DNA from: Saccharomonospora piscinae
GTDB taxonomy: Bacteria; Actinomycetota; Actinomycetes; Mycobacteriales; Pseudonocardiaceae
DNA length: 64,000 bases
Reading direction: 5' to 3'
Assembly: GCF_005862235.1 (NCBI RefSeq)
Contig: NZ_VCEK01000001.1
Coordinates: 372,001 to 436,000 of the forward strand
The first letter of the stretch is position 1, and each line of letters starts with the position of its first letter. Made by a program: the position numbers and the translations under genes. Positions 1 through 64,000 of the stretch are shown piece by piece. A model generated the notes under the pieces. That model ran no database searches, was not told the DNA's origin, and worked only from the letters and a program-made list of their open reading frames with translations.

Positions 1-462
1 ATCAGCGTTGCCCGCCTCGTGCTCGGATTCCAAGTAGTGCCGAACGGAGTTGAAGTAGGGCAGTTTGCCTAGTTCGAACTGCATCCGTCCCAGTTCCGGG
101 AAACGAGGCAGTTCGGCGATGACGATCCGGAACAGGGCTGTCATGCCGGGCTGGCCGACCAGGTCGGCATAGCGGTGGCCGATGGTTGTCAGTCCGGAGC
201 GCAGATCTCCGGTCTGTGGCTGCGCGGCCGTGTCGCCGGCGTCACGCTGCCAGGACTCGGTGACGATGGCCTCGAAGAGGGCCGCCTTGGTGGGGAACCG
301 CTTGAAGAGGGTGGACTTCGAGACCCCGGCCGCTTCGGCGATCCGGGCTAGTGAGGTGCCGTCGTAGCCACGCTCCAGGAACAGTTCGGTGGCCGCGGTG
401 GTGATCGCCTCGCGTTTCTGCTGAGCGAGTCTGCGGTGGTGTTCGGAGAGTTCTGCTGCCAT
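1..462 (-). CDS. TetR-family regulator, 3' part outside window
   Basis: The frame stays open from the ATG at 462 to the window edge, giving 154 residues of the N-terminal part; the stop lies outside. Residues about 15-60 form a typical TetR helix-turn-helix (AITTAATELFLERGYDGTSLARIAEAAGVSKSTLFKRF, quoted in part: GVSKSTLFKRFPTKAALFEA). The remainder is the start of the ligand-binding half. It is divergent from the SDR gene at 612. The 149-bp gap between them holds two matching 18-bp palindromes, so self-regulation and control of the SDR gene are likely. The ligand is unknown. Confidence 0.9.
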   Translation of the reverse strand, partial: MAAELSEHHRRLAQQKREAITTAATELFLERGYDGTSLARIAEAAGVSKSTLFKRFPTKAALFEAIVTESWQRDAGDTAAQPQTGDLRSGLTTIGHRYADLVGQPGMTALFRIVIAELPRFPELGRMQFELGKLPYFNSVRHYLESEHEAGNAD

Positions 463-487
463 GCGGACAGTATGCCGCAACCCCGAG

Positions 488-505
488 GCGAGTCACTTGA
501 CTCGC
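488..505. promoter_or_regulatory. TetR operator 1 (perfect palindrome)
   Basis: GCGAGTCACTTGACTCGC: 8-bp arms GCGAGTCA/TGACTCGC around a 2-bp centre. It lies 26 bp upstream of the TetR start and shares its GCGAGTC half-site with the second palindrome 50 bp away. Assignment to the adjacent TetR protein is inference from position. Confidence 0.7.
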
Positions 506-537
506 TTCGAAGGTCCGGCTTACGATGCGGAAGCAAG

Positions 538-555
538 GCGAGTCGAGTGACTCGC
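538..555. promoter_or_regulatory. TetR operator 2 (palindrome)
   Basis: GCGAGTCGAGTGACTCGC: 7-bp arms GCGAGTC/GACTCGC with a 4-bp centre, the same half-site as at 488-505. The site is 57 bp upstream of the SDR ATG at 612, so it probably controls that gene. Confidence 0.7.
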
Positions 556-611
556 ATCGTATCTGTGGCGCCCGGGTGAATTCCGGCGGCCGCGCGGTGG
601 AGGAGCAATTC

Positions 612-1370
612 ATGACAAGCAACAAGATCGCTTTGGTGACCGGCGCGAATCGCGGCCTCGGACGTAGCGCGGCCATCGCTCTGGCCACACGTGGGGTGCG
701 GGTCCTGGTCACCCATCGCGGTGATGCGGCCGGGGTTGAGAAGACGGTGGAACAGGTGCAGGCGGTGGGTGGGACTGCCGCTGCTCTGCGGCTCGACCTC
801 AGCGACGTCTCCTCTTTCGCGTCCTTCACCTCCGAACTGAGCGAGCAGCTGGAGCGCTGGGGTACTTCGCGGCTCGACATCGTGGTCAACAACGCGGGAG
901 TGGGGATCTTCGGACCGCTGGAGGACGTCACGATCGACGACTTCGACACGGTGCTGGGCACCAACGTCCGGGGCACGTTCTTTCTCATCCAGTCCCTTGT
1001 GCCGCTGCTGGCCCAGGGTGCCCACGTCATCAACGTCTCGTCGTCGCTGACCCGCCACACCAGCCCCGCCACCTCGGTCTACTCCGCCTCGAAGGCCGCC
1101 GTCGAAGCCCTGAGCCGCACCCTCGCCGCGGAACTCGGCCCGCACGGAATCCGGGTCAACTCCATCGCCCCGGGACCGACCGCCACCGATTTCAACGGTG
1201 GGGCGATGCGGGACGACGCCGAATTTCGCCAGGTTCTGGCCGGACAGACCGCGCTCGGCCGCGTCGGCGAACCTGACGAGATCGGCGACGCCATCGCCGC
1301 GCTGGCCTCCGAGGACCTGCGCTGGGTCACCGCCCAGCGTATCGAGGTCTCCGGCGGCGCCATCCTCTGA
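612..1370 (+). CDS. Short-chain dehydrogenase/reductase
   Basis: 252-residue classical SDR that uses NAD(P)H to oxidise or reduce an alcohol/carbonyl substrate that cannot be named. The cofactor motif TGANRGLG is near residue 10, NNAG near 96, and the catalytic Ser and YSASK near 143-160; the length is normal for the family. The ATG at 612 is preferred over an upstream in-frame start at 525 because GGAGGAG lies 7-13 bp before it and the protein then begins directly at the Rossmann fold. It is divergent from a TetR gene across two palindromes, so it is probably a repressed, inducible enzyme. Confidence 0.9.
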   Translation: MTSNKIALVTGANRGLGRSAAIALATRGVRVLVTHRGDAAGVEKTVEQVQAVGGTAAALRLDLSDVSSFASFTSELSEQLERWGTSRLDIVVNNAGVGIFGPLEDVTIDDFDTVLGTNVRGTFFLIQSLVPLLAQGAHVINVSSSLTRHTSPATSVYSASKAAVEALSRTLAAELGPHGIRVNSIAPGPTATDFNGGAMRDDAEFRQVLAGQTALGRVGEPDEIGDAIAALASEDLRWVTAQRIEVSGGAIL

Positions 1371-1438
1371 GCGAGAAGCCGCTCCCCCAGCGGCGTCACC
1401 GTGCTTCCCGCCGGACGGTCGTCGCGTGTGGTGTTGCG

Positions 1439-1969
1439 TCAGCGACCCCGGCCGAGTTTCCACGATTCGCGCACGTGGCAGTTGTGGTTGGCCCACCACT
1501 GCAGATCGACCCGGTCGACGTGGAGCCGTGCCGGGAGCAGGTGGCGCAGATCCTCGCCGACGCTGTCCGGGGTGATTGTCTCGGCTCGCCGGTCCAGGGT
1601 CAGGTGCGGGACCGGGTCCGGGAACCGGCCGCCGTAGGGCGGGCAGTGCGGGAAGGCGTCCACCAGGGCGGCGGTCAACGCTCGGAACGGCTCGTCCGGA
1701 TCGGGACGCAGGTGGATCAGGCCGTCGGGAAAGGTCTCGACCCTCGCGAGAGTGGTGTCGAACGGCTCCGCCGCCGCCACGATCCGCTCGACCGTGTCGA
1801 GGTCCGGTTGCGACGGCGTCGTCAGCCAGGGCCCCAGCACCGTGATGTGCGCGTGGGAGAAGGCGGGGTCCGAGGACAGGAACGAGGCGTCGTAGTGGGC
1901 GGTCCGGCGCTGGATGTAGTCCTCGAACGCGGGTACCGCGACGGCGAGGACCGAGTGCCCTGCGGTCAT
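1439..1969 (-). CDS. 2H phosphoesterase / 2'-5' RNA ligase superfamily protein
   Basis: 176 residues with the two hallmark histidine motifs of the 2H superfamily: HAHITVLGPW near residue 40 and PHLTLD near residue 120. These pair in one active site that opens cyclic phosphodiesters or joins RNA ends; the substrate here is unknown. The ATG at 1969 lies 5 nt after the stop of the upstream TetR gene (1975), so the two are probably cotranscribed. Longer readings into the TetR gene are possible through in-frame GTG codons but would add a family-untypical N-terminus. Confidence 0.75.
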   Translation of the reverse strand: MTAGHSVLAVAVPAFEDYIQRRTAHYDASFLSSDPAFSHAHITVLGPWLTTPSQPDLDTVERIVAAAEPFDTTLARVETFPDGLIHLRPDPDEPFRALTAALVDAFPHCPPYGGRFPDPVPHLTLDRRAETITPDSVGEDLRHLLPARLHVDRVDLQWWANHNCHVRESWKLGRGR

Positions 1970-1974
1970 CCCGA

Positions 1975-2598
1975 CTACGGTGCCGCTGTCCCGGCCCGGG
2001 CGGTGGACGCCGTGGGGGCGTCGGCAGCGCACGCGACCTCCCAGGCGGCCTCGATCATCCGAAAGACCTCGTCCACCGCGCCCTCGGGATCCGCGGCGTC
2101 CCTGGCCAGCGAGTAGGCGTCGACGGCGAACCGCGCGATCGCCCGGCAGGCCGTGGTGGCCCGCGGCAGGCCGAGGTCGGCGGCGATGGCCGTGGCCAGC
2201 GACGTCGCGTGGCGCAGCCGCACCGCCGCCTCGTACTGCCGCAGGGCTGGTGAGTCGTCGATCATGCGCTGGACCGGTGCGGCGCTGTCGGCCAGGCAGT
2301 GCCGCACCATGGCCTGGATCTCTCGGCGCAGTGCCGGGATGAGGGGCTCGCCTGGGGCTCGTTCGGTGACCGCCTGCCTGAGCCGGTGCTCGAAGTTCTC
2401 GTCCTGCTCGAACACGAGAGCTTCTTTGGACGCGAAGTGGGCGAACAGCGTGGTGACGGCGACGTCGGCTTCCGCGGCCACGTCACGGATGCCCACCGCG
2501 TCATATCCGCGTTCCAGGAACAGGCGCAGGGCGGCGTCGGCGATCTTCTGCCGGGTGGCGGCCTTCTTGCGCTCCCGGCGTCCGGACTGTGCGGCCAT
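1975..2598 (-). CDS. TetR-family regulator
   Basis: 207 residues. The helix-turn-helix is at about 15-60 (TRQKIADAALRLFLERGYDA, then AEADVAVTTLFAHFASKEAL), followed by an all-helical effector domain and an Ala-rich tail. It is divergent from the quinone oxidoreductase gene at 2669 across 70 bp and precedes the 2H phosphoesterase gene. On the minus strand a TAGTGT hexamer ends 6 nt before the ATG, suggesting a leaderless transcript. It probably regulates the divergent oxidoreductase. Confidence 0.92.
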   Translation of the reverse strand: MAAQSGRRERKKAATRQKIADAALRLFLERGYDAVGIRDVAAEADVAVTTLFAHFASKEALVFEQDENFEHRLRQAVTERAPGEPLIPALRREIQAMVRHCLADSAAPVQRMIDDSPALRQYEAAVRLRHATSLATAIAADLGLPRATTACRAIARFAVDAYSLARDAADPEGAVDEVFRMIEAAWEVACAADAPTASTARAGTAAP

Positions 2599-2641
2599 CC
2601 GCTGACACTAGCAAATGTGAAACTGAAACAAGTGCAAAAAG

Positions 2642-2652
2642 CTAACAGTTAG
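2642..2652. promoter_or_regulatory. Palindrome in TetR/oxidoreductase promoter region
   Basis: CTAACAGTTAG is an 11-bp perfect inverted repeat with a 1-bp centre, in the 70-bp divergent gap and just upstream of a TATGGT hexamer (2655-2660). It could be the operator of the neighbouring TetR protein, which is inference from position only. Confidence 0.45.
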
Positions 2653-2668
2653 TGCTATGGTCGGTCGC

Positions 2669-3571
2669 ATGAAGAAAGTGATCTTCGCCGAGTTCGGCGG
2701 TCCGGACGTCCTGCACCTCGCCGACGCCGAGGAACCCCACGCGGGCCCCGGCCAGATCCGCGTGGCCGTGCGGGCGGCGGGTGTGAACCCCGTGGACTGG
2801 AGGATCCGGGAAGGCCAATCGCTCGGCGCGCATCCGACGATCGAACTGCCCGCCGGAGTCGGGCTGGACGCCGCCGGCGTGGTGGACGAGGTCGGTGCGG
2901 GCGCTGAGGATATTGACGGCGTCAAGGTCGGCGACCACGTCTTCGGCGAAGGCACGGACACCTATGCGGAGTTCGCCGTGCTGTCGGCCTGGGCCCGGAT
3001 GCCGGAGGGCCTGACGTTCGACGAGGCGGCCGGATACCCCTCCGTGATGGAGACCGCGCTGCGCATCATCCGTGAGGTCGGTGTGCAGCCCGGGCAGACG
3101 CTGCTGGTCAGCGGCGCCTCCGGTGGCGTCGGATCGGCGGTGCTGCAGATCGCCCGCCACCGCGGCATCACGGTGATCGGCACAGCCGGGGCCGCGAACC
3201 AGGACTATCTGCGCAGCCTCGGTGCCCTCGCCACGACGTACGGCGAGGGCTGGGCCGACCGGGTGCGGCGGCTCGGCCGGGTCGACGCGGCTCTCGACCT
3301 GGCAGGCTCGGGGGTGATCCGCGAACTCGTCGAGCTGACCGGAGACCCACAGAGGGTGATCTCGATCGCCGATCTCGCCCCTGCGCTCGGTGTGCGCTTC
3401 TCCGGCGTGGCCGGGAGCATGCCGGACGCGCTCGCCGAGACCGTGGACCTCATCACCCGGCGCAAACTTCGCATTCCGGTGGCGAAGTCGTACACCCTCG
3501 CCGAAGCGGCGGCGGCGCACGCCGACAGCCAGGCCGGTCACACGCGCGGGCGCCGCGTCCTGCTCGTGTGA
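2669..3571 (+). CDS. NADPH:quinone oxidoreductase-like MDR protein
   Basis: 300-residue medium-chain dehydrogenase/reductase of the zinc-free quinone oxidoreductase type. It has a GroES-like N-terminal half (VKVGDHVFGEG-like region near residue 90) and a Rossmann half with SGASGGVGSAVLQIARHRG near 147-165. The four structural Cys and the catalytic Cys/His of zinc enzymes are absent. The ATG at 2669 is preferred over one at 2657: a TATGGT -10-like hexamer ends 9 nt before it and no ribosome site is visible, so the message may be leaderless. It is likely controlled by the divergent TetR protein. Confidence 0.88.
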   Translation: MKKVIFAEFGGPDVLHLADAEEPHAGPGQIRVAVRAAGVNPVDWRIREGQSLGAHPTIELPAGVGLDAAGVVDEVGAGAEDIDGVKVGDHVFGEGTDTYAEFAVLSAWARMPEGLTFDEAAGYPSVMETALRIIREVGVQPGQTLLVSGASGGVGSAVLQIARHRGITVIGTAGAANQDYLRSLGALATTYGEGWADRVRRLGRVDAALDLAGSGVIRELVELTGDPQRVISIADLAPALGVRFSGVAGSMPDALAETVDLITRRKLRIPVAKSYTLAEAAAAHADSQAGHTRGRRVLLV

Positions 3572-3599
3572 CCGTTACTCCGCCTCCGGGGGCCAGTGT

Positions 3600-3631
3600 G
3601 TCCGAACAGTCAGCACCGGACGTGTTCGGAC
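3600..3631. terminator. Inverted repeat between convergent genes
   Basis: GTCCGAACA and TGTTCGGAC form a 9-bp perfect stem around a 14-nt loop, located between the convergent ends of the oxidoreductase gene (3571) and the secreted-protein gene (3663). No U-tract follows, as is usual in high-GC actinomycetes. A bidirectional terminator is the simplest reading. Confidence 0.45.
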
Positions 3632-3662
3632 CTACTGGACGGACCAGCGGCCCGGCGCGCGG

Positions 3663-4031
3663 TCAGGTCTTGTCGGTCGTCCAGCCGCTACAGCGGTCCC
3701 AGATCCCGGCCCGGTTCACGCAACCGCGGTACTGGATCGTGTTGCCCTCGGCGAAGCTCAGGTTGATGACCGAGGGACTGGCGTTGCACCCTCCGCTGAA
3801 GTTGTAGCGTCGCTCTCCGCCCCCGTCGTACTTGTACAGCAGGTACACCGGATTGCCGTCACACGCGGTGTCGTCGAGCGTGAACACCTCACCGTGTGAC
3901 TTGAAGGTGACCGTGACGCCGTCAATTCGAGCCGAACTGTCGGCTGCGGCAGTCGGTGCGCTGATGAGCGACATGCCCAGCATCGCAGCGACGGTGGTCC
4001 CCACCATGGTCCAGCGTTTCATGCGTCCCAT
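3663..4031 (-). CDS. Small secreted protein with four cysteines
   Basis: 122 residues. The N-terminus is a signal peptide: MGRMKRW, a hydrophobic stretch, then APTAAADSS as a signal-peptidase I site near residue 31. The mature part is about 90 residues with four Cys (in TACDG, GGCNA, RGCVN, DRCSG contexts), enough for two disulfides. I recognise no family. GGGGAGAG 8-15 nt upstream supports the ATG at 4031; MKRW at 4022 is an alternative. It probably acts outside the cell. Confidence 0.75.
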   Translation of the reverse strand: MGRMKRWTMVGTTVAAMLGMSLISAPTAAADSSARIDGVTVTFKSHGEVFTLDDTACDGNPVYLLYKYDGGGERRYNFSGGCNASPSVINLSFAEGNTIQYRGCVNRAGIWDRCSGWTTDKT

Positions 4032-4227
4032 CGATGACTCTCCCCCTCATGGAGATCGTGGGTGGTACGTCGATGCGGAATCGTCGAGGTCGTGGACCCG
4101 TCGCCCGCATCGACTCGGACGCGGTCTACGCTACTTCTCCCCCAGGCAGACCGGCGTCAGGCGAACACCCGACAGAACCCGAGTCACTGTGGCGGCCCCC
4201 AGATCGGCGGCCCAGAACTCCCGGACC

Positions 4228-5223
4228 TCAACCGACGGTGTAGACGTCCGTGGGCTCGCGGTGGTAGCCCTTCGCGCCGACCGCGCGGGCCAGCGGACTG
4301 CGCGGGTCCTCGTCGGCGGCGAGCCGGTCGAGGACGTAGCGGAAGTCGTAGCGGGGCGCCCAGCCGAGTTCGGCGCGGGCGCGTTCGTTGACGTACACGC
4401 GGTCGAGGTGCGGGAACAGTTCCCAGCCCCGTCGCCCGTACTCCGCGTCGACACCGGGTACCAGGCGGCGCACCACCGCGGCCGCGTCCCGGCCCAGCTC
4501 GGGCAGGTCGGCCCGGGTGAACGGGGTGGTGGCGCTGACGACGTAGCGGCCGAACCCGATGTCCGGTGCGCGCTCGGCCGCCACCAGGTGCGCGTCGACG
4601 ACGTCGCGCAGGTCGACGCGGCGGTACAGGTACTCGTTGGCCTTGACGTTCGCGTCGGCCCAGCGGGCACGGACCTCGGGACGGTCGTCGAGCTCGGGGA
4701 AGAACCGCGCGGTGCGCAACACCACCACGGGCAGGCCGTGGTCCCGGTGGACCAGTTCGCACAGCTGCTCGGCCGCCACCTTGGTGGTGCCGTAGATGTT
4801 CTTCGGCAGCGGGGTGACGTCCTCGGTGATCCACGCGGCGGGTTGTCCCGCGTCGGGGGTCAGCGCGCGCCCGAAGGCGCTGGTGGTGCTGGTGAACACG
4901 AACCGCTCGACCCCGGCCGTGACCGACTCCTCCAGCAGCGCCAGCGTGCCGGTGACGTTGGTGTCGACGAATGCCTGCCGCTCGTGCGTGCCCACGTGGG
5001 GTTTGTGCAGGGTCGCGGTGTGCAGGACGGTGCTCACACCGCGCAGGCAGCTCCGGACCACGTCCCGGTCGGTGATGGAGCCGACCACCGTCGTGAACGG
5101 GGAGCTCTGGACGTCGAGCCCCACGACGTCGCGGCCCTGTTCCCGCAGCACTCGCACCAGCGCCTCACCGAGGTGCCCTGCGCTGCCGGTCACCAGTACG
5201 CGCGAGCCGGTGGATGGGGACAC
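4228..5223 (-). CDS. NAD-dependent epimerase/dehydratase (extended SDR)
   Basis: 331 residues. It begins with an NAD-binding fold (VLVTGSAGHLGEALVRVL, residues about 8-25) and carries YGTTK as the catalytic YxxxK near 147, the pattern of UDP-sugar epimerases and dehydratases. The GTG at 5223 has GGAGG 7-11 nt upstream (revcomp of CCTCC at 5228-5232) and starts just before the fold. A much longer in-frame reading reaches 7206 but runs antisense through the acyltransferase gene and is not real. It is divergent from that acyltransferase, so both may serve surface sugar modification. Confidence 0.88.
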   Translation of the reverse strand: MSPSTGSRVLVTGSAGHLGEALVRVLREQGRDVVGLDVQSSPFTTVVGSITDRDVVRSCLRGVSTVLHTATLHKPHVGTHERQAFVDTNVTGTLALLEESVTAGVERFVFTSTTSAFGRALTPDAGQPAAWITEDVTPLPKNIYGTTKVAAEQLCELVHRDHGLPVVVLRTARFFPELDDRPEVRARWADANVKANEYLYRRVDLRDVVDAHLVAAERAPDIGFGRYVVSATTPFTRADLPELGRDAAAVVRRLVPGVDAEYGRRGWELFPHLDRVYVNERARAELGWAPRYDFRYVLDRLAADEDPRSPLARAVGAKGYHREPTDVYTVG

Positions 5224-5427
5224 GGGACCTCCAGGTGATCGTCGAGACTGCCGCGGCGGGCCCGATGCTAGGACACCGCCCGGCACCCGGCGATTCCTTT
5301 TCCCGTGCGGGCGCCCGGCCGTGGCCCGCTGTTCGCTGCGGCACACCACGCGGACGCGGCGCACGGCCCCGATCCCGGGGCCGGTACCGTCGCTGCGCGC
5401 AGTGCAGGCAGGGAAGGATCCGAGGAG

Positions 5428-7491
5428 TTGTCGACGTCCGTTTCGTCGCCCGAGCGGGCGGCCGACGAGCCCGCCACACCACGACCCGAACGCCGGTTCC
5501 GGCCCGAATTGCAGGGCCTGCGGGCGCTGGCGGCGCTGCTCGTGGTCGTCTATCACGTGTGGCTGGACCGGGTCTCCGGTGGTGTGGACGTGTTCTTCGT
5601 CATCACCGGCTTCCTGCTGACCGGGCAGCTGTACCGGGCGAGCCGACGGGGCCGCATCGACTTCCGCGCGCTGTGGGGCAGGGTGATCACCCGGTTGTTC
5701 CCCGCCGCGCTCACGGTGCTGCTGGCCACGATGGCGGCGGCCGTGGTGCTGCTGCCCGAGAACCGCTGGGCGCAAACGATCAAGGAGGTCGTCGCGTCGG
5801 CGCTGTTCGTGGAGAACTGGCGGCTGGCCGCGGACTCGGCGGACTACTTCGCCCAGCACTCCACGGCCAGCGTGGTGCAGCACTTCTGGTCGCTGTCGAT
5901 CCAGGTCCAGTTCTACCTGGTGTGGCCGGTGGTGGTGGCGCTGATCGCGCTGGCCGCCCGCCGCGCGGGCTGGGGGCTGCGACCCGCGCTGCTGGCCTCG
6001 CTGGGGGTGGTGTTCGCGCTCTCGTTGACCTACTCGGTGTGGCTGACCGCGGCCGACCAGCCGCTGGCCTACTTCCACTCCGCCACCCGCGTATGGGAGT
6101 TCGCGCTGGGCGGGCTGCTGGCACTGGCCATCGACGCGGTGCGGCTGCCCCGGGCACTGCGCCTCGCGTGTGGCTGGGCCGGTGTGCTCGCTCTGGTCCT
6201 GTGCGGGATCGTGTGGCCGGTCGGCACCGTGTTCCCCGGCTACGCGGCGCTGTGGCCGACGATGGCGGCGGTGCTGGTGCTGCTGGCGGGCGCCACCGGC
6301 AGCCGGGCGGGCGCGGACCGGTTCCTGTCGTCCCGGCCGCTGGTGCGCCTCGGCGATCTCAGCTACGCGCTGTATCTGTGGCACTGGCCGGTGCTGCTGC
6401 TGTTCCTGATCACCCTCGAACGGCAGGACGCGGGCGCGGTCGGCGGCGCGGTGGTGATCGCCGTGTCGGTCGCGCTGGCGATGGCCACGCACCGCTGGGT
6501 GGAGAACCCGGTGCGGGTGTCCGGCATCGGCGCGCGCACGCGGTGGGGCGCCTACCGGTTCGGGCTGCTCACACTGGTACCCGTGTTGCTGGCGGCCGGT
6601 GCCTGGCAGGGCCTGACCGCGCAGCGCGCGTCGTTCGACGTCGAGGCCCAGCAGATCGACACGCTGGGCGCCCACGCCGTCTCCGCGCAGGCCCCGCTGC
6701 TGGACTCCGGCAGCCCCGTCATCCCACCGTTCGCGGCGCTGCCGGAGGAGTTCGACAGCTTCCCCGACGACGAGTGCCGGTACTCGCCCCGGCACGAGGA
6801 CCTGCGCATCTGCACGGTCGACCCCGAGGGTCCGCCGACGCGGCGCGTGGTCGTCGTGGGCGACTCGCACTCCCAGCAGTACATCGCCGCCCTGCGACCG
6901 GTCGTCGACCGCCGCGGCTGGCAGATCATCTCCATCGGCAAGGGCGGCTGCCCGTTCACCGCCGGAGCCGACGTGGCGCCCGACTGCCGAAGCTGGAACG
7001 ACGCCGCGCTCGCCGAGATCCTCGACACCCGCCCCGACGCGGTGATCACCATGGCCACCCGCGACGTCCGCGCGGGGCTCACCGAACGCACCCCGCCCGG
7101 CTACATCGCCCAGTGGCGGGCGCTCGCCGACGCGGACATCCCGGTCGTGGGCATCCGGGACAGCCCCCGGTTCGACTACGAACCGTCCGAGTGCGTGCGC
7201 CGCCACGGGATCAGCGCGGACCGGTGCGACGCGCCGCGGCGGGAGTTCCTGTCACCGCGACCGCCGTACCGCGACGCGCCGGGCGTGCCAGGTGGGGTGG
7301 AGTTCCTCGACTTCAGCGACTTCTTCTGCGGACCCGAGGTGTGCCCGCCGGTGATCGGCAACGTGCTTGTGTACATGGACGACAACCACGTCACCGCGAC
7401 CTACCTGGAGACCATGTCGCCGATGGTCGAGGCACGCTTGAGCGCCGCGCTGCGCTGGCACACCGACACCGGCTCGGGGCCACGCCGCTGA
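5428..7491 (+). CDS. OafA/YrhL-like O-acyltransferase with C-terminal SGNH domain
   Basis: About 687 residues. Residues 30-380 are an Acyltransferase_3 membrane domain of about ten segments, with the early conserved RPELQGLRALA and VVVYHV motifs and VFFVITGFL. Residues about 430-680 form an extracytoplasmic SGNH hydrolase-like domain with VVVVGDSHSQQY as block I and a late DNHVT block (Asp-x-x-His). Such proteins move acyl groups across the membrane onto cell-wall or surface polysaccharides. The start is uncertain: TTG at 5428 has GGAAGGA upstream, GTG at 5305 is an alternative with no ribosome site. Confidence 0.88.
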   Translation: MSTSVSSPERAADEPATPRPERRFRPELQGLRALAALLVVVYHVWLDRVSGGVDVFFVITGFLLTGQLYRASRRGRIDFRALWGRVITRLFPAALTVLLATMAAAVVLLPENRWAQTIKEVVASALFVENWRLAADSADYFAQHSTASVVQHFWSLSIQVQFYLVWPVVVALIALAARRAGWGLRPALLASLGVVFALSLTYSVWLTAADQPLAYFHSATRVWEFALGGLLALAIDAVRLPRALRLACGWAGVLALVLCGIVWPVGTVFPGYAALWPTMAAVLVLLAGATGSRAGADRFLSSRPLVRLGDLSYALYLWHWPVLLLFLITLERQDAGAVGGAVVIAVSVALAMATHRWVENPVRVSGIGARTRWGAYRFGLLTLVPVLLAAGAWQGLTAQRASFDVEAQQIDTLGAHAVSAQAPLLDSGSPVIPPFAALPEEFDSFPDDECRYSPRHEDLRICTVDPEGPPTRRVVVVGDSHSQQYIAALRPVVDRRGWQIISIGKGGCPFTAGADVAPDCRSWNDAALAEILDTRPDAVITMATRDVRAGLTERTPPGYIAQWRALADADIPVVGIRDSPRFDYEPSECVRRHGISADRCDAPRREFLSPRPPYRDAPGVPGGVEFLDFSDFFCGPEVCPPVIGNVLVYMDDNHVTATYLETMSPMVEARLSAALRWHTDTGSGPRR

Positions 7492-7565
7492 CCCCGAGCC
7501 GCCGCGACCCCACGGAGGTCGACGCGCCCCGAGCGAACCGGCCGCGAAACGGGCATCCCCCGGAC

Positions 7566-7970
7566 ATGACCGACGCGACGATCCACTCCCTGACCCCGTA
7601 CCTCGCGGTGACCGACGCCCGCCGCGCCCTCGACTTCTACGTCGCCGTGTTCGGCGCCCAGCGGCGCGGCGAGCCCGTCGTCATGCCCGACGGGCGCATC
7701 GGCCACGCCGAACTCGGCCTCGGCGACTCGGTCCTGATGCTCGCCGAGGAGTTCCCCGAGATCGACCACCTCGCCGCGACCACCGGCGGTCCCGCCGTCC
7801 GGGCGGAGGTCGCGGACGTCGACACCGCCGTGGCCCGTGCCGTCGAACTCGGCGCACAGCAGTGGGGACCGATCGAGGACACTGGCCACGGCCGCACCGG
7901 ACGGCTCCGCGACCCGTTCGGCCAGCGGTGGCTCCTCACCCAGTCACCCGCTGGCCGGGATCACGCCTGA
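7566..7970 (+). CDS. VOC/glyoxalase-fold protein
   Basis: 134 residues of the vicinal oxygen chelate fold: TPYLAVTDARRALDFYVAVF at the start, IGHAELGLGDSVLML in the middle and LRDPFGQRWLLTQ near the end. These match PhnB/YdcE-like VOC proteins. Such proteins act as metal-dependent enzymes or small-molecule binding proteins; the substrate is unknown. The ATG at 7566 begins right at the domain. The 3' end overlaps the convergent CNNM gene by 10 bp. Confidence 0.85.
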   Translation: MTDATIHSLTPYLAVTDARRALDFYVAVFGAQRRGEPVVMPDGRIGHAELGLGDSVLMLAEEFPEIDHLAATTGGPAVRAEVADVDTAVARAVELGAQQWGPIEDTGHGRTGRLRDPFGQRWLLTQSPAGRDHA

Positions 7971-8983
7971 CGCGCCTGCGCCTGCCGCGGCAACACCCGC
8001 CGCAGGATGTCGGTGACCGTGACGACCCCGAACCGGTCGCCGTCCATCACCACCGCGAGCTGCTCGCTCGTCCCACGCATCCGCCCCAGCGCCTCGTACA
8101 CCGGGGTCGCCGCGGTGAGCGTGAGGGCGGGCCGGGCGAGCTCACCGGCCGGCGCGTCCGCCGGTTCGAGCAGCGTGTCCCGCACATGCACGAGCCGGGG
8201 CGCGCCACCGTCGGGCCGGTGGACGAGAATGCGCATGTGCCCGGACCGCGCCGCGGCCTCCCGCACGTCGGCCACCGTCGCGTCGGAGGGCACCGAGGTG
8301 GGGGGTCGATGCCGCGCGACCAACTGCCCCGCCGCCAGACTCTCCAGCTCCAGCACGTCGGAGATCTGCGACTGCGAGGACACGTCCAGCGTGCCCACCG
8401 ACGCGGAGTGCTCCACCAGGTGACGGATCGTGTCGACGTCCTGACCGCCCACGGCGGCCCGCTCGACCGGCGTCACCCCGCTCGCCGCCACCAGCCGGTT
8501 CGCCATGGCGTTGACCCACAGCAACAGCGGCCGGAACACCCACGCGAACCCGCGCGACGGCAGGCCCGTGAGCTTCGCGGCCTTCTCCGGGTGCGCGATG
8601 GCCCACGACTTGGGTGCCATCTCACCCACCACGAGGTGCAGGAACGTCACCAGCAACAGCGACAGCACGAACGAAGCGCCGTCGGCGAACCAGTACGGAA
8701 ACCCCCACGACGAGAAGGTCGGGCTCAGCCACGAATCCATCGCGGGCTTGGTCACCGCACCCAGCGCGAACGTACACGCCGTGATCCCGAGCTGCGCCAC
8801 CGCGAGCATGATCGTCAACTCGTTCATGCCCCGCAACGCCGCCCGCGCCGACCGGCTGTGCTCCACCTCCGCCTCAAGCCGGTGCCTGCGCGCACCCAGC
8901 AACGCGAACTCGATGATCACGAAGAACGCGCTGAGGACGATCAGCGCGATCGTCACCAGCACCACGACCACGGGATTGCTCAT
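7961..8983 (-). CDS. CNNM/CBS-domain membrane protein, shorter paralogue
   Basis: 340 residues. Residues 1-190 are a CNNM (DUF21) membrane domain with about four hydrophobic segments (VVVVLVTIALIVLSAFFVII at the start). The rest is a CBS-domain pair ending in VVTVTDILRRVL. Unlike its upstream partner it lacks a CorC_HlyC domain. CNNM proteins are linked to Mg2+ or other ion transport; the hemolysin label is historical. The ATG overlaps the upstream paralogue's stop by 4 bp, so the two are translationally coupled and may form one complex. Confidence 0.88.
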   Translation of the reverse strand: MSNPVVVVLVTIALIVLSAFFVIIEFALLGARRHRLEAEVEHSRSARAALRGMNELTIMLAVAQLGITACTFALGAVTKPAMDSWLSPTFSSWGFPYWFADGASFVLSLLLVTFLHLVVGEMAPKSWAIAHPEKAAKLTGLPSRGFAWVFRPLLLWVNAMANRLVAASGVTPVERAAVGGQDVDTIRHLVEHSASVGTLDVSSQSQISDVLELESLAAGQLVARHRPPTSVPSDATVADVREAAARSGHMRILVHRPDGGAPRLVHVRDTLLEPADAPAGELARPALTLTAATPVYEALGRMRGTSEQLAVVMDGDRFGVVTVTDILRRVLPRQAQARQA

Positions 8984-10368
8984 CCTCGCTCGCCCTCCTC
9001 CGTGGCCGCGTCCTGGGAATCGGGCACTTCGACGACTCTGACCCGCAGCCGGCTCGGCACATGCCGGGACAACGCCAGGACGTCGACGTCCAGAGCCCGA
9101 TGCACCGGCGGGTCCTCCAGCAGGTCCGCTGGGTCGTCGGGCAACGGCACCCGCACCCGCTCCCCCGGCTCCGGAAGGGCACCACGCTCGGCGATCAGCA
9201 GCCCGGCGAACGTCTCGAAGTCCCCCTCGGGCATCGGGCGCTCCAGCGCACGCCCGACCTCGTCGATGTGCACATCGCCATCCATCCGCCACGTGTCCGC
9301 CGACTCCCGCACCCACGTGACCTGCGGGCCCTCGTCGTGCTCGTCGGTGATCTCGCCGACCAGCTCCTCCGCGAGATCCTCGGTGGTCAGCACCCCGGTG
9401 AACCCGCCGTACTCGTCGATCACACAGGCGAGCTGGTTCCGCGTCCGCGTCAACTCCGTGAGCGCGTCCGGCAACGACATCAACGTGGGAATCACCAGCG
9501 GCGACCGCATGATGCCCGTCACCGGGGCGTCGTCGGGTGCGCTACCGCGAAGCAGATCGACGAGCTGCACCACACCGATCGGCTCCCCGCGCTCGTCCAC
9601 CACCGGATACCGGGTGTGCCCACTCGCCATCAGCTCACGCAGCTCGCCGATCGTCGTGCTCGGCGACACCGTGCCGATCCGCGACCTCGGAATCATCGCG
9701 TGCTCGACGTCCTGCTCAGGGAAGTCGAGGATCCGGTCGATGAGCACCGACAGGTCGGCGGGCAGGTCACCACTGTCCCGGGAATCCGCGACGGCACGTT
9801 TCAGGTCCTCAGCGGTCGCGCTGGTGTCCAGATCATGCACCGGCTCGATCCGCAACGCCCGCAACAGCGCGTTCGAGGCATGGTCGAACACGGTGATCAG
9901 CCAACCGAACACGGCCAGATAGATCGCCGTCGACCGCGCGAGCGCACGCGCCAGCGGTTCGGGGTTCGCCACGGCGAGGTTCTTCGGATACAACTCGCCG
10001 AAGATCATCTGCACCACGGTGGCGACGACCAGCGCCAGCACCGTCCCGATCGAGATGCTGACGGCCGCCGGAACACCAGCGCCCCCCAGCAGCTCACCCA
10101 GCGCCTCGCCCACCATGGGCTCCGCGACGTAGCCGACCAGCAGGCCCGTCACGGTGATGCCCAGCTGCGCGCCCGAGAGCATGAACGACGTGCGGCGAGT
10201 CACCTTGAGCGCTCGCTTCGCCGCCGCGTCACCCGCCTCGGCCCGCGCGCCGAGCCTCGAGCGGTCCACCGACATGTAGGCGAACTCCTGGGCGACGAAG
10301 TACCCGTTCGCGGCGATGATCAACAGGATTGCGGCGACACCCAGCAGGAGCGTGAGAACCGTCGCCAT
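8980..10368 (-). CDS. CNNM/CBS/CorC-domain membrane protein (hemolysin-C family)
   Basis: 462 residues with the full family layout: CNNM membrane domain at about 1-200 with four segments, two CBS domains at about 210-340 (PVVDERGEPIGVVQLVDLL), then a CorC_HlyC transporter-associated domain (WRMDGDVHIDEVGRALERPMPEGDF...). Proposed role is Mg2+/metal ion transport or homeostasis at the plasma membrane. It is first in a two-gene operon with the shorter paralogue and is divergent from the PKS-NRPS cluster edge. Confidence 0.9.
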   Translation of the reverse strand: MATVLTLLLGVAAILLIIAANGYFVAQEFAYMSVDRSRLGARAEAGDAAAKRALKVTRRTSFMLSGAQLGITVTGLLVGYVAEPMVGEALGELLGGAGVPAAVSISIGTVLALVVATVVQMIFGELYPKNLAVANPEPLARALARSTAIYLAVFGWLITVFDHASNALLRALRIEPVHDLDTSATAEDLKRAVADSRDSGDLPADLSVLIDRILDFPEQDVEHAMIPRSRIGTVSPSTTIGELRELMASGHTRYPVVDERGEPIGVVQLVDLLRGSAPDDAPVTGIMRSPLVIPTLMSLPDALTELTRTRNQLACVIDEYGGFTGVLTTEDLAEELVGEITDEHDEGPQVTWVRESADTWRMDGDVHIDEVGRALERPMPEGDFETFAGLLIAERGALPEPGERVRVPLPDDPADLLEDPPVHRALDVDVLALSRHVPSRLRVRVVEVPDSQDAATEEGERG

Positions 10369-10661
10369 CAGACGGGCCCCCGCTCACCAGCACGGACACC
10401 GCGGACGGACGACGCGGCGACGGAACAACTATGACTCGGGTCGTCTTGCGACGACCCGGAACTCGCGGACGAGTCCATCAGCGGATTCACTCTCCAGCAC
10501 AAAAGGTACGTTTCGCTCATCGTATAAGCACCCGAGTACGAGCACGGGCCGCCGCCGAGCCGGACGGGACACGTCGAGTCGGTACCGCAGGCGAGCCGGT
10601 GTCAGTAAACTCTCGGTAGTTCGGCCAACCGATCTCGGATCGCAGGGTAGGCGGGTGGGGG

Positions 10662-12023
10662 ATGACAGGCGATCTCGCTCGCGCGGCGTCGCGGGCGCAC
10701 GTGTATCCGGCGTCGTCGACCCAGAGCCGTCTGATCATGATGCGCTACGCGCGGGGCGCGGTGCCCGCGCAGGTCGTCGGTGTGCATCTGCTGGTGCGGG
10801 GACCGTTGGACCTCGATCGGCTGCGGGAGGCGCTGGTGGCGCTCGTCCGCAGGCACACCATTCTGCGCACCAACTACGCGCTCGCCGAGTCCGGCGAGGT
10901 GCTGGCGATCCTGCACCAGTACGAGGGGCCGGACCTGTTCGAGCTGTGCGGCGAGACCGGATTGTCCGACGTCCGGGACATCGGCGACCACGTGAACACC
11001 CTGCTCGGGCGGATCGTTGACCGGTTCACGTCCCCGGACCGGCACTCGATACTCCAGGCCGTTGTCATTCCGCACGTGGCGGACCTGCACAGCCTCGTCC
11101 TGGCGATCGATCACATCGCCGTCGACGAGCGTTCCAAGGCCGTCCTGCAGAGCGAACTGGCCGTGCTGTACGCGGGTGAGGGCGACACCCTCGCCGAGCC
11201 GCATCCCTACGACGCGGCCGGGGTCCGCAACACGTTCCCGGAGATCGACGAGGTGGCGGGGCTTAGGGACCTGCTCACGCCGCTACCACCGCGGTTTCTG
11301 CCCAGCCCGGACCCGCGTGGTGAACCGGGATCGTTCCGGCCGGTGATGGCCACCCGCACGCTCGGCGCGGCGGTCCGGGAGCGCATGGAGGCGTCGTCGC
11401 GGCGGCATCGCTGCACCCGATTCGTCCTGCACGTCGCCGCGGTCATGTGGGCGCTCAAACAGTTCTCCGAGTCCGACGACATCAGCCTCGTCATTCCCAT
11501 GGACACGCGGCGGCGGCCTCAGGACTTCGACACGGTCGGCTTCTTCCAGAACCTGGTCCTGCTGCGTTCCCGCTCACCGCGCGCGGCGGGTCTCGGCGGC
11601 ACCCTGGAAGAATGCCGGTCGCTCGTCCGGGACGCCTTCGGGCGCCGCGACTATCCGATCGCGACCCTCATGGCCGCCGCCCGGGCCGAGCGTGGGGCCG
11701 TGCCGTGCCGCAATCCCCTCTATCAGGTCGCGCTGCTCTACGCGACCGAAAACGTCGATCTCGGCTGGACGCTCGACGGCGTCGAGGTCACGCCGGTGGA
11801 ACTCGACTTCCCCGAGGCGCCCGTCGAGTTGTCCGTCTACCTCACCGAGTCCCCGTCCGACACCGAGGCGATGCTGGTCGGCGCGGCGGGCGCGCTCGAC
11901 GCGGGCGACCTCGACAGACTGCTCGGGTCGTGGCGGGAGGCGATGCGCGAACTCACCGGCGCGCACCCCGCCGGGGCCGCATCGGAGCCCGCCGATCAGC
12001 TGTTCGGTTCGTCGACGAGGTAG
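10662..12023 (+). CDS. Free-standing condensation-domain protein
   Basis: 453 residues over the length of a single NRPS condensation domain, with no A or carrier domain attached. The N-terminal ASSTQSRLIMMRY resembles core C1 and LRTNY resembles C2. The active-site motif normally HHxxxDG reads DHIAVDE at 150-156: the catalytic second His (His151) and Asp155 stay, the first His is Asp and the Gly is Glu. It could form an amide or ester bond in trans, or release the chain. GGGGG directly precedes the ATG. It is convergent with, and overlaps by 28 bp, the last exporter gene. Confidence 0.8.
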   Translation: MTGDLARAASRAHVYPASSTQSRLIMMRYARGAVPAQVVGVHLLVRGPLDLDRLREALVALVRRHTILRTNYALAESGEVLAILHQYEGPDLFELCGETGLSDVRDIGDHVNTLLGRIVDRFTSPDRHSILQAVVIPHVADLHSLVLAIDHIAVDERSKAVLQSELAVLYAGEGDTLAEPHPYDAAGVRNTFPEIDEVAGLRDLLTPLPPRFLPSPDPRGEPGSFRPVMATRTLGAAVRERMEASSRRHRCTRFVLHVAAVMWALKQFSESDDISLVIPMDTRRRPQDFDTVGFFQNLVLLRSRSPRAAGLGGTLEECRSLVRDAFGRRDYPIATLMAAARAERGAVPCRNPLYQVALLYATENVDLGWTLDGVEVTPVELDFPEAPVELSVYLTESPSDTEAMLVGAAGALDAGDLDRLLGSWREAMRELTGAHPAGAASEPADQLFGSSTR

Positions 12024-13750
12024 CCGGCGCGCTGCGCGTCGTACAACCGTGCATACAGCGGCACGTCGAGTAGTTCGGCATGCGGGCCCACCGCGACGAC
12101 GCGGCCCTCGTGCAGCAGGATCACCTCGTCGGCCTCCGGTGCCAGCGACATCCGGTGGGTGACGATCACGGCGATGCCGTGCCTGTTCCGGGTGACCGCG
12201 CGCGCTCGGTCCATCAGCCGGTCGAGCAGCGTCTCCTCGGCGATCGGATCGATGGCCGAGGTGGGTTCGTCGAACAGCAGCACCGGCGCGTCCGCACGCA
12301 GGAAGCCCCGCGCCAGCGCCACGCGCTGCCATTGGCCGTGTGAGGGCCGCGTGCCATGGGGCATCGTGGCCCCCAGCTCGCGCCCGAGACCGGCGCCGTC
12401 CTGCCCGGCCCAGTGTTCGAGCCCGGCGAGGTTCACCGCGTGCGTGACGTCGGCGTCGGTGAACCGGTCGTCGCCGAGCCGGACCGCGTCGCGCAGCTCG
12501 AACTCCAACTCGGCGAAATCCTGCGTGACGGCGGTGACGTCGGGTGCGCACCCGCCCGCCGTCCGGATCTCTCCGGAGCTGGGCTGGACCAATCCGCTCA
12601 GCAGGGTCACCAGGGTGGTCTTGCCGCTGCCGTTCGCGCCGACGAGAGCGTAGGTCCGGCCTGCGTCGAGTCGCAGCGAAACGTCGTGCACCGCTGGCGT
12701 CTCGGCGCCGGGATAGCGGTAGGACACGTCCCGGAGTTCGATACCGGTGCTGTCACCGGTGTCCTGGAACCGCCGTGACCCGGGGCGCAGCCGCCGGTAC
12801 ACGCGGTTGAGCGCGCGGACCACGCGGATCGAGTCGGCGCAGGAAGTCAGGTAGCGTGCCAGCGCGCCCACCAGCGACGTCGTCGTCGAGAGCAGCAGCA
12901 ACGAGGCCAGAGTCGTCGCCAGGTCGGTGGTGCCGTGGTCGAGAGCGTGGACGAGCCCCGCGATACCCACGGCCAGCGCCGCGCTGGTCAGGACCGCACC
13001 GAGTGCGGTCCACCGCGCGCCACGCCACAGGCCCGCACTTCTGGTCGCCTCCGCCGCCTCGGCCGCGCGGCGGTGCGCTTCCAGGACGAACTCGCCGCCC
13101 CGGGACAGCAGCAGCTCTCCGGTGTGCCGCTCGTCGGTCCCGATGCCCGCGAGTTCCGCGCTCGTCCGCGCGTGCTCCGCCGCGGCGCGCTGGGCCGCGC
13201 CGACCGCCGCCTCCCTGCGCCGGACGCACAGGTACGCACCGATCGCCGCGACGGGCAGCAACAGCAACCACGGGGTCGCCAGCACGGTGATCAGCACTGT
13301 GCTGCCCAGCCGGACACTCGTACCGAGGATCAGACCGACCACGTCGGCGCCCTCGGTGAGCCGCGGCTGCTCTGAGCGCACGATCTGCAGGTCGTCGAGG
13401 AAGGAGCGCTCGGAGAAGTGTTCGATGGAGCGGACACCGTAGAGCGCACGCTGCAGATCCTCGTCGACGAGCCGGTTCGTCGCGTCCACCAGCCGGGCCG
13501 AGACGGTGAGCGAGTAACGCCCGAGCAGTACCTGCGCCGCCAGCGCCGCACACGCGACGCCGAGGAACACGACACCCGCCGAGAACTCGTCCGCCGCCCA
13601 CCTGGCCACCATCACCGCGATCGCGACGGACGCGGCGACTGTGGCGACGGGGCGGACCGTGAACGTGAGGACAGTGATCCACGCGGCCCTGGAGTCCGCC
13701 CGGAACGACAAGCGAAGCAGTTCGCGAAGCGCACCACGAAACGTCATCAC
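11996..13750 (-). CDS. ABC exporter half-transporter (TMD-NBD), second of pair
   Basis: 584 residues: an exporter-type membrane domain at about 1-300 and an ATPase at about 335-580. Walker A is GANGSGKTT and Walker B VLLFDEPTS, followed by a switch His in VTHRMSL. The signature motif, normally LSGGQ, reads PSHGQ, so this may be the half that contributes a degenerate ATP site in a heterodimer. Its ATG overlaps the stop of the upstream half-transporter by 4 bp, so the two are cotranslated. It is the last gene of the biosynthetic operon and probably exports the product. Confidence 0.9.
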   Translation of the reverse strand: MMTFRGALRELLRLSFRADSRAAWITVLTFTVRPVATVAASVAIAVMVARWAADEFSAGVVFLGVACAALAAQVLLGRYSLTVSARLVDATNRLVDEDLQRALYGVRSIEHFSERSFLDDLQIVRSEQPRLTEGADVVGLILGTSVRLGSTVLITVLATPWLLLLPVAAIGAYLCVRRREAAVGAAQRAAAEHARTSAELAGIGTDERHTGELLLSRGGEFVLEAHRRAAEAAEATRSAGLWRGARWTALGAVLTSAALAVGIAGLVHALDHGTTDLATTLASLLLLSTTTSLVGALARYLTSCADSIRVVRALNRVYRRLRPGSRRFQDTGDSTGIELRDVSYRYPGAETPAVHDVSLRLDAGRTYALVGANGSGKTTLVTLLSGLVQPSSGEIRTAGGCAPDVTAVTQDFAELEFELRDAVRLGDDRFTDADVTHAVNLAGLEHWAGQDGAGLGRELGATMPHGTRPSHGQWQRVALARGFLRADAPVLLFDEPTSAIDPIAEETLLDRLMDRARAVTRNRHGIAVIVTHRMSLAPEADEVILLHEGRVVAVGPHAELLDVPLYARLYDAQRAGYLVDEPNS

Positions 13751-15540
13751 CGCACCGCTTCCTCATCCGGTGCGCGGTAGCGCGCTGCCTGCGAGTCGAA
13801 CATGCGCGCGTACGTGCCGCCGTGGGCCATGAGCGTCGCGTGCGAACCGCGCTCCCGGATCTCGCCCGTGTCGAGCACGAGGATCTCGTCCGCGCGCCGG
13901 ACGCCCGCGAAACGGTGGGACACCATGACCGTGGTGCGATCCGGCCCGGCCAGCTCGCCGAGTTCGGCGAAGAAGCGCGCCTCGGCCTGCGCGTCGAGCG
14001 CGGCCGTCGGCTCGTCCAGCACCAGCACCCGCCGGTCGTCGTCGACCATGCCCGCGAGCGCGCGTGCGGTCGCGACACGCTGCCACTGCCCGCCGGAGAG
14101 ACCACTTCCGCCACCCGTCGCGGCGGTGGATCCCGGTGCCGCCCGGTCCTGCGGTGCGGCGCCGAGATCACCGAGCAGGGCCAGTACCCTCGGATCGCGT
14201 GCGCCGACGCTGGACGCCCGCCCCAGCGCGACGTTGTCGTACACCGGCACCGGATAACGGACGTACTGCTGGCCGAGGAAGGCGAACGAGTGCCGCCACG
14301 CGGTCCGCGACCTCGCGGCGGACACCTCGACACCGTCGCAGAGAATCCGCCCCGAACTGGGCGCGAGCAGCCCGACGAGCAGTTTCAGCAGGGTCGACTT
14401 CCCGGCGCCGTTGACCCCGACGACGGCCAGGCTCCGCCCGAGTCGCACCTCGAAGCTCAGCTCACAGAAGACCGGCTCGGCCGCACCGGGGTAGCCAAAC
14501 GTCACCCGGTCGAACCGGATCGTGCTGCCCGGCCCCGCGTGCGGAGCCGCCGTGTGTGTCGCCACCGGCCGTGGCCGCGTTCCCGCCGTCGCGGACCGCA
14601 CGCGGGCGAACACCTCGGCTCCGGTCGCCGAGTGGACCGCGTCCATCGTCACGCCGAACAGCAGCATCAGTGCCACCAGCGAGGACACGCCCATCACCAG
14701 CCGCGACGGAGCCACACCGGACTGTGCGAGCACGCTCAGCGCGAACGCCATCGAGCCGACCGCGAGCGCCAGCGCCGCCAGCAGCCGTGGGCGGATGCGC
14801 GTGGCCGGGCGGGCACCGTGCGCGGCGGCACGGAATCTGCTGATCACCCAGTCGGCCGCGCGGAAGACGATCACCTCGCGGGCCGTGCGGCGGTCGAAAG
14901 CGAGGCCGCCGAGGTACCACGCGCGCACGCTCTGGTCGTCGGTCGAGTAGGCCGCCGACTGCTCGGCGCGGTAGTCCCTTTCCATCAACACCGACAGCGT
15001 GACGAACGCCGCCAGCACGGGCAGGCCCGCGACCGGCTCGACGAACACGAGCACGAGTCCCGGGATCACCGCCTGCGCGCGCAACAGGAGGTAGCGCACG
15101 GTCGACACCACGAGCCGCCGGATCGGTGGTGCGGACCCCAGCGCGTCGAGCGCGGCCTGAAGTGCGTGCGGCGTCGCACCGGGTGCGTCGAGCCGGGCGC
15201 GGACCAGTGCCTGTTCCGATTCGGCCTGCAGGCGCCCGCCATAGCGGTCGGCGAGGACGTCGATCACCATGTTGGTGAGCTGGTCGAGTAGGAAGAGCGC
15301 CACGAACAGCGCACCCGCCAGGGCCAGCCCCGACGCGCCGCTGGCGGCGCTGCCCAGGACGTGCCCGACCGCCACGATGGACGCGGCCGGCACCGAACCG
15401 CCCGCGAGGACGAGCAGTGCGATCCCGACGGTGAACCCGGGCAGCAGCCGCCACCCCAGCGCGAACAGGCGCAGCCGCCTGCCGAACCTGATGCTCGCCC
15501 GCGAGACGCTGTGGGGCTCGTGTGGTTGCCGTCGGGTCAC
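13747..15540 (-). CDS. ABC exporter half-transporter (TMD-NBD), first of pair
   Basis: 597 residues. Membrane domain at about 15-320, ATPase at about 360-590 with Walker A GVNGAGKST, intact signature LSGGQWQ, Walker B VLVLDEPTA and switch His in VSHRFAG. With the downstream half it would form a heterodimeric exporter with one canonical site. The GTG at 15540 overlaps the TGA of the KS-ACP gene (GTGA), which ties the transporter to the biosynthetic operon. A longer in-frame start at 15627 would lie within the ACP coding region and is not preferred. Confidence 0.9.
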   Translation of the reverse strand: MTRRQPHEPHSVSRASIRFGRRLRLFALGWRLLPGFTVGIALLVLAGGSVPAASIVAVGHVLGSAASGASGLALAGALFVALFLLDQLTNMVIDVLADRYGGRLQAESEQALVRARLDAPGATPHALQAALDALGSAPPIRRLVVSTVRYLLLRAQAVIPGLVLVFVEPVAGLPVLAAFVTLSVLMERDYRAEQSAAYSTDDQSVRAWYLGGLAFDRRTAREVIVFRAADWVISRFRAAAHGARPATRIRPRLLAALALAVGSMAFALSVLAQSGVAPSRLVMGVSSLVALMLLFGVTMDAVHSATGAEVFARVRSATAGTRPRPVATHTAAPHAGPGSTIRFDRVTFGYPGAAEPVFCELSFEVRLGRSLAVVGVNGAGKSTLLKLLVGLLAPSSGRILCDGVEVSAARSRTAWRHSFAFLGQQYVRYPVPVYDNVALGRASSVGARDPRVLALLGDLGAAPQDRAAPGSTAATGGGSGLSGGQWQRVATARALAGMVDDDRRVLVLDEPTAALDAQAEARFFAELGELAGPDRTTVMVSHRFAGVRRADEILVLDTGEIRERGSHATLMAHGGTYARMFDSQAARYRAPDEEAVR

Positions 15541-17234
15541 TCCCCGAGTTCCTGTTCGACGAGATCCACGATCGCCGCCACGGTGTCGGCCGCGAACAGG
15601 TCCAGCACCTCGAGACTGACTTTCCACCTGGCCTCGAAGACGTTGGTGATGGCCACCACGTCCACGGAGTCGATCCCGAAGTCGAGAATCCCGACCTCCA
15701 TCACCTGCTCGTCGCTGAGGTGGGCGAAATCCCCGCGCTCCCGCAGCAGCCTGATCAGCACCCCGGCGATCTCCTCCCGCGCGGGGAGGATTCCGGTGTT
15801 GTCCCCCGCCGGGGAGAGTCGCTGGTCCTCGTGCGCTGGCGGGGCAGCCGGGACAGCCGAGGCCGTCGCGGCAGCGGCGACGACCGTGCCGGCCGAAACA
15901 CCGTCTCCAGCGGTGGCACCCGGGTCGTCGGGGTCGCGTTCAGCGGACAGCACCAAGTGAACGCTGGTGCCGCTCGCGCCGAACCCGCTGATGCCGGCCA
16001 GGGAGGTCCCTGACGGGAACACAGTGGGTCCGGTGGACGGTTGGGCGGTCCAGTCGCGCGCGTCCGGGCCCAGTTCGGTGAAGTTCGCCGTCGGCGGGAT
16101 CCAGCCACGCTTGATTCCGAGCAGCACGTTCACCAGGGACGCGACGCCGGCGGCCGTGTCGAGGTGTCCCAGCGTCGGTTTCACCGAGCCGACCGGCAGG
16201 TGTGTGCGGCGCGAACCGAACACCTCGTGCAACGCGCCCAGCTCGACGAGGTCACCAACGGGAGTGCCCGTGCCGTGCCCCTCGACGTAGGCGAAGTCGT
16301 CCGGCCCGACGCCCGCGTCCGCCATCGCGCCGCGGATGACCCGTACCTGCCCGTCGAACGCGGGCGCGGCGTAGCTCGCCCGCTGCCCGCCGTCACTTCC
16401 CGAGTGGATTCCCTCGATCACCCCGTGAATCACGTCGCCGTCGGCGACCGCGTCGTTGTAGCGACGGAGCACGACAACCCCGCCCCCGCTGCCGCCGACG
16501 GTGCCGTCGGCGGCAGCGTCGAACGCCCGGCACACCCCGGTGGGAGACAGAATTCCCCCACGCTGCCACCGGTAGCCGCGGCGGTCGGGGAAGTACAGGG
16601 CCGCCGCGCCGGCCAAAATGGTGTCGGTCCGTCCGCTGCGCAGCAGCAGAACCGCGTGGTCCACCGCGGCCAGCGCCGTCGAACACGCGGTCTGCACGTT
16701 GACGCTCGGCCCCGTCAGGCCGAGGCGGTGGGAGACCCGCCCCACGCAGTGGTCGCTGCTGTTGCCGATGAGAACCTCGGGGAAGGCGAGCTGGTCCCGC
16801 AACGCGGCATCCCGCTGGATCCGGGTCGTGAAATGGGAGTCGAGCGAATGGCCCGCGTACAGGCCCATCCCGATACCGCCCACGACACCGATGTCGCGGC
16901 CGCGAACACTGTCCGGGCTCATGCCCGCATCGCGCAGCGCCCCGGCGCAGCAGTCGAGAAACAGCAGGTGCTGCGGGTCCGTGACCGCCAGCTCGTGTGC
17001 GCTGACGTCCCCCAGGTGGCGCGCTGTCCGCGGGGTCCACTCCGCGCGGGCCGACCGGGCGACGTAGTCGTCCCGGGTGAACTCCGATTCCGGCACGCCC
17101 GCGGCGAGCAGCTCACTGCGCGACACGTCCACGACGGCGCTCTTCCCGGACGCGAGGAACGAGTCGATCTCCGCGCGCTCACGCCCTGCGGGAAGGCAGA
17201 CGTCGTACCCCACGATCGCGATCCTGTCGCTCAA
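15537..17234 (-). CDS. Ketosynthase-ACP didomain protein
   Basis: 565 residues. The ketosynthase (about 1-425) has the complete triad: Cys184 (TACST, usually TACSS), His320 (EGHGTGTP) and His357 (KPTLGH, usually KxNIGH). A linker with Ala/Pro precedes an acyl carrier domain whose phosphopantetheine Ser is Ser523 in GIDSVDVV. There is no acyltransferase, so extender units must be loaded in trans. The TTG start at 17234 overlaps the upstream TGA (TTGA), with AGGAG about 6 nt upstream. It would perform one Claisen extension of a chain carried by partner carrier domains. Confidence 0.88.
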   Translation of the reverse strand: MSDRIAIVGYDVCLPAGRERAEIDSFLASGKSAVVDVSRSELLAAGVPESEFTRDDYVARSARAEWTPRTARHLGDVSAHELAVTDPQHLLFLDCCAGALRDAGMSPDSVRGRDIGVVGGIGMGLYAGHSLDSHFTTRIQRDAALRDQLAFPEVLIGNSSDHCVGRVSHRLGLTGPSVNVQTACSTALAAVDHAVLLLRSGRTDTILAGAAALYFPDRRGYRWQRGGILSPTGVCRAFDAAADGTVGGSGGGVVVLRRYNDAVADGDVIHGVIEGIHSGSDGGQRASYAAPAFDGQVRVIRGAMADAGVGPDDFAYVEGHGTGTPVGDLVELGALHEVFGSRRTHLPVGSVKPTLGHLDTAAGVASLVNVLLGIKRGWIPPTANFTELGPDARDWTAQPSTGPTVFPSGTSLAGISGFGASGTSVHLVLSAERDPDDPGATAGDGVSAGTVVAAAATASAVPAAPPAHEDQRLSPAGDNTGILPAREEIAGVLIRLLRERGDFAHLSDEQVMEVGILDFGIDSVDVVAITNVFEARWKVSLEVLDLFAADTVAAIVDLVEQELGE

Positions 17235-20200
17235 CCGCCGCTCCTGTTCTGACTCGTTTCGATGTGGTCCGCGAGTGCGGCCAGGGTCGGATACCGCATC
17301 AGCTCCAGCACACCGACGGTGTGGCCGGTGTGTTCGGTGACGACGCGCGCCAGGTTCGGCATGTCCACCGACGTCAGCCCCATCTCGAACCAGCTCCGGC
17401 CCAGGCCCAGGACGTCGGGACCGAGAAGCGGGCGCACCACGTGGGCGAGTTCCACGGCGGCGGGTGGCCACCCGGCCAGGTCGGGTGCCTCACGGTCCGC
17501 GCTCGCCGCGGCAGACGCGGGGGTGGCCGGATCACCCGCTCGCTCGGCGACGAGCGGCGTGTGCTCGCCCACACCGAGCAACACGGAGCGCGTGGGCCCC
17601 GCCACCAGGCATGCCGCGAGATCCATGACGCTGACCTCCTCGAGGCCCAGCGCCTCCGCGACCGCCACGTCCGCCTCGCCGGTCTGCCGGGCCTCGCGCA
17701 CGGAGGTGACCGACACGGTCGTTCTCGGCACCGCCGCCGCCCGTTCCGCGATGATCTCGGACGCGGCGCACGCCGCCGCGTAGAACTCGACTCCCGTTCC
17801 CCCGAGGTGGGCGTTGACCGACGACACGATCGTCAGGTGGGCGTCCAGGCAATGGGCCAGCTCCACGGCCGCGCGGACCCCGTCGGTCTTCGGGCCGACG
17901 AGCCGCTCGACCCTGTCCTCGGGTGCGGGCCTCGGCGCTCCGGCCAGGTGAACCACCTGGGTCCGTTCCCCGGCATTCCACCCGAGTTCGTCCACCAGCC
18001 CGCGCACCGCCGCTGCCGAGTTGAGGTCGACGCCGATCCGGTCGATTCCCCCTGCCGTACCGCTGCGCCCCCGGGCGGGGCGGCCGACGAGCGTGACCCG
18101 CGCGCCGCGCAGCGACAGTTCGGCACCAAGCGCCTCACCGAGCCGACCGGTACCGCCGACAAGGACGAAATGGTCCGCCCGCGAGGAGTCCCGCTCGGCG
18201 GGAACCGGTACGCGAAGCCGCCGCCAGAGGTCACCACGCGGACCCACGAAGAGGTCCGCGGTCGTGCCCTGAGCCAGCTCGTCGTCGAGGACGTCCTCCA
18301 GCGTCCGCTGCTCCACGACGGGATGCGCCCAGACTGTGCGCACCGACCGGGCTCCGGCACCGTGCGCACGAGCGCGCAGGAACGCCGCCACCGGATGAGA
18401 CCGGGGCAGACGCTCCGCCCGCCCCTCGTGTGCCTCGATGACGACGCAGACGTCCCGCCCGCGTAGCCGGGCGGGTTCGACGGCGTGGTGCCAGTGTTCG
18501 AGCAGGTCGTGCAGCTGGTGCGGGTGGTAGTCGGACACCGCGGAGTGGACCAGCCCCGGACCGCGCAGGATGACCGGCCCCTCGGCCCGGCGCGACCGCC
18601 GGGTTCCGGGCACCGCCGCCGCGGGTGTCCACGCCAACTCCCACAGTCGCGCGGGATCGGGGTCGATGAATCTGTCCACCAGCTTGCCCTTGCGGACCTT
18701 GCCGATACTCGTCCGCTCGATCGCCGCGGCGGGAACGTCGAGCACGTGGTCGACCGGAATGCCGATGATCTTCTCAACGCGGCGTCGCACGTCGGCGCAC
18801 ACCGCGGCGACCTCCCCGTCGACCGAACAGAACACGGCGATCTCATCGCGCTCGGCGGGACGTGCCCGGTACGAGGTGACCACCGCTGTGCCCGGGACGA
18901 CGCCGTCGACCTGCTCGATCTCGCCTTCGAGGTCGGCGGAGTTGAAGGTCACGCCGTTGGCGACGATCCTCGTGCCGTCCCGGCCGACGATGTGTACCCC
19001 GTCGGCGTCGATCCGGGCGAGGTCGCCGGTCCGGAACCAGCCGTCGGCGCTGCCGGTGAGATCCCCTCCGACCAGGTAGCCCTCCAGCACCATCGACCCG
19101 CGGACCTCCAGATGCCCCACGCCCTCCTCCGCGACGTCGCTGGCGGCCGAGATCCGGACCTCGGCCCCCGGAAGCGGGAACCCCACCGAGACGGTGAGCG
19201 AGGTGTCGGCGGTCGGGTCGTAGCGCGGGCGGTACAGGACCCCCGAGCAGGTCTCCGCCATACCCCAGGCGGGAGCGAACGTGCGGGCGGGCATGCCCAG
19301 TCTGCCCAGCGACCGCTCGAAACGGGCGCAGTCGCCGGCCGACACCGCCTCTCCCCCGTTGAGGCAGAACCGGATGCTACTCAGATCCACCCGCCCGTCG
19401 AGCGGGATCTGCTCCGCCACACCCGCCAGGAGCCGATACGCGAAGTTGGGCGACCACACCGCGCTCACCCGGTGCTCGGTCACGATCCGGAACCATTCAC
19501 GCGGGTCGGCGAGGATGCGCTCGGGCGCGACCGAGATGTGCTCGGCCGCGAGGACGGCGTCGCGGACATGGGCCATCAGGATGCCGCCGACGTGGGACAG
19601 CGGCATCCAGTTGAACCCGACCGTGGTGGAGTCGAGGCCGTTCACCGCCACCGCACCCAGCGCCATGTCGATGATGCCCCGGTGACGCTGTGGCACCACC
19701 TTCGGCGTGCCCGTGCTGCCCGACGTCATGAAGTGGACCCGCGAGTCCGGGCTGTCGCAGGCCCCACCAGCCGGCCCGGGCCCGCCCGTGGCGCGGTCCA
19801 GATCGAGCGGGACCGGTGTGATACCCCACTCCGCAGTCTCCGCAGCCTTCACAGCCTCCGACACGACCCGGAATCGCGTGCCCTCGGCGTGGACGAGGGC
19901 ACGGATCGGTGCGTGCTCGGCGAGCGCGGCCAGCCACGCGCCGCTGTCGTCCCGGCCGTCGAGAAGTTCCGCCGGAACCAGCAGCGGCTCGATCCCCGCC
20001 ACGACGCTGCCCCAGAACAGCGCGAGGATCTGCGACGGTTCGGTCGCCGCCACGACCGCGATGGAACCGACTTCGACGCCACGCTCCCGGATATCGTCGG
20101 CGATACGCCGGACACGGTCACGAAAGCCGTGCCAGCTCTCCCGCCGCCACGACCCGCCGGAGTCGACGGTGGTGACGCCGGCGGAACCTTCCGCCGCCCG

Positions 20201-20299
20201 GTCCAGCACACCGGACAGGCTCGCCGGAGTCGTGGGCGTGCGCAGGGCGGAGAGCGGCTGTCCCGACAGCGCGGCGAGAACACGGTGCTCCGTCCGCAT
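17231..20299 (-). CDS. Acyl-AMP ligase-ketoreductase-carrier protein
   Basis: 1022 residues in three parts. Residues about 20-560 are an acyl-activating enzyme with MTSGSTGTPK (191-200), a CLNGGEAV and FAPAWGMAE pair reminiscent of fatty acyl-AMP ligases, WFRTGDLARID, and the C-terminal Lys in TSIGKVRKGK. Residues about 700-890 are a ketoreductase-like SDR with VGGTGRLGEA, a catalytic-type Lys (GPKTDGV), Ser and Tyr (FYAAACAAS; the usual Asn is Cys). The last 75 residues are a carrier domain with Ser977 in GLTSVDM. It probably activates a fatty or hydroxy acid as starter. The direct fusion of ligase to KR to carrier is unusual. Confidence 0.83.
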   Translation of the reverse strand: MRTEHRVLAALSGQPLSALRTPTTPASLSGVLDRAAEGSAGVTTVDSGGSWRRESWHGFRDRVRRIADDIRERGVEVGSIAVVAATEPSQILALFWGSVVAGIEPLLVPAELLDGRDDSGAWLAALAEHAPIRALVHAEGTRFRVVSEAVKAAETAEWGITPVPLDLDRATGGPGPAGGACDSPDSRVHFMTSGSTGTPKVVPQRHRGIIDMALGAVAVNGLDSTTVGFNWMPLSHVGGILMAHVRDAVLAAEHISVAPERILADPREWFRIVTEHRVSAVWSPNFAYRLLAGVAEQIPLDGRVDLSSIRFCLNGGEAVSAGDCARFERSLGRLGMPARTFAPAWGMAETCSGVLYRPRYDPTADTSLTVSVGFPLPGAEVRISAASDVAEEGVGHLEVRGSMVLEGYLVGGDLTGSADGWFRTGDLARIDADGVHIVGRDGTRIVANGVTFNSADLEGEIEQVDGVVPGTAVVTSYRARPAERDEIAVFCSVDGEVAAVCADVRRRVEKIIGIPVDHVLDVPAAAIERTSIGKVRKGKLVDRFIDPDPARLWELAWTPAAAVPGTRRSRRAEGPVILRGPGLVHSAVSDYHPHQLHDLLEHWHHAVEPARLRGRDVCVVIEAHEGRAERLPRSHPVAAFLRARAHGAGARSVRTVWAHPVVEQRTLEDVLDDELAQGTTADLFVGPRGDLWRRLRVPVPAERDSSRADHFVLVGGTGRLGEALGAELSLRGARVTLVGRPARGRSGTAGGIDRIGVDLNSAAAVRGLVDELGWNAGERTQVVHLAGAPRPAPEDRVERLVGPKTDGVRAAVELAHCLDAHLTIVSSVNAHLGGTGVEFYAAACAASEIIAERAAAVPRTTVSVTSVREARQTGEADVAVAEALGLEEVSVMDLAACLVAGPTRSVLLGVGEHTPLVAERAGDPATPASAAASADREAPDLAGWPPAAVELAHVVRPLLGPDVLGLGRSWFEMGLTSVDMPNLARVVTEHTGHTVGVLELMRYPTLAALADHIETSQNRSGG

Positions 20300-20300
20300 G

Positions 20301-21377
20301 CTAGTGGCTCACCGCCGGCCGACCGTCACGCAGGATCTCGAACTGGGTGTGCGGGTTGTTCGCGGGGCTGACGACCCTGTCGCCCCACGGGTCGATCGCG
20401 ATCCGGTTCATGCCGTCCGGGGCGTACTCGACGACCAGCGCCTTGCGCGTCCAGTCCTGGGCGTTGCCGCCGGTCATGTGCGGGAGCAGGCCCGCGAACA
20501 CCACCACGGAACCAGCTTTGACCGGAAGCGGGACCATCCCGGAGGGATCGGTGTCGAAGACCCAGTTCCCGGACTCGCCCTTCTCGTGTACCAGCGGTCC
20601 CACCCGGTGCGCCCCCGGCACCACCCACATGCACCCGGAGTCCTCGTTGGCGTCGGTGAGCGCGATCCAGGCGGTCACGACCTGACCGGGCCGGTCGACG
20701 AAGGTGTAGCCGGTGTCCTGGTGCCAGGGAAAGACCAGACAGGAGTGCGGGCTCTTGTACACCGACTGGTCCCAGTAGAGACGCACGTTCGGCCCGATGA
20801 GGTCGTACATCATGTGCTGCAACAGCGGCAACGCGATGAGCTCCCGCAGCCGGGCCGAATGGCGCGCGAGCTGGATGTTGAACGTCACTTTGCCCGCCTG
20901 GGTGATGGTCTTCTTGCCGCTCGCGTGTTTCGCGGACTCCACTCGCGCTTCCTCGAAGCGGTCGAGGTCCGCGACGACGTCCCGGAGAAACGCCTGGCTC
21001 AGTACGTCCTCCACGACGACGTAACCGTCCTGGTCGTACGCCTGCGCCTCCGCGTCGCTGAGCACACGCTTGCCTTTTCCGACCGAGCGCCACACGAAGT
21101 CCTCGTTCAAGGGGTGCCTGCGAAACGACGGCCAGAGCGTGGACTCGAGCCCGAACCGTTCCTGGCAGAACATGGCCCAGTCGGCGCGGGAGTCGTCGAC
21201 GATCGAACGCCGCCCGCTCGCGGCGAACACCGCCAGATTCGAGTCCACAGTGGCCTGTGCCTGGTCGGGAATGATCCCGTCGTCGAAACCGAACTCGGCC
21301 GCCACCCGCGTACTCGGCTCCTCCCACGAGGGGAACTCACGGAGCTCGCCGAACGTCGTCCTGATTTCCCGAGTCAT
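20301..21377 (-). CDS. Phytanoyl-CoA dioxygenase (PhyH) family hydroxylase
   Basis: 358 residues. Non-heme Fe(II)/2-oxoglutarate dioxygenase with the facial triad visible as His219 and Asp221 (FPWHQDTGY) and His300 (LLPHMTGGN). About 100 residues precede the catalytic core, which starts at AYDQDGYVVVEDVL. Such enzymes hydroxylate CoA- or carrier-bound acyl chains and amino acids in natural-product pathways. It lies in the operon 12 nt after the megasynthase stop with GGAGG upstream, and 1 nt before the ligase gene. Likely role: hydroxylation of the chain or of an amino-acid residue (inference). Confidence 0.88.
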   Translation of the reverse strand: MTREIRTTFGELREFPSWEEPSTRVAAEFGFDDGIIPDQAQATVDSNLAVFAASGRRSIVDDSRADWAMFCQERFGLESTLWPSFRRHPLNEDFVWRSVGKGKRVLSDAEAQAYDQDGYVVVEDVLSQAFLRDVVADLDRFEEARVESAKHASGKKTITQAGKVTFNIQLARHSARLRELIALPLLQHMMYDLIGPNVRLYWDQSVYKSPHSCLVFPWHQDTGYTFVDRPGQVVTAWIALTDANEDSGCMWVVPGAHRVGPLVHEKGESGNWVFDTDPSGMVPLPVKAGSVVVFAGLLPHMTGGNAQDWTRKALVVEYAPDGMNRIAIDPWGDRVVSPANNPHTQFEILRDGRPAVSH

Positions 21378-21389
21378 CTCGTCGCCTCC

Positions 21390-24300
21390 TCAGATCAGCG
21401 AACGCACGGCGTCGCTCAGTTGACCGACTGTCGGATTGTCGAAGATCAGCGCCACTTCGAGATCGGTGTGCAGTTCCTGGTTCAGGATCGCGATCATCCG
21501 GATCGCGTCGATCGAGTCGCCGCCCAGATCGAAGAAGTCGTCCTCGTCCCGGAACTGGGCGCCCTCGTCGAGCACCCGCTTCCAGATCCCCCGCACCAGC
21601 TCGGGCACGTGACACTCGGCGCCCCCGGTGCCCCCGGTGCCCGCGATCTCGGAGTTCGCACCGCCGGAGACCGCGTACTCGTCGGCCAGTGCGCGCAGCG
21701 CGGCCACGATGTCGGCCCGCTGGTCGGCCCGAATCGTGCCGAGAACGTGCGACAGGGCCCCGCCGAGGTCCCCAGCCGGCGACGGAGCCAGGTTGAGTGT
21801 CTCGGTCGGGCTGACGACCGCCCAGCGGTTCAACGCGAACACCGTAGCGCCGCCAGCGCCGCCAGCGCCGTCGTCGGGTTCCCGGCCACTTGTCCGGGCG
21901 ATGACGAGCCGATCCGGCACATCCTTCGCACCGACCCTGCCTGCCAGGCCCACCATCCCCGTGGCCAGCAGCGCCACGGTGGCCTCGAAGGCGGTGTCGA
22001 CATCGATCACCACCGCCGACGAGCCCAGTGAGGCCGGCTCTTCCTCCGCGAGGATCCGTGCGGACGCCCGGGCCTTCGAGACGAGAAAATCGAGCGGGCA
22101 GGACCGCCCGTCAAGGGCTACCTGCGCGGCACCGCGATCACCGACCGGCAGCGCGAGGCCGCGGACCAGCCGGGCCAACAGGTCCGGCTCGACCGCCGCG
22201 GGAGCGAACCGCTCCGCGAGGCCACCTCTCAGCCGCGCCAGGAGCCTGTCGCCCTCGTCCCGGGAGAGAAAGCCGTGGGCCGCGTCGAGGGACAGCTCGA
22301 CCGCGCCATCCGCACGCTGGGTGAACGTCACGGCCAGCGGGAAGCGCACCACGTCGGTGGGCATCGACACCTCCTCCACCCGGTGCCCGCTCAGCGCGAA
22401 GGATTCGAGGTTGTCCCACGACACCGTCACCGTGGGGGTCTGCACCCGGCGGGTGACGTCGTGGAACACCTGCCGGAACGTGAGGGAACCGTGCTCGATC
22501 CCCGACATGATCGAGCTTTTCGCGGAAGGCGCGGACCCGTCGGTCGTCGAACCCATCCAGAACGGCACCAGAACGGCGCCACTGCCGTACTCCACCAACG
22601 ACGGCCGAGCCGGGAACGCATACAGGTGGTGGCGCCCGAGCGTGTCATCGATGATTTCGGCTGCCGCGCGCAGCGCCTCGACGAAAGACGTCGACCGCTC
22701 GGCCCGCGCGTACGCCGCGAGACCCTCTCGCAGGCCGTCCGGCAGCGGCGCCGACACCCGGTATCCGCGCCGGTCAAGCGTGCGCGCGTCGAACCCGGCG
22801 TCGAACACCTCGTCCGGGAGGGCGGCCACCCAACCGTCCCAGTACGCGCGATCCCGGTCGCGGACATCCTTCTCGATCTGCGCCGCCGCCGGAATCCGCT
22901 GCACCTCGACCGGCCGGCCCGCGTAGCGCTGGGCCACGGACTCCAGCAGTTCGGCGAACCGCATGCCGTCCAGCACGATGTGTGAGGCCCGCAGGTTGAC
23001 GAGCACCCCGTCACTGGAGCGCTGGCAGGTCATGCGCACACCGCAGCGCAACGCTGGGTCGAGCGGGAGATCGAAAGACTTCGCCTTGACCTCGGCCTCG
23101 AACGCCTCCGCCGACTCCGCGACACCGTCGAGCAGATGCCAGCTGCTCCGGTGCGCCTCACCGAAGGGTTCCACCCAGCCTCCGGCCCCATCCGGATCGA
23201 GGCGGAGGCGATACGCGGGTTGCGCCTCAAGCGCGTCGAGATAGGCCCGCCGCAGCCGATCGAGGTCGACCTCAGGGGAGATGCTGAACGTGCGCGCGAT
23301 GACGTAGGCCTCGCGCGTCTGCGCGCCGAGCTGGCACGCGGCCCAGATCTCGCGGGCGGCTCGGCTGATCGTGACGGGAAACGACGGTCCCCGCACCACG
23401 GACTCCGCCACCCGCACGGGCACGGCACCCTTGCCCGCTTCGCCACCGGTACTCGCGCTCGAGTGGTCCATCCTCGGCGGGTCGGTCGAGGTGCCCGGAA
23501 CGGCCTCCACCCGATCCGGCGCGGACGGCCGGTGGCCGTCCAGCCGGGCACGCAGCCTACCCAACGCCCGTACCGTGTCGCTCCACGCCGGGCCGTGCGG
23601 CAGGAAATCGACGAGACACGCGATCTCGGTCACGCCGAGCTGCGCCAGCCTGGCCGTCAGCGCGGGCCACTCGTCCTCCGCGCCCACCAGCGACAGCCCC
23701 GAACGCAAACGGTGCGCCGCCGTCCTCATCCGCGACTTCCACACGTCCGCCGAAACCGAGTCCGGGTCGTCATGGGTACTCCGGAACGTGGCGAACATGT
23801 AGCGCTCGAGCGCCTCCACGTTCCGTTCCTCCGAAGCACCGTCGGTCGACACGGCAGCGTGCACAAGAACCGTGACGTTCCCGCCGTCCGGGGAAAGCCC
23901 ACCGTCGCGGCGCCCCTGCCGGTAACGTTCGAGGTTGCTGGTCAGCTGGTCGAGGTCCTGCTGAATCAGGTTGGTCAGCACACCACGGCCCTCTCGCCCC
24001 GCCTCGTAGAACGAGTCCGGCGAACCCACACACGCCTGCCAGAGACGAAGATCGCTCACCGGGCGGGGATGCAGGCGCACGTCAGCCCGCTCACCCGAGT
24101 GCCCCTCGACCGCCACAGCCTCGCCGCACCAGAGGCGCTCCAACTCCGACAGCCGCTTCCGGAAAAGCGCGCGACGTTCGGAATGCGGCGCGTCGGAGAG
24201 CACGAAGTCACGTCTCATCCAGCCCGACGCCACGCCGAGCCCGACCCGCCCACCGGAGGCGACGTCGACCATCGCCCAGTCCTCCGCCACCGACACCGCC

Positions 24301-26567
24301 GAATGCAACGGCAACACGCTGCTGCCCGCCCGGATGCCGAGACGCGACGTGCGGGCCGCGACCATCGCACCGAGCACGGCCGGGTTCGGCGAGAAACCGG
24401 CGAAGTCGTCGAAGTGCCGTTCCGGCAGCCACACGTTCGCCAGGCCCTCGGCCTCGGCGTGCTCGACCAGGTCGAGCAGCCGCGAGTAGACGTCGTTCTC
24501 ACCGTTGGCCGCGAAACCGAACAGCGCCAGGCTGACCGCGGGCGACCGCTGGTCGAGCGCCTCGCTCCGGGGCTCTCCGCCGCCGGAGAGCCGCCTCGCC
24601 GCGCGGGCTACCGCGTCGAGGACGGCGGCGCGCACCGGCGAAGTGTGGGCGGGAGACAAAAAACAGTTCCCGGTCTCCGGGATCAGCACCCCTTCGGCGA
24701 TCATCGCACGCCGGAACTCGTGGAATGCCTTCCCACCGTAGGCGAAACTCGTCGAACCGGCCGGGACGAACCGGAAGAACGAGCCGGTCCCCAGCACCCG
24801 CACGGCGATGTCGGCCTCGGCCAGAACCCGCGCGATCCCGGCGCGCAACTCGTCACCCGCGGCGTTGAGTTCGGCGAGCACGCTGTCCCCGTCCTCTGCC
24901 AGCCGGCCGAGCACAGCACGCGCCGCGACCACCGAGAGCGGGTGCTTGGCGTAGGTCCCGCCGGTGAACGACACCCTGTCGGGGTCGGCGCGGAGCTTCT
25001 CGGTCCACGGCCCACCGTCGATCAGATCCATGACCTCGGACCGCCCCGCCACGGCGGCCAACGGCAGACCAGCCGCCAGCGTCTTGCCGTAGGTGGCGAG
25101 ATCCGCGCGGACACCGTAGAGCTCCTGGAAACCACGAACGTGGAAGCGGAACCCGGTCAGCACCTCGTCGAACACGAGAAGCGCGCCAGCCTGCTCGGTG
25201 AGCTCACGGGCCAGCCGCGCCAGGGGCCCGAGGTCGAGATCGGGCGACTGGTTCAACCGGGGCTCCATCACGACGGCCGCGACATCCTCGCCGTGCGCGG
25301 CCATGAAGTCGGTGAGGTGCTGCTCGCTCACCGGCAGGACCCGCACGTCCTCGGCCGCACCGGCGGAGACACCGGGAAACGAGGGGGCCGCGAGGTGTTC
25401 GCGGCGCTTGCCGGGGCGCGGGCTGAACAGCGTGGAGTCGGAATGGCCGTGGTAGGCGTTCTGCAGCAGGACGACGAGTGAGCGCCGGGTGTAGGCACGG
25501 GCGAGACGGACGGCCGTGAACACCGCCTCGGTTCCGGTGACGCAGAAGTTCACGCGATCCAACTGGGTGAGCTCACACAACAGCCGCGCCACGTCCGCGG
25601 TCTGCTCGACCTCCGCGCCGATGTGCAGTCCCCGCTCAAGCTGCTGCTGAACGGCGTCGCGGACGAAGCCGGGATTGTGCCCGAACAGATGGGCACCGTA
25701 ACCCATCGTGAGATCGATGAGCTTGCGCTCGTCGACGTCCCACACATGAGCCCCGTCGGAGCGGGTGATCCAGATCGGATACGACGCCGCACGCTCGTCG
25801 TGCTCGCGCTGGGCGATCTTGCGGTTGTTGCACAGGCTGACCTGACTCCGCTCGCTGAGCCGGCGCGAAGCGGCCGTCGCGGCCGCGTACGGCACGCCCT
25901 GCGGGCGCTGCTGGGGCTCGGGCCGCGCCGCCGGAGTCGACACCGGGTCGCGGGTCGCCGCGTCCCGAGCCGGCTCGTCCGTGACCCGACGCTGCGCACT
26001 CGCGGGTGTGCCGTTCGCGTGTGCGGGAACGGGTTGGGTGTTGTTTTTCGGTTGGGACTCGGTGACCCATCGCGCGATCGCGCGGACTGTGACGATGTCT
26101 TCGAGGAGTTGCTGGACCGAGATATCGACACCGAACTTGGACTCGATCTCCCGCGACAACTCGACCAGCACGAGGGAGTCCGCTCCCAGGTCCAGCAACG
26201 GAACCGAACGGTTTATCGACCCCGCGTCCAGCTCCAGCAACCGCTCGCCAAGACCCGCCACAACATCCTCGACGGCGGGTTCGCCTCTCGCGGGTGTGCC
26301 GTTCGCGTGTGCGGGAACGGGTTGGGTGTTGTTTTTCGGTTGGGACTCGGTGACCCATCGCGCGATCGCGCGGACTGTGACGATGTCTTCGAGGAGTTGC
26401 TGGACCGAGATATCGACACCGAACTTGGACTCGATCTCCCGCGACAACTCGACCAGCACGAGGGAGTCCGCTCCCAGGTCCAGCAACGGAACCGAACGGT
26501 TTATCGACCCCGCGTCCAGCTCCAGCAACCGCTCGCCAAGACCCGCCACAACATCCTCGACCTGCAA
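21390..26567 (-). CDS. Megasynthase: ACP-ACP-aminotransferase-luciferase-like monooxygenase-C-(A remnant)-PCP
   Basis: 1725 residues. Two nearly identical ACPs carry Ser35 and Ser131 in LGADSLVL. A class III PLP aminotransferase follows (about 255-660; PLP Lys in YGKTLAAGLP). A flavin luciferase-like monooxygenase of the MupA/Atu3671 type comes next (about 670-1000; WLPERHFDD, IRAGSSVLPLHS). A condensation domain (about 1060-1490) reads SHIVLDG in place of HHxxxDG. A stretch of about 150 residues looks like the first part of an adenylation domain without cores A3-A10. A PCP with Ser near 1685 (LGGDSIDAI) ends the protein; there is no thioesterase. TTG at 26567 is chosen for GGAGGGG 5 nt upstream; GTG at 26642 is possible. 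Confidence 0.85.
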   Translation of the reverse strand: MQVEDVVAGLGERLLELDAGSINRSVPLLDLGADSLVLVELSREIESKFGVDISVQQLLEDIVTVRAIARWVTESQPKNNTQPVPAHANGTPARGEPAVEDVVAGLGERLLELDAGSINRSVPLLDLGADSLVLVELSREIESKFGVDISVQQLLEDIVTVRAIARWVTESQPKNNTQPVPAHANGTPASAQRRVTDEPARDAATRDPVSTPAARPEPQQRPQGVPYAAATAASRRLSERSQVSLCNNRKIAQREHDERAASYPIWITRSDGAHVWDVDERKLIDLTMGYGAHLFGHNPGFVRDAVQQQLERGLHIGAEVEQTADVARLLCELTQLDRVNFCVTGTEAVFTAVRLARAYTRRSLVVLLQNAYHGHSDSTLFSPRPGKRREHLAAPSFPGVSAGAAEDVRVLPVSEQHLTDFMAAHGEDVAAVVMEPRLNQSPDLDLGPLARLARELTEQAGALLVFDEVLTGFRFHVRGFQELYGVRADLATYGKTLAAGLPLAAVAGRSEVMDLIDGGPWTEKLRADPDRVSFTGGTYAKHPLSVVAARAVLGRLAEDGDSVLAELNAAGDELRAGIARVLAEADIAVRVLGTGSFFRFVPAGSTSFAYGGKAFHEFRRAMIAEGVLIPETGNCFLSPAHTSPVRAAVLDAVARAARRLSGGGEPRSEALDQRSPAVSLALFGFAANGENDVYSRLLDLVEHAEAEGLANVWLPERHFDDFAGFSPNPAVLGAMVAARTSRLGIRAGSSVLPLHSAVSVAEDWAMVDVASGGRVGLGVASGWMRRDFVLSDAPHSERRALFRKRLSELERLWCGEAVAVEGHSGERADVRLHPRPVSDLRLWQACVGSPDSFYEAGREGRGVLTNLIQQDLDQLTSNLERYRQGRRDGGLSPDGGNVTVLVHAAVSTDGASEERNVEALERYMFATFRSTHDDPDSVSADVWKSRMRTAAHRLRSGLSLVGAEDEWPALTARLAQLGVTEIACLVDFLPHGPAWSDTVRALGRLRARLDGHRPSAPDRVEAVPGTSTDPPRMDHSSASTGGEAGKGAVPVRVAESVVRGPSFPVTISRAAREIWAACQLGAQTREAYVIARTFSISPEVDLDRLRRAYLDALEAQPAYRLRLDPDGAGGWVEPFGEAHRSSWHLLDGVAESAEAFEAEVKAKSFDLPLDPALRCGVRMTCQRSSDGVLVNLRASHIVLDGMRFAELLESVAQRYAGRPVEVQRIPAAAQIEKDVRDRDRAYWDGWVAALPDEVFDAGFDARTLDRRGYRVSAPLPDGLREGLAAYARAERSTSFVEALRAAAEIIDDTLGRHHLYAFPARPSLVEYGSGAVLVPFWMGSTTDGSAPSAKSSIMSGIEHGSLTFRQVFHDVTRRVQTPTVTVSWDNLESFALSGHRVEEVSMPTDVVRFPLAVTFTQRADGAVELSLDAAHGFLSRDEGDRLLARLRGGLAERFAPAAVEPDLLARLVRGLALPVGDRGAAQVALDGRSCPLDFLVSKARASARILAEEEPASLGSSAVVIDVDTAFEATVALLATGMVGLAGRVGAKDVPDRLVIARTSGREPDDGAGGAGGATVFALNRWAVVSPTETLNLAPSPAGDLGGALSHVLGTIRADQRADIVAALRALADEYAVSGGANSEIAGTGGTGGAECHVPELVRGIWKRVLDEGAQFRDEDDFFDLGGDSIDAIRMIAILNQELHTDLEVALIFDNPTVGQLSDAVRSLI
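25999..26561. repeat. Tandem 275-bp identical copies encoding ACP1 and ACP2
   Basis: Copies at 25999-26273 and 26287-26561 read identically by eye, with a 288-bp (96-codon) period and 13 bp of unique sequence between. Each holds one carrier domain and its linker. Exact identity at every codon position points to a recent duplication or continuing gene conversion, and it is a place where assemblies can collapse. Confidence 0.9.
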
Positions 26568-26919
26568 TCCAACCCCTCCAGTCGCGACGCTCACAGCGTG
26601 AACTGCCAAGGTCGCGAAATGCGGCCGCCCACGCTCGAACACCCCAGTGTGCCCGGTTCATCCGTCCTGCGAATCGGCCCCACAATAGCATCGGACACCG
26701 ACTCGGGGAATGGATTGAGACGACTCCCCGGAACGACTCGGACCACTACTCCGAACCGGCGGGGAAAGATTAGACCGTTAGGACCTAGACGCGACCAAGC
26801 CAAGCCAGCAGAATAGCCCACCGTTCGGCACGACCGCCTTGCGGAGATACAAATCCACCAATATAACTATTGCGCGCAGCGCACCGACAAGCAATCCCTG
26901 TAATTGGGTTGGGCGACGT
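26568..26919. other. 352-bp non-coding gap inside the cluster
   Basis: No supported gene. It lies between the free-standing KS stop (26920) and the megasynthase TTG (26567), the only large gap in an otherwise packed operon, and is visibly richer in A/T than its flanks. It may hold a separate promoter for the megasynthase. One weak candidate on the minus strand is TTGTCG (complement of 26885-26890) and TATATT (complement of 26860-26865) with 19 bp between. Confidence 0.5.
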
Positions 26920-28113
26920 TCACACCGAGCTGCGGGAGACGATCGCGTGCGCGTTCGTCCCCGAAAGCCCGAGCGCACTGACTCCCACATTGATAATCGA
27001 CTCGGGATAGTCGACATCACCGATCGCCGGCCGGATGTTGTGCGCCGCCCACGGGATCCTGTCACTGGGCTGCCCCGAGACCGCGCCGCCGGGCGGTCGC
27101 TGCAGCCGAAGCGTTTCCATGGCCACGACCAGTGAGAGCAGACCCGACGCCGCCTCGAGATGTCCGAAACGGGGCTTGTTCGACCCGACGAGCAGCGGTG
27201 CCGGACGATCCGCCGTCCGATAGGCCGCCGCGAGCGCGGCCATCTCGATGGGATCGCCGAGCGGGGTCCCCGTCCCGTGCGCTTCGACGTAGTCGACGTC
27301 GACACCGGCCAGCCCACTCATACGCAGTGCCCGCTCCACGACATCGCGCTGCGCGTCAGGATTGGGCACGGTCAACCCGGCCGTGCGGCCGTCGTGGTTG
27401 ACGGCGCACTGCACCCGCCCGAGCGAACGCAGTTCCGAGCTCTCGGGGGCGAGGACCACGGCCACCACGCCTTCACCGATGGTGAACCCGTCGGCCGCCG
27501 CATCGAACGCACGACACTGGCCGGTGGGAGAAAGCGCCCCGGTGACCTGCCGGATCATCGTGCCGAACTCGCTGCGCACGAGGTGACTCCCGACGACGAG
27601 CGCAAGGTCGACCTCACCGGTCGCGAGTGCGGTGATGCCGTGCCGGAGCGCGACCAGCCCGGACGAACAGGTCGTGTCCACCTGCCAGCAGGGACCATGC
27701 AAGTCGAACGCGTAGGAGACCCGACCAGCGGCCGCGCCACGACTGTTCCCGATCCCGAGGTAGGAACGATTGCTGTCGGCGACCTGATCGACGTCGATGG
27801 TATGCACGAAGTCGGACTCGCCCATCCCGACGAACACACCGGTCTGGCTGCCCGCCAGCTCCTCCGGCCGAACACCGGCGTCACCCAGCGCACGCTCCAC
27901 ACAATCCAGAATCACAAGATGCTGCGGGTCCATCACCCGCGCCTGGCGCGGCGAGATCCGCAGCCGGACCGGATCGATCGCGAACTCGGCATCGTCGAAC
28001 ACCGTGGACCGATCGCCGGCACCAACGCTGTCGAAGTGAACCACGCCGATGTCCTCGCGACTGCGTACACCGCCCGGCAAAAACAGCGACGCTCCGACGA
28101 CGTGTACGTCCAA
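26920..28113 (-). CDS. Free-standing ketosynthase
   Basis: 397 residues, slightly shorter than usual modular KS domains, with nothing fused. The triad is complete: Cys149 (DTTCSS), His279 (EAHGTGTP) and His318 (KPRFGH, where KxNIGH is usual). The TTG at 28113 has GGGAGGG 8 nt upstream, and no ATG is placed better. Lacking its own carrier or acyltransferase, it must act in trans, most simply on the tandem ACPs of the next gene. Two KS proteins in the cluster suggest two extension steps, or one condensing and one supporting role. Confidence 0.87.
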   Translation of the reverse strand: MDVHVVGASLFLPGGVRSREDIGVVHFDSVGAGDRSTVFDDAEFAIDPVRLRISPRQARVMDPQHLVILDCVERALGDAGVRPEELAGSQTGVFVGMGESDFVHTIDVDQVADSNRSYLGIGNSRGAAAGRVSYAFDLHGPCWQVDTTCSSGLVALRHGITALATGEVDLALVVGSHLVRSEFGTMIRQVTGALSPTGQCRAFDAAADGFTIGEGVVAVVLAPESSELRSLGRVQCAVNHDGRTAGLTVPNPDAQRDVVERALRMSGLAGVDVDYVEAHGTGTPLGDPIEMAALAAAYRTADRPAPLLVGSNKPRFGHLEAASGLLSLVVAMETLRLQRPPGGAVSGQPSDRIPWAAHNIRPAIGDVDYPESIINVGVSALGLSGTNAHAIVSRSSV

Positions 28114-28167
28114 CTCTTGCCCTCCCTGCCCGACGGCTGCGCTCGTCAGCCGACGTGAGTGCCGTCC

Positions 28168-29709
28168 TCAACCCTGTTCCCGCGCCACCGACATCGCCGG
28201 ACCAGACCAGTCCGACAACAACAGCCTGCTCTTGTCGAGCTTCCCGCTGAGCGTCAACGGGATGGTCTCGAGCACAACGAACTCACGCGGAATCGCCGAC
28301 ACGGGCAACGACTCCCGGAGGAAGCCGCGCAACGATCTCGGCTCCGGCGGTGCGCCCGGATCGGCGGCGACAAGGTGCGCTCGGAGCCCGGCATCCGCGT
28401 CGTAGCTGACAACCGCGTCGCGCACCGCCGGAGACCGCCGCAACGCCGCTTCCACCTCGCCCAGCTCAACCCGCTGCCCGTGAATCTTGACCTGACGGTC
28501 CTCCCGCCCGAGAAACTCCACGTCGCCACTGGCCAGCTTCCGGACCCTGTCACCGGTACGGAAGGCACGCGCGCAGGTACGCTCGCCCGGTGCGCGGTAA
28601 CCGGCGGGCAGCGGCACGAAACGCGCCCGAGTCGCCGCGGGCGCGCCGATGTAGCCCAATGCCACACATTCACCCCACACCAGCAACTCGCCGGACTCAC
28701 CCGGCGCCACCGCCCGAAGATCGGCATCCACCACCTCGACCGACACCCCGCCCAGCGGCCTGCCGAGCGGCACAGTCGCAGCGCCGCGGTGCTCCGTTCG
28801 ACGGGAGTCGACAAGGTAGGTCAGCACCCCGACCGTGGTCTCGGTCGGACCATAGTGATTGAGTACCTCGCAGGCGCCAACAGCTTTCACCTGGTCGACA
28901 AGCTCCCAGGTCAACGGTTCGCCACCGAAGATCATCAGCTTGCGCGGCAGAACGTCGCCCGCACCCAGGCCCACATGCACCGAGACGTGCGACGGGGTGG
29001 ACTTGAGCACATCGATCGAATGCGCGCGCACATAGTCCCCGAGCGCGAGCGGGTCCCGCATCGTCGCCCTGTCCACGAGGTGAACCACATCGCCGGAGAC
29101 AAGCGCCGGAAAAATCGCGGTATGCCCAAGATCGGTCGCCAAGCTCGTCACGCTGGCACACGACAGCGCAGCGCCCTGAACCCTGACCCGGTCCAGGACC
29201 ACGGACAGCCGCCTCGTGTAGTTGTCGAGCGCCCTGTGCGGGACCGCCACCGGCTTGGGTGTCCCCGTACTCCCCGACGTCGAGACCACGTAGGCGGCAT
29301 CGTCCCGACCGGGCGAAGCCATCAGGGGCTCAGGCCCTCCGCCGGCCCCGAGCCGCACGACCGGCACGCCCTCGATCACCTCAGCCTCCGACTCGGCCAC
29401 AAGCCGCGTCGCCAGCGACGCACGAAGCTGCGCCCGCTGCCGGGACACCGGCTCGTCCAGGTCGATGACCACGAACGGTGAACCCAGCCACAGGCACGCC
29501 AGCGCGGCGACGACCTGACCAGTACCACGAGCAAGCGCGATCGCCGTCACGTCACCGTCGAGCAACCCGTGACGCCGCATCTCGCCCGCGGCATCCGCGA
29601 CCCGCCGGACAAGCATGGCGTAGGTCAGCGTCCCATCACCAGCGACCAACGCGGGACGATCAGGACACCACCGCGCGTTCTCCACCAGCTTCCGCGTGAT
29701 CCATGCCAT
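28168..29709 (-). CDS. Free-standing NRPS adenylation domain
   Basis: 513 residues, a complete adenylation domain without carrier: A3 VSTSGSTGTPKPVAVPHR, A5 NHYGPTETTVG, A7 FRTGDRV, A8 GREDRQVKIHGQRVELGEVE, A10 Lys in TLSGKLDKSR. The A4 region reads SLATDLGHTAIFPAL rather than the common FDxSV, so the binding pocket is not the standard alpha-amino-acid type and I do not predict the substrate. It probably loads the PCP at the end of the megasynthase, whose own A domain is degenerate. ATG at 29709 is chosen; GTG at 29712 is equally possible. First gene of the operon. Confidence 0.88.
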   Translation of the reverse strand: MAWITRKLVENARWCPDRPALVAGDGTLTYAMLVRRVADAAGEMRRHGLLDGDVTAIALARGTGQVVAALACLWLGSPFVVIDLDEPVSRQRAQLRASLATRLVAESEAEVIEGVPVVRLGAGGGPEPLMASPGRDDAAYVVSTSGSTGTPKPVAVPHRALDNYTRRLSVVLDRVRVQGAALSCASVTSLATDLGHTAIFPALVSGDVVHLVDRATMRDPLALGDYVRAHSIDVLKSTPSHVSVHVGLGAGDVLPRKLMIFGGEPLTWELVDQVKAVGACEVLNHYGPTETTVGVLTYLVDSRRTEHRGAATVPLGRPLGGVSVEVVDADLRAVAPGESGELLVWGECVALGYIGAPAATRARFVPLPAGYRAPGERTCARAFRTGDRVRKLASGDVEFLGREDRQVKIHGQRVELGEVEAALRRSPAVRDAVVSYDADAGLRAHLVAADPGAPPEPRSLRGFLRESLPVSAIPREFVVLETIPLTLSGKLDKSRLLLSDWSGPAMSVAREQG

Positions 29710-29904
29710 CACGCAAGAACCTACCGGCCTCCCCCACACCCCAGAAGGGCCAAAAGAGCGAGACTCAGAACCGGCCGGGCACACCGCGACGCTGCGGTGT
29801 GAGACACAACGGCAACGGGAACACTCATCCCACTGCCCCGGTTACCCCTGGTGGGGGCCACGCGGCCCCAAACCGCACCCGACATCGGCGGAGGAAACAA
29901 CCCC

Positions 29905-30735
29905 ATGACCCAGGTTCCGACCATCACGCTGAACACCGGCGCGGCCATGCCGCAACTCGGCTACGGCGTCTTCCAGGTACCGGCCGACGAGGTCGTCGAA
30001 CCCGTCCTGACCGCACTGGAAGCCGGATACCGCAGCATCGACACCGCCGCCGTGTACGGCAACGAGGAAGGAGTCGGCCGGGCCATCGCGCAGTCCGACA
30101 TCCCCCGCGAGGACCTGTTCGTCACCACCAAACTCTGGAACGACAGCCAGGGCTACGACAACACCCTCGCCGCATTCGACCAGAGCCTGCAACGCCTCGG
30201 ACTCGACCACGTCGACCTCTACCTCATCCACTGGCCCGTCCCGGCCAAGGACCGCTACGTCGACACCTGGAAAGCCCTCGAGAAACTGCACGCCGACGGC
30301 CGCGCCAAGGCCATCGGGGTGTCCAACTTCCACATTCCCCACCTGCGGCGACTGCTCGCCGACACCGGCGTCGTGCCCGCCGTGAACCAGATCGAACTGC
30401 ACCCCAACCTGCCCCAGGCCGACCTGCGCGCCTTCCACGCCGAACACGGCATCGCCACCGAGGCGTGGAGCCCCCTCGGCCAGGGCAAGGGCTTGCTCGA
30501 CGACCCCACCCTGGGCTCACTCGCCGAGAAGTACGGCCGCACCCCCGCCCAGATCGTGCTCCGCTGGCACCTCGAACTGGGCAACATCACCATCCCGAAG
30601 TCCGTCACACCGTCCCGCATCCGCGAGAACCTCGACGTCTTCGACTTCGAACTCGCCGACGACGACGTCAAGGCCATCGCCGCCCTCGACAACGGCACGC
30701 GCGTCGGCCCTGACCCGGACACCCTCAACAGCTGA
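29905..30735 (+). CDS. Aldo/keto reductase
   Basis: 276 residues, the usual length for AKR5-type 2,5-diketo-gluconate reductase-like enzymes. The tetrad is visible: Asp and Tyr in YRSIDTAAVYGNE, Lys in TTKLWND and His in LIHWPVP. The NADPH-binding end includes IPKSVTPSRIREN. It reduces aldehydes or ketones with NADPH; the natural substrate is unknown. The ATG at 29905 has GGAGGAAA 7-14 nt upstream; an earlier in-frame GTG/ATG at 29851 has none. It is divergent from the adenylation gene across 195 bp and could be outside the cluster. Confidence 0.92.
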   Translation: MTQVPTITLNTGAAMPQLGYGVFQVPADEVVEPVLTALEAGYRSIDTAAVYGNEEGVGRAIAQSDIPREDLFVTTKLWNDSQGYDNTLAAFDQSLQRLGLDHVDLYLIHWPVPAKDRYVDTWKALEKLHADGRAKAIGVSNFHIPHLRRLLADTGVVPAVNQIELHPNLPQADLRAFHAEHGIATEAWSPLGQGKGLLDDPTLGSLAEKYGRTPAQIVLRWHLELGNITIPKSVTPSRIRENLDVFDFELADDDVKAIAALDNGTRVGPDPDTLNS

Positions 30736-30761
30736 GCGACCGGTCCGGTGGGCCGAGGAGC

Positions 30762-32075
30762 TCACCGGACCGGCAACAGCCGCACACTGACCACGTACGA
30801 CACCACCACCGCGACGATCACCAACGGCAACATCTCCGTGCCGTCGGACAGCACCACCAACGTCGCTAGCAGGACTGACACCAGCGGATATCGCAGCACG
30901 GCCACCGTCATTCCACCTACGCCCATCGCGACCGCCGGCAACGGCTCCAACCCCGGCAGCTCCGACAACAGCAGACCCAGCACCGCACCCAGGAACATCG
31001 CCGGGAAGATCGGGCCCCCTCGGAACGAACTCATCGAAACCGCGTAGGCCAGCCACTTCGCCACGAGCAACAACGCCAGCAGACCGGGCGAAAGCTCAAG
31101 AGCGCCGGTGACCAACGGCCCCAGCAACTGCTCACCGGAGAACAGCACCTCACCGGTGTTCCTGCCCGTGAGCACCGCGTACCCGGCCGCCAACGCACCC
31201 ACCAGCCCCCCGGCCAACGCCGTGCCCAGCACGATCCGGCGCTGCAACCAGCCGCGCAACACCACCGCGCCACGCCGGACACCGGCCCCCAGCACCGCAG
31301 CCATCACGCCGATCACCAGAGCCCACCCGAACCCCGCCAGAGTCGGGCTGCCCACGCTCGGCAGATCAGGCACCACCAACGACGGTTTCGCCAGCCCGGT
31401 CACCGAGTCCAGCCCGAGGAAAATCAAAGCGCCGATCCCGGCGGCCAGCAACCCCGGCAACAGGACCACCGACGTCAAACCCGCACCCAGTCCCGCGATC
31501 TCCATAAGCAGGAACGCACCCACCAGCGGAGAACCCAGCAGGGTGCTGACAGCCGCGAAACTGCCCGCACCACCGATAACAGCCACGGCCCGCTTATCGG
31601 CACCGCGTCGGAGCAGCCGCAACGCCCAGGCAGCCAGACCCGCTCCCAACGCGATCAACGGAGCCTCGGGCCCAAGGACCGCACCGAAGGCCAGCGTCAC
31701 CAGCGCGGCCACAACGATCCCGGGCAACTCCCGCGCCTCGGCCGGAGCACCGTGGGCGAACCCGTCCGCCGGCGACTGCCCACCACTCCCAGGCAGATAC
31801 CGCACCACCAGCCCCACCAGTACACCGCCGACCACCAGCACCGGGAGCGGCCACCACACTGGCCCCTCGCCTATACCCAGCGCCTCAGGCAGAGGGCCGA
31901 ACATCCAGTGCTGGGCATACAACGACAGTTCGAGGAACCCATAACAGACCAGCGCGATCGGCGCACCGAGCGCCCCGCAGAACAGCAGGATCGCCACGTA
32001 CTCACGAGATCGCAGTAACGTCGACGGATCCTGCTCGGTGCCCGCGCCCTGCCCTCGCCCGCTGTCCGGGTCCAC
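30762..32075 (-). CDS. ClC-family chloride channel/transporter
   Basis: 437 residues with about ten hydrophobic segments. Conserved ClC blocks are visible: LGPEAPLIALG (the GKxGP-type loop that holds the gating Glu), AAVSTLLGSPLVGAFLLME, and FRGGPIFPAMFLG (GxFxP-type). It moves chloride or other anions, possibly with proton exchange. The GTG at 32075 is chosen, with GGAGGGA about 8 nt upstream; an upstream in-frame reading to 32219 begins outside any ClC homology and overlaps the photolyase promoter. Convergent with the aldo/keto reductase. Confidence 0.87.
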   Translation of the reverse strand: MDPDSGRGQGAGTEQDPSTLLRSREYVAILLFCGALGAPIALVCYGFLELSLYAQHWMFGPLPEALGIGEGPVWWPLPVLVVGGVLVGLVVRYLPGSGGQSPADGFAHGAPAEARELPGIVVAALVTLAFGAVLGPEAPLIALGAGLAAWALRLLRRGADKRAVAVIGGAGSFAAVSTLLGSPLVGAFLLMEIAGLGAGLTSVVLLPGLLAAGIGALIFLGLDSVTGLAKPSLVVPDLPSVGSPTLAGFGWALVIGVMAAVLGAGVRRGAVVLRGWLQRRIVLGTALAGGLVGALAAGYAVLTGRNTGEVLFSGEQLLGPLVTGALELSPGLLALLLVAKWLAYAVSMSSFRGGPIFPAMFLGAVLGLLLSELPGLEPLPAVAMGVGGMTVAVLRYPLVSVLLATLVVLSDGTEMLPLVIVAVVVSYVVSVRLLPVR

Positions 32076-32231
32076 CCTCCACTTCCCTCCACAGAGCCTG
32101 CCGGTCGCTGACGTACCCGGCGACCCTCCACGCAAACAGGCGGCCCCGGAGCCGTCCACCCGTCCGAGATGCGATATGCCCACCAACCGGTAGCGTTCGA
32201 CATGGCAAACCCACCACATCGAAAGCGGGTC

Positions 32232-33593
32232 ATGTCCGTCTCACTCGCCCTGTTCACCCGCGACCTGCGCGTACACGACAACCCGATGCTGCACACCGCC
32301 GCCGACGCCGCCGACCATGTCATCCCCCTGTTCGTGCTCGACGACGCCATCCTGCGCACCGGATTCCCCAGCCCCAACCGCGCGGCGTTCCTCGTCGACT
32401 GCCTCACCGACCTCGACGCCACCCTGCGCGAACTCGGTGCCCGGTTGATCGTGCGCCGCGGCGACCCCGTCACCGAAGTACTGGACCTCGTCACCCACCA
32501 CGCAATCACCGACGTACACCTCTCCGGCGACGTCAGCCGCTACGCCCGCCAACGCCAACGCCGCCTCGGCGACGCGCTGGACGAACACGGCGCACGACTA
32601 CACCTCCACGACGACGTCATCACCGCCGTCGCCCCCGGCGCCGTCACCCCCACCGGAAACCGGGACCACTTCGCCGTCTTCACCCCGTACCTGCGGCGAT
32701 GGACCGAACTCCCCAAGCGGACCCCGCTCCCGCCCCCGCACCGGCTGCGACTACCCCCGCGCGTCACCGCACACGCCCTGCCCGACCCCGGAGCCATCAG
32801 CCGCGGCAGCACCGCACCGGACCTGCCCGGCGGCGGAGAGACCACCGGACGCGACCTGCTCGGCACCTGGCTACGCGACGACGTCACCGGCTACGCCGAC
32901 GGCCACGACGACCTCGCGGGTGACCGCACCTCGCGGCTCTCGCCGCACCTGCACTTCGGCACCGTCTCCGCCACCGAGGCCGCCCACCGCGCGGGACGTT
33001 CCGCCGGGGCAAGGGAGTTCGTGAGCCAGCTCGCCTGGCGCGACTTCCACCACCAGGTCCTCGCCGCCCGCCCGGCCTGCTCCACCCACGACTACCGCTC
33101 CCGCGGCGACCGCTGGCGGCACGCCCCCGACGAACTCCGTGCCTGGCAGGAAGGCCGCACCGGCTACCCCGTCGTGGACGCCGGGATGCGCCAGCTACTG
33201 CGGGAAGGCTGGATGCACAACCGCGCCCGCCTCATCACCGCCAGCTTCCTCACCAAAACCCTCTACCTCGACTGGCGCGAAGGCGCACGGCACTTCCTGC
33301 GGCACCTCACCGACGGCGACATCGCCAACAACCAGCTCAACTGGCAGTGGGTCGCCGGCACCGGCACCGACACCCGACCCAACCGGGTACTCAACCCCCT
33401 CCGGCAGGCCGATCGCTACGATCCGCGCGGCGACTACGTGCGCCGCTACCTGCCCGAGCTCCGCGACATCCCGGGACCCGAGGTCCACCGGCCGTGGACG
33501 CTGCCCGACCACCAACGTCGGGAACTCGACTACCCCGATCCGATCGTCGACCTCGCCGAGGGCCGCGAGCGCTTCCTCGCCGCGCGAGGCTGA
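32232..33593 (+). CDS. phr: Deoxyribodipyrimidine photolyase / cryptochrome family
   Basis: 453 residues. The N-terminal antenna-cofactor fold opens with LALFTRDLRVHDNP. The C-terminal FAD-binding half has RTSRLSPHLHFGTVSA, WRDFHHQVLA, GYPVVDAGMRQL and NNQLNWQWVAGTGTD, the class I CPD photolyase signatures. It uses blue light and reduced FAD to split cyclobutane pyrimidine dimers in DNA. The ATG at 32232 is chosen because the protein then begins at the antenna fold. It is divergent from the ClC gene. Confidence 0.93.
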   Translation: MSVSLALFTRDLRVHDNPMLHTAADAADHVIPLFVLDDAILRTGFPSPNRAAFLVDCLTDLDATLRELGARLIVRRGDPVTEVLDLVTHHAITDVHLSGDVSRYARQRQRRLGDALDEHGARLHLHDDVITAVAPGAVTPTGNRDHFAVFTPYLRRWTELPKRTPLPPPHRLRLPPRVTAHALPDPGAISRGSTAPDLPGGGETTGRDLLGTWLRDDVTGYADGHDDLAGDRTSRLSPHLHFGTVSATEAAHRAGRSAGAREFVSQLAWRDFHHQVLAARPACSTHDYRSRGDRWRHAPDELRAWQEGRTGYPVVDAGMRQLLREGWMHNRARLITASFLTKTLYLDWREGARHFLRHLTDGDIANNQLNWQWVAGTGTDTRPNRVLNPLRQADRYDPRGDYVRRYLPELRDIPGPEVHRPWTLPDHQRRELDYPDPIVDLAEGRERFLAARG

Positions 33594-33666
33594 CCGGTTC
33601 TTTTGCTTGTTTATTGGTGGTGGGTGGATGTGGCTGGTTGCTGAGTGGGCCTCTCCAAGCCCGAGC

Positions 33667-33682
33667 GTATAGGGCGTTATAC
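33667..33682. promoter_or_regulatory. GTATAGGGCGTTATAC palindromic motif, copy 1
   Basis: 16 bp with 5-bp arms GTATA/TATAC, in the 99-bp gap between the convergent photolyase and Zn-dehydrogenase genes. A 15/16 identical copy sits at 49993-50008, also between convergent genes. Function is unknown. Confidence 0.5.
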
Positions 33683-33692
33683 ATCTGAGTGG

Positions 33693-34706
33693 TCATCGCG
33701 CCGGATCGACGTGGATCTTCGGGCCCCGGCCCGCCCCTTCGGGACGCCGCCCCGCCAGCACCGCACCGATCTCCCCGAGCCCGACCGTGGCGGCGACCAG
33801 CGGTCGAGGGTCGACCAGACCACCCGCATAAGCGGCGACGGTGTCCCCCAGCTCCGGCGAGGCCGACAGGACACCGACCGCGGCCACGTCCTTCAACACC
33901 AGTGATCGCGTGTCGACCACACTGGGCGAGCCGGCCAGTCCGATGTAAACCACCCTGCCGCCCGGTTCCACCACCTCCACCGCCAGCGCGGGAAGGTGGG
34001 GCGCGTTCGCGGCGTCCACCACGGCGTCGAACGGCAGCTCCGGCAACGCCTCCTCGGTCCAGACGTGCTCGAACCCCAGCGCCATCGCGAACTCCAGCGA
34101 CCCGGCGGTCACGCCCAGCAGATGCACCTCGGCACCCTTCGCACGGGCGAACATCGCCACGAGCAGCCCGATCGTGCCCGGCCCCATGACCAGCACCCGG
34201 CCCCCCGGCTCCACCGCCGCGGCGCGCACCGCGCGCAGCGCGTTGCCACCCGGCTCGACCAGGGCTCCCAGCGTGGCATCGACCTCCCCCGGCAGCACGT
34301 GCAGGGAACTCACCGGCACCGCGAGTCGTTCGGCCAGCGCACCCGGCCGTCCACCGCGGATTCCGACCTCCTGCCGGTTCTCGCACACGTGCTGCCGCCC
34401 CCGCAGGCAACGGCGGCACCGCCCGTCGCCCAGCATCGTGTCTCCCGTGACACGGCGCCCCAGCCACGTCGCGGGCACCCCCTCCCCCACGGCGAGCACG
34501 GTGCCCGCCCACTCGTGCCCGAGGCGCATCGGATACGCGGCGTGCCCCTGGTGCAGGTAGGCCATCTCGCCGGTGAAGAACTCGACGTCCGTGCCGCACA
34601 CCCCGACCCGCTCGACCCCGACCACCACCTCGCCCGGGCCCGCCACGGGAACGGGAACCTCGCGCACCTCGGCCGCACCCGGCGCGGTCAGCACGAACGC
34701 CCGCAT
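33693..34706 (-). CDS. Zinc-type alcohol/polyol dehydrogenase
   Basis: 337 residues of the Zn-dependent MDR family. The catalytic zinc site is visible as GVCGTDVEFF and GHEWAG. The structural-zinc loop, normally four Cys, has only three (DGRCRRCLRGRQHVC), so it may be weakened. The NAD(P) fold begins at VLVMGPGTIGLLVAMFARAKG. The sequence resembles sorbitol, threonine and galactitol dehydrogenases. It lies 23 nt (ATG at 34706) or 2 nt (ATG at 34727) after the IclR stop, so both are cotranscribed. It probably starts sugar or polyol oxidation feeding the dehydratase across the divergent promoter. Confidence 0.87.
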   Translation of the reverse strand: MRAFVLTAPGAAEVREVPVPVAGPGEVVVGVERVGVCGTDVEFFTGEMAYLHQGHAAYPMRLGHEWAGTVLAVGEGVPATWLGRRVTGDTMLGDGRCRRCLRGRQHVCENRQEVGIRGGRPGALAERLAVPVSSLHVLPGEVDATLGALVEPGGNALRAVRAAAVEPGGRVLVMGPGTIGLLVAMFARAKGAEVHLLGVTAGSLEFAMALGFEHVWTEEALPELPFDAVVDAANAPHLPALAVEVVEPGGRVVYIGLAGSPSVVDTRSLVLKDVAAVGVLSASPELGDTVAAYAGGLVDPRPLVAATVGLGEIGAVLAGRRPEGAGRGPKIHVDPAR

Positions 34707-34729
34707 GGTCCCGCGCTCGCCCGGCATAC

Positions 34730-35602
34730 TCACCGGCCGCCGCCCAGACCGACCAGACCGCCCAGCCCCGCCCTGATCTCGTCCACCGCGTCGACCAGCG
34801 CGCTCAGCGGTGTGCGGTACGCCAGAGCGCTGACGCTCACCGCGCCCGACGGCACGGTCGCCGAGGTCACGTGGACCGGCACCGCGAGGCAGTTCACCCC
34901 GAACTCGTTCTCCTGATCGTCGAGCGCGTACCCCCGCCACCGTGTCCGTTCCAGTTCGCGGTGCAGCTCGTCGGCCGCCGTCACCGTCCGCGCGGTCCTC
35001 GCCTCCAGCGGCGCGGATCGTACCCAGGCCCGGACCGCGTCCTCACTGTCGAGCCGGTACGCCAGCAGCAGCTTGCCGACCGCCGTGCTGTGAGCGGGGT
35101 TGCGCCCGCCGACCGTCGACGTCAGCCGCACGGCACCCCGGGGCGGTTCCACCTTCGCCCGGTACACGACCTCCCTGCCCGGCATACCGGAGCCCGCGAC
35201 GTCGAGCACGGCGTAGTGGGCCGCCTCGCCGAACCGCGCCGCCAGCGATTCGAGCACCGGCCGCACGCGCAGGTGCTCGGGCCGCGCCTCGTGATGGAAG
35301 AAGGCCATGCGCAGGAACTCGTCCCCGAGCAGGTAGTGACCCCGCGCGTCGCGGTCGGCCAGCCCAGCGCGGCACAACGACGACAGTGCCCTGTGGACGG
35401 TCGGCTTCGGGCTGCCGATCGCGCGGGTCAGCTCGTCGAGCCCGGCACCGTCGGGGAAGCGCGCGAGTATCTTGAGCACGGCGAGAACGCGGTCCGACCC
35501 CACCAGTCTGCCGTCGTCGCGTCGCGGAATCACATCCACGGAATCCGGGACGGGGGCTGTCGCCCCGCCGCTCCGATGCGTATGCTCCATGATGTTTCGC
35601 AT
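34730..35602 (-). CDS. IclR-family regulator
   Basis: 290 residues. A winged helix at about 35-95 (LAVLKILARFPDGAGLDELTRAIGSPKPTVHRAL) is followed by an IclR effector domain with VGKLLLAYR. It is divergent from the dehydratase gene with only 39 bp between starts, and cotranscribed with the Zn-dehydrogenase, so it is the likely regulator of this catabolic set. The ATG at 35590 may be the true start: TACTAT on the minus strand ends 10 nt before it, which would place the promoter inside the longer reading. Confidence 0.9.
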   Translation of the reverse strand: MRNIMEHTHRSGGATAPVPDSVDVIPRRDDGRLVGSDRVLAVLKILARFPDGAGLDELTRAIGSPKPTVHRALSSLCRAGLADRDARGHYLLGDEFLRMAFFHHEARPEHLRVRPVLESLAARFGEAAHYAVLDVAGSGMPGREVVYRAKVEPPRGAVRLTSTVGGRNPAHSTAVGKLLLAYRLDSEDAVRAWVRSAPLEARTARTVTAADELHRELERTRWRGYALDDQENEFGVNCLAVPVHVTSATVPSGAVSVSALAYRTPLSALVDAVDEIRAGLGGLVGLGGGR

Positions 35603-35641
35603 AGTAGACCAGCGTGCCGGTTATCGGAAGAAGGTGCTGCG

Positions 35642-37366
35642 ATGGGTGCGCTCCGCCCGCTTCGAAGCGCGCAGTGGTACGGCGGCGAGCACCGCAACGC
35701 CTACATCCACCGCGCCTGGATGCGCCGCGGCGCGCCCTCCGACGCCTTCACCGGCCGACCGCAGATCGCCATCGCCAACACCGCGTCCGACCTCACCCCC
35801 TGCAACGCCCACCTGCGCGAGGTCGCCGCCTCGGTCCGCGACGGCGTGTACGAGGCCGGTGGGGTTCCGCTCGAACTGCCCGTGATGTCACTCGGCGAGA
35901 CACAGGTGCGCCCCACCGCCATGTTGTGGCGCAATCTGGCGGCGATGGCCACCGAGGAGATGCTGCGCGCCAACCCCGTCGACGGCGTCGTCCTGCTCGG
36001 CGGCTGCGACAAGACCATTCCCTCGCTGCTGATGGCAGCGGCCTCGGTGGACCTGCCCGCGGTGGTCCTTCCCGGCGGCCCGATGCTCACCGGCACCTTC
36101 CGCGGCACGCCGCTCGGCTGCGGCACCGACGTGTGGCGCCTGTCCGAGGAGGTCAGGGCGGGCACCCTGTCGCAGGAGGAGTTCACGCGCTCCGAATCGG
36201 CCATGATCCGCAGCAGGGGACACTGCAACACGATGGGCACCGCCTCCACGATGGCACTGGTGTCGGAGGCACTGGGCACGGTCCTGCCCGGAGTCGCCGG
36301 AACACCGGCACCGGACAGCAGGCTGCTCGAGGCCGCCCACGGCACCGGCAGGCTGGCCGTCGACCTGGTCCACGCGGACCGGCGGCCGAGCACCCTGCTG
36401 ACCAGGGCGTCCTTCCGCAACGCCATCGTGGCGCTGTCCGCTGTCGGCGGCTCGACCAACGCGGTCATGCACCTGCTGGCCGTCGCCGGGCGGCTCGGGA
36501 TCGACCTCACCCTCGACGACATCGACCGCCTCGGCTCCCGCGTCCCCGTGCTGGTGGACCTGCTGCCCGCGGGCCGCTTCCTCATGGACGACCTCCACCG
36601 CGCCGGTGGACTGCTCGCCGTCCTGCGGCAGGTCCGCGACCTGCTCGACCCCGAAGCTCTCACCGTCACCGGACACCCACTCGTCGACTACCTCGACGAC
36701 CGCGAGATCTGGGACGAGGAGGTCATCCGGCCCCGCTCCCGGCCCCTGGTCGAGGAAGGCGGCATCGCCGTGCTGCGGGGCAGCCTCGCCCCGGACGGCG
36801 CCGTCGTCAAACCCGCCGCGGCCTCCCCGCACCTGCTGCGCCACCGTGGCAGAGCGGTGGTGTTCGACAGCATCGAGGACTTCCACGCCCGCATCGACGA
36901 CCCCGCTCTGGACGTCGACGCCGACTCCGTGCTCGTGCTGCGCGGCTGCGGCCCGAAGGGCTATCCGGGTATGCCCGAGGTCGCGAACATGCCGCTGCCC
37001 TCCACACTGCTCGAACAGGGTGTGCGCGACATGGTGCGGATCTGCGACGGGCGAATGAGCGGCACCGCGTACGGCACCGTCGTCCTGCACGTCGCCCCCG
37101 AGGCCGCGGCGGGTGGCCCACTCGCGCTGGTCCGAACCGGCGACGTCGTCAGCCTCGACGTTCCCGCGCGGCGCCTCGACCTCGACGTCGACGCCGACGA
37201 GCTCGCGCGGCGAACCCCCAGTACGGCCACCACGGCCGGCTTCGCCGCCCCGCACCGGGGCTGGCAACGCCTCTACGTCGACCATGTCCGCCAGGCCGAC
37301 ACCGGAGCCGATCTGGACTTCCTGCTGGGATCCAGCGGTTCGGAGGTGACCCGTGAATCGCACTGA
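35642..37366 (+). CDS. IlvD/Edd-family dehydratase (sugar-acid type likely)
   Basis: 574 residues, full family length. Conserved Fe-S and active-site blocks: TPCNAHLR, GGCDKTIPS, HCNTMGTASTM, GGSTNAVMHLLA, RGCGPKGYPGMPE and CDGRMSGTAYG. Family members dehydrate dihydroxy acids, either branched-chain precursors (IlvD), 6-phosphogluconate (Edd), or aldonic acids such as arabinonate. The neighbours (IclR, Zn-dehydrogenase, FAD/Fe-S oxidase) point to sugar-acid catabolism rather than isoleucine/valine synthesis. The ATG at 35642 follows AAGG about 9 nt upstream. Confidence 0.88.
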   Translation: MGALRPLRSAQWYGGEHRNAYIHRAWMRRGAPSDAFTGRPQIAIANTASDLTPCNAHLREVAASVRDGVYEAGGVPLELPVMSLGETQVRPTAMLWRNLAAMATEEMLRANPVDGVVLLGGCDKTIPSLLMAAASVDLPAVVLPGGPMLTGTFRGTPLGCGTDVWRLSEEVRAGTLSQEEFTRSESAMIRSRGHCNTMGTASTMALVSEALGTVLPGVAGTPAPDSRLLEAAHGTGRLAVDLVHADRRPSTLLTRASFRNAIVALSAVGGSTNAVMHLLAVAGRLGIDLTLDDIDRLGSRVPVLVDLLPAGRFLMDDLHRAGGLLAVLRQVRDLLDPEALTVTGHPLVDYLDDREIWDEEVIRPRSRPLVEEGGIAVLRGSLAPDGAVVKPAAASPHLLRHRGRAVVFDSIEDFHARIDDPALDVDADSVLVLRGCGPKGYPGMPEVANMPLPSTLLEQGVRDMVRICDGRMSGTAYGTVVLHVAPEAAAGGPLALVRTGDVVSLDVPARRLDLDVDADELARRTPSTATTAGFAAPHRGWQRLYVDHVRQADTGADLDFLLGSSGSEVTRESH

Positions 37367-40187
37367 CAGCCGTTCCGGCCAGCCCGGCTCGCTCCCCGGC
37401 GCCGACCCCGGGCTCGTGGCGACGTTGGAGGCCGCCGTGCCCGGCGCCGTCGCGGCCCGCGACACCGACCGGCTCGCGTTCGCCCACGACGCCTCGCACT
37501 ACCTGCTGGTGCCACGCGCCGTCGTCACACCGCGCGACGCCAGCCAACTGGCAGGGCTTCTGCGCACCAGCGCGGCACACGGCCTGCCCCTGACGTTCCG
37601 CTCGGGCGGCACCAGCCTGTCCGGGCAGGCCACCGGCGACGGGCTGCTGGTCGACACCCGCAGGCACTTCCGCGACATCGACGTCCTCGACGACGGCGCC
37701 CGCGTACGGGTTCAGCCCGGCGCCACCGTCCGCGCCGTCAACGCCCGGCTCGCCCGCCACGGGCGCAAACTGGGGCCCGATCCCGCCAGCGAGACCGCCT
37801 GCACCATCGGCGGCGTCGTCGCGAACAACTCCAGCGGCATGGCCTGCGGCACCGAGCACAACACCTACCGCACGCTCGAATCCGCCGTGCTCGTGCTGCC
37901 TTCCGGCACCGTGCTGGACACCGGAGCCCCCGACGCCGACGACCGGTTGAAGGCACTGGAACCGGAGATCCACGCCGGGTTGCTCCGGCTGCGCGACCGC
38001 GTGCGCGGCGACCCCGCCTCCGTCGAGGCCATCCGGCGCCTGTATTCGCTGAAGAACACCATGGGCTACGGCGTCAACTCCTTCGTCGACCACACCCGCC
38101 CCGTCGACATCCTGACCCACCTCGTGATCGGCAGCGAGGGCACGCTCGCCTTCGTCGCCGAGGCCACCTTCCGCACCGTCGCGTCCCACCCGCACGCGGC
38201 CACCGGGCTGCTGACCTTTCCCGACCTCGCCGCGGCGACCGGCGCGCTTCCCGAACTCGTCGCCGCAGGCTTCACCACGGTCGAACTGCTCGACGCCACG
38301 AGCCTGCGGGTCGCCCAGCGCTCGCCGCAGGTCACCGCCCAGCTGCGGGACCTGCGGGTGCAGGAGCACGCGGCGCTACTCGTCGAGTACCAGGAACCGA
38401 CCGTCGAGCAACGCGACCAGCGCGTCGCCGACGCGAAGCCCCTGCTCACGTCACTGCCACTGGCCACCGACGGCAGCCTCAGCAGCGACAGCGACACCCG
38501 CGCGGCGCTCTGGCACATCCGCAAGGGCCTCTACGCCGCCGTGGCCGGTGCCCGGCCGTCCGGCACCACTGCGCTGCTGGAGGACATCGCCGTCCCCGTC
38601 GACCGGCTCCTGCCGACCTGCCGGACGCTGACCGGGTTGTTCGACAGCCACGGCTACACCGACGGCGTGATCTTCGGCCACGCCAGGGACGGCAACATCC
38701 ACTTCCTGCTCAACGAGAACTTCGACCGGCCCGAGCAACTACGCCGCTACCTCGCCTTCACCGACGAACTGGTCGACCTCGTCCTCGGCGAGGGCGGGAC
38801 GCTGAAGGCCGAACACGGCACCGGGCGCATGATGGCGCCGTACGTGCGCCGCCAGTACGGCGACGAACTGTACGACGTGATGCGGGAGACCAAGCGGCTG
38901 CTCGACCCACACGGTCTGCTCAACCCGGGCATCATGCTCACCGACGACGACACCGTCCACATCAGCCACCTCAAGTCCACACCCACGGTCGAGAGCGAGG
39001 TCGACCGCTGCGTCGAGTGCGGGTACTGCGAACCCGTCTGCCCCAGCCAGGACCTCACCACCTCTCCCCGCAGGCGCATCGTGCTCCGGCGCGAGATCGC
39101 CCGCGCCAGGACCGAGGGCGACACCGACCTCGCCGACCGGCTCGAGCGGGATTACCAGTACGACGCCCTCGACACCTGCGCGGTCGACGGACTCTGCCGC
39201 ACCGCGTGCCCCGTGCTCATCGACACCGGCGACCTCACCCGCCGGTTACGCGCCGAGCAACGGGGCCGAGCCGAGCAGGCGGTCTGGACCTCGGCGGCCC
39301 GGCACTGGGACGGGGTCACCCGCGCGGCGGCCGGTGCGCTCGACCTCGCGCACGCCGTGCCCGACGCCCTACCGGCCACCGCCACCCGGGCGGGCCGGGC
39401 ACTGCTGGGCGACGAAACGGTGCCAGCCTGGACACCGGACCTGCCGGGCGGAGGAACACGGCGACAGCCCCGGCCGTCGGCCCACCCGCGCGCGGTGTAC
39501 CTGCCAGCATGCCTGTCGACGATGTTCGCCTCCGCCGACGACGGCCCGGGAGTCCGCGACGCGTTCCTGGCGCTCTGCGACCGCGCAGGGATCGAGGTCA
39601 GGGTGCCCGGCCAGATCGCATCGCTGTGCTGCGGCACACCGTGGAAGTCCAAGGGCCTGAACAGCGGCTACGACACCATGCGCGACCGGGTCCTGCCCGC
39701 CGTGCGCGACGCGACCGACGGCGGGGCGCTGCCCGTGGTGGTCGACGCGACCTCCTGCACCGAGGGCTTCACACTGATGCTCGCCGACGAGGGCATCGAG
39801 GTGATCGACGCCGTGGCGTTCACCGACGCGCAACTGCTGCCGCTGCTGCCGGACGCGCGGCGCGTCCCGTCCGTCGTACTCCACCCGACCTGCTCGTCGA
39901 CCCAGCTAGGGCTCAACCCGGCGCTGGAGCGCGTCGCGTCGGCCGCGGCGCACAAGGTCATCGTGCCCGACGACTGGAGTTGCTGCGCCTTCGCGGGTGA
40001 CCGGGGGTTGCTGCACCCCGAACTCACGGCGTCGGCCACCGCCGCCGAGGCAAGCGCCGTGCGAGAGCACGACGCCACGGCCCACGTATCCGTCAACCGA
40101 ACCTGCGAACTGGGCATGACCAGAGCCACCGGCCGCCCCTACCGGCACGTCCTCGAACTACTGGAAGAAACGACCCGCCCCAAGTAA
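37353..40187 (+). CDS. Fused FAD-linked 2-hydroxyacid dehydrogenase with Fe-S and CCG domains
   Basis: 944 residues. An FAD-binding PCMH domain at about 50-230 (LTFRSGGTSLSGQATGDGLL; GGVVANNSSGMACG) and an FAD-oxidase C domain at about 260-530 are followed by two 4Fe-4S clusters near 545-625 (CVECGYCEPVCP; CAVDGLCRTACP) and a CCG-type cysteine domain (HPTCSSTQLG, DDWSCCAFAGD). This equals GlcD plus GlcF in one chain. It oxidises D-lactate, glycolate or another D-2-hydroxyacid into the respiratory chain. GGAGGTGA precedes the GTG at 37353, and the gene overlaps the dehydratase by 14 bp. Confidence 0.9.
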   Translation: MNRTDSRSGQPGSLPGADPGLVATLEAAVPGAVAARDTDRLAFAHDASHYLLVPRAVVTPRDASQLAGLLRTSAAHGLPLTFRSGGTSLSGQATGDGLLVDTRRHFRDIDVLDDGARVRVQPGATVRAVNARLARHGRKLGPDPASETACTIGGVVANNSSGMACGTEHNTYRTLESAVLVLPSGTVLDTGAPDADDRLKALEPEIHAGLLRLRDRVRGDPASVEAIRRLYSLKNTMGYGVNSFVDHTRPVDILTHLVIGSEGTLAFVAEATFRTVASHPHAATGLLTFPDLAAATGALPELVAAGFTTVELLDATSLRVAQRSPQVTAQLRDLRVQEHAALLVEYQEPTVEQRDQRVADAKPLLTSLPLATDGSLSSDSDTRAALWHIRKGLYAAVAGARPSGTTALLEDIAVPVDRLLPTCRTLTGLFDSHGYTDGVIFGHARDGNIHFLLNENFDRPEQLRRYLAFTDELVDLVLGEGGTLKAEHGTGRMMAPYVRRQYGDELYDVMRETKRLLDPHGLLNPGIMLTDDDTVHISHLKSTPTVESEVDRCVECGYCEPVCPSQDLTTSPRRRIVLRREIARARTEGDTDLADRLERDYQYDALDTCAVDGLCRTACPVLIDTGDLTRRLRAEQRGRAEQAVWTSAARHWDGVTRAAAGALDLAHAVPDALPATATRAGRALLGDETVPAWTPDLPGGGTRRQPRPSAHPRAVYLPACLSTMFASADDGPGVRDAFLALCDRAGIEVRVPGQIASLCCGTPWKSKGLNSGYDTMRDRVLPAVRDATDGGALPVVVDATSCTEGFTLMLADEGIEVIDAVAFTDAQLLPLLPDARRVPSVVLHPTCSSTQLGLNPALERVASAAAHKVIVPDDWSCCAFAGDRGLLHPELTASATAAEASAVREHDATAHVSVNRTCELGMTRATGRPYRHVLELLEETTRPK

Positions 40188-40279
40188 GCCGTGTCCGCAG
40201 CCTGCGTAGCCGTGTCCGCAGCCTGCGTAGCCGTGTCCGCAGCCTGCGTAGCCGTGTCCGCATCGCAGGATGCGGACAT
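40187..40279. repeat. 21-bp minisatellite cluster 1 with terminal hairpin
   Basis: Three perfect 21-bp units AGCCGTGTCCGCAGCCTGCGT begin at 40187, 40208 and 40229, with a partial fourth. The fourth runs into a hairpin with arms TGTCCGCAT and ATGCGGACA (40255-40278). It starts at the stop codon of the oxidase gene and ends at the convergent MerR gene. It could act as terminator; the same unit recurs at three other loci. Confidence 0.9.
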
Positions 40280-40281
40280 GA

Positions 40282-40692
40282 CTACTGCGACCGTCGCCCA
40301 CTGAGCTGCAGCCCTGGATCGTAGTTCCGGTCCGAAGGGTTGGTGGAAAAGGCTGCCGGTCGGCTCGTCAGCTCAGTGAGGCGCTCGTGATGGAACGCCA
40401 ACTGGGTAAGTCGCGCGTCGAGCCGCGCGAGCTGGTCCCGCAACAGTGGATCGAGACACGGCTCCACGTCGCCACTACCCCTGCAAGCACACGCCAGAAT
40501 CTCTGCGATCACGTGCGTGGGCAGCCCCGCATCCAGCAGTCTGCGGATGCGGCCGACAGGCTCGATGTCGGATTCGTCGTAGCGGCGCTGCCCGGAACTA
40601 GTCCGCGCGGGCGCGAGCAGATTCTGCTCTTCGCAATAGCGCAACAGTCGCGCGCTGACACCGGTAGCTGCCGCGACAGCCCCGATCGGCAG
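40282..40692 (-). pseudogene. MerR-family regulator, 5' end lost or displaced
   Basis: About 137 codons read as a MerR protein: LPIGAVAAATGVSARLLRYCEEQNLL as the winged-helix start, RYDESDIEPVGRIRRLLDAG, then ACACRGSGDVEPCLDPLLRDQLARLDARLTQL. MerR homology begins at 40692 with a CTG codon where an initiator would be expected. No ATG, GTG or TTG lies in frame close upstream; the nearest in-frame ATG is 40827, inside the antisense of the aldo/keto reductase remnant. The original start was probably lost when that remnant was joined head to head at about 40700. CTG initiation is the alternative. Confidence 0.6.
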
Positions 40693-40704
40693 TGCCGGAA
40701 CAAA

Positions 40705-41052
40705 GTCGGCGCATTGGCGGACGCGGTGAAGGCGGGCAAGGTGCGGGCTGTCGGCCTCTCCGAGGTGACAGCCGAACAGGTGGACGCCGCGCGCGAAGTG
40801 ATGCCGGTGACCGCCGTGCAGAACCATGACAATCTCGTCGACCGAGCTCACGAGGATGTCCTGGACGCCACAGGAAAGCACGACACAGCCTTCGTCCCGT
40901 TTTTCCCGCTGTCTTTTGACGCCGATGCCGTTCCGGCTCTCGCGGACGTCGCACGCGAGGTGGGTACCACATCCGGCGACCACGTGAGGGAGAACGTCGA
41001 GGCGCTCGACATCGAATTGAGCGCGGACCTGCTGGCACGGCTCACACCCTGA
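40705..41052 (+). pseudogene. Aldo/keto reductase remnant
   Basis: The reading VGALADAVKAGKVRAVGLSE, then QVDAAREVMPVTAVQNHDNL and NVEALDIELSADLLARLTP, matches the second half of an AKR of the oxidoreductase/potassium-channel-beta type. The first half, with the catalytic tetrad, is missing. The segment between about 40960 and 40990 lacks the usual helix and the RSPVMLPIPGT-type cofactor block, so there is also an internal deletion. An open frame extends left to 40387 but is only the antisense of the MerR gene. Not functional as an AKR. Confidence 0.75.
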
Positions 41053-41070
41053 TGAGTTGCGCCAGCAACC

Positions 41071-41170
41071 CCGGTAGGCGTGTCCGCATCGTGCGACGCG
41101 GACACGCCTACCGGAACTGCGGACACGACGACGCCACGTGCGGACACGACTACGTGGGCTGCGGACACGA
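41071..41170. repeat. 21-bp minisatellite cluster 2 with 17-bp-stem hairpin
   Basis: A perfect hairpin (arms CCGGTAGGCGTGTCCGC and GCGGACACGCCTACCGG, 10-nt loop, 41071-41114) is followed by TGCGGACACGA units at 41118, 41139 and 41160, exactly 21 bp apart and in the opposite orientation to cluster 1. It lies between the AKR remnant and the 3' end of the M14 peptidase gene. Confidence 0.88.
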
Positions 41171-41171
41171 A

Positions 41172-42425
41172 TCACGGCATAGGGTTGCCCGCTTCCTCCA
41201 GGAGGATCTGCACCGCCTCGTCGTTGCGGCGGGTCTCCGGTTCGATCACCTCGTCGGGCGGGTAGAAGCCGTCGAGACCGCCCCCACTCGCGGGATACAT
41301 CTCGAACGTCAGGCTCAGAATCCCGTGCTCACCCCACATCCAGTCGTTGACCGAACCATCGGTGATGTACAGGTCGCTCGACTGTTGCGGCGTGTAGCCG
41401 TTGCTGGCGGCCATGGCCGTGCCGACGTCCTGGAAGCGCTGCGCCTGCTCGCGCGTCATGTCCGGGGCGGTGTCGGCGTAGGTGTAGCCGAAGGGCCACA
41501 GCACCAGCTCCGAGTACGTGTGGAAGTCGATGTGCGCGGTGATCTGCTGCTCACCACCGACGACCCGCGAGTCGACGAACGCGGCGAGCGCGGCCGTCTC
41601 CGGCGCGGAGAACGCCGACGTGCCCCGGTAGGTATCGCTGGAGGGCCAGCTACTGGACCCGCCACAGCAGCCCCACTGATAACCCCAGTTCCGGTTCAGA
41701 TCCGTTCCGCTGCCATCGCGATTCTTACGCCAACCGTGGTAGTAGCCGCCGGAAATGTCGTACTCCGCGCCGTCGGGGTTCACCGTCGGAACGACGAGTA
41801 TCTCCCGGGTGTCGACCAATTCCGTGACCACCGGATCGCTTCCGTAGCCGTCGGTGAACCGTTCGACGATTCGCAGGCACATTTCGGTCGTGAGGTGCTC
41901 GCGGGCATGCTGATTGCAGGTGAAGAGAACCTCGGGCTCGTCCTCGTCCTGCGCGACGTTGTCGCTGATCTTCAGCAGGTGCAGGGCGCGGCCCTCGTGC
42001 GAGTCGCCCACACTCGACAGGGACGCGATGTCGCCGTGCTCGGCCACGACCCTTTCCAGTTCCTCGGTCACCTCGGCGTAGGTGTGGTAGTCCTCGTCGC
42101 CTGCCGGAAAGTCGTTCGCTGAGGTCCGCACATCGGGATTGCGCTCGGCCAGCAGTTCCTCGACCCCGCCGAGTTCGGTGAGGGTCAGTCCTTTCGCTCG
42201 CGCCGCACTCGCCTCGGCGGGGTCGGCGATCAGCGTCACCGTTCCGTCGCGCACACCGAGTACATCGGCACCGGAACGCGCGAGAGCCGTTCTGTCCTCC
42301 GCGCTGGTTCCACTGATCTCGTAGACCGTCCTGTCGTCGGATGGTTGCGCGCTCGTCGTCGCGGAAAGGGGCACGATCAGCGCCATTCCCGCGACGACGG
42401 CCGCGATTCGCCGTGTGTTTCCCAT
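41172..42425 (-). CDS. Secreted M14 zinc carboxypeptidase
   Basis: 417 residues. A signal peptide (MGNTRRIAAVVAGMALIVPL, cleaved near TSAQ, residue 26) is followed by a short pro-region and an M14 domain from about 110. Zinc ligands are His173 and Glu176 (NQHAREHL) and His302 (IDFHTYSE); the catalytic Glu is Glu374 (LTFEMYP). TDLNRNWGYQWG is the substrate-binding block. It cleaves C-terminal residues from peptides outside the cell, as in Streptomyces zinc carboxypeptidases. It lies downstream of another secreted-protein gene on the same strand. Confidence 0.93.
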   Translation of the reverse strand: MGNTRRIAAVVAGMALIVPLSATTSAQPSDDRTVYEISGTSAEDRTALARSGADVLGVRDGTVTLIADPAEASAARAKGLTLTELGGVEELLAERNPDVRTSANDFPAGDEDYHTYAEVTEELERVVAEHGDIASLSSVGDSHEGRALHLLKISDNVAQDEDEPEVLFTCNQHAREHLTTEMCLRIVERFTDGYGSDPVVTELVDTREILVVPTVNPDGAEYDISGGYYHGWRKNRDGSGTDLNRNWGYQWGCCGGSSSWPSSDTYRGTSAFSAPETAALAAFVDSRVVGGEQQITAHIDFHTYSELVLWPFGYTYADTAPDMTREQAQRFQDVGTAMAASNGYTPQQSSDLYITDGSVNDWMWGEHGILSLTFEMYPASGGGLDGFYPPDEVIEPETRRNDEAVQILLEEAGNPMP

Positions 42426-42506
42426 CCATTCAGAGTGACGAGGCGTGATTGTCCGAACAACCCGCCGAAAGTCGGGACACCAGGCTTTCGGGCGGACGTC
42501 CGATTG

Positions 42507-42965
42507 TTAGAAGGCCAGTTGGCCACCGATCTTGACGTTCCTGTCTGAATGGTGCAGCACGACATAGAACTTGGTGCCGTCAAGCACATCGGAGGCCAGC
42601 ACCGTCCACCCGCTCCCGAGCTCAGGCACGCGCTTCGGGGATCCACAATACGGATCGCCCCAGGTGGGAAGGAAGCACACGACGGCGTAATGGAGGGTCC
42701 GAGTTGGACCCGACCGCCGCGTCGTCCTGATGTTGATGTCGTTGCAGCGACTGCTCGCCGTATAGGTCCCGGATGACGGAACCCGCAGTTCTGGCGATGT
42801 CTGCGTCCACTGCACCGCCCCGCCGTAGCAGGTCGCCGCCGCTGTCACCTCCCCCGATTCCCCCGACGCCGACGGCACCGCCGCCGCGCTCCCCGCACCC
42901 GTCGCGAGCAGTAACAGCGCCCCCGACAGCACCGTGGCCGCCCTCGCCCGCAGCTTCGTCTTCAT
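42507..42965 (-). CDS. Small secreted protein with Cys pairs
   Basis: 152 residues. The signal peptide MKTKLRARAATVLSGALLLL ends at an AXA site (GSAAAVPSA, near residue 30). The mature part has four Cys in TCYGG, SRCND, VCFLP and YCGSP contexts. I recognise no domain. A GAGGGGAG ribosome site 4-11 nt before the ATG at 42965 supports this start over an upstream frame to 43106. The M14 carboxypeptidase gene begins 81 nt after its stop on the same strand. The role is unknown. Confidence 0.8.
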   Translation of the reverse strand: MKTKLRARAATVLSGALLLLATGAGSAAAVPSASGESGEVTAAATCYGGAVQWTQTSPELRVPSSGTYTASSRCNDINIRTTRRSGPTRTLHYAVVCFLPTWGDPYCGSPKRVPELGSGWTVLASDVLDGTKFYVVLHHSDRNVKIGGQLAF

Positions 42966-43084
42966 CCGCTCCCCCTCGCTGACACGGATCGAGTCGATCC
43001 CCTGACCACCCAACCCTGCACCCGCGAGCGGACACCCCGCGTCGGGCGAACGCCCGACACACCGACATTCCGTGCCCGGCTGGA

Positions 43085-43828
43085 TCAGACCAGCGTGCGC
43101 AGCCACTCGTCGAACGTGGTCGGCGCGAGGCGGGCTCCCTCGCCGGGCAGCAGCACCTCGCCCGCCATCGTCGCGTCGAACACACCCGACCAGGTGGGCA
43201 CCAGCCGCACGTCACGGCCGAGCGCCTGGTGCGTACGCCGCGCCATGTCCACCAGATCCTGGGTCTCCGGACCCGCGACGTCGGTGTAGCGGCCCTGTGG
43301 CTCGCCGACGACCAGTTCGGCCAGGATCTCGCCCACGTCGGCCGGAGCGATGGGCTGCACGAGCAGCGGCGCGATCGCGGCGACCCCGTCCTGTTCGGTC
43401 CATCCCGCCACCATGGCGGCGAAGTCGTGGAACTGCGTGACGGGCACGATGGTCCACGGCACCGGGCCCTCACCGACCAGTCGTTCCTGCGCCCGCTTTC
43501 CGGCGTAGTGCGCGTTGCCGTCGACGTCGTGGATGCCGACGATCGACAGCAGCACGTGGTGCCGCACGCCGGCCCTGGCCTCGGCCGCGAGCAGGTTCCG
43601 CGTGGTGGCACCGAAGTACTCCGCCGTCGCGGCGGCGTCGCCCACGGGTGCGTTGGTCGCGTCGACGACGGCGTCGACGCCGTTCAGCGCGGCGTCCAGC
43701 CCCTCCCCGCTCACGAGATCCACGCCGAGCGAGCGGCTGATCCGTACGACCTCGTGGCCGTGGCGTTCGAGTACGGCGGCCGTGTGGGATCCGATGTTCC
43801 CTGTCGCTCCCGCGACGGCGACTCGCAT
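43085..43828 (-). CDS. NmrA/SDR-like NAD(P)-binding protein
   Basis: 247 residues of the atypical SDR type: VAVAGATGNIGSHTAAVLERHG is the NAD(P)-binding start, and YAGKRAQERLVGEGPVPWTIV covers the usual YxxxK-like area. Relatives are NmrA redox sensors, quinone reductases and NAD-dependent epimerase-like proteins. GGAGA 8 nt before the ATG at 43828 sets the start. It is divergent from an Rrf2 regulator gene 85 bp away, whose target it probably is. Confidence 0.85.
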   Translation of the reverse strand: MRVAVAGATGNIGSHTAAVLERHGHEVVRISRSLGVDLVSGEGLDAALNGVDAVVDATNAPVGDAAATAEYFGATTRNLLAAEARAGVRHHVLLSIVGIHDVDGNAHYAGKRAQERLVGEGPVPWTIVPVTQFHDFAAMVAGWTEQDGVAAIAPLLVQPIAPADVGEILAELVVGEPQGRYTDVAGPETQDLVDMARRTHQALGRDVRLVPTWSGVFDATMAGEVLLPGEGARLAPTTFDEWLRTLV

Positions 43829-43913
43829 GACTGTCTCCTTCTGTGCTGGACGGGACACCGGCACACTATCGAGGATAAAATAGGTCCGCAATATCGTTGT
43901 TAGACTGGGTGGT

Positions 43914-44384
43914 GTGAAACTGCCACTGAGCACGGAATGGGTGTTGCACTGCGCGACGGCGCTGGCGCAGCTCGAGCCGCACACCGCCGTGTCCACGGCC
44001 CAGTTCGCGGAGCACTACGACATCCCGGCTCCGTACCTCGCCAAGCAGTTGAAGGCACTCGTGAAGGCCGGTGTGCTGAGCGCCGCCCCGGGACCCCGTG
44101 GTGGTTTCCGGCTGGCCAGAGCGCCCGAGGCCATCACGCTGCTGGAGATCGTGGAGGCGGTCGACGGCTCCGCCGCGCCGTACGAGTGCCACGAGATCCG
44201 CCAACGCGGGCGCGGCGCTCTGGCGCCGGAGGAGTGCCGCCGCACCTGTGTGCTCGCCGTGCGGATGGCCGAGGCTCACGACGCGTGGCGCCGCAGCCTC
44301 GCCGCCGTGTCGCTCGCCGACGTCGTGGCCGACATCCCGCCCGACGCGCCCGCGCGCACGCGCGCTCTGCTCGCCGGCTCGTGA
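43914..44384 (+). CDS. Rrf2-family regulator with three-Cys motif
   Basis: 156 residues. A winged helix at about 5-75 (AQFAEHYDIPAPYLAKQLKALVKAGVLSAAPGPRGGF) is followed by a loop with three Cys: YECHEI, then EECRRTC. This matches Fe-S or thiol sensing in IscR/NsrR-type Rrf2 proteins. The GTG at 43914 follows TAGACT by 7 nt with no ribosome site, so the mRNA may be leaderless. It is divergent from the NmrA-like gene, suggesting redox or nitrosative control of that gene. Confidence 0.88.
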   Translation: MKLPLSTEWVLHCATALAQLEPHTAVSTAQFAEHYDIPAPYLAKQLKALVKAGVLSAAPGPRGGFRLARAPEAITLLEIVEAVDGSAAPYECHEIRQRGRGALAPEECRRTCVLAVRMAEAHDAWRRSLAAVSLADVVADIPPDAPARTRALLAGS

Positions 44385-44391
44385 CGGGACA

Positions 44392-44964
44392 TCAGCTGAC
44401 CCGCGGCCCGCGGGCGGGCGTGACGGTGAGGTCGAGCCGGATCGGCAGGCCGGGGTCGGCCAGTGCCGACCGCGCATGCGCGAGCGCCTCAGTCTCGATC
44501 CGGTCCCGCAACTCCGCCAGATCGGCGCTGTCCTCGACCGTGACGGCCACACCGAGCACGGGCCGTTCGGCGTCCCCGACCAGCCTGACGTCACTGCCCA
44601 CCACACCGCTGTAGCCGTCGATCTCCCCGGCCACCGCCCGCGTCACCGCGTCGGGGCGCAACGTCGTGCGTCCCGGCCCGCCCGCGTCGACCGGGAGATC
44701 GCCGGTGCGCTGCGTGGAGAACAGGATCGCCAGCAGCCAGCGCACACACAACAACACGAGCACGAGCGCCGCCACGGCCACCACCGGCCAGAACCACGAG
44801 CTCTCGCGGCGCACGAAGTCCCCCACCGCGTTGTCGCCCAGCGACCGCCCCGCCGCACCGTCACCGAAGGCACCGAGCGAGAGCGCGCCGCCGAGCCCGC
44901 CCGCGGCCACCAGAAGCAGTGCGAGCACGGTCAGTGTCGTGCGATTCGTCCGATCGGCATGCAT
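44392..44964 (-). CDS. amaP: AmaP-like membrane protein of the Asp23 operon
   Basis: 190 residues with two membrane segments (TVLALLLVAAGGLGGALSLG and WFWPVVAVAALVLVLLCVRW) and a C-terminal soluble part of about 110 residues. The layout matches the alkaline-shock membrane anchor protein AmaP, which tethers Asp23/Gls24 proteins to the membrane. ATG at 44964 is chosen because AGGAG lies 6 nt upstream; GTG at 44967 is the alternative. It overlaps the DUF6286 stop. Last gene of the six-gene operon. Confidence 0.75.
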   Translation of the reverse strand: MHADRTNRTTLTVLALLLVAAGGLGGALSLGAFGDGAAGRSLGDNAVGDFVRRESSWFWPVVAVAALVLVLLCVRWLLAILFSTQRTGDLPVDAGGPGRTTLRPDAVTRAVAGEIDGYSGVVGSDVRLVGDAERPVLGVAVTVEDSADLAELRDRIETEALAHARSALADPGLPIRLDLTVTPARGPRVS

Positions 44965-45509
44965 CACGCGCTCCTGGTCCGGACCGAGACCGACGGGGCC
45001 GAGCGCAGCCGCAACCGGTCGACGGCCTCCTTCGCCGCCTCGGACGTGTCGTCGGCGACCCTGCCCAGGGTCGTGCGGTCGCGGCTGGCCGCCGTCGCCA
45101 TCACCTTCACGGCGCGGCGCTTCACCGTGACGCGCGCCGACCGCACCCCGTCGACCCGCGTGACCGCGGCCCGCACCGCCTCCGCCACCCCCCGGCGCGT
45201 GTAGGCCGTGTCGATCGGCTCGCCCCGCGCGTCGTCGGTTCGCGGCGCGACGCGCAGACGCCGCAGTCTAGGCCGGGTCAGCTCGGCCGCCAGCAACAGC
45301 AGCCCGGCTGCCAGCAGGATCGCGCACACGACCCGCACCACGGTGTCCTCCCACGCCGTGCGCTGCGTCCAGCGCACCGCCGCCTGCCAGTCCCACCACA
45401 CCGGCCCGCGGTCGAGTGCCGCCGCGACCACCTCGACGATGACCAGCACACCCCCGGCGGCGAGCGCCAGCGCCAGCACGGTCGCCAGCAGCCGGTTGAC
45501 CACCCTCAT
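44964..45509 (-). CDS. DUF6286-like membrane protein
   Basis: 181 residues: two hydrophobic segments in the first 75 residues (LLATVLALALAAGGVLVIVEVV; VVCAILLAAGLLLLAAEL) and a C-terminal domain of about 90 residues rich in Arg and Val. This matches the DUF6286 proteins that accompany Asp23 genes in actinomycetes. GGAGGAG 6 nt upstream fixes the ATG at 45509. Probably a membrane partner of the Asp23 proteins; the molecular role is unknown. Confidence 0.75.
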   Translation of the reverse strand: MRVVNRLLATVLALALAAGGVLVIVEVVAAALDRGPVWWDWQAAVRWTQRTAWEDTVVRVVCAILLAAGLLLLAAELTRPRLRRLRVAPRTDDARGEPIDTAYTRRGVAEAVRAAVTRVDGVRSARVTVKRRAVKVMATAASRDRTTLGRVADDTSEAAKEAVDRLRLRSAPSVSVRTRSA

Positions 45510-45537
45510 CGTGACTCCTCCCCGGGTCCCCTCACCG

Positions 45538-45957
45538 TCACCGCGCCCTCGGCTGCGGCTCCGAGCGCGTGACCAGGTCGGTGACCTCGATGTCGAGATC
45601 GGTGACCGTGAGACCGGTCAACCACTCGATCCGCTCGGTCACCCGGTGCCGCACCTCGGCGCAGACCTCGGCAACCGACGCGGGCCACCGCACGCTGAGG
45701 ACGACGTGAACCCGGGCCCGCGCGCCGTCCACCCTGGCGGAGGTCTTCGGCCGCCCGGCCAGGCTCGTGCGCCGCACCCCGGGCGCCCGGGCCTCCCCCA
45801 GCGAGCGCCCCAGCATCCCGGATGCCGCCGAGCCCGCGTCCGGGACCTCGGCCGCCGCCACCGCGGCGAGCGTGGCCACCACGCGGTCGCTGATGTCGAT
45901 CCGGCCGAACTCGGTGCGGCCCGGCCGCGCTCGGCCCTCCGCCGGAGCCGCCGTCAT
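45538..45957 (-). CDS. Asp23/Gls24-family protein, third member
   Basis: 139 residues. FGRIDISDRVVATLAAVAAAEV at the start and RVTERIEWLTGLTVTDLDIEVTDL at the end match the Asp23/Gls24 domain (PF03780). These small cytosolic proteins associate with the membrane and affect cell-envelope stress tolerance. The ATG overlaps the DUF2273 stop by 4 bp. Confidence 0.85.
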   Translation of the reverse strand: MTAAPAEGRARPGRTEFGRIDISDRVVATLAAVAAAEVPDAGSAASGMLGRSLGEARAPGVRRTSLAGRPKTSARVDGARARVHVVLSVRWPASVAEVCAEVRHRVTERIEWLTGLTVTDLDIEVTDLVTRSEPQPRAR

Positions 45958-46136
45958 CGGCTCTGGCGCCGTTCCGGCACGAACCGGTAGACATCGATGT
46001 CGCCGTCGAGCACCTTGCCGACCACATAGCCGATCAACGCCACGAACACGACGATCAACATCTGCCCGAAGCCGCCGAACGCCCATGCGAGGCCGAACGC
46101 CACCCCGACCAGCGTTCCCATGTACGCGCGAGTCAT
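45954..46136 (-). CDS. DUF2273-like small membrane protein
   Basis: 60 residues with two hydrophobic segments (YMGTLVGVAFGLAWAFGGFG and QMLIVVFVALIGYVVGKVL), then DGDIDVYRFVPERR, the pattern of DUF2273 proteins that always neighbour Asp23 genes. GGAGG 9-13 nt before the ATG at 46136 supports the short start. It is overlapped by 4 bp at its end with the next Asp23 gene. Confidence 0.82.
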   Translation of the reverse strand: MTRAYMGTLVGVAFGLAWAFGGFGQMLIVVFVALIGYVVGKVLDGDIDVYRFVPERRQSR

Positions 46137-46156
46137 GGTCCCTACCTCCACTCGAA

Positions 46157-46483
46157 CTACCCCTCCTCCGGCGCGACGAGGTCGGCCACGGCCACGTCGA
46201 CCCGCCGCCCCCGGACGTGAGGCACGACCGCTTCGCGCACGTGCCCGCCGAGCGCGGGCAGGGGCACTCCCCACTCGGCGACGATCTGGACCGTCACCCG
46301 GTCGCGGTCCACGCGCACACCCTCGACCGTGCCGCCGGGCACGTACGACACCACGGGCGGGCGGGCCGGTCCGGCCACGCCGCCCGTCAGTCCCGCGACA
46401 CCCGGGCAGTTTCGAACGGCGGCCACGACCCGGCCGACGTCGACGCCGTCCACCAGCACGGCGCCGCCCGGTGCCGTCGTCAT
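46157..46483 (-). CDS. Asp23/Gls24-like protein, short second member
   Basis: 108 residues: VSYVPGGTVEGVRVDRDRVTVQIVAEWGVPLPALGGHVREAV is the Asp23 core, with the N-terminal strand less conserved than in its neighbours. The ATG overlaps the first Asp23 gene by 4 bp. Probably a partner in the same membrane-associated assembly. Confidence 0.75.
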   Translation of the reverse strand: MTTAPGGAVLVDGVDVGRVVAAVRNCPGVAGLTGGVAGPARPPVVSYVPGGTVEGVRVDRDRVTVQIVAEWGVPLPALGGHVREAVVPHVRGRRVDVAVADLVAPEEG

Positions 46484-46944
46484 GACACCCTCGGCGCCGT
46501 TTCCTGTCCCTCGTCCGGCAGGTACACGTCGTCGACGTTGATGTTGATCTCCGTGACCTCGAGCCCGGTCATCCGCTCGACCGTCTGCTTCACGTTGCGC
46601 TGGACGCTCTTGCCGAGGTCGGCGATGGAGATGCCGTACTCGACGACGATGTCCAGATCGATGGCCGCCTGCGTCTCGCCGACCTCCACGGCGACGCCCT
46701 GCGACACGCTGGGACCGGAGCTGCCCGGGATACGCTCCCGCAGCGCTCCGACCGCGCGGCCTCCGGACGTGCCCATGTCGTGTACGCCGCCGACCTCGCG
46801 GCACGCCACCCCAGCGATCTTGGTCACCACGCTCTGGGACACGCTGATCCTGCCCTCGTCGGTGGACAGCGGATCCCGCGCGGAGCGCTCCCCCGCCCGG
46901 CTCCTCACCGTCTGCTCACCCGTCGAGCCCTGAGTCTGGGACAT
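46480..46944 (-). CDS. Asp23/Gls24-family envelope stress protein
   Basis: 154 residues, the best Asp23/Gls24 match of the operon: GRISVSQSVVTKIAGVACREVGGV, AIDLDIVVEYGISIADLGKSVQ and VERMTGLEVTEININVDDVYL. First gene of six that run to 44392 with four 4-bp overlaps. GAGG 8-11 nt before the ATG at 46944 marks the start. Homologues in Gram-positive bacteria support cell-envelope stress tolerance. Confidence 0.9.
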   Translation of the reverse strand: MSQTQGSTGEQTVRSRAGERSARDPLSTDEGRISVSQSVVTKIAGVACREVGGVHDMGTSGGRAVGALRERIPGSSGPSVSQGVAVEVGETQAAIDLDIVVEYGISIADLGKSVQRNVKQTVERMTGLEVTEININVDDVYLPDEGQETAPRVS

Positions 46945-47157
46945 CGCAGCACCTCGCACACATCGCTTGTCAGCGGCCCGGGGACAGGCGTCCCCGGCGA
47001 CCGATCCGGACACCCGACGGCGGCATACCCCACGACACCGCCGTCAACCGCCGCGCGGGGCAGGTGAACCCGGCCGAGTGGCGTGCCGGGGCCTCCTCGC
47101 CGGACCCGGAATCATGACAAGATCGGAACCGTCCACGGGGCCGAGGCGAGGAGGACC

Positions 47158-48258
47158 ATGACGGCGTCACCCGATCACCGGCCGGGCACGCAGCTCGCCC
47201 CGGTGGCGTCCGCACCACCGGTCCGCGCCGGCAGCGCACACGAGGTCGAGGCCGCGGTCCGCGACCAGCTCGTCGCCGATATCGGGACGGCACGGCTGGA
47301 AGCCCTCGCGACGACACTCGACCGGGCGACGTTCGGGGTCGTCCTGCACTGGTTGTCGAGCTACCAGCGCCGCTCACGCGACACCAAACGCGGCTACGCC
47401 GACGACGTGGTGCGCGTGGCCGAATGGTTCGTGGCGGCCACCGGCCGTCGCCACGCCGACCTGCTCACGGGCCTGCACTTCGACACCGTCACCGCCTGGT
47501 CGCTCTACGCACGAAGCCGTGGCGACGCGGCGCGCACCCAGCGCCGCTGCCTCTCGGCGCTGTCGTCGCTGTTCGAGTACGCCCGGCGCGCACACCGGCT
47601 CGCGGTCGAGAACCCGGTGCACCTGCCCACGCACGCCCCGCCGCTCGGCACCTCCACCGACGGCCGCCCTCCCGGCGCGACCCGGGTGCTGGAACTGTCC
47701 GACGTCGCCGCACTCACGCAGGCGTGTTCCGGCGCCGAGGACCACCTGGTGTTCGAGCTGCTGTTCACCCAGGGGTTGCGCGAGTCCGAAGTGGTCTCAC
47801 TCGACATCGACAACCTCGATCGGACCACGGTGCCGCCTCTGCTGTCGGTGCAGCGCAAGGGAGGCCGGTGGGTGCGGCGCAGGCTCAGCGACGCCGCCGT
47901 GCGGCACCTCGACACCTATCTGGGCGAGCGCGGCAGCGGCCCGGTACTCGTCCACCCGCGAACGGGCCTGCGCCGCGACCGCCACCAGATCATCAGCATC
48001 ACCCGTCGCCTCGCGCGCCGCGGAGGGCTGCCGCAGCCGCAGAAGGTGACCCCGCACGTGCTGCGGGCCACGGCCATCACCACCCTGCTCGATCGCGGCA
48101 AACCGCTGCAGGAGGTGCAGGAGTGGGCCGGGCACGCCCACGCCTCCACTACTCGCGGCTACTGGGAACGCCGCCACAGCGTCCAGCGCGACGCGGCTCT
48201 GTCGTCCTCGCTGATCGCCGACCTCGCCGACGCCACGGCCGGTCTCGGCGGGCGGTGA
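47158..48258 (+). CDS. Tyrosine recombinase / site-specific integrase
   Basis: 366 residues. A SAM-like core-binding region (about 60-180) precedes a catalytic domain with all expected residues: Arg in TQGLRESEVV, Lys in QRKGGRWV, HxxR in HVLRATA, second His in GHAHAST and nucleophile Tyr in TRGYWERR. It cuts and rejoins DNA at specific sites, as in XerC/D or integrases. GAGGAGG 7 nt before the ATG sets the start. No excisionase, tRNA or attachment site is seen beside it, so it may be a stand-alone chromosomal recombinase. Confidence 0.92.
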   Translation: MTASPDHRPGTQLAPVASAPPVRAGSAHEVEAAVRDQLVADIGTARLEALATTLDRATFGVVLHWLSSYQRRSRDTKRGYADDVVRVAEWFVAATGRRHADLLTGLHFDTVTAWSLYARSRGDAARTQRRCLSALSSLFEYARRAHRLAVENPVHLPTHAPPLGTSTDGRPPGATRVLELSDVAALTQACSGAEDHLVFELLFTQGLRESEVVSLDIDNLDRTTVPPLLSVQRKGGRWVRRRLSDAAVRHLDTYLGERGSGPVLVHPRTGLRRDRHQIISITRRLARRGGLPQPQKVTPHVLRATAITTLLDRGKPLQEVQEWAGHAHASTTRGYWERRHSVQRDAALSSSLIADLADATAGLGGR

Positions 48259-48278
48259 CCTCGCGGCACGGTCACAAC

Positions 48279-48310
48279 GTCACGCCGTCACGCCGTCACG
48301 CCGTCACGCC
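48279..48310. repeat. GTCACGCC x4 tandem repeat
   Basis: Four perfect 8-bp units directly after the recombinase stop. The last unit runs across the stop codon of the convergent monooxygenase (48304-48306). It could be slippage-prone. Confidence 0.85.
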
Positions 48311-49356
48311 ACCGCGGAGGCCGCGCGGATCACGGCGTCCCGCAGCGGCGTGCCCCGCCGGGCCACACTGACCCGGCCGAGCCAGCGGGCCGCCAGCGCG
48401 ATGCGCTGCGTCGGCCGTCGGCGCAGCCGGTCGTACTCACGCATCGCGGCACGCACCTCGGTGTCGTTCGTGGCCGGTGCGAGACACCGCGACAGCACCA
48501 GGCCGTCGAGCAGGGCCTGGCAGGCGCCCTGCCCGAGGTCGGGTGTCATGGCGTGCGCGGCATCGCCCAGCGACGCCGTCGTGCCGCGCACGTAGCTGGG
48601 CAGCGCGGGTCCGAGGTAGTGCAACTCGTGGCGCAGAAGGTTGGCCACGTCCGCCTGCCGCAGCACGCCGGGCACGGGTTCGGGCCAGTCACCGAACCGC
48701 TCTTCCAGCAGTGCGGCGTCCGCGCCGGGATCCCATGACCACGCCGGGGTGGGCAGCACGGCGTAGAGGTTGGTGCGCCCGGGTGCGAGCGGCGTGAAGC
48801 CGAACTTGGCGCCCGGCCCCCACACCTCGCCCGCCTCGCTCACGTCGAGATCGACCACCCCGCGCCAGACCGTGAGCCCGGTCGTGCGCAGCGTGGCAGC
48901 CCGCCCGAACAGCTCCCGCCGCGTGGCGCTGTGGGCCCCGTCGGCCCCGATCACCACCTGCGCGTCACACTCGCCCGGCCGGGGCGCGGGAGTCCCGAAC
49001 CGGACGGTTCCGTCAGGCAGTGCCGCGAACAGCAGCCCGAGCAGGTCCGGGCGTGCCACCACGGAGACACCCTCGCCGGTGCGACGGCGCAGACGGTCGG
49101 TGTCAACGGTGGCGAGCCGCCGTCCATCCCACCTCCGGATCGTTCCCGGCCGCTGGGGTGAGCCGAGTTCCCGCAGTCGGTCACCGAGACCGAGCCGGTC
49201 GAGCGCGGCCATCGCTTTCGGCCAGATGCCGAGCCCCGTGCCGTCCCGTGACAGCCCCGCGGCGCGCTCGTGAACGCGCACGCGCCAGCCCGCCCGGGTC
49301 AGCCCCGCCGCGGTGGCCAGCCCTCCGATGCCCCCGCCCAGGATGTCGGCTTCCAT
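48304..49356 (-). CDS. FAD-dependent aromatic-type monooxygenase
   Basis: 350 residues of the PHBH/UbiH group: ADILGGGIGGLATAAGLTRAG (FAD Rossmann), a DG-type motif VVIGADGAHSATRREL and the second FAD motif SLGDAAHAMTPDLGQGACQALLDG. It inserts oxygen into an aromatic or polyene substrate with NAD(P)H and O2. ATG at 49356 starts 3 residues before the fold; GTG at 49365 is possible but lies next to the operator. It is divergent from a TetR gene across a 33-bp palindrome that must control both. Confidence 0.9.
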   Translation of the reverse strand: MEADILGGGIGGLATAAGLTRAGWRVRVHERAAGLSRDGTGLGIWPKAMAALDRLGLGDRLRELGSPQRPGTIRRWDGRRLATVDTDRLRRRTGEGVSVVARPDLLGLLFAALPDGTVRFGTPAPRPGECDAQVVIGADGAHSATRRELFGRAATLRTTGLTVWRGVVDLDVSEAGEVWGPGAKFGFTPLAPGRTNLYAVLPTPAWSWDPGADAALLEERFGDWPEPVPGVLRQADVANLLRHELHYLGPALPSYVRGTTASLGDAAHAMTPDLGQGACQALLDGLVLSRCLAPATNDTEVRAAMREYDRLRRRPTQRIALAARWLGRVSVARRGTPLRDAVIRAASAVA

Positions 49357-49369
49357 GCACCCCACCGTA

Positions 49370-49402
49370 CTACACCTGTAGTAGACGTTACTACGGGTGT
49401 AG
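49370..49402. promoter_or_regulatory. 33-bp imperfect palindrome between monooxygenase and TetR genes
   Basis: The site runs from CTACACC through GTAGTA, a central GACGT, then TACTAC, to GGTGTAG. Only position 8, its mirror position and the centre break the symmetry. It fills most of the 47-bp gap between the two starts, so one bound TetR dimer pair would block both genes. Confidence 0.75.
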
Positions 49403-49403
49403 T

Positions 49404-49979
49404 GTGGCCGACGTGACCACGCGCAGGCAGCAGGTTCTCGACGCCGCGATCCGGGTCCTCGGCAGCAGGGGAACCCGCCAGCTCACCCACCGGGCCGTCG
49501 ACGCCGAGGCGCGGCTTCCCGAAGGGTCGACCTCGAACTACTTCCGCAACCGTGACGCCCTCGTGGCCGGCGTGCTCGACCGGCTCGTCACACTCGACGA
49601 GCAGGCGTGGGGACTGTTCTCGGCCGACCTGGGCACCACCACCCCGACGCTGGAGGACTTCGCCGACGCCGTCGCGCAGTTCACCACCGAACTGGCCGGC
49701 ACCGCCCGCGTCGCCACTCTCGCCCGGCACGCGATCTTCCTCGAAGCCGCCCACCGGGACGAGCTGCGCCGCCAGGTGGACGAACGCAGGCGGCGACTGA
49801 TCACCTGGGGCGCGCCCTGGCTGGCGCGACTCGGCTCCCCGCACCCGGAACAGGACTTCGCCGCCCTGCGGGCACTCCTGGACGGGCTGCTGCTCCACCA
49901 GTCCACGCTCGGCGAAGCCGACGTCGATCCGGCGGACGCGATACACGCCCTGCTGGCGGGACTGAGCCAGCGATGGTGA
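49404..49979 (+). CDS. TetR-family regulator
   Basis: 191 residues from the GTG at 49404 (188 from the GTG at 49413). The helix-turn-helix reads RRQQVLDAAIRVLGSRGTRQLTHRAVDAEARLPEGSTSNYFRNRDAL. The first codon lies 1 bp beyond the palindrome, so the message is short-leadered or leaderless. It very likely represses itself and the divergent monooxygenase. The effector is unknown. Confidence 0.9.
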   Translation: MADVTTRRQQVLDAAIRVLGSRGTRQLTHRAVDAEARLPEGSTSNYFRNRDALVAGVLDRLVTLDEQAWGLFSADLGTTTPTLEDFADAVAQFTTELAGTARVATLARHAIFLEAAHRDELRRQVDERRRRLITWGAPWLARLGSPHPEQDFAALRALLDGLLLHQSTLGEADVDPADAIHALLAGLSQRW

Positions 49980-49992
49980 GCGGAGCGGTGGG

Positions 49993-50008
49993 GTATAGGT
50001 CGTTATAC
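49993..50008. promoter_or_regulatory. GTATAGGTCGTTATAC palindromic motif, copy 2
   Basis: 15 of 16 bases match the copy at 33667-33682. It lies in the 51-bp gap between the convergent TetR and SDR genes. Function is unknown. Confidence 0.5.
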
Positions 50009-50030
50009 ACATAGCCACCGTCACCGCGAC

Positions 50031-50816
50031 TCACCAGCCGACGCGGCTCTCCGCCCAGCTCGAGAGCGCCCGCCGCACAGCGGGATCGTGGGCTTGGCGA
50101 TGCGGCTCGGCCAGATCGAACCGGTCGAAGTACCGCCCGGTGACCGTGCTCAACGCGGTGTCCAGCGCCACCCGCAACACCGGCAGCACACCGTCGTCCA
50201 TCGTGGCCTGGGGAACGAAACCGCTGTCGCGCACCATGGTGGTCGGCATCAGATGGGCGGGGTGGACGGCGTTGACATGGACGCCCCGCGCCGCCAGCTC
50301 GATCGTGTCCATGATCAACGCGAGCTTGCTCCGGCAGTAGGCCGTGACTCCCTCGTAGGCGCGGGTGAAGTCCAGATCGTCGAGGTCCAGCGGCGCCTGG
50401 CCGACAGAGGCGACGTTGACGATGCGGCCGTCCCGAGCCAGCAGTGAGGCCAGCCTGCGATTGATCTGGTACGGCGCGAGGTAGTTGCCCGCCATCCTCA
50501 GCTCGGTGCCGCGCGAGTTGATCTCGCGCCGCCCTGGGTCCCGGCCACCGCCCACGGCCGCGTTGTTCACGACGAGGTCGAGCGAGTCGGCGAGTTCGCC
50601 CACCGACTCACACAGCGCCGCCACCGAGTCCGGCTCGGTGATGTCGGCGACGACCTCCGTCACCCGGCCACCGGAGGCGCGCAGCGTGGCGGCGACAAGC
50701 CTCAGCCTGCTCTCGTCGCGGCCGTGCAGCAGCACGCGGTCACCGCGCGCCGTGAACCGGGTCGCGAGCGCCAGCCCCAGACCCGAGGTACAGCCGGTGA
50801 GAAACACTGTCTTCAT
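50031..50816 (-). CDS. Short-chain dehydrogenase/reductase (oxidoreductase-like)
   Basis: 261 residues. VFLTGCTSGLGLALATRF is the cofactor motif, NNAAVGGG the NNAG-equivalent, NVASVG holds the Ser and AYCRSKLAL the YxxxK. The layout resembles retinol-dehydrogenase-like SDRs; the substrate is unknown. ATG at 50816 starts at the fold; a longer in-frame reading to 50924 runs into the MarR gene and is rejected. Divergent from MarR across 54 bp with a CAAAGCTTTG palindrome. Confidence 0.88.
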   Translation of the reverse strand: MKTVFLTGCTSGLGLALATRFTARGDRVLLHGRDESRLRLVAATLRASGGRVTEVVADITEPDSVAALCESVGELADSLDLVVNNAAVGGGRDPGRREINSRGTELRMAGNYLAPYQINRRLASLLARDGRIVNVASVGQAPLDLDDLDFTRAYEGVTAYCRSKLALIMDTIELAARGVHVNAVHPAHLMPTTMVRDSGFVPQATMDDGVLPVLRVALDTALSTVTGRYFDRFDLAEPHRQAHDPAVRRALSSWAESRVGW

Positions 50817-50830
50817 GCCTTGAAGACTAG

Positions 50831-50840
50831 CAAAGCTTTG
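50831..50840. promoter_or_regulatory. CAAAGCTTTG palindrome, candidate MarR operator
   Basis: Perfect 10-bp palindrome centred in the 54-bp divergent gap. An outer pair AAGACTA (50823-50829) and TAGTCTT (50858-50864) also mirrors around it. MarR dimers bind such sites; assignment is by position. Confidence 0.55.
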
Positions 50841-50870
50841 ATATCGGTCAGGCAGGATAGTCTTGCCGCC

Positions 50871-51305
50871 ATGAGCGTGCCCCCCGAGGAGCGCCTGGGT
50901 TTCGACATCGCGCAGGCTCACCACGTGCTGATGAACGCCAAGGCCACGGCCCTGCGCCCCACCGGGCTCACTGTCGCCCAGTACTCCGCGCTACTGGCGC
51001 TGTCGGCCAATCCGGGGATCTCCGGGGCCGGTCTGGCCCGGGCATGCCTGGTCACCCCGCAGGCCGCCGCCGCCGTCCTCAAGACGCTGGAAGCCAAGGG
51101 CCTCGTCGAACGCTTCGCCGACGCCTGGAACCACAACGTGCGGCCCGCCCGGCTCACGCCGGAAGGCACGGCCGTGCTCGAGCGGGCCGACCACGCGGCC
51201 GGCCGACTCGAACGGCATCTTCTCGACGCGTTCACCCCGCACGACCGCGACCGGCTGCGCGACCTGCTGAGCCGCTGCCGGACCGTGCTGGACAGCGCTC
51301 ACTGA
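50871..51305 (+). CDS. MarR-family regulator
   Basis: 144 residues with a winged helix at about 35-100: LTVAQYSALLALSANPGISGAGLARACLVTPQAAAAVLKTLEAKGLVER, then RPARLTPEGTAVLE as the wing. ATG at 50871 follows TAGTCT by 7 nt with no ribosome site, so it looks leaderless. It probably represses itself and the divergent SDR gene. Confidence 0.9.
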   Translation: MSVPPEERLGFDIAQAHHVLMNAKATALRPTGLTVAQYSALLALSANPGISGAGLARACLVTPQAAAAVLKTLEAKGLVERFADAWNHNVRPARLTPEGTAVLERADHAAGRLERHLLDAFTPHDRDRLRDLLSRCRTVLDSAH

Positions 51306-51371
51306 CAGGCTCGGGCCTCGGCTCCGGTCGAGACCCGAGCCGTGCCGAGCCGACCACGACAAGGAGACCCG

Positions 51372-52817
51372 GTGTCCGCACTGTTTCCCGCCCTGACCAC
51401 GGCGAACGACGACGTCGCGTTGCGCTTCCCCGACCGCACGGTGACCTACCGTGAACTGGCCGGTGCGGCCGGCGCGCTCGCCCGGGAACTCCTCGAGCTT
51501 CCCGGCCCGCACCCCCGCGTGGCCGTGTGGGCCACACCGAGTCCGGAGACCGCCGTGGCCACGGTCGCCGCCCTGCTGGCCGGAGTTCCCGCCGTCCCGG
51601 TCAACCCGAAGATCGGGCAGCGAGAACTGGCACACATCGTGACCGACAGCGAACCCGCACTCGTGCTCGCCGAGCCGGGTGCCGCTCTGCCCACGGGATT
51701 CGACGGCGTGCCCCGGCACGACGTCCGCCTGGACCGCGCAGCGGATTCGCTTCCCCCCGAACCGGACGAGCGGTGCCCCGCGCTGATCGTCTACACCTCC
51801 GGCACCACGGGGGCACCCAAGGGCGTCGTCCTGCCCCGGCGCGCGATAGCGAGCACCCTCGACGCGCTGCGCGACGCCTGGGAGTGGAGCGAGCGCGACG
51901 TGCTGGTCCACGGACTGCCGCTGTTCCACGTCCACGGCCTCGTCCTCGGCATCCTGGGGCCGCTGCGGCGCGGCGGGAGCGTGCGGCACGTCGGCCGCTT
52001 CTCCCCCGCCGCCGTGGCGGCCGAACTGACCTCCGGCGCGACGATGCTGTTCGCCGTGCCGACCATGTACCACCGGCTCGCGGACGAACTCGGGGCCGAC
52101 CGCGCGCTCGCCGAGGCGCTGCGGGGCGCCAGGCTGCTGGTGTCGGGGTCGGCACCGCTGCCGCTGCCCGACCACCAGCGCATCACCGCCGCCACGGGGC
52201 AGCACGTCATCGAGCGCTACGGGATGACGGAGACGCTGATGAACACCAGCGTCCGCGTCGGCGGGACACCGCGACCAGGCACGGTCGGGCCCCCGCTGCC
52301 GGGCGTGGAGCTGCGGCTGGTCGACGACGCCGGGAAGCCGGTCGAGGACTGGGACGGCAGCACCGTCGGCGAGGTCGAGGTCCGGGGACCGAACCTGTTC
52401 ACCGAGTACCTCAACCGCCCGGACGCCACGGCGGCGGCGGCGCACGACGGCTGGTTCCGCACCGGCGACATGGCCACCCGCGACAGCGACGGCTCCGTCC
52501 GGCTCGTGGGCCGCAGGGCCACCGACCTCATCAAGAGCGGCGGCTACCGGATCGGGGCAGGCGAGATCGAGAACGTGCTGCTCGAACACCCCGGCGTCGC
52601 CGAGGTCGCGGTCACCGGAGAACCCGACGACGATCTCGGCGAGCGCATCGTGGCGTGGGTGGTGCCGCGCGGGCCGGCCGCACCCGGTGAGCGCGAACTC
52701 GCCGACCACGTCGCCCGGCTGCTCACCCCCCACAAGCGCCCCCGCGTGGTGCGCTACCTCGACGCACTGCCCCGCAACGACATGGGCAAGGTGCTGAAAC
52801 GCGACCTGCGCACCTGA
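51372..52817 (+). CDS. matB: Malonyl-CoA synthetase (MatB-like)
   Basis: 481 residues of the ANL superfamily. The sequence matches my memory of Streptomyces coelicolor MatB along its whole length: LFPALTTA at the start, VYTSGTTGAPKG (P-loop), QGLPLFHVHGLVLGILGPLRRGG-like block, ERYGMTETLMNTSVR, DLIKSGGYRIGAGEIEN and the catalytic Lys in NDMGKVLKRDL. MatB joins malonate or methylmalonate to CoA with ATP. AAGGAG 6-11 nt before the GTG fixes the start. No malonyl-CoA decarboxylase or dicarboxylate transporter gene adjoins it. It could supply extender units for polyketides. Confidence 0.92.
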   Translation: MSALFPALTTANDDVALRFPDRTVTYRELAGAAGALARELLELPGPHPRVAVWATPSPETAVATVAALLAGVPAVPVNPKIGQRELAHIVTDSEPALVLAEPGAALPTGFDGVPRHDVRLDRAADSLPPEPDERCPALIVYTSGTTGAPKGVVLPRRAIASTLDALRDAWEWSERDVLVHGLPLFHVHGLVLGILGPLRRGGSVRHVGRFSPAAVAAELTSGATMLFAVPTMYHRLADELGADRALAEALRGARLLVSGSAPLPLPDHQRITAATGQHVIERYGMTETLMNTSVRVGGTPRPGTVGPPLPGVELRLVDDAGKPVEDWDGSTVGEVEVRGPNLFTEYLNRPDATAAAAHDGWFRTGDMATRDSDGSVRLVGRRATDLIKSGGYRIGAGEIENVLLEHPGVAEVAVTGEPDDDLGERIVAWVVPRGPAAPGERELADHVARLLTPHKRPRVVRYLDALPRNDMGKVLKRDLRT

Positions 52818-52819
52818 CA

Positions 52820-52912
52820 CCGTGTCCGCAGCCTGCGTAGTCGTGTCCGCAGTCTGCGTAGTCGTGTCCGCACCGTGCGAGGCAAACACGGCTACCTAAT
52901 CTGCGGACACGG
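52820..52912. repeat. 21-bp minisatellite cluster 3
   Basis: Units CGTGTCCGCAG(C/T)CTGCGTAGT begin near 52821, 52842 and 52863 (third partial), and an inverted CTGCGGACACGG closes the cluster at 52901-52912. It begins 2 bp after the matB stop, upstream of the symporter gene. The outer arms CCGTGTCCGCAG and CTGCGGACACGG could pair. Confidence 0.88.
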
Positions 52913-53043
52913 CGTCCTACCTCGGGTTCGCACGCGGCGTGATGATGTGGTAACGCGATCGCAACGGGCGCGCGGCGTCCGCGTCGTTCCCGCTGCGTAC
53001 ACTGTCGCGCTGACCCCGCACCCGAGTCCCGGTAAGGAGCCGC

Positions 53044-54498
53044 ATGGACACGCTGATGGACGCCATCGGCGAGGTGAACGACGTCTTCTGGACCTACCTC
53101 GTGATCCCGCTGCTGGTGTTGCTCGGCCTGTACTTCACCGTGCGAACGGGTGGCGTGCAGTTCCGCATGATCCCCGAGATGATCCGGAATCTGAAGGACA
53201 CACCGGAACGTGCCGACGACGGCAAGCGCGCGATCTCCTCGTTCCAGGCGTTCGCCATCTCGGCGGCGGCCCGCATCGGGACCGGCAACATCGCGGGCGT
53301 CGCGCTCGCCATCGCCATCGGCGGCCCCGGTGCGGTGTTCTGGATGTGGGTGATGGCTCTGATCGTCAGCGCGCTGGCGTTCGCCGAGTCCGCACTGGCG
53401 CAGCTCTACAAGGTCAGGGACCGCGCCGGTTACCGAGGCGGCCCCGCCTACTACATGCAGTACGGGCTCAACGCCCGCTGGCTTGGCGTGATCTTCGCCG
53501 TCGTCATCATCTTCACCTTCGGCTTCACCTTCAACATGGTGCAGGCCAACAGCATCGCCGACGTCATCTCGACCTCGGTCACCACCGCCTCGGGCAGCGA
53601 GGAGGCCGCGGGCTGGCTGGCACCGGCGATCGGCATCGCGTTGGTGGCGCTCGTGGCCATCGTGGTCTTCGGCGGTGTGCGGCGCATCGCACACGTCGCG
53701 CAGATGACGGTGCCCTTCATGGCCCTGATCTACCTCCTGCTGGGCCTGGTCGTGGTCGGCATGAACCTGGAGCAGGTGCCCGCCGTGTTCGGCGACATCG
53801 TCGGCTCCGCGCTCGGGTTCGAACAGGTCGGCGGCGCCGCCGTCGGCACGGCGATCATGCAGGGAATCCGGCGTGGGCTGTTCTCCAACGAGGCGGGCAT
53901 GGGTTCGGCGCCCAACGCGGGCGCGACGGCGGCCGTGAGCCACCCCGCCAAGCAGGGCCTGGCCCAGTCGTTCGGCGTCTACTTCGACACGCTCGTCGTC
54001 TGCTCGGTCACGGCGTTCATCATCCTGGTCTCCGACCCCACCTACGGCGAGGAGGCCGGTGCGTCGCTCACGCAGAACTCGCTGGAGGCCAACCTCGGCG
54101 CGTGGTCGCTGCACCTGCTGACCTTCATCGTGTTCCTGCTGGCCTTCACCTCGGTGCTGGGCAACTTCTACTACGGTGAGGCCAACCTGCGATTCCTCAC
54201 CGACGACGCGCGGGTGATCCCGGTGTTCCGGGTGGTCGTGCTCGGCATGCTGTTCCTGGGCTCGGTCGCCTCGCTGGACCTCGTGTGGAGCATCGCCGAC
54301 GTCACCATGGGACTCATGGCCGTCGTCAACCTGGTCGCCGTGGCACCACTCGGAATGCTCGCCGTCCGGTTGCTCAAGGACTACCAGCAGCAACGCAGGG
54401 ACGGGCTCGACCCGGTGTTCACCCGCGACCGGTTGCCGGACGTCCGGGGCGTGCAGTGCTGGGACACCGAGCCGGAACGGGTGCCCGAACGGTCCTGA
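53044..54498 (+). CDS. Sodium:alanine symporter (AGCS) family protein
   Basis: 484 residues with about eleven membrane segments. Family signatures are ARIGTGNIAGVALAIAIGGPGAVFW near residue 75-100 and GLFSNEAGMGSAPNAGA near 280-295. It imports alanine or glycine with Na+. AAGGAG 6 nt before the ATG sets the start. A long hairpin follows the stop. Upstream lies minisatellite cluster 3. Confidence 0.93.
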   Translation: MDTLMDAIGEVNDVFWTYLVIPLLVLLGLYFTVRTGGVQFRMIPEMIRNLKDTPERADDGKRAISSFQAFAISAAARIGTGNIAGVALAIAIGGPGAVFWMWVMALIVSALAFAESALAQLYKVRDRAGYRGGPAYYMQYGLNARWLGVIFAVVIIFTFGFTFNMVQANSIADVISTSVTTASGSEEAAGWLAPAIGIALVALVAIVVFGGVRRIAHVAQMTVPFMALIYLLLGLVVVGMNLEQVPAVFGDIVGSALGFEQVGGAAVGTAIMQGIRRGLFSNEAGMGSAPNAGATAAVSHPAKQGLAQSFGVYFDTLVVCSVTAFIILVSDPTYGEEAGASLTQNSLEANLGAWSLHLLTFIVFLLAFTSVLGNFYYGEANLRFLTDDARVIPVFRVVVLGMLFLGSVASLDLVWSIADVTMGLMAVVNLVAVAPLGMLAVRLLKDYQQQRRDGLDPVFTRDRLPDVRGVQCWDTEPERVPERS

Positions 54499-54499
54499 C

Positions 54500-54549
54500 C
54501 GGTCGACGTGCCGCCGCCGTGCGCTGCGCAGGCGGCGGCACGTCGACCG
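54500..54549. terminator. Strong bidirectional hairpin
   Basis: A 19-bp perfect stem (CGGTCGACGTGCCGCCGCC with its complement) encloses GTGCGCTGCGCA, which can itself pair. It begins just after the symporter stop (54498) and ends 5 bp before the lipoprotein stop (54554). Almost certainly a terminator for both convergent genes. Confidence 0.88.
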
Positions 54550-54553
54550 CGGG

Positions 54554-55546
54554 TCAGCGGCCGATCGAGCGGAGATAGTCCGCGAGTTCCTCGGCCGCGT
54601 CGATGTTGCCGGGCGCGCTGACCGCCTGGCCGTAGTCGAGCACGTGGAACCGGTCCTGTCGCACCGCGGGTGTGTCGGTCAACGGCGGGAACGACTTCAG
54701 GAACTCGATCTTGTCCTCGACCGGCTGGTCGCCGTAGTCGACGACGGTGATCACCTCGGGCCGCGCTTCCACGACCGGTTCCCATCCCACGGTGGTCCAG
54801 CGTTGGTCCAGATCACCCATGATGTTCCTGCCACCCGCCAGCGAGATGATCGCCTCGGGTGCGGCCTGCCCTCCCGAGGTGAACGGCTGGTCGGTGCCGG
54901 AGTCGTACAGGAACACCCGGGCGGGCTCCCCCTCGGGCCGCTGCTGCCGCAGCGCCGCGGCGCGATCCTTCAGGTCGGCGATCAGCCGGTCGGCACGCTG
55001 CTCCACGTGGAAGATCCGCCCGAGTTGCCGGAGATCGGTGTAGAGGGCTTCCAGCGGCGGGACGCGGACCGGGTCGTCGCCGTAGTCGAAGCAGCTCTCG
55101 GTGAACTGATAGCTGCGGATTCCCACCTCGGACAGCCGTTCCGGCGTGATGCCGCGGTCCTCGCTGAAGCCGGAGTTCCAGCCCGCGAGGACGAAGTCGG
55201 CCTCGGCGTCGACCACCGTCTCGAAGCCGAGCACGTCGGTGGACAGCGTCTCCACCGAACGGTAGTCCTCCAGGTAGGGCGAGCGCTCGACAGCGGGATC
55301 GGCGGTGCTGGGCATGACGATGCCCCGCATGCGGTCCGCGAGCCCGAGCGCGAACATCTTCTCGGTCGCGCTCATGTCGTAGGCGACGGCGCGCTCCGGC
55401 AGCGGATACGTGATCCGCTCACCGCAGTTCTCGACGGTCACCGGCGGGGGTCCGTGCTGGGTTCGCGCCGGGACCTCGGCGCCGCACGCGGTGCCGAGCA
55501 GGCAGCCGGTCAGCAGGACGGGAAGGACGAGCGGACGCCGCGTCAC
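54554..55546 (-). CDS. Metallophore ABC transporter substrate-binding lipoprotein
   Basis: 330 residues. A signal region with a lipobox (LLTGC at residue 15; a second Cys at 21) precedes a periplasmic-binding-protein domain of the FecB/BtuF type: VAYDMSATEKMFALGLADRMRGIV, VLGFETVVDAEADFVLAGWNSGF and GRNIMGDLDQRWTTVGWEPVVEARPEVI. It captures a siderophore, heme, cobalamin or similar ligand outside the membrane. GGAGGAA 6-12 nt before the GTG at 55546 gives the start; it follows the ATPase gene (overlap 4 bp). Confidence 0.9.
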   Translation of the reverse strand: MTRRPLVLPVLLTGCLLGTACGAEVPARTQHGPPPVTVENCGERITYPLPERAVAYDMSATEKMFALGLADRMRGIVMPSTADPAVERSPYLEDYRSVETLSTDVLGFETVVDAEADFVLAGWNSGFSEDRGITPERLSEVGIRSYQFTESCFDYGDDPVRVPPLEALYTDLRQLGRIFHVEQRADRLIADLKDRAAALRQQRPEGEPARVFLYDSGTDQPFTSGGQAAPEAIISLAGGRNIMGDLDQRWTTVGWEPVVEARPEVITVVDYGDQPVEDKIEFLKSFPPLTDTPAVRQDRFHVLDYGQAVSAPGNIDAAEELADYLRSIGR

Positions 55547-56334
55547 GGTGGGGTTCCTCCTGGGGTGTCGGGATTCAGGGTGTAGAGCAGTTGGGGTGTG
55601 CCCGTGTGGGGATGGGTCACGACCGTGGGCAGGACGCCGAACACCCGGTAGACGAGTTCGGGAGTCAGCACGTCGCCGGGCTTGCCGGTCTCGACGACGG
55701 AACCGTGCCGCAACACGGCCAGCCGGTCGCAGGTGGCGGCGGCGAGGTTGAGATCGTGCAGCGCCACCAGCACCGTGAGCCCACAGCCGCGCAGGAACGA
55801 CAGCAGCTCCACCTGGTGCCGCACGTCGAGGTGGTTGGTCGGCTCGTCGAGTACGAGCACCTTCGGCTCCTGCGCCAGCGCCCTCGCGACGAGCACACGC
55901 TGTCGCTCCCCTCCCGACAGCGACAGGATGCCGCGGTCGGCCAGGTGCGCCACGTCGGTACGGCGCATCGCGTTCACGCAGAGTTCGTCCTCCCGCTCGC
56001 TCAGCGGGGCGGTGCCGCGCCGGTGGGGAAACCGGCCCAGCCGGACCACTTCGGCGACGGTGAAGTCGAGGTCGGTGTGGCTGTCCTGCGTCACGGCGGC
56101 CACCGAGCGAGCACTGTCGCGAAGAGACAGTGTGGTCAGGTCCGTTCCGTCGAGCAGCACGGTGCCCACACTGGGCAGCAGCGCGCGGTAGACGCAGCGC
56201 AGAGCGGTCGACTTGCCGCTGCCGTTCGGGCCCACCAGGCCCACGACCTCGCCCGCCGCCGCTGTGAGGTCCAGTTCGCGGACCAGGGTCGCACCGGCGA
56301 TCTCCACGGAGACGCCGTTCCAAGCCACGTGCAT
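55543..56334 (-). CDS. Metallophore ABC transporter ATPase
   Basis: 263 residues. Walker A GPNGSGKST, signature LSLSGGERQR, Walker B VLVLDEPTNHLD and switch His VALHDLN, closest to FecE/FepC/BtuD importer ATPases. It powers the FecCD-type permease of the preceding gene. ATG at 56334 is 2 nt after the permease stop; a TTG at 56340 overlapping that stop is possible. Confidence 0.93.
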   Translation of the reverse strand: MHVAWNGVSVEIAGATLVRELDLTAAAGEVVGLVGPNGSGKSTALRCVYRALLPSVGTVLLDGTDLTTLSLRDSARSVAAVTQDSHTDLDFTVAEVVRLGRFPHRRGTAPLSEREDELCVNAMRRTDVAHLADRGILSLSGGERQRVLVARALAQEPKVLVLDEPTNHLDVRHQVELLSFLRGCGLTVLVALHDLNLAAATCDRLAVLRHGSVVETGKPGDVLTPELVYRVFGVLPTVVTHPHTGTPQLLYTLNPDTPGGTPP

Positions 56335-56336
56335 CG

Positions 56337-57416
56337 TCAACGGCCTCCGAACAGGTAGCCCCGGCGGCGCAGCAGGATCACGAACACCGGAACCCCCAGC
56401 AGCGCCGTGATGACTCCGAGCGGCAGCTCGCGGGGCGCGAACAGCGTGCGCGAGGCCAGATCGACCCACACGAGAAAGATCGCACCGGCCAGCGGGGCGA
56501 CGGTGAGCACCCGCCGGTGGTCGGCGCCGACGAGGATGCGCACCAGGTGCGGCATCACCAGGCCGACGAACCCGACCGCGCCGCTGACCGCGACCAGCGC
56601 CCCGGTGACGACGGCGGTGAGCAGGAACAGCCGCCGCCGCAGGGCGGTGGCGTCGACACCGAGGCTGGCGGCGGACTCGTCGCCCATCGCGAGCACGTCC
56701 AGCGAACGGCTTCCGCGCAGCAGCACCACCACGGCCAGTGCCACGGCCGCGGCCGCGATCGGCAGCGAGCCCCACGTCGCGCCTCCGAGACTGCCCAGCA
56801 GCCAGAACAGGACCGAGCGTGCCGCCTCGCCGAAGGGGGCGAAGAACACGATGACGCTCATGGCCGCCTGGAACCCGTAGGCCAGGGCCACTCCGGTGAG
56901 CACCAGCCGCAGCGGGGTGATCCCGGCACGGCTGTGCGCGGCGGCGTAGACGAGCACCGACGCGGCCAGTGCGCCGAGGAACGCGGCAGCCGACAGCGCG
57001 TAGACACCGAGGCCCGCGAACAGTCCGAACGAGACGACCGCGCTCGCCCCCACCGAGGCACCCGAGGACACGCCGAGGATGAACGGGTCGGCCAGCGCGT
57101 TGCGCACCATCGCCTGCACGGCGACTCCGAGCACACTCAACCCGGCACCGACCACCACCGCCAGCAGCACCCGTGGCGTGCGCACCTGCCAGATGATCGA
57201 GTAATCGGTGATGTCCTCCGGCCCGATCGCGCCACCGGTGAGCGCGGCCCAGAGGTAGCGCACGGTGTCCGGCAGCGGGACGACCGCGGGCCCCAGCGAC
57301 ACCCCGACCACGACCGACACCACCAGCACCGCCGACAGCCCCAGCACGACCGGCGACAACCCGGAACGCGAGGAAACACGGGGGGACGGCCGGGCCGCCG
57401 CTTCCGGCACGGTCAC
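56337..57416 (-). CDS. Metallophore ABC transporter permease (FecCD type)
   Basis: 359 residues with about nine membrane segments. FecCD markers are WQVRTPRVLLAVVVGAGLSVLGVAVQAMVRNALADPFILGVSSGAS near the N-terminus and FVGLVMPHLVRILVGADHR near the C-terminus. A single permease gene implies a homodimer. GGAGG 6 nt before the GTG at 57416 fixes the start. First gene of the permease-ATPase-lipoprotein operon, preceded by a Fur/Zur-like box at 57496-57510. Confidence 0.93.
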   Translation of the reverse strand: MTVPEAAARPSPRVSSRSGLSPVVLGLSAVLVVSVVVGVSLGPAVVPLPDTVRYLWAALTGGAIGPEDITDYSIIWQVRTPRVLLAVVVGAGLSVLGVAVQAMVRNALADPFILGVSSGASVGASAVVSFGLFAGLGVYALSAAAFLGALAASVLVYAAAHSRAGITPLRLVLTGVALAYGFQAAMSVIVFFAPFGEAARSVLFWLLGSLGGATWGSLPIAAAAVALAVVVLLRGSRSLDVLAMGDESAASLGVDATALRRRLFLLTAVVTGALVAVSGAVGFVGLVMPHLVRILVGADHRRVLTVAPLAGAIFLVWVDLASRTLFAPRELPLGVITALLGVPVFVILLRRRGYLFGGR

Positions 57417-57495
57417 GCGCAGCCTCCACAGTCGACGTCACACGGTCAGCGGAGGCCACCCGTCCGGGTGACGCGCCGCGCCACCACAATACAAA

Positions 57496-57510
57496 TGACA
57501 ATCATTTTCG
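57496..57510. promoter_or_regulatory. Fur/Zur-like box upstream of metallophore uptake operon
   Basis: TGACAATCATTTTCG resembles the actinobacterial Zur consensus as I recall it (TGAAAATNATTTTCA) with two or three differences. It lies 80 bp upstream of the permease GTG and just after the convergent-in-line MFS stop. It predicts repression by a metal-loaded Fur-family protein. Confidence 0.6.
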
Positions 57511-57511
57511 T

Positions 57512-58765
57512 CTAGTGGAACCGTCGGGAACCGGGCACCAGCGCCGCCGCGGCGGGGGCGAGGAAGCAGACCACCGCGCACCCACCCAGCACGGCGGTGA
57601 CACCGAAGGCGTCGACGGCCGGGGCGATGAGCGCGAGCCCGACCGGGGCGAGGCCATAGGAGAGCAGGAAGTCCAGCGAGGACACCCGTGCCAGTTTCGC
57701 GGGCTCGACCTCCCGCTGAATGGCGGTGAACCACGGCACGTTGAACAGTTCGATGCCCACACCCGCGACCAGGTAGGCGGCGAACACCACGGCGGGATGC
57801 ACGGGCAGCAGCAGGCTCAGCGGAGCGACGCCGTAACACCCCAGACCCGCCAGCGCGGCCCAGCCCCGCGCCCTGGGCCGCCAGCGTGCCACCAGCAGCG
57901 CCCCGGCCAGCGCGCCCGCCGTGTAGGCGGTGAGCGCGCCCGCCAGCACGGCCTCGGTGCCGTAGCGGTCCCGGCTGACCAGCGGCAGCACCACCGCCGT
58001 CGCGGAGTATCCGGTGGCGATGACGGCGGTCAGCGCGCCGAGCCCGGCCAAGAACCACGGATGCCTGCGGGCCTCGCGCACCCCGTCGGCGAACTCGGCC
58101 ACGAACCGGGCACGGTCGCGTGTGCCGCCGCCCACCGTGCCGCCGCGCGGCGGCACCAGAGCGGCCACCAGCCACAGCAACGCCGTCGCGAGCACCAGCC
58201 CGGCGACGTCGATCACCGTCGCGAGCAGCGCGGCCAGCCCGGGACCGAGCAACGTCGTGACCCGCACGGCGAGGGTCATCGCGGCGTTGGCCTGCTGGCG
58301 TCTCGGCTCGTCGACCACCTCGGCGGTCAACGCCTGAAAGGCGGGACGGCACGCACCCTGCCCTGCTCCGACCACGGCGGACGCGAGAGCCATCAGCGGC
58401 ATCGAGCCACCCAGCCCGACCGCGATCAGCGGAGTGGCCACGGCGGCGGCCAGGCCCGCCCACAGCACGACCGCGCGGCGGGAGTAGCGATCCGCCAGTA
58501 CGCCGCCGAGCGGGACGGCACCGACGAATCCGGCCGTGCGCGCGGCCAGCACGATGCCGAGCCCCGCCGCCGTCAGGCTTCGGTCGAGCACCGCGAGCCC
58601 GAGAATGAACGGCAGCGCCCAGGTGGCCAGCCCGGACGCCGTGGTGCCCGACCACAACCGCAGGAACGGGACGTCCCGCAGAATCGGGCGGCCCGGCGGC
58701 ACCGGGGCGGCCCCCGCGGACCCGGTGGCCCCAGTCGACTCGTCGGGCGCGGACGGGGACACCAC
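57512..58765 (-). CDS. MFS exporter, EntS-like
   Basis: 417 residues with about twelve membrane segments; GGVLADRYSRRAVVLWAG is the typical MFS loop 2-3 motif. The layout fits siderophore or multidrug exporters (MFS_3/EntS group). GTG at 58765 is chosen: GAGGAG lies 8 nt upstream, and a longer TTG reading from 58828 would start inside the metal box. Located beside an uptake operon with a similar box, it probably exports the metallophore that the ABC system retrieves. Confidence 0.87.
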   Translation of the reverse strand: MVSPSAPDESTGATGSAGAAPVPPGRPILRDVPFLRLWSGTTASGLATWALPFILGLAVLDRSLTAAGLGIVLAARTAGFVGAVPLGGVLADRYSRRAVVLWAGLAAAVATPLIAVGLGGSMPLMALASAVVGAGQGACRPAFQALTAEVVDEPRRQQANAAMTLAVRVTTLLGPGLAALLATVIDVAGLVLATALLWLVAALVPPRGGTVGGGTRDRARFVAEFADGVREARRHPWFLAGLGALTAVIATGYSATAVVLPLVSRDRYGTEAVLAGALTAYTAGALAGALLVARWRPRARGWAALAGLGCYGVAPLSLLLPVHPAVVFAAYLVAGVGIELFNVPWFTAIQREVEPAKLARVSSLDFLLSYGLAPVGLALIAPAVDAFGVTAVLGGCAVVCFLAPAAAALVPGSRRFH

Positions 58766-58823
58766 GGGCACCACTCCTCGGGTTCCGGTCGTGCTCGGAC
58801 GAACTGCCGGCGACCACGTTAAC

Positions 58824-58840
58824 GACAACGATTATCGTTA
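58824..58840. promoter_or_regulatory. Fur/Zur-like box upstream of MFS exporter
   Basis: GACAACGATTATCGTTA contains the perfect 13-bp palindrome AACGATTATCGTT (58827-58839). Spacing and A/T core match Fur-family boxes and resemble the box at 57496. It lies about 60 bp upstream of the exporter start and 44 bp downstream of nothing else regulated, as the reductase stop is at 58866. Confidence 0.6.
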
Positions 58841-58865
58841 CATGATTCAGGTCGCCGCTCGCCGA

Positions 58866-59522
58866 TCATCCGGTCCGAGCCTCGTCGAGTTCGGCAGGCC
58901 AGACGAGCCCACCCCGGACGGTGTCCATGCGGTAGTCGGTGACGGGCTGGTCGAACAGCCGAGCCCCGAGTTCACGCGCCTGCCGCAGCGGATCGGCCGG
59001 ATCACGCGCGACCTCACCACGGGAGTTCGCCACACCCCGCACGATGCCGACCAGCTCGTGGCGCAGATAGCGCGCCAGCTCCTGCACATGCGCGTTCACT
59101 CCGAGGGCCGCGCCGGGATAGGTCTCCTCGGCGGTGAGCGCGACGGCCAGCCGCTTGTGCATGACACCCCGCTTCACGTCGGCATGGCCCGGATAGTCGG
59201 CCTTGGCATAGCAGAAGATCCGGTCGAGAAAGATCTTCAACTGCCCCGACATGCCGTACCAGTAGAGCGGGGTGGCCAGCACCAGGGCGTCGGCCGCAAG
59301 CACCCGCGTCAACAGCAGGTCGGCGAAGCCGTCGTCGATCGAGCAGGAGCCGTCCGCGAGGCGGCAGGTCCGGCAGTCCCGCAGCGGTGCGGTGACCACG
59401 TCGGCGAGATCGACGAGTTCGGTCTCGTGGCCGTGGCCCGCCGCGCCGTCGAGCATCGCCTGTGCGAGCAGCCGGGAGTTGCCGTCCCTGCGGGGACTGG
59501 AGCTGAGCGCGAGAACCTTCAT
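58866..59522 (-). CDS. Flavodoxin-fold NAD(P)H-dependent oxidoreductase
   Basis: 218 residues. LALSSSPRRDGNSRLLAQAM is the FMN phosphate-binding start and ATPLYWYGMSGQLKIFLDR the typical second block of NADPH-dependent FMN reductase/flavodoxin-like proteins. Cys in DCRTCRLADGSC matches the iron-sulfur flavoprotein-like subgroup in part. Substrate unknown; quinone or flavin reduction is likely. It is divergent from the LysR gene at 59637. Confidence 0.88.
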   Translation of the reverse strand: MKVLALSSSPRRDGNSRLLAQAMLDGAAGHGHETELVDLADVVTAPLRDCRTCRLADGSCSIDDGFADLLLTRVLAADALVLATPLYWYGMSGQLKIFLDRIFCYAKADYPGHADVKRGVMHKRLAVALTAEETYPGAALGVNAHVQELARYLRHELVGIVRGVANSRGEVARDPADPLRQARELGARLFDQPVTDYRMDTVRGGLVWPAELDEARTG

Positions 59523-59636
59523 GAGCTGCCACCTGTTCGTGTTGCCGTGACGACGTCGTTGCCGCGTTCTACGCTCCCGGGGTCAACCCATCAGGACAAG
59601 GCCGAAGATGTGGCCGGTAACGGGAAGTTCTGCTTC

Positions 59637-60545
59637 ATGATTGAGCTGTCACGGCTGAAGATCCTCGTCGCGCTGCACGAGCTCGGCACGGTGCATGCCG
59701 CCGCGACCCGGCTGCACGTCTCGCCGTCCGCCGCCTCGCAGCAGCTCGCCACACTCACCCGGGACGCGGGCACGGCACTGACCGAGGCCGACGGCCGCAC
59801 GCTGCGGCTGACCGACGCCGGGCGTGTTCTCGTCGAGCACGCCTACGCCCTGCTCGCGCTCGCCGAGCGGGCAGCGGGCGACGTGCAGGCGGCGTCCGCG
59901 GGTGACCTCGGCAGGCTCACCGTCGGCGCGTACGCCTCCACGATCTCGTCGCTGCTGCTGCCCGCGGTGGCACGGCTCCGGGACCGCCACCCCGGCCTGA
60001 GCACCGACGTCCGCGAGATCACGGGCCCCGGTGCGCTCGACGCGCTGTCGAACGGCGAACTGGACATCGTGGTCACGGTCGACGCAAACGGCTCGGCACC
60101 GGAGGACCCTCGCCACAGCAGCATCACGCTGGGAACCGACCATCTCGACCTGGCACTGCCAGCCGATCACCCGCACGCGAGCGGCGTTGCGGTGGAGCTC
60201 GCCTCGCTCGCGCACGAGGACTGGGTCGGCACCCTCGCGGGCGACGCCTGCGACACGCTGGTGCAGCGAGCCTGCGCCGACGCGGGCTTCCGCCCCCGCG
60301 TCCGGCACCGCGTCAACGACCGCACGGCCACGCTCGCGATGGTCGCGGCAGGGCTCGGGATCGCGGCGGTGCCCCGGGTCACGGCAGCGCCCATTCCCCG
60401 CGGCGTGACGATCGTTCCCGCCGACGGCGACCCCCTGCGCCGCCCCGCCCTGGCCCTCGTGCGACGAGGCTCCGAGACCCGCCCGGCGGTGGCCCGCTGC
60501 CTGACCGCTCTCCAGGACATCGCGGGCACCACCGGGTGTGCGTGA
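59637..60545 (+). CDS. LysR-family regulator
   Basis: 302 residues. Winged helix at 1-60: LKILVALHELGTVHAAATRLHVSPSAASQQLATL. Effector domain at about 90-295 with GDLGRLTVGAYAS and VAAGLGIAAVPRV. The ATG at 59637 is chosen; longer in-frame readings to 58536 run antisense through the reductase and MFS genes. It is divergent from the flavodoxin-fold reductase, its likely target, and ends 17 bp from the convergent ppm1. Confidence 0.92.
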   Translation: MIELSRLKILVALHELGTVHAAATRLHVSPSAASQQLATLTRDAGTALTEADGRTLRLTDAGRVLVEHAYALLALAERAAGDVQAASAGDLGRLTVGAYASTISSLLLPAVARLRDRHPGLSTDVREITGPGALDALSNGELDIVVTVDANGSAPEDPRHSSITLGTDHLDLALPADHPHASGVAVELASLAHEDWVGTLAGDACDTLVQRACADAGFRPRVRHRVNDRTATLAMVAAGLGIAAVPRVTAAPIPRGVTIVPADGDPLRRPALALVRRGSETRPAVARCLTALQDIAGTTGCA

Positions 60546-60562
60546 AGCCGGCCGGGTCCGCC

Positions 60563-61336
60563 TCAGCGGCGCAGGCGCTCGCGCAGCGCGCGCAACTGCT
60601 GCGCGCGGCGGCCCAGGCCCCAGCGGGCCACCTTCACGACGGCCTCACCGATGATGGTGCCGCTCATCTTCGACTGGCCGACTTCGCGTTCGGTGAAGGT
60701 GATCGGCACCTCCAGAATGCGGAAGCCAGCCTCGTCGGTGCGCCAGGTGAGATCGATCTGGAAGCAGTAGCCCTGCGAGGCGATGGACTCCAGCGGCAGC
60801 GCCCGCAGCACCGCACGCCGGTAGGCACGGAAACCGGCGGTGATGTCGGAGACGGCGACACCGAGCGCCAGCCGCGAGTACAGGTTCGCGCCCTTCGACA
60901 ACAGCTGCCGGTGCTGGGGCCAGTTGACGAGCGCGCCGCCGGGCACGTAGCGCGAGCCGATCACGAGGTCGGCGTCGCGCAGCGCGTCGAGCAGCCTCGG
61001 CAGGTCCTCGGGCGCGTGCGACCCGTCGGCGTCCATCTCGACGACGGTGCCGTAGTCGCGAGCGAGCGCCCAGCGGAACCCGGCGATGTAGGCGGCGCCG
61101 AGCCCGGCCTTCTCGGTGCGGTGCAGGACGTGAACGCGGTCGTCGTCCCCGGCGAGCTTGTCGGCGACCTCGCCGGTGCCGTCGGGGCTGCCGTCGTCGA
61201 CGACCAGGACGTGTACCTGGGGTAGCACCGTGTGGAGCCGCTGCACCAGCGGCGGAAGGTTGTCCCGCTCGTTGTAGGTCGGGATCACCACCAGCACCGG
61301 TTCGGTCTCACCCGTGTGCTGTGTCCCCTCCGCCAT
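60563..61336 (-). CDS. ppm1: Polyprenol-phosphate mannosyltransferase (Ppm1-like)
   Basis: 257 residues of the GT2 dolichol-phosphate-mannose synthase family: [52 protein letters not shown] (DxD-like) and [12 protein letters not shown]. It transfers mannose from GDP-mannose to polyprenyl phosphate, donor for mannosylated lipoglycans and proteins. It overlaps the upstream lnt gene by 29 bp. In Mycobacterium tuberculosis the two functions are one protein; here they are separate but coupled. GGGGAG before the ATG sets the start. Confidence 0.92.
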
Positions 61337-62951
61337 GCTGCTCCCCTTCTGTCGCGTCGGTCCGCCCTGCGGTTCCCCGGCTGCGCGACCGGAGCACGAA
61401 CCCGGCGACCACCGCGGCGAGCGCGGCCCCGACCAGCGCGTACTCGGTCCACGCACCGAGTCGATCCGACAGCGTAGCTTGCTCGCGCAGGGGGACTTCG
61501 GAGACCAGGGACGTGTCGGTGTAGAGGCTGGTGGAGCGAGTCACGCCGCCGTCGGGCGCCACGATGGCGCTGACCCCACTGGTGGCGGCGACCACCACGG
61601 CACGGCCGTGTTCGACGGCCCGCACGCGTGACATGGCGAGCTGCTGGTGGCTCATCTCGCCCCGCCCGAACCACGCGTTGTTCGTGGGGGTCACCAGGAG
61701 GTTGGCACCGAGGTTGACGGTGTCGCGGGCCACGTAGTCGTAGGCGATCTCGTAGCAGATCACCGAGCCCAGCCGGGTTCCCGCGAGGTCGAGCGTCGTG
61801 GGCTCGGTTCCCCAGCGCATGTCCTGGCTGTTGCCGACGAACGGGGTGAACCAGCGCGCGACCTCGCGCATGGGGACGTACTCGGCGAACGGCACCAGCT
61901 CGCGCTTGACGTAGTGGTCGACGACGCCCTGCCCGGGTCGCCACGCGAGCGTGGCGTTCTCGGTGAGGTCGCTGCCCGGCGGGCGGTACAGCGCACCGAT
62001 CAGCGCGGGGACACCGAAGTCGTCGACGAGCGCGGCCAGTTCGGGGTCCTCGCCGCGCACGTCGGTGGCGGTCTCGGGCCAGACGACGAGATCGGGCCGG
62101 GGCACCTCACCGGCGCGGATGGCGTCGAGCAGTTCGGCGCTCTGCCGGAAGTGGTTCTCGCGGATGGTGGCACGCTCGCCGAGCAGACCGATACCGGCGT
62201 CGGGGGCGTTTCCCTGCACGACGGCGACGGTGCGGCTGCCGGTCTCGGCCGCGGTCCCGATCGTCGGCCAGACCGCCAGGCCCACCAGCGGCGGCAGGAC
62301 GACGGCGACGACGGGCGTTCGCCACGAGCGAGCCGGACGCCACCCCGTGGCCCGTGCCCGCACCAGCAGGTGCGCCAGGCCGAAACCGGTGACCAGCACG
62401 GCGAACCCGACCAGTGGGGCGCCCCCGATCGAGGCCAGCGAGAGATAGGCGCCCTCGGGCTGGCTGAACGCGACCCGCCCCCACGGGAACCCGTTGAACG
62501 GGAACCGCTGCCGCGCCCACTCCTGTAACAGGAACACCAGCGCCAGCCACACCGGCGCCGCGGGAAGGCGGGCGACGACCGGCATCAGCGCGCAGGCCGA
62601 GGCCACGAACAGCGCCATCACCGCCGACAGCGCCAGCCACGGCGCTGGACCGAACTCCTGCCCGAGGAAGTCCTGGATCCAGAGCAGGTGGGTGAGGTTG
62701 AACGCGAGCCCGAACACGAGGCCGTATCCGGCGGCACCCCACGCCCGGCGCCCGTGCAGGACGAGGCCGAGCCCGGCGAACGCCAGCGGCACCAGCCACC
62801 ACAGCGGGCGCGGGGAGAAGCCCGCGAACAACACGAGCCCGGACGCGGCGGCCAGCGCCGCCCGGGCCGCGACACGGCCGAGCCGGTCACGGGTACGAGC
62901 GACGCGCGCCGGAGCGTGGTGCGGGAACGACGGTGAGGCCGTGGCGGTCAC
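61308..62951 (-). CDS. lnt: Apolipoprotein N-acyltransferase
   Basis: 547 residues: about seven membrane segments at 30-230, then a nitrilase-like domain. The catalytic triad is visible: Glu in VVWPETATD, Lys in [16 protein letters not shown] and Cys in [12 protein letters not shown]. It adds the third acyl chain to lipoproteins at the outer face of the membrane. GTG start at 62951. It is followed, with 29 bp overlap, by ppm1. The Ala/Gly/His-rich tail after the last membrane segment may contact Ppm1. Confidence 0.93.
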
Positions 62952-62987
62952 GCCGCCAGCCTAGGTCCCGAACCCCGGAGCCGACCG

Positions 62988-63071
62988 CCGTGTCCGCAGC
63001 TCCCGTAGCCGTGTCCGCAGCTCCCGTAGCCGTGTCCGCAGCTTGCGTAGCCGTGTCCGCAGCTTGTGTAG
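62988..63071. repeat. 21-bp minisatellite cluster 4
   Basis: Four units of CCGTGTCCGCAG(CTCCC/CTTGC/CTTGT)GTAG begin at 62988, 63009, 63030 and 63051, the GTGTCCGCA core constant and the tail variable. It lies in the gap between the amidohydrolase stop and the lnt start. No closing inverted copy is seen. Confidence 0.9.
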
Positions 63072-63099
63072 CCCGTTGCGGCGCGGGCAGGCCCGGCCC

Positions 63100-64000
63100 T
63101 CATCCGCGCGACGCCCCCGTACCCGGCGCGGTGTGGTCGTCCGCGTGGTCGTAGAGCACCGCACCGCCGCGCACGGTGCGCAGGCAGCGCGGCAGCGAGA
63201 CTCCGGGATCGAGCGGCGGCAGTCCGGGCACCCGGGAGCGCGGGTCGGTGGACCATCGCTGCACCCTGCTGTCGGAGGCGGCCACCACGAGGTCGTCGGC
63301 CTCCCACACCGCATAGTGGGCGGGCGCGCCAGGCACGAGGCTGCCGGTGACGCCGTCGTGGCCGCCCGCCGCGCGGTGCCCGCCCCGGGTGTGGGCGTTG
63401 AACGCCGCACGTGCGGAGATCCCCGAGCCGGCCGTGTGGTGCTGCACGGCCGCCCGCACGCTGCCCCACGGGTCGAGCGGGGTGACCGGGGCGTCGGAGC
63501 CGAACGCCAGGGACACGCCCTCGGCGGCCAGCGCGGCGAACGGGTTGAGCCCGGCGGCGCGCTCGGCGCCGAGACGGCTCGCGTACATCCCGCTCGGGCC
63601 GCCCCACAGCGCGTCGAACGCGGGTTGCATGGACGCGGTCACGTTCCAGCGTGCCAGCGCCGCGGCCTGCTCCCCCGTCACCATCTCGACGTGTTCGAGC
63701 CGGTGGGACACGCGGGCGAGCGCACGCTGCCCGACACGCTGTTCGGCCAGCGCCAGCGCGTCGACGAGTTCGCTCACGGCGGCGTCGCCGATGACGTGGA
63801 ACCCGGCCTGCAACCCCGCCTCGGTGCAGGCGACAACATGGTCGGCGATGGCCTCGGCGCTCAGGTAGCGGGTGCCGCGGGAGTGCGGGCGGTCGGCGTA
63901 GGGCTCGTGCAGCGCGGCGGTGCGCGAGCCCAGTGCGCCGTCGACGAACAGATCGCCGGCCAGCCCACGCAGGCCGAGTTCGCGCGCGAGACCGAGTGTG
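63100..64000 (-). CDS. Amidohydro_3-family metal-dependent hydrolase, 5' part outside window
   Basis: About 300 residues of the C-terminal part are present; the start lies beyond 64000. Blocks typical of YtcJ/NfdA-like amidohydrolases are visible: DLFVDGALGSRTAAL, GFHVIGDAAV (metal His), HRLEHVEM (His) and LAFGSDAPVTPLDPWGS (Asp). It hydrolyses amides or N-formyl compounds with a metal centre; the substrate is unknown. An internal TTG at 63813 is not the start because the family sequence continues upstream in frame to the window edge. Confidence 0.88.
   Translation of the reverse strand, partial: TLGLARELGLRGLAGDLFVDGALGSRTAALHEPYADRPHSRGTRYLSAEAIADHVVACTEAGLQAGFHVIGDAAVSELVDALALAEQRVGQRALARVSHRLEHVEMVTGEQAAALARWNVTASMQPAFDALWGGPSGMYASRLGAERAAGLNPFAALAAEGVSLAFGSDAPVTPLDPWGSVRAAVQHHTAGSGISARAAFNAHTRGGHRAAGGHDGVTGSLVPGAPAHYAVWEADDLVVAASDSRVQRWSTDPRSRVPGLPPLDPGVSLPRCLRTVRGGAVLYDHADDHTAPGTGASRG

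Follow-up and report, generated by a model that had tools for sequence, protein, structure and literature searches.

A conserved split PKS-NRPS cassette in Saccharomonospora piscinae with a predicted aspartate-containing 3-amino-2-hydroxy-acyl product

A compact locus in Saccharomonospora piscinae carries PKS and NRPS parts on separate proteins, and this raises the question of whether such a set is a real assembly line and what it might produce. The window, i.e. the whole stretch of 64,000 nucleotides that was analysed (G000:C3:372001-436000), belongs to a 4.9-Mb genome with a G+C content of 70.8%.

Nine genes and their recurrence

Gene calls and Pfam searches placed nine genes at 10662-29709. 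Eight of these lie on the minus strand, which also holds every cluster feature located below unless stated otherwise, and are transcribed in the order of A, KS2, ACP-ACP-AMT-MOX-C-x-PCP, PhyH, adenylating domain-KR-ACP, KS1-ACP, ABC and ABC. The ninth, encoding a free-standing C domain on the plus strand (10662-12023; PF00668, 3.5e-22), is convergent with the other eight, and its 3' end overlaps that of the second ABC gene by 28 bases. The parts and coordinates listed for this region in the initial annotation were right, its gene starts at 26567 and 29709 agree with the orthologues, and the absence of AT and TE that it reported was borne out, no Pfam match to either family being found in the nine proteins at E ≤ 0.001. 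Start and stop codons overlap at three junctions of the cluster (TTGA, GTGA and GTGATGA). KS1-ACP (15537-17234; PF00109/PF02801/PF00550) has a TTG start over the preceding stop (TTGA), the first ABC exporter half (13747-15540; PF00005) shows the GTGA overlap, and the second half (11996-13750; PF00005) starts with GTG at 13750 or ATG at 13747, at or over the preceding stop. Given these overlaps, the genes at the three junctions are very likely translated together. In the relatives described below, the overlaps ahead of KS1 (AL/KS1) and between the two ABC genes were found in all three, and that between KS1 and ABC 1 in two of three.

The same nine genes in the same order are present in Saccharomonospora sp. 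NB11 (G128) and Saccharothrix sp. NRRL B-16348 (G291). In Actinokineospora pegani (G136) they are split over two contigs, one with seven genes, most of the megasynthase among them, and another whose end carries A, KS2 and the first part of the megasynthase. Counting the window copy, the cassette is found in four actinobacteria belonging to three genera, with per-gene protein identities of 61-87% between the window and the three relatives; recurrence in three other organisms at such identities is more than chance. The AMT-MOX stretch was matched in 38 of 297 family genomes at E ≤ 1e-60 (11 by a single match spanning both halves), with four orthologues at ≥80% identity, the window's own included. 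Two of the 12 genus genomes have the cassette, and matches at E ≤ 1e-120 were limited to 3 of 397 order genomes (its own, A. pegani and a sister cluster, G059, discussed below) and, among 396 phylum genomes, to its own. A scan of genome contigs gave at least 21 loci, four of which, in three organisms, are copies of this cluster. The cluster is thus a real, conserved split PKS-NRPS cassette, which supports the compact, multi-protein PKS-NRPS with an exporter that was initially proposed.

A transposase gene adjoins the cluster in Saccharothrix sp. NRRL B-16348, and a phage-type integrase lies ~2 kb from it in A. pegani. When the 32 flanking genes of the window were compared with regions of 35 kb (NB11), 36 kb (Saccharothrix) and 18 kb (A. 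pegani), the sole good match was an acyltransferase (5305-7491; 54% to the Saccharothrix region), other matches to the three relatives being ≤36%. Two neighbours were rejected as members. The aldo/keto reductase at 29851-30735, a candidate tenth gene, is found in 10 of 12 genus genomes at E ≤ 1e-80 and in NB11 lies outside the cluster, on contig C7 instead of C29. The CNNM gene at 8980-10368 has no match in the relatives' regions and is found in 4 of 12 genus genomes at E ≤ 1e-100.

Active sites were read from alignments of the copies at the residues that matter in the KS, PhyH, KR, A, C and ABC families. Cys-His-His is kept in four aligned copies of KS1 and in the three aligned copies of KS2 (26920-28113; PF00109/PF02801), a ketosynthase without AT that has a shortened N-lobe and a TTG start; the A. 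pegani KS2 (L043) is 74% identical. The PhyH Fe/2-oxoglutarate dioxygenase (20301-21377; PF05721, 7.7e-33; HxD...H) retains HQD and the distal His in four copies, and the KR retains Lys-Ser-Tyr in four copies, with Cys in place of the usual Asn. Carrier serines and A-domain motifs are kept, and the terminal PCP (21405-21599; PF00550; GGDSIDAI) is conserved in 4/4 copies. The Walker motifs of ABC 2 are kept in four copies, with a variable signature motif that reads SHGQ in the window; the ABC 1 of NB11 was read from ahead of its likely start, where no motifs are shown. The free C carries DHxxxDE in 4/4 copies, and the inner C (22203-23390; PF00668, 2.9e-8) reads SHIVLDG, SHIVLDG, SHVVLDG and SHIVVDG in the four copies, SHxxxDG instead of HHxxxDG, which makes the activity of both uncertain, that of the free C above all.

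Predicted amino-hydroxy-acyl group, starter and aspartate

The megasynthase, ACP-ACP-AMT-MOX-C-(~180 aa)-PCP, is encoded at 21390-26567 with a TTG start. Its class-III aminotransferase (AMT, 24663-25784; PF00202, 1.9e-47) has the mycosubtilin synthase MycA (6kfm, E 1.1e-69) as its nearest solved structure, and its FMN luciferase-like monooxygenase (MOX, 23553-24530) has PuwE (6ket, E 7.8e-59). The MOX exceeds the cut-off of the MupA/Atu3671 family TIGR04020 (280.2 bits against 244.45), as do the two relatives tested. MupA is described as hydroxylating the alpha carbon of an ACP-bound chain (available text of PMC10952193), and the AMT and MOX of PuwE have been proposed to make a 3-amino-2-hydroxy-acyl group (available text of PMC4219810). 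With these precedents and structural neighbours, the prediction that the AMT installs a beta-amine and the MOX an alpha-hydroxyl is well founded, and the amino-hydroxy acyl group anticipated in the initial annotation is supported. Like other AMT-MOX hybrid PKS-NRPSs, the line joins a class-III AMT and an LLM of the MupA/Atu3671 type in one protein, with a carrier before and a C domain after the pair, but it has neither KS-AT in cis (the KS is a separate protein and no AT is matched) nor a cis A domain and terminal TE.

The adenylating domain-KR-ACP protein (17231-20299; Pfam) has the McyG starter A domain (4r0m, 208.5 bits, E 1.7e-60) and the A-KR module 6ulw/6ulx (6ulx, 175.5 bits, 1.6e-50) as its best solved relatives, although the KR of the window gave no alignment to 6ulw. 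We take 6ulx/6ulw to be an alpha-keto-acid A-KR module, and McyG presumably loads phenylpropanoid acids. The best chain named as a fatty acyl ligase (3pbk) scored 66.4 bits (1.4e-17), and 7r7e, named only 'Polyketide synthase', lies between 6ulx and 3pbk with 77 bits. For the cyanobacterial fma line, the portion of PMC13252402 available predicts that an A domain takes up an alpha-keto acid, which undergoes reduction on the line before being extended. In view of the McyG/6ulx kinship and the fma precedent, we prefer a keto, hydroxy or aryl acid over a fatty acid as the starter. Of the acyl-AMP ligase, KR and carrier assigned initially, an adenylating domain with KR and ACP stands, but that domain resembles McyG and 6ulx more than it does the chains named fatty acyl ligases, so that a lipid tail is no longer the preferred guess and a lipopeptide-like product, as first suggested, becomes less likely.

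The free-standing A domain (28168-29709; PF00501, 2.2e-53; PF13193) scored 295.9 bits against TIGR01733, slightly under the cut-off of 317.4. Its specificity code, taken from an alignment to LgrA, is DLTKIGHVGK in the window, DLTKIGHIGK in two relatives and DLTKVGHIGK in A. pegani. In PMC3207962, as far as its text was available, DLTKVGHI is printed for SrfAB-M2-Asp (table 2), which the A. pegani code equals at 8/8 positions. The same paper gives DLTKIGHV for a pair of Asp-like modules in a pyoverdine synthetase, which the window code equals at 8/8. The window code also agrees at 9/10 positions with DLTKVGHVGK, reported for Asp and Asn, mostly Asp, in the available part of PMC12283262; a text search of the literature gave no match to the exact code DLTKIGHVGK. 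The codes place this protein among Asp-activating A domains (DLTKVGHI or DLTKVGHVGK), and Asp is the best prediction for its substrate. No other amino acid is predicted for the line, and Pfam matched no further amino-acid A domain among the nine proteins.

A probable split module, absent domains and twin ACPs

The sister cluster G059, from the same genus as Saccharothrix sp. NRRL B-16348, shares with the window an AMT-MOX with an ACP ahead (47% identity in AMT-MOX), an adenylating domain-KR-ACP, a second KS, a free C and an ABC pair. It differs in that its KS is still fused ahead of ACP-AMT-MOX, its megasynthase has no matched C, an N-terminal A fragment (slightly over the Pfam cut-off) follows the MOX, and no PhyH was matched in the 36 kb examined, whereas the window has one. 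No AT match lies between its KS and ACP. KS2 of the window matched the fused KS with 42.5% identity and 229 bits (32.8% and 145 bits against the other KS), and KS1 matched the second KS with 44% and 293 bits (41% and 189 bits against the fused KS). Since KS2 is most like the fused KS, we regard KS2 and the megasynthase as a single module that has been split into separate proteins.

The ~180 aa between the inner C and the PCP (21657-22193) gave no Pfam match even at E 10 and a weak structural hint of an A domain. Of the 'A remnant' previously noted here, the stretch at the place of an A domain was found, and it may be an eroded A domain. The simplest reading would be that AT and A were lost and that stand-alone proteins took over their tasks, a direction of change that we infer. 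As in trans-AT PKSs, the modules are without AT, but no discrete AT is encoded in the cluster: among 43 AT matches in the genome, 42 lie in frames of ≥1869 aa, and the sole discrete-size AT ORF, of 376 aa, lies on a different contig (G000:C6:136613-137440). Malonyl groups would most likely come from this FabD-like protein. A single PPTase-type match was found.

Tandem ACP 1 (26287-26561) and ACP 2 (25999-26273) form an exact 275-nt direct repeat with a period of 288. Over the 216 nt compared, the pair is identical within the window and within NB11 and 78% alike within Saccharothrix, and the ACPs of the window and NB11 are ~28% different. This pattern points to homogenisation of the twin ACPs within each lineage, though their identity may instead be an assembly artefact.

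Proposed pathway, rival readings and known systems

Combining the parts, their kept active sites, their conservation, the Asp code and the kinship of AMT, MOX and starter domain, all of them sequence evidence, we infer a pathway with its order, number of extensions and trans loading, what the free C does, how the product is released and exported, and its bioactivity. The McyG-like domain would adenylate a small starter acid and load its own ACP, and the KR would reduce either the starter or the first extension product. KS1 and/or KS2 would then extend the chain with malonyl units. Because the cluster is without an AT, the ACPs would receive these units in trans, and the sole discrete AT of the genome is the most probable enzyme for this. 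On the twin ACPs, the AMT would convert a beta-keto group to the beta-amine and the MOX would hydroxylate the alpha carbon. With no A domain in cis, the PCP may receive its Asp from the free A acting in trans, and the inner C would join acyl and Asp; PhyH may hydroxylate an intermediate, and the free C may join a last partner or release the product for export by the ABC pair. We give a probability of about 50% to the reading that this split hybrid PKS-NRPS makes and exports a small aspartate-containing 3-amino-2-hydroxy-acyl compound, with a 3-amino-2-hydroxy-acyl-aspartate, perhaps with one more hydroxyl, as the predicted product. Against it are the altered motifs of the two C domains, the Cys in the KR, the presence of one KR for two KSs, the fatty-acid ligase names that NCBIfam ranks best for the starter domain, though far below cut-off, and the use of DLTKVGHVGK as a code for Asn besides Asp (available part of PMC12283262). 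A fuller version, in which evolution took the line apart by moving AT and A work to the host FabD and the free Asp A, leaving a nine-gene mobile cassette for a minimal alpha-hydroxy-beta-amino inhibitor with aspartate as its single residue, and in which the two ACPs stay identical within each species, is put forward tentatively, at less than even odds.

Among the rival readings, the line may go past Asp, with the free C (or KS1-ACP) adding a second unit to give a larger or dimeric product, or with the free C handing the chain to an amine; the free C and the extra KS-ACP are conserved in four copies, but this is doubtful, as Asp is the one amino acid for which the cluster has an A domain by Pfam. 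If the starter enzyme were a fatty acyl-AMP ligase, the product would be a beta-amino-alpha-hydroxy fatty acyl amino acid, a one-residue microginin-like compound. This would fit the top NCBIfam names for the starter domain, all of them fatty-acid ligases (PRK07768, MbtM and PRK09192) though far below cut-offs, and the known AMT-MOX lines of which some begin with fatty acids. The bit scores for McyG and 6ulx against that for 3pbk, however, and the KR after the starter domain, as with keto-acid starters (available portion of PMC13252402), make a fatty acyl starter unlikely.

A siderophore-like metal binder, with Asp (maybe hydroxylated by PhyH) and the alpha-hydroxy-beta-amino group chelating iron, would be in line with PhyH being an oxygenase, but Asp beta-hydroxylation in siderophores is usually the work of a different enzyme type and no uptake or ferric-reductase gene was found by Pfam among the nine genes. 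Even with the DLTKIGHV code shared with pyoverdine synthetase (available text of PMC3207962), we regard this as quite improbable. Least credible of all is a decayed cluster without a product: the AT and the megasynthase A domain are missing, yet the same layout, open frames and kept motifs recur in four organisms, and the start/stop overlaps recur in relatives (3/3 at two junctions, 2/3 at KS1/ABC 1).

Returning to the aspartate-containing compound, its nearest precedents are the cyanobacterial AMT-MOX lines of puwainaphycin (PuwE), floridanemamide (fma) and microginin (mic), which, in the available text of PMC4219810, PMC13252402 and PMC12250027, have AMT and MOX between PKS and NRPS modules and a 3-amino-2-hydroxy-acyl product, here predicted; this kinship was drawn from solved structures and papers. 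Unlike them, the window cluster has a separate KS, no AT, a separate A with an Asp code and one amino acid, and also no TE, identical tandem ACPs, an extra free C and a PhyH. The assembly logic is therefore already known from cyanobacteria, and the split, Asp-only form is new. Amastatin and bestatin are 3-amino-2-hydroxy-acyl peptides of actinomycetes, amastatin also containing Asp, and they resemble the predicted product in its N-terminal 3-amino-2-hydroxy-acyl unit. No gene cluster for either was found in the literature searched. By analogy with amastatin and with the microginins (the latter in the available text of PMC12250027), the product is perhaps a peptidase (aminopeptidase) inhibitor.

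Neither a description nor a product of this cluster was found in a literature search by title and abstract opening, covering mostly best-ranked results and few subscription journals, with MIBiG outside its scope; within these bounds nothing contradicts the locus having been called undescribed-looking. Hybrid clusters of Saccharomonospora have been surveyed with antiSMASH and MIBiG (PMC7990883, available in part). The A. pegani genome is part of a cluster count (PMC9973853) and proteins of the Saccharothrix strain are cited in PMC5466765, the available parts of both papers containing no description of this cluster. As far as could be searched, it is known chemistry in a new arrangement, uncharacterised in the literature covered.

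The cluster offers a small, conserved and testable case of an assembly line whose domains are distributed over individual proteins. If its carriers are indeed loaded in trans, it would provide a simple toolkit for making alpha-hydroxy-beta-amino acyl amino acids, which serve as warhead in several inhibitors of aminopeptidases, and the sister cluster G059 would represent a different stage of such dismantling.

Carrier and ketosynthase domains of the cluster

The tandem ACPs of the megasynthase (25999-26561) contain an exact 275-nt repeat, of which the copies are identical inside each of two Saccharomonospora species and approximately 28% divergent between these species. Judged from the sequences, this looks like concerted evolution of the carrier domains. 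Analysis of the second ketosynthase, KS2 (26920-28113), revealed that part of the usual KS N-terminal lobe is missing, with the Pfam match beginning at position 57, and the KS2 proteins of two aligned relatives resemble it in this lobe.

Related lines and other genes of the genome

The sister cluster in genome G059 (stretches L032/L033) encodes a KS-ACP-aminotransferase-luciferase-like monooxygenase-A fragment, an adenylating domain-KR-ACP protein, a second KS, a free C domain, an M23 peptidase and an ABC pair. A further hybrid line in Kosakonia quasisacchari (L044, about 1-17400), with KS, a starter-type adenylating stretch, the monooxygenase, C and A domains, displays 20-37% likeness to the window cluster. 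Elsewhere in the window genome, a very large PKS region on another contig (G000:C6:584304-754622), of which the open frames reach 13084 aa, holds 34 of the genome's 43 acyltransferase-domain matches. The window also carries, at 51342-52817 (+) and >20 kb away from the cluster, a separate gene for an acyl-CoA ligase-like protein with matches to PF00501 and PF13193.

A neighbouring acyltransferase, and transposase and integrase genes

An Acyltransferase-3/SGNH protein is encoded at 5305-7491 (+). It matches the product of the gene adjoining the A gene of the Saccharothrix cluster copy (L030, about 3050-5116) at 54% over 690 aa, and no counterpart was observed in the compared regions of Saccharomonospora sp. 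NB11, Actinokineospora pegani and G059. This likeness may be due to chance, because enzymes of the Acyltransferase-3/SGNH type are common, or the gene may be a helper detached from the cluster.

A transposase gene (L029:1716-3083) adjoins the Saccharothrix cluster copy and a phage-type integrase gene (L031:17236-18444) is located near that of A. pegani, which hints at mobility of the cluster.
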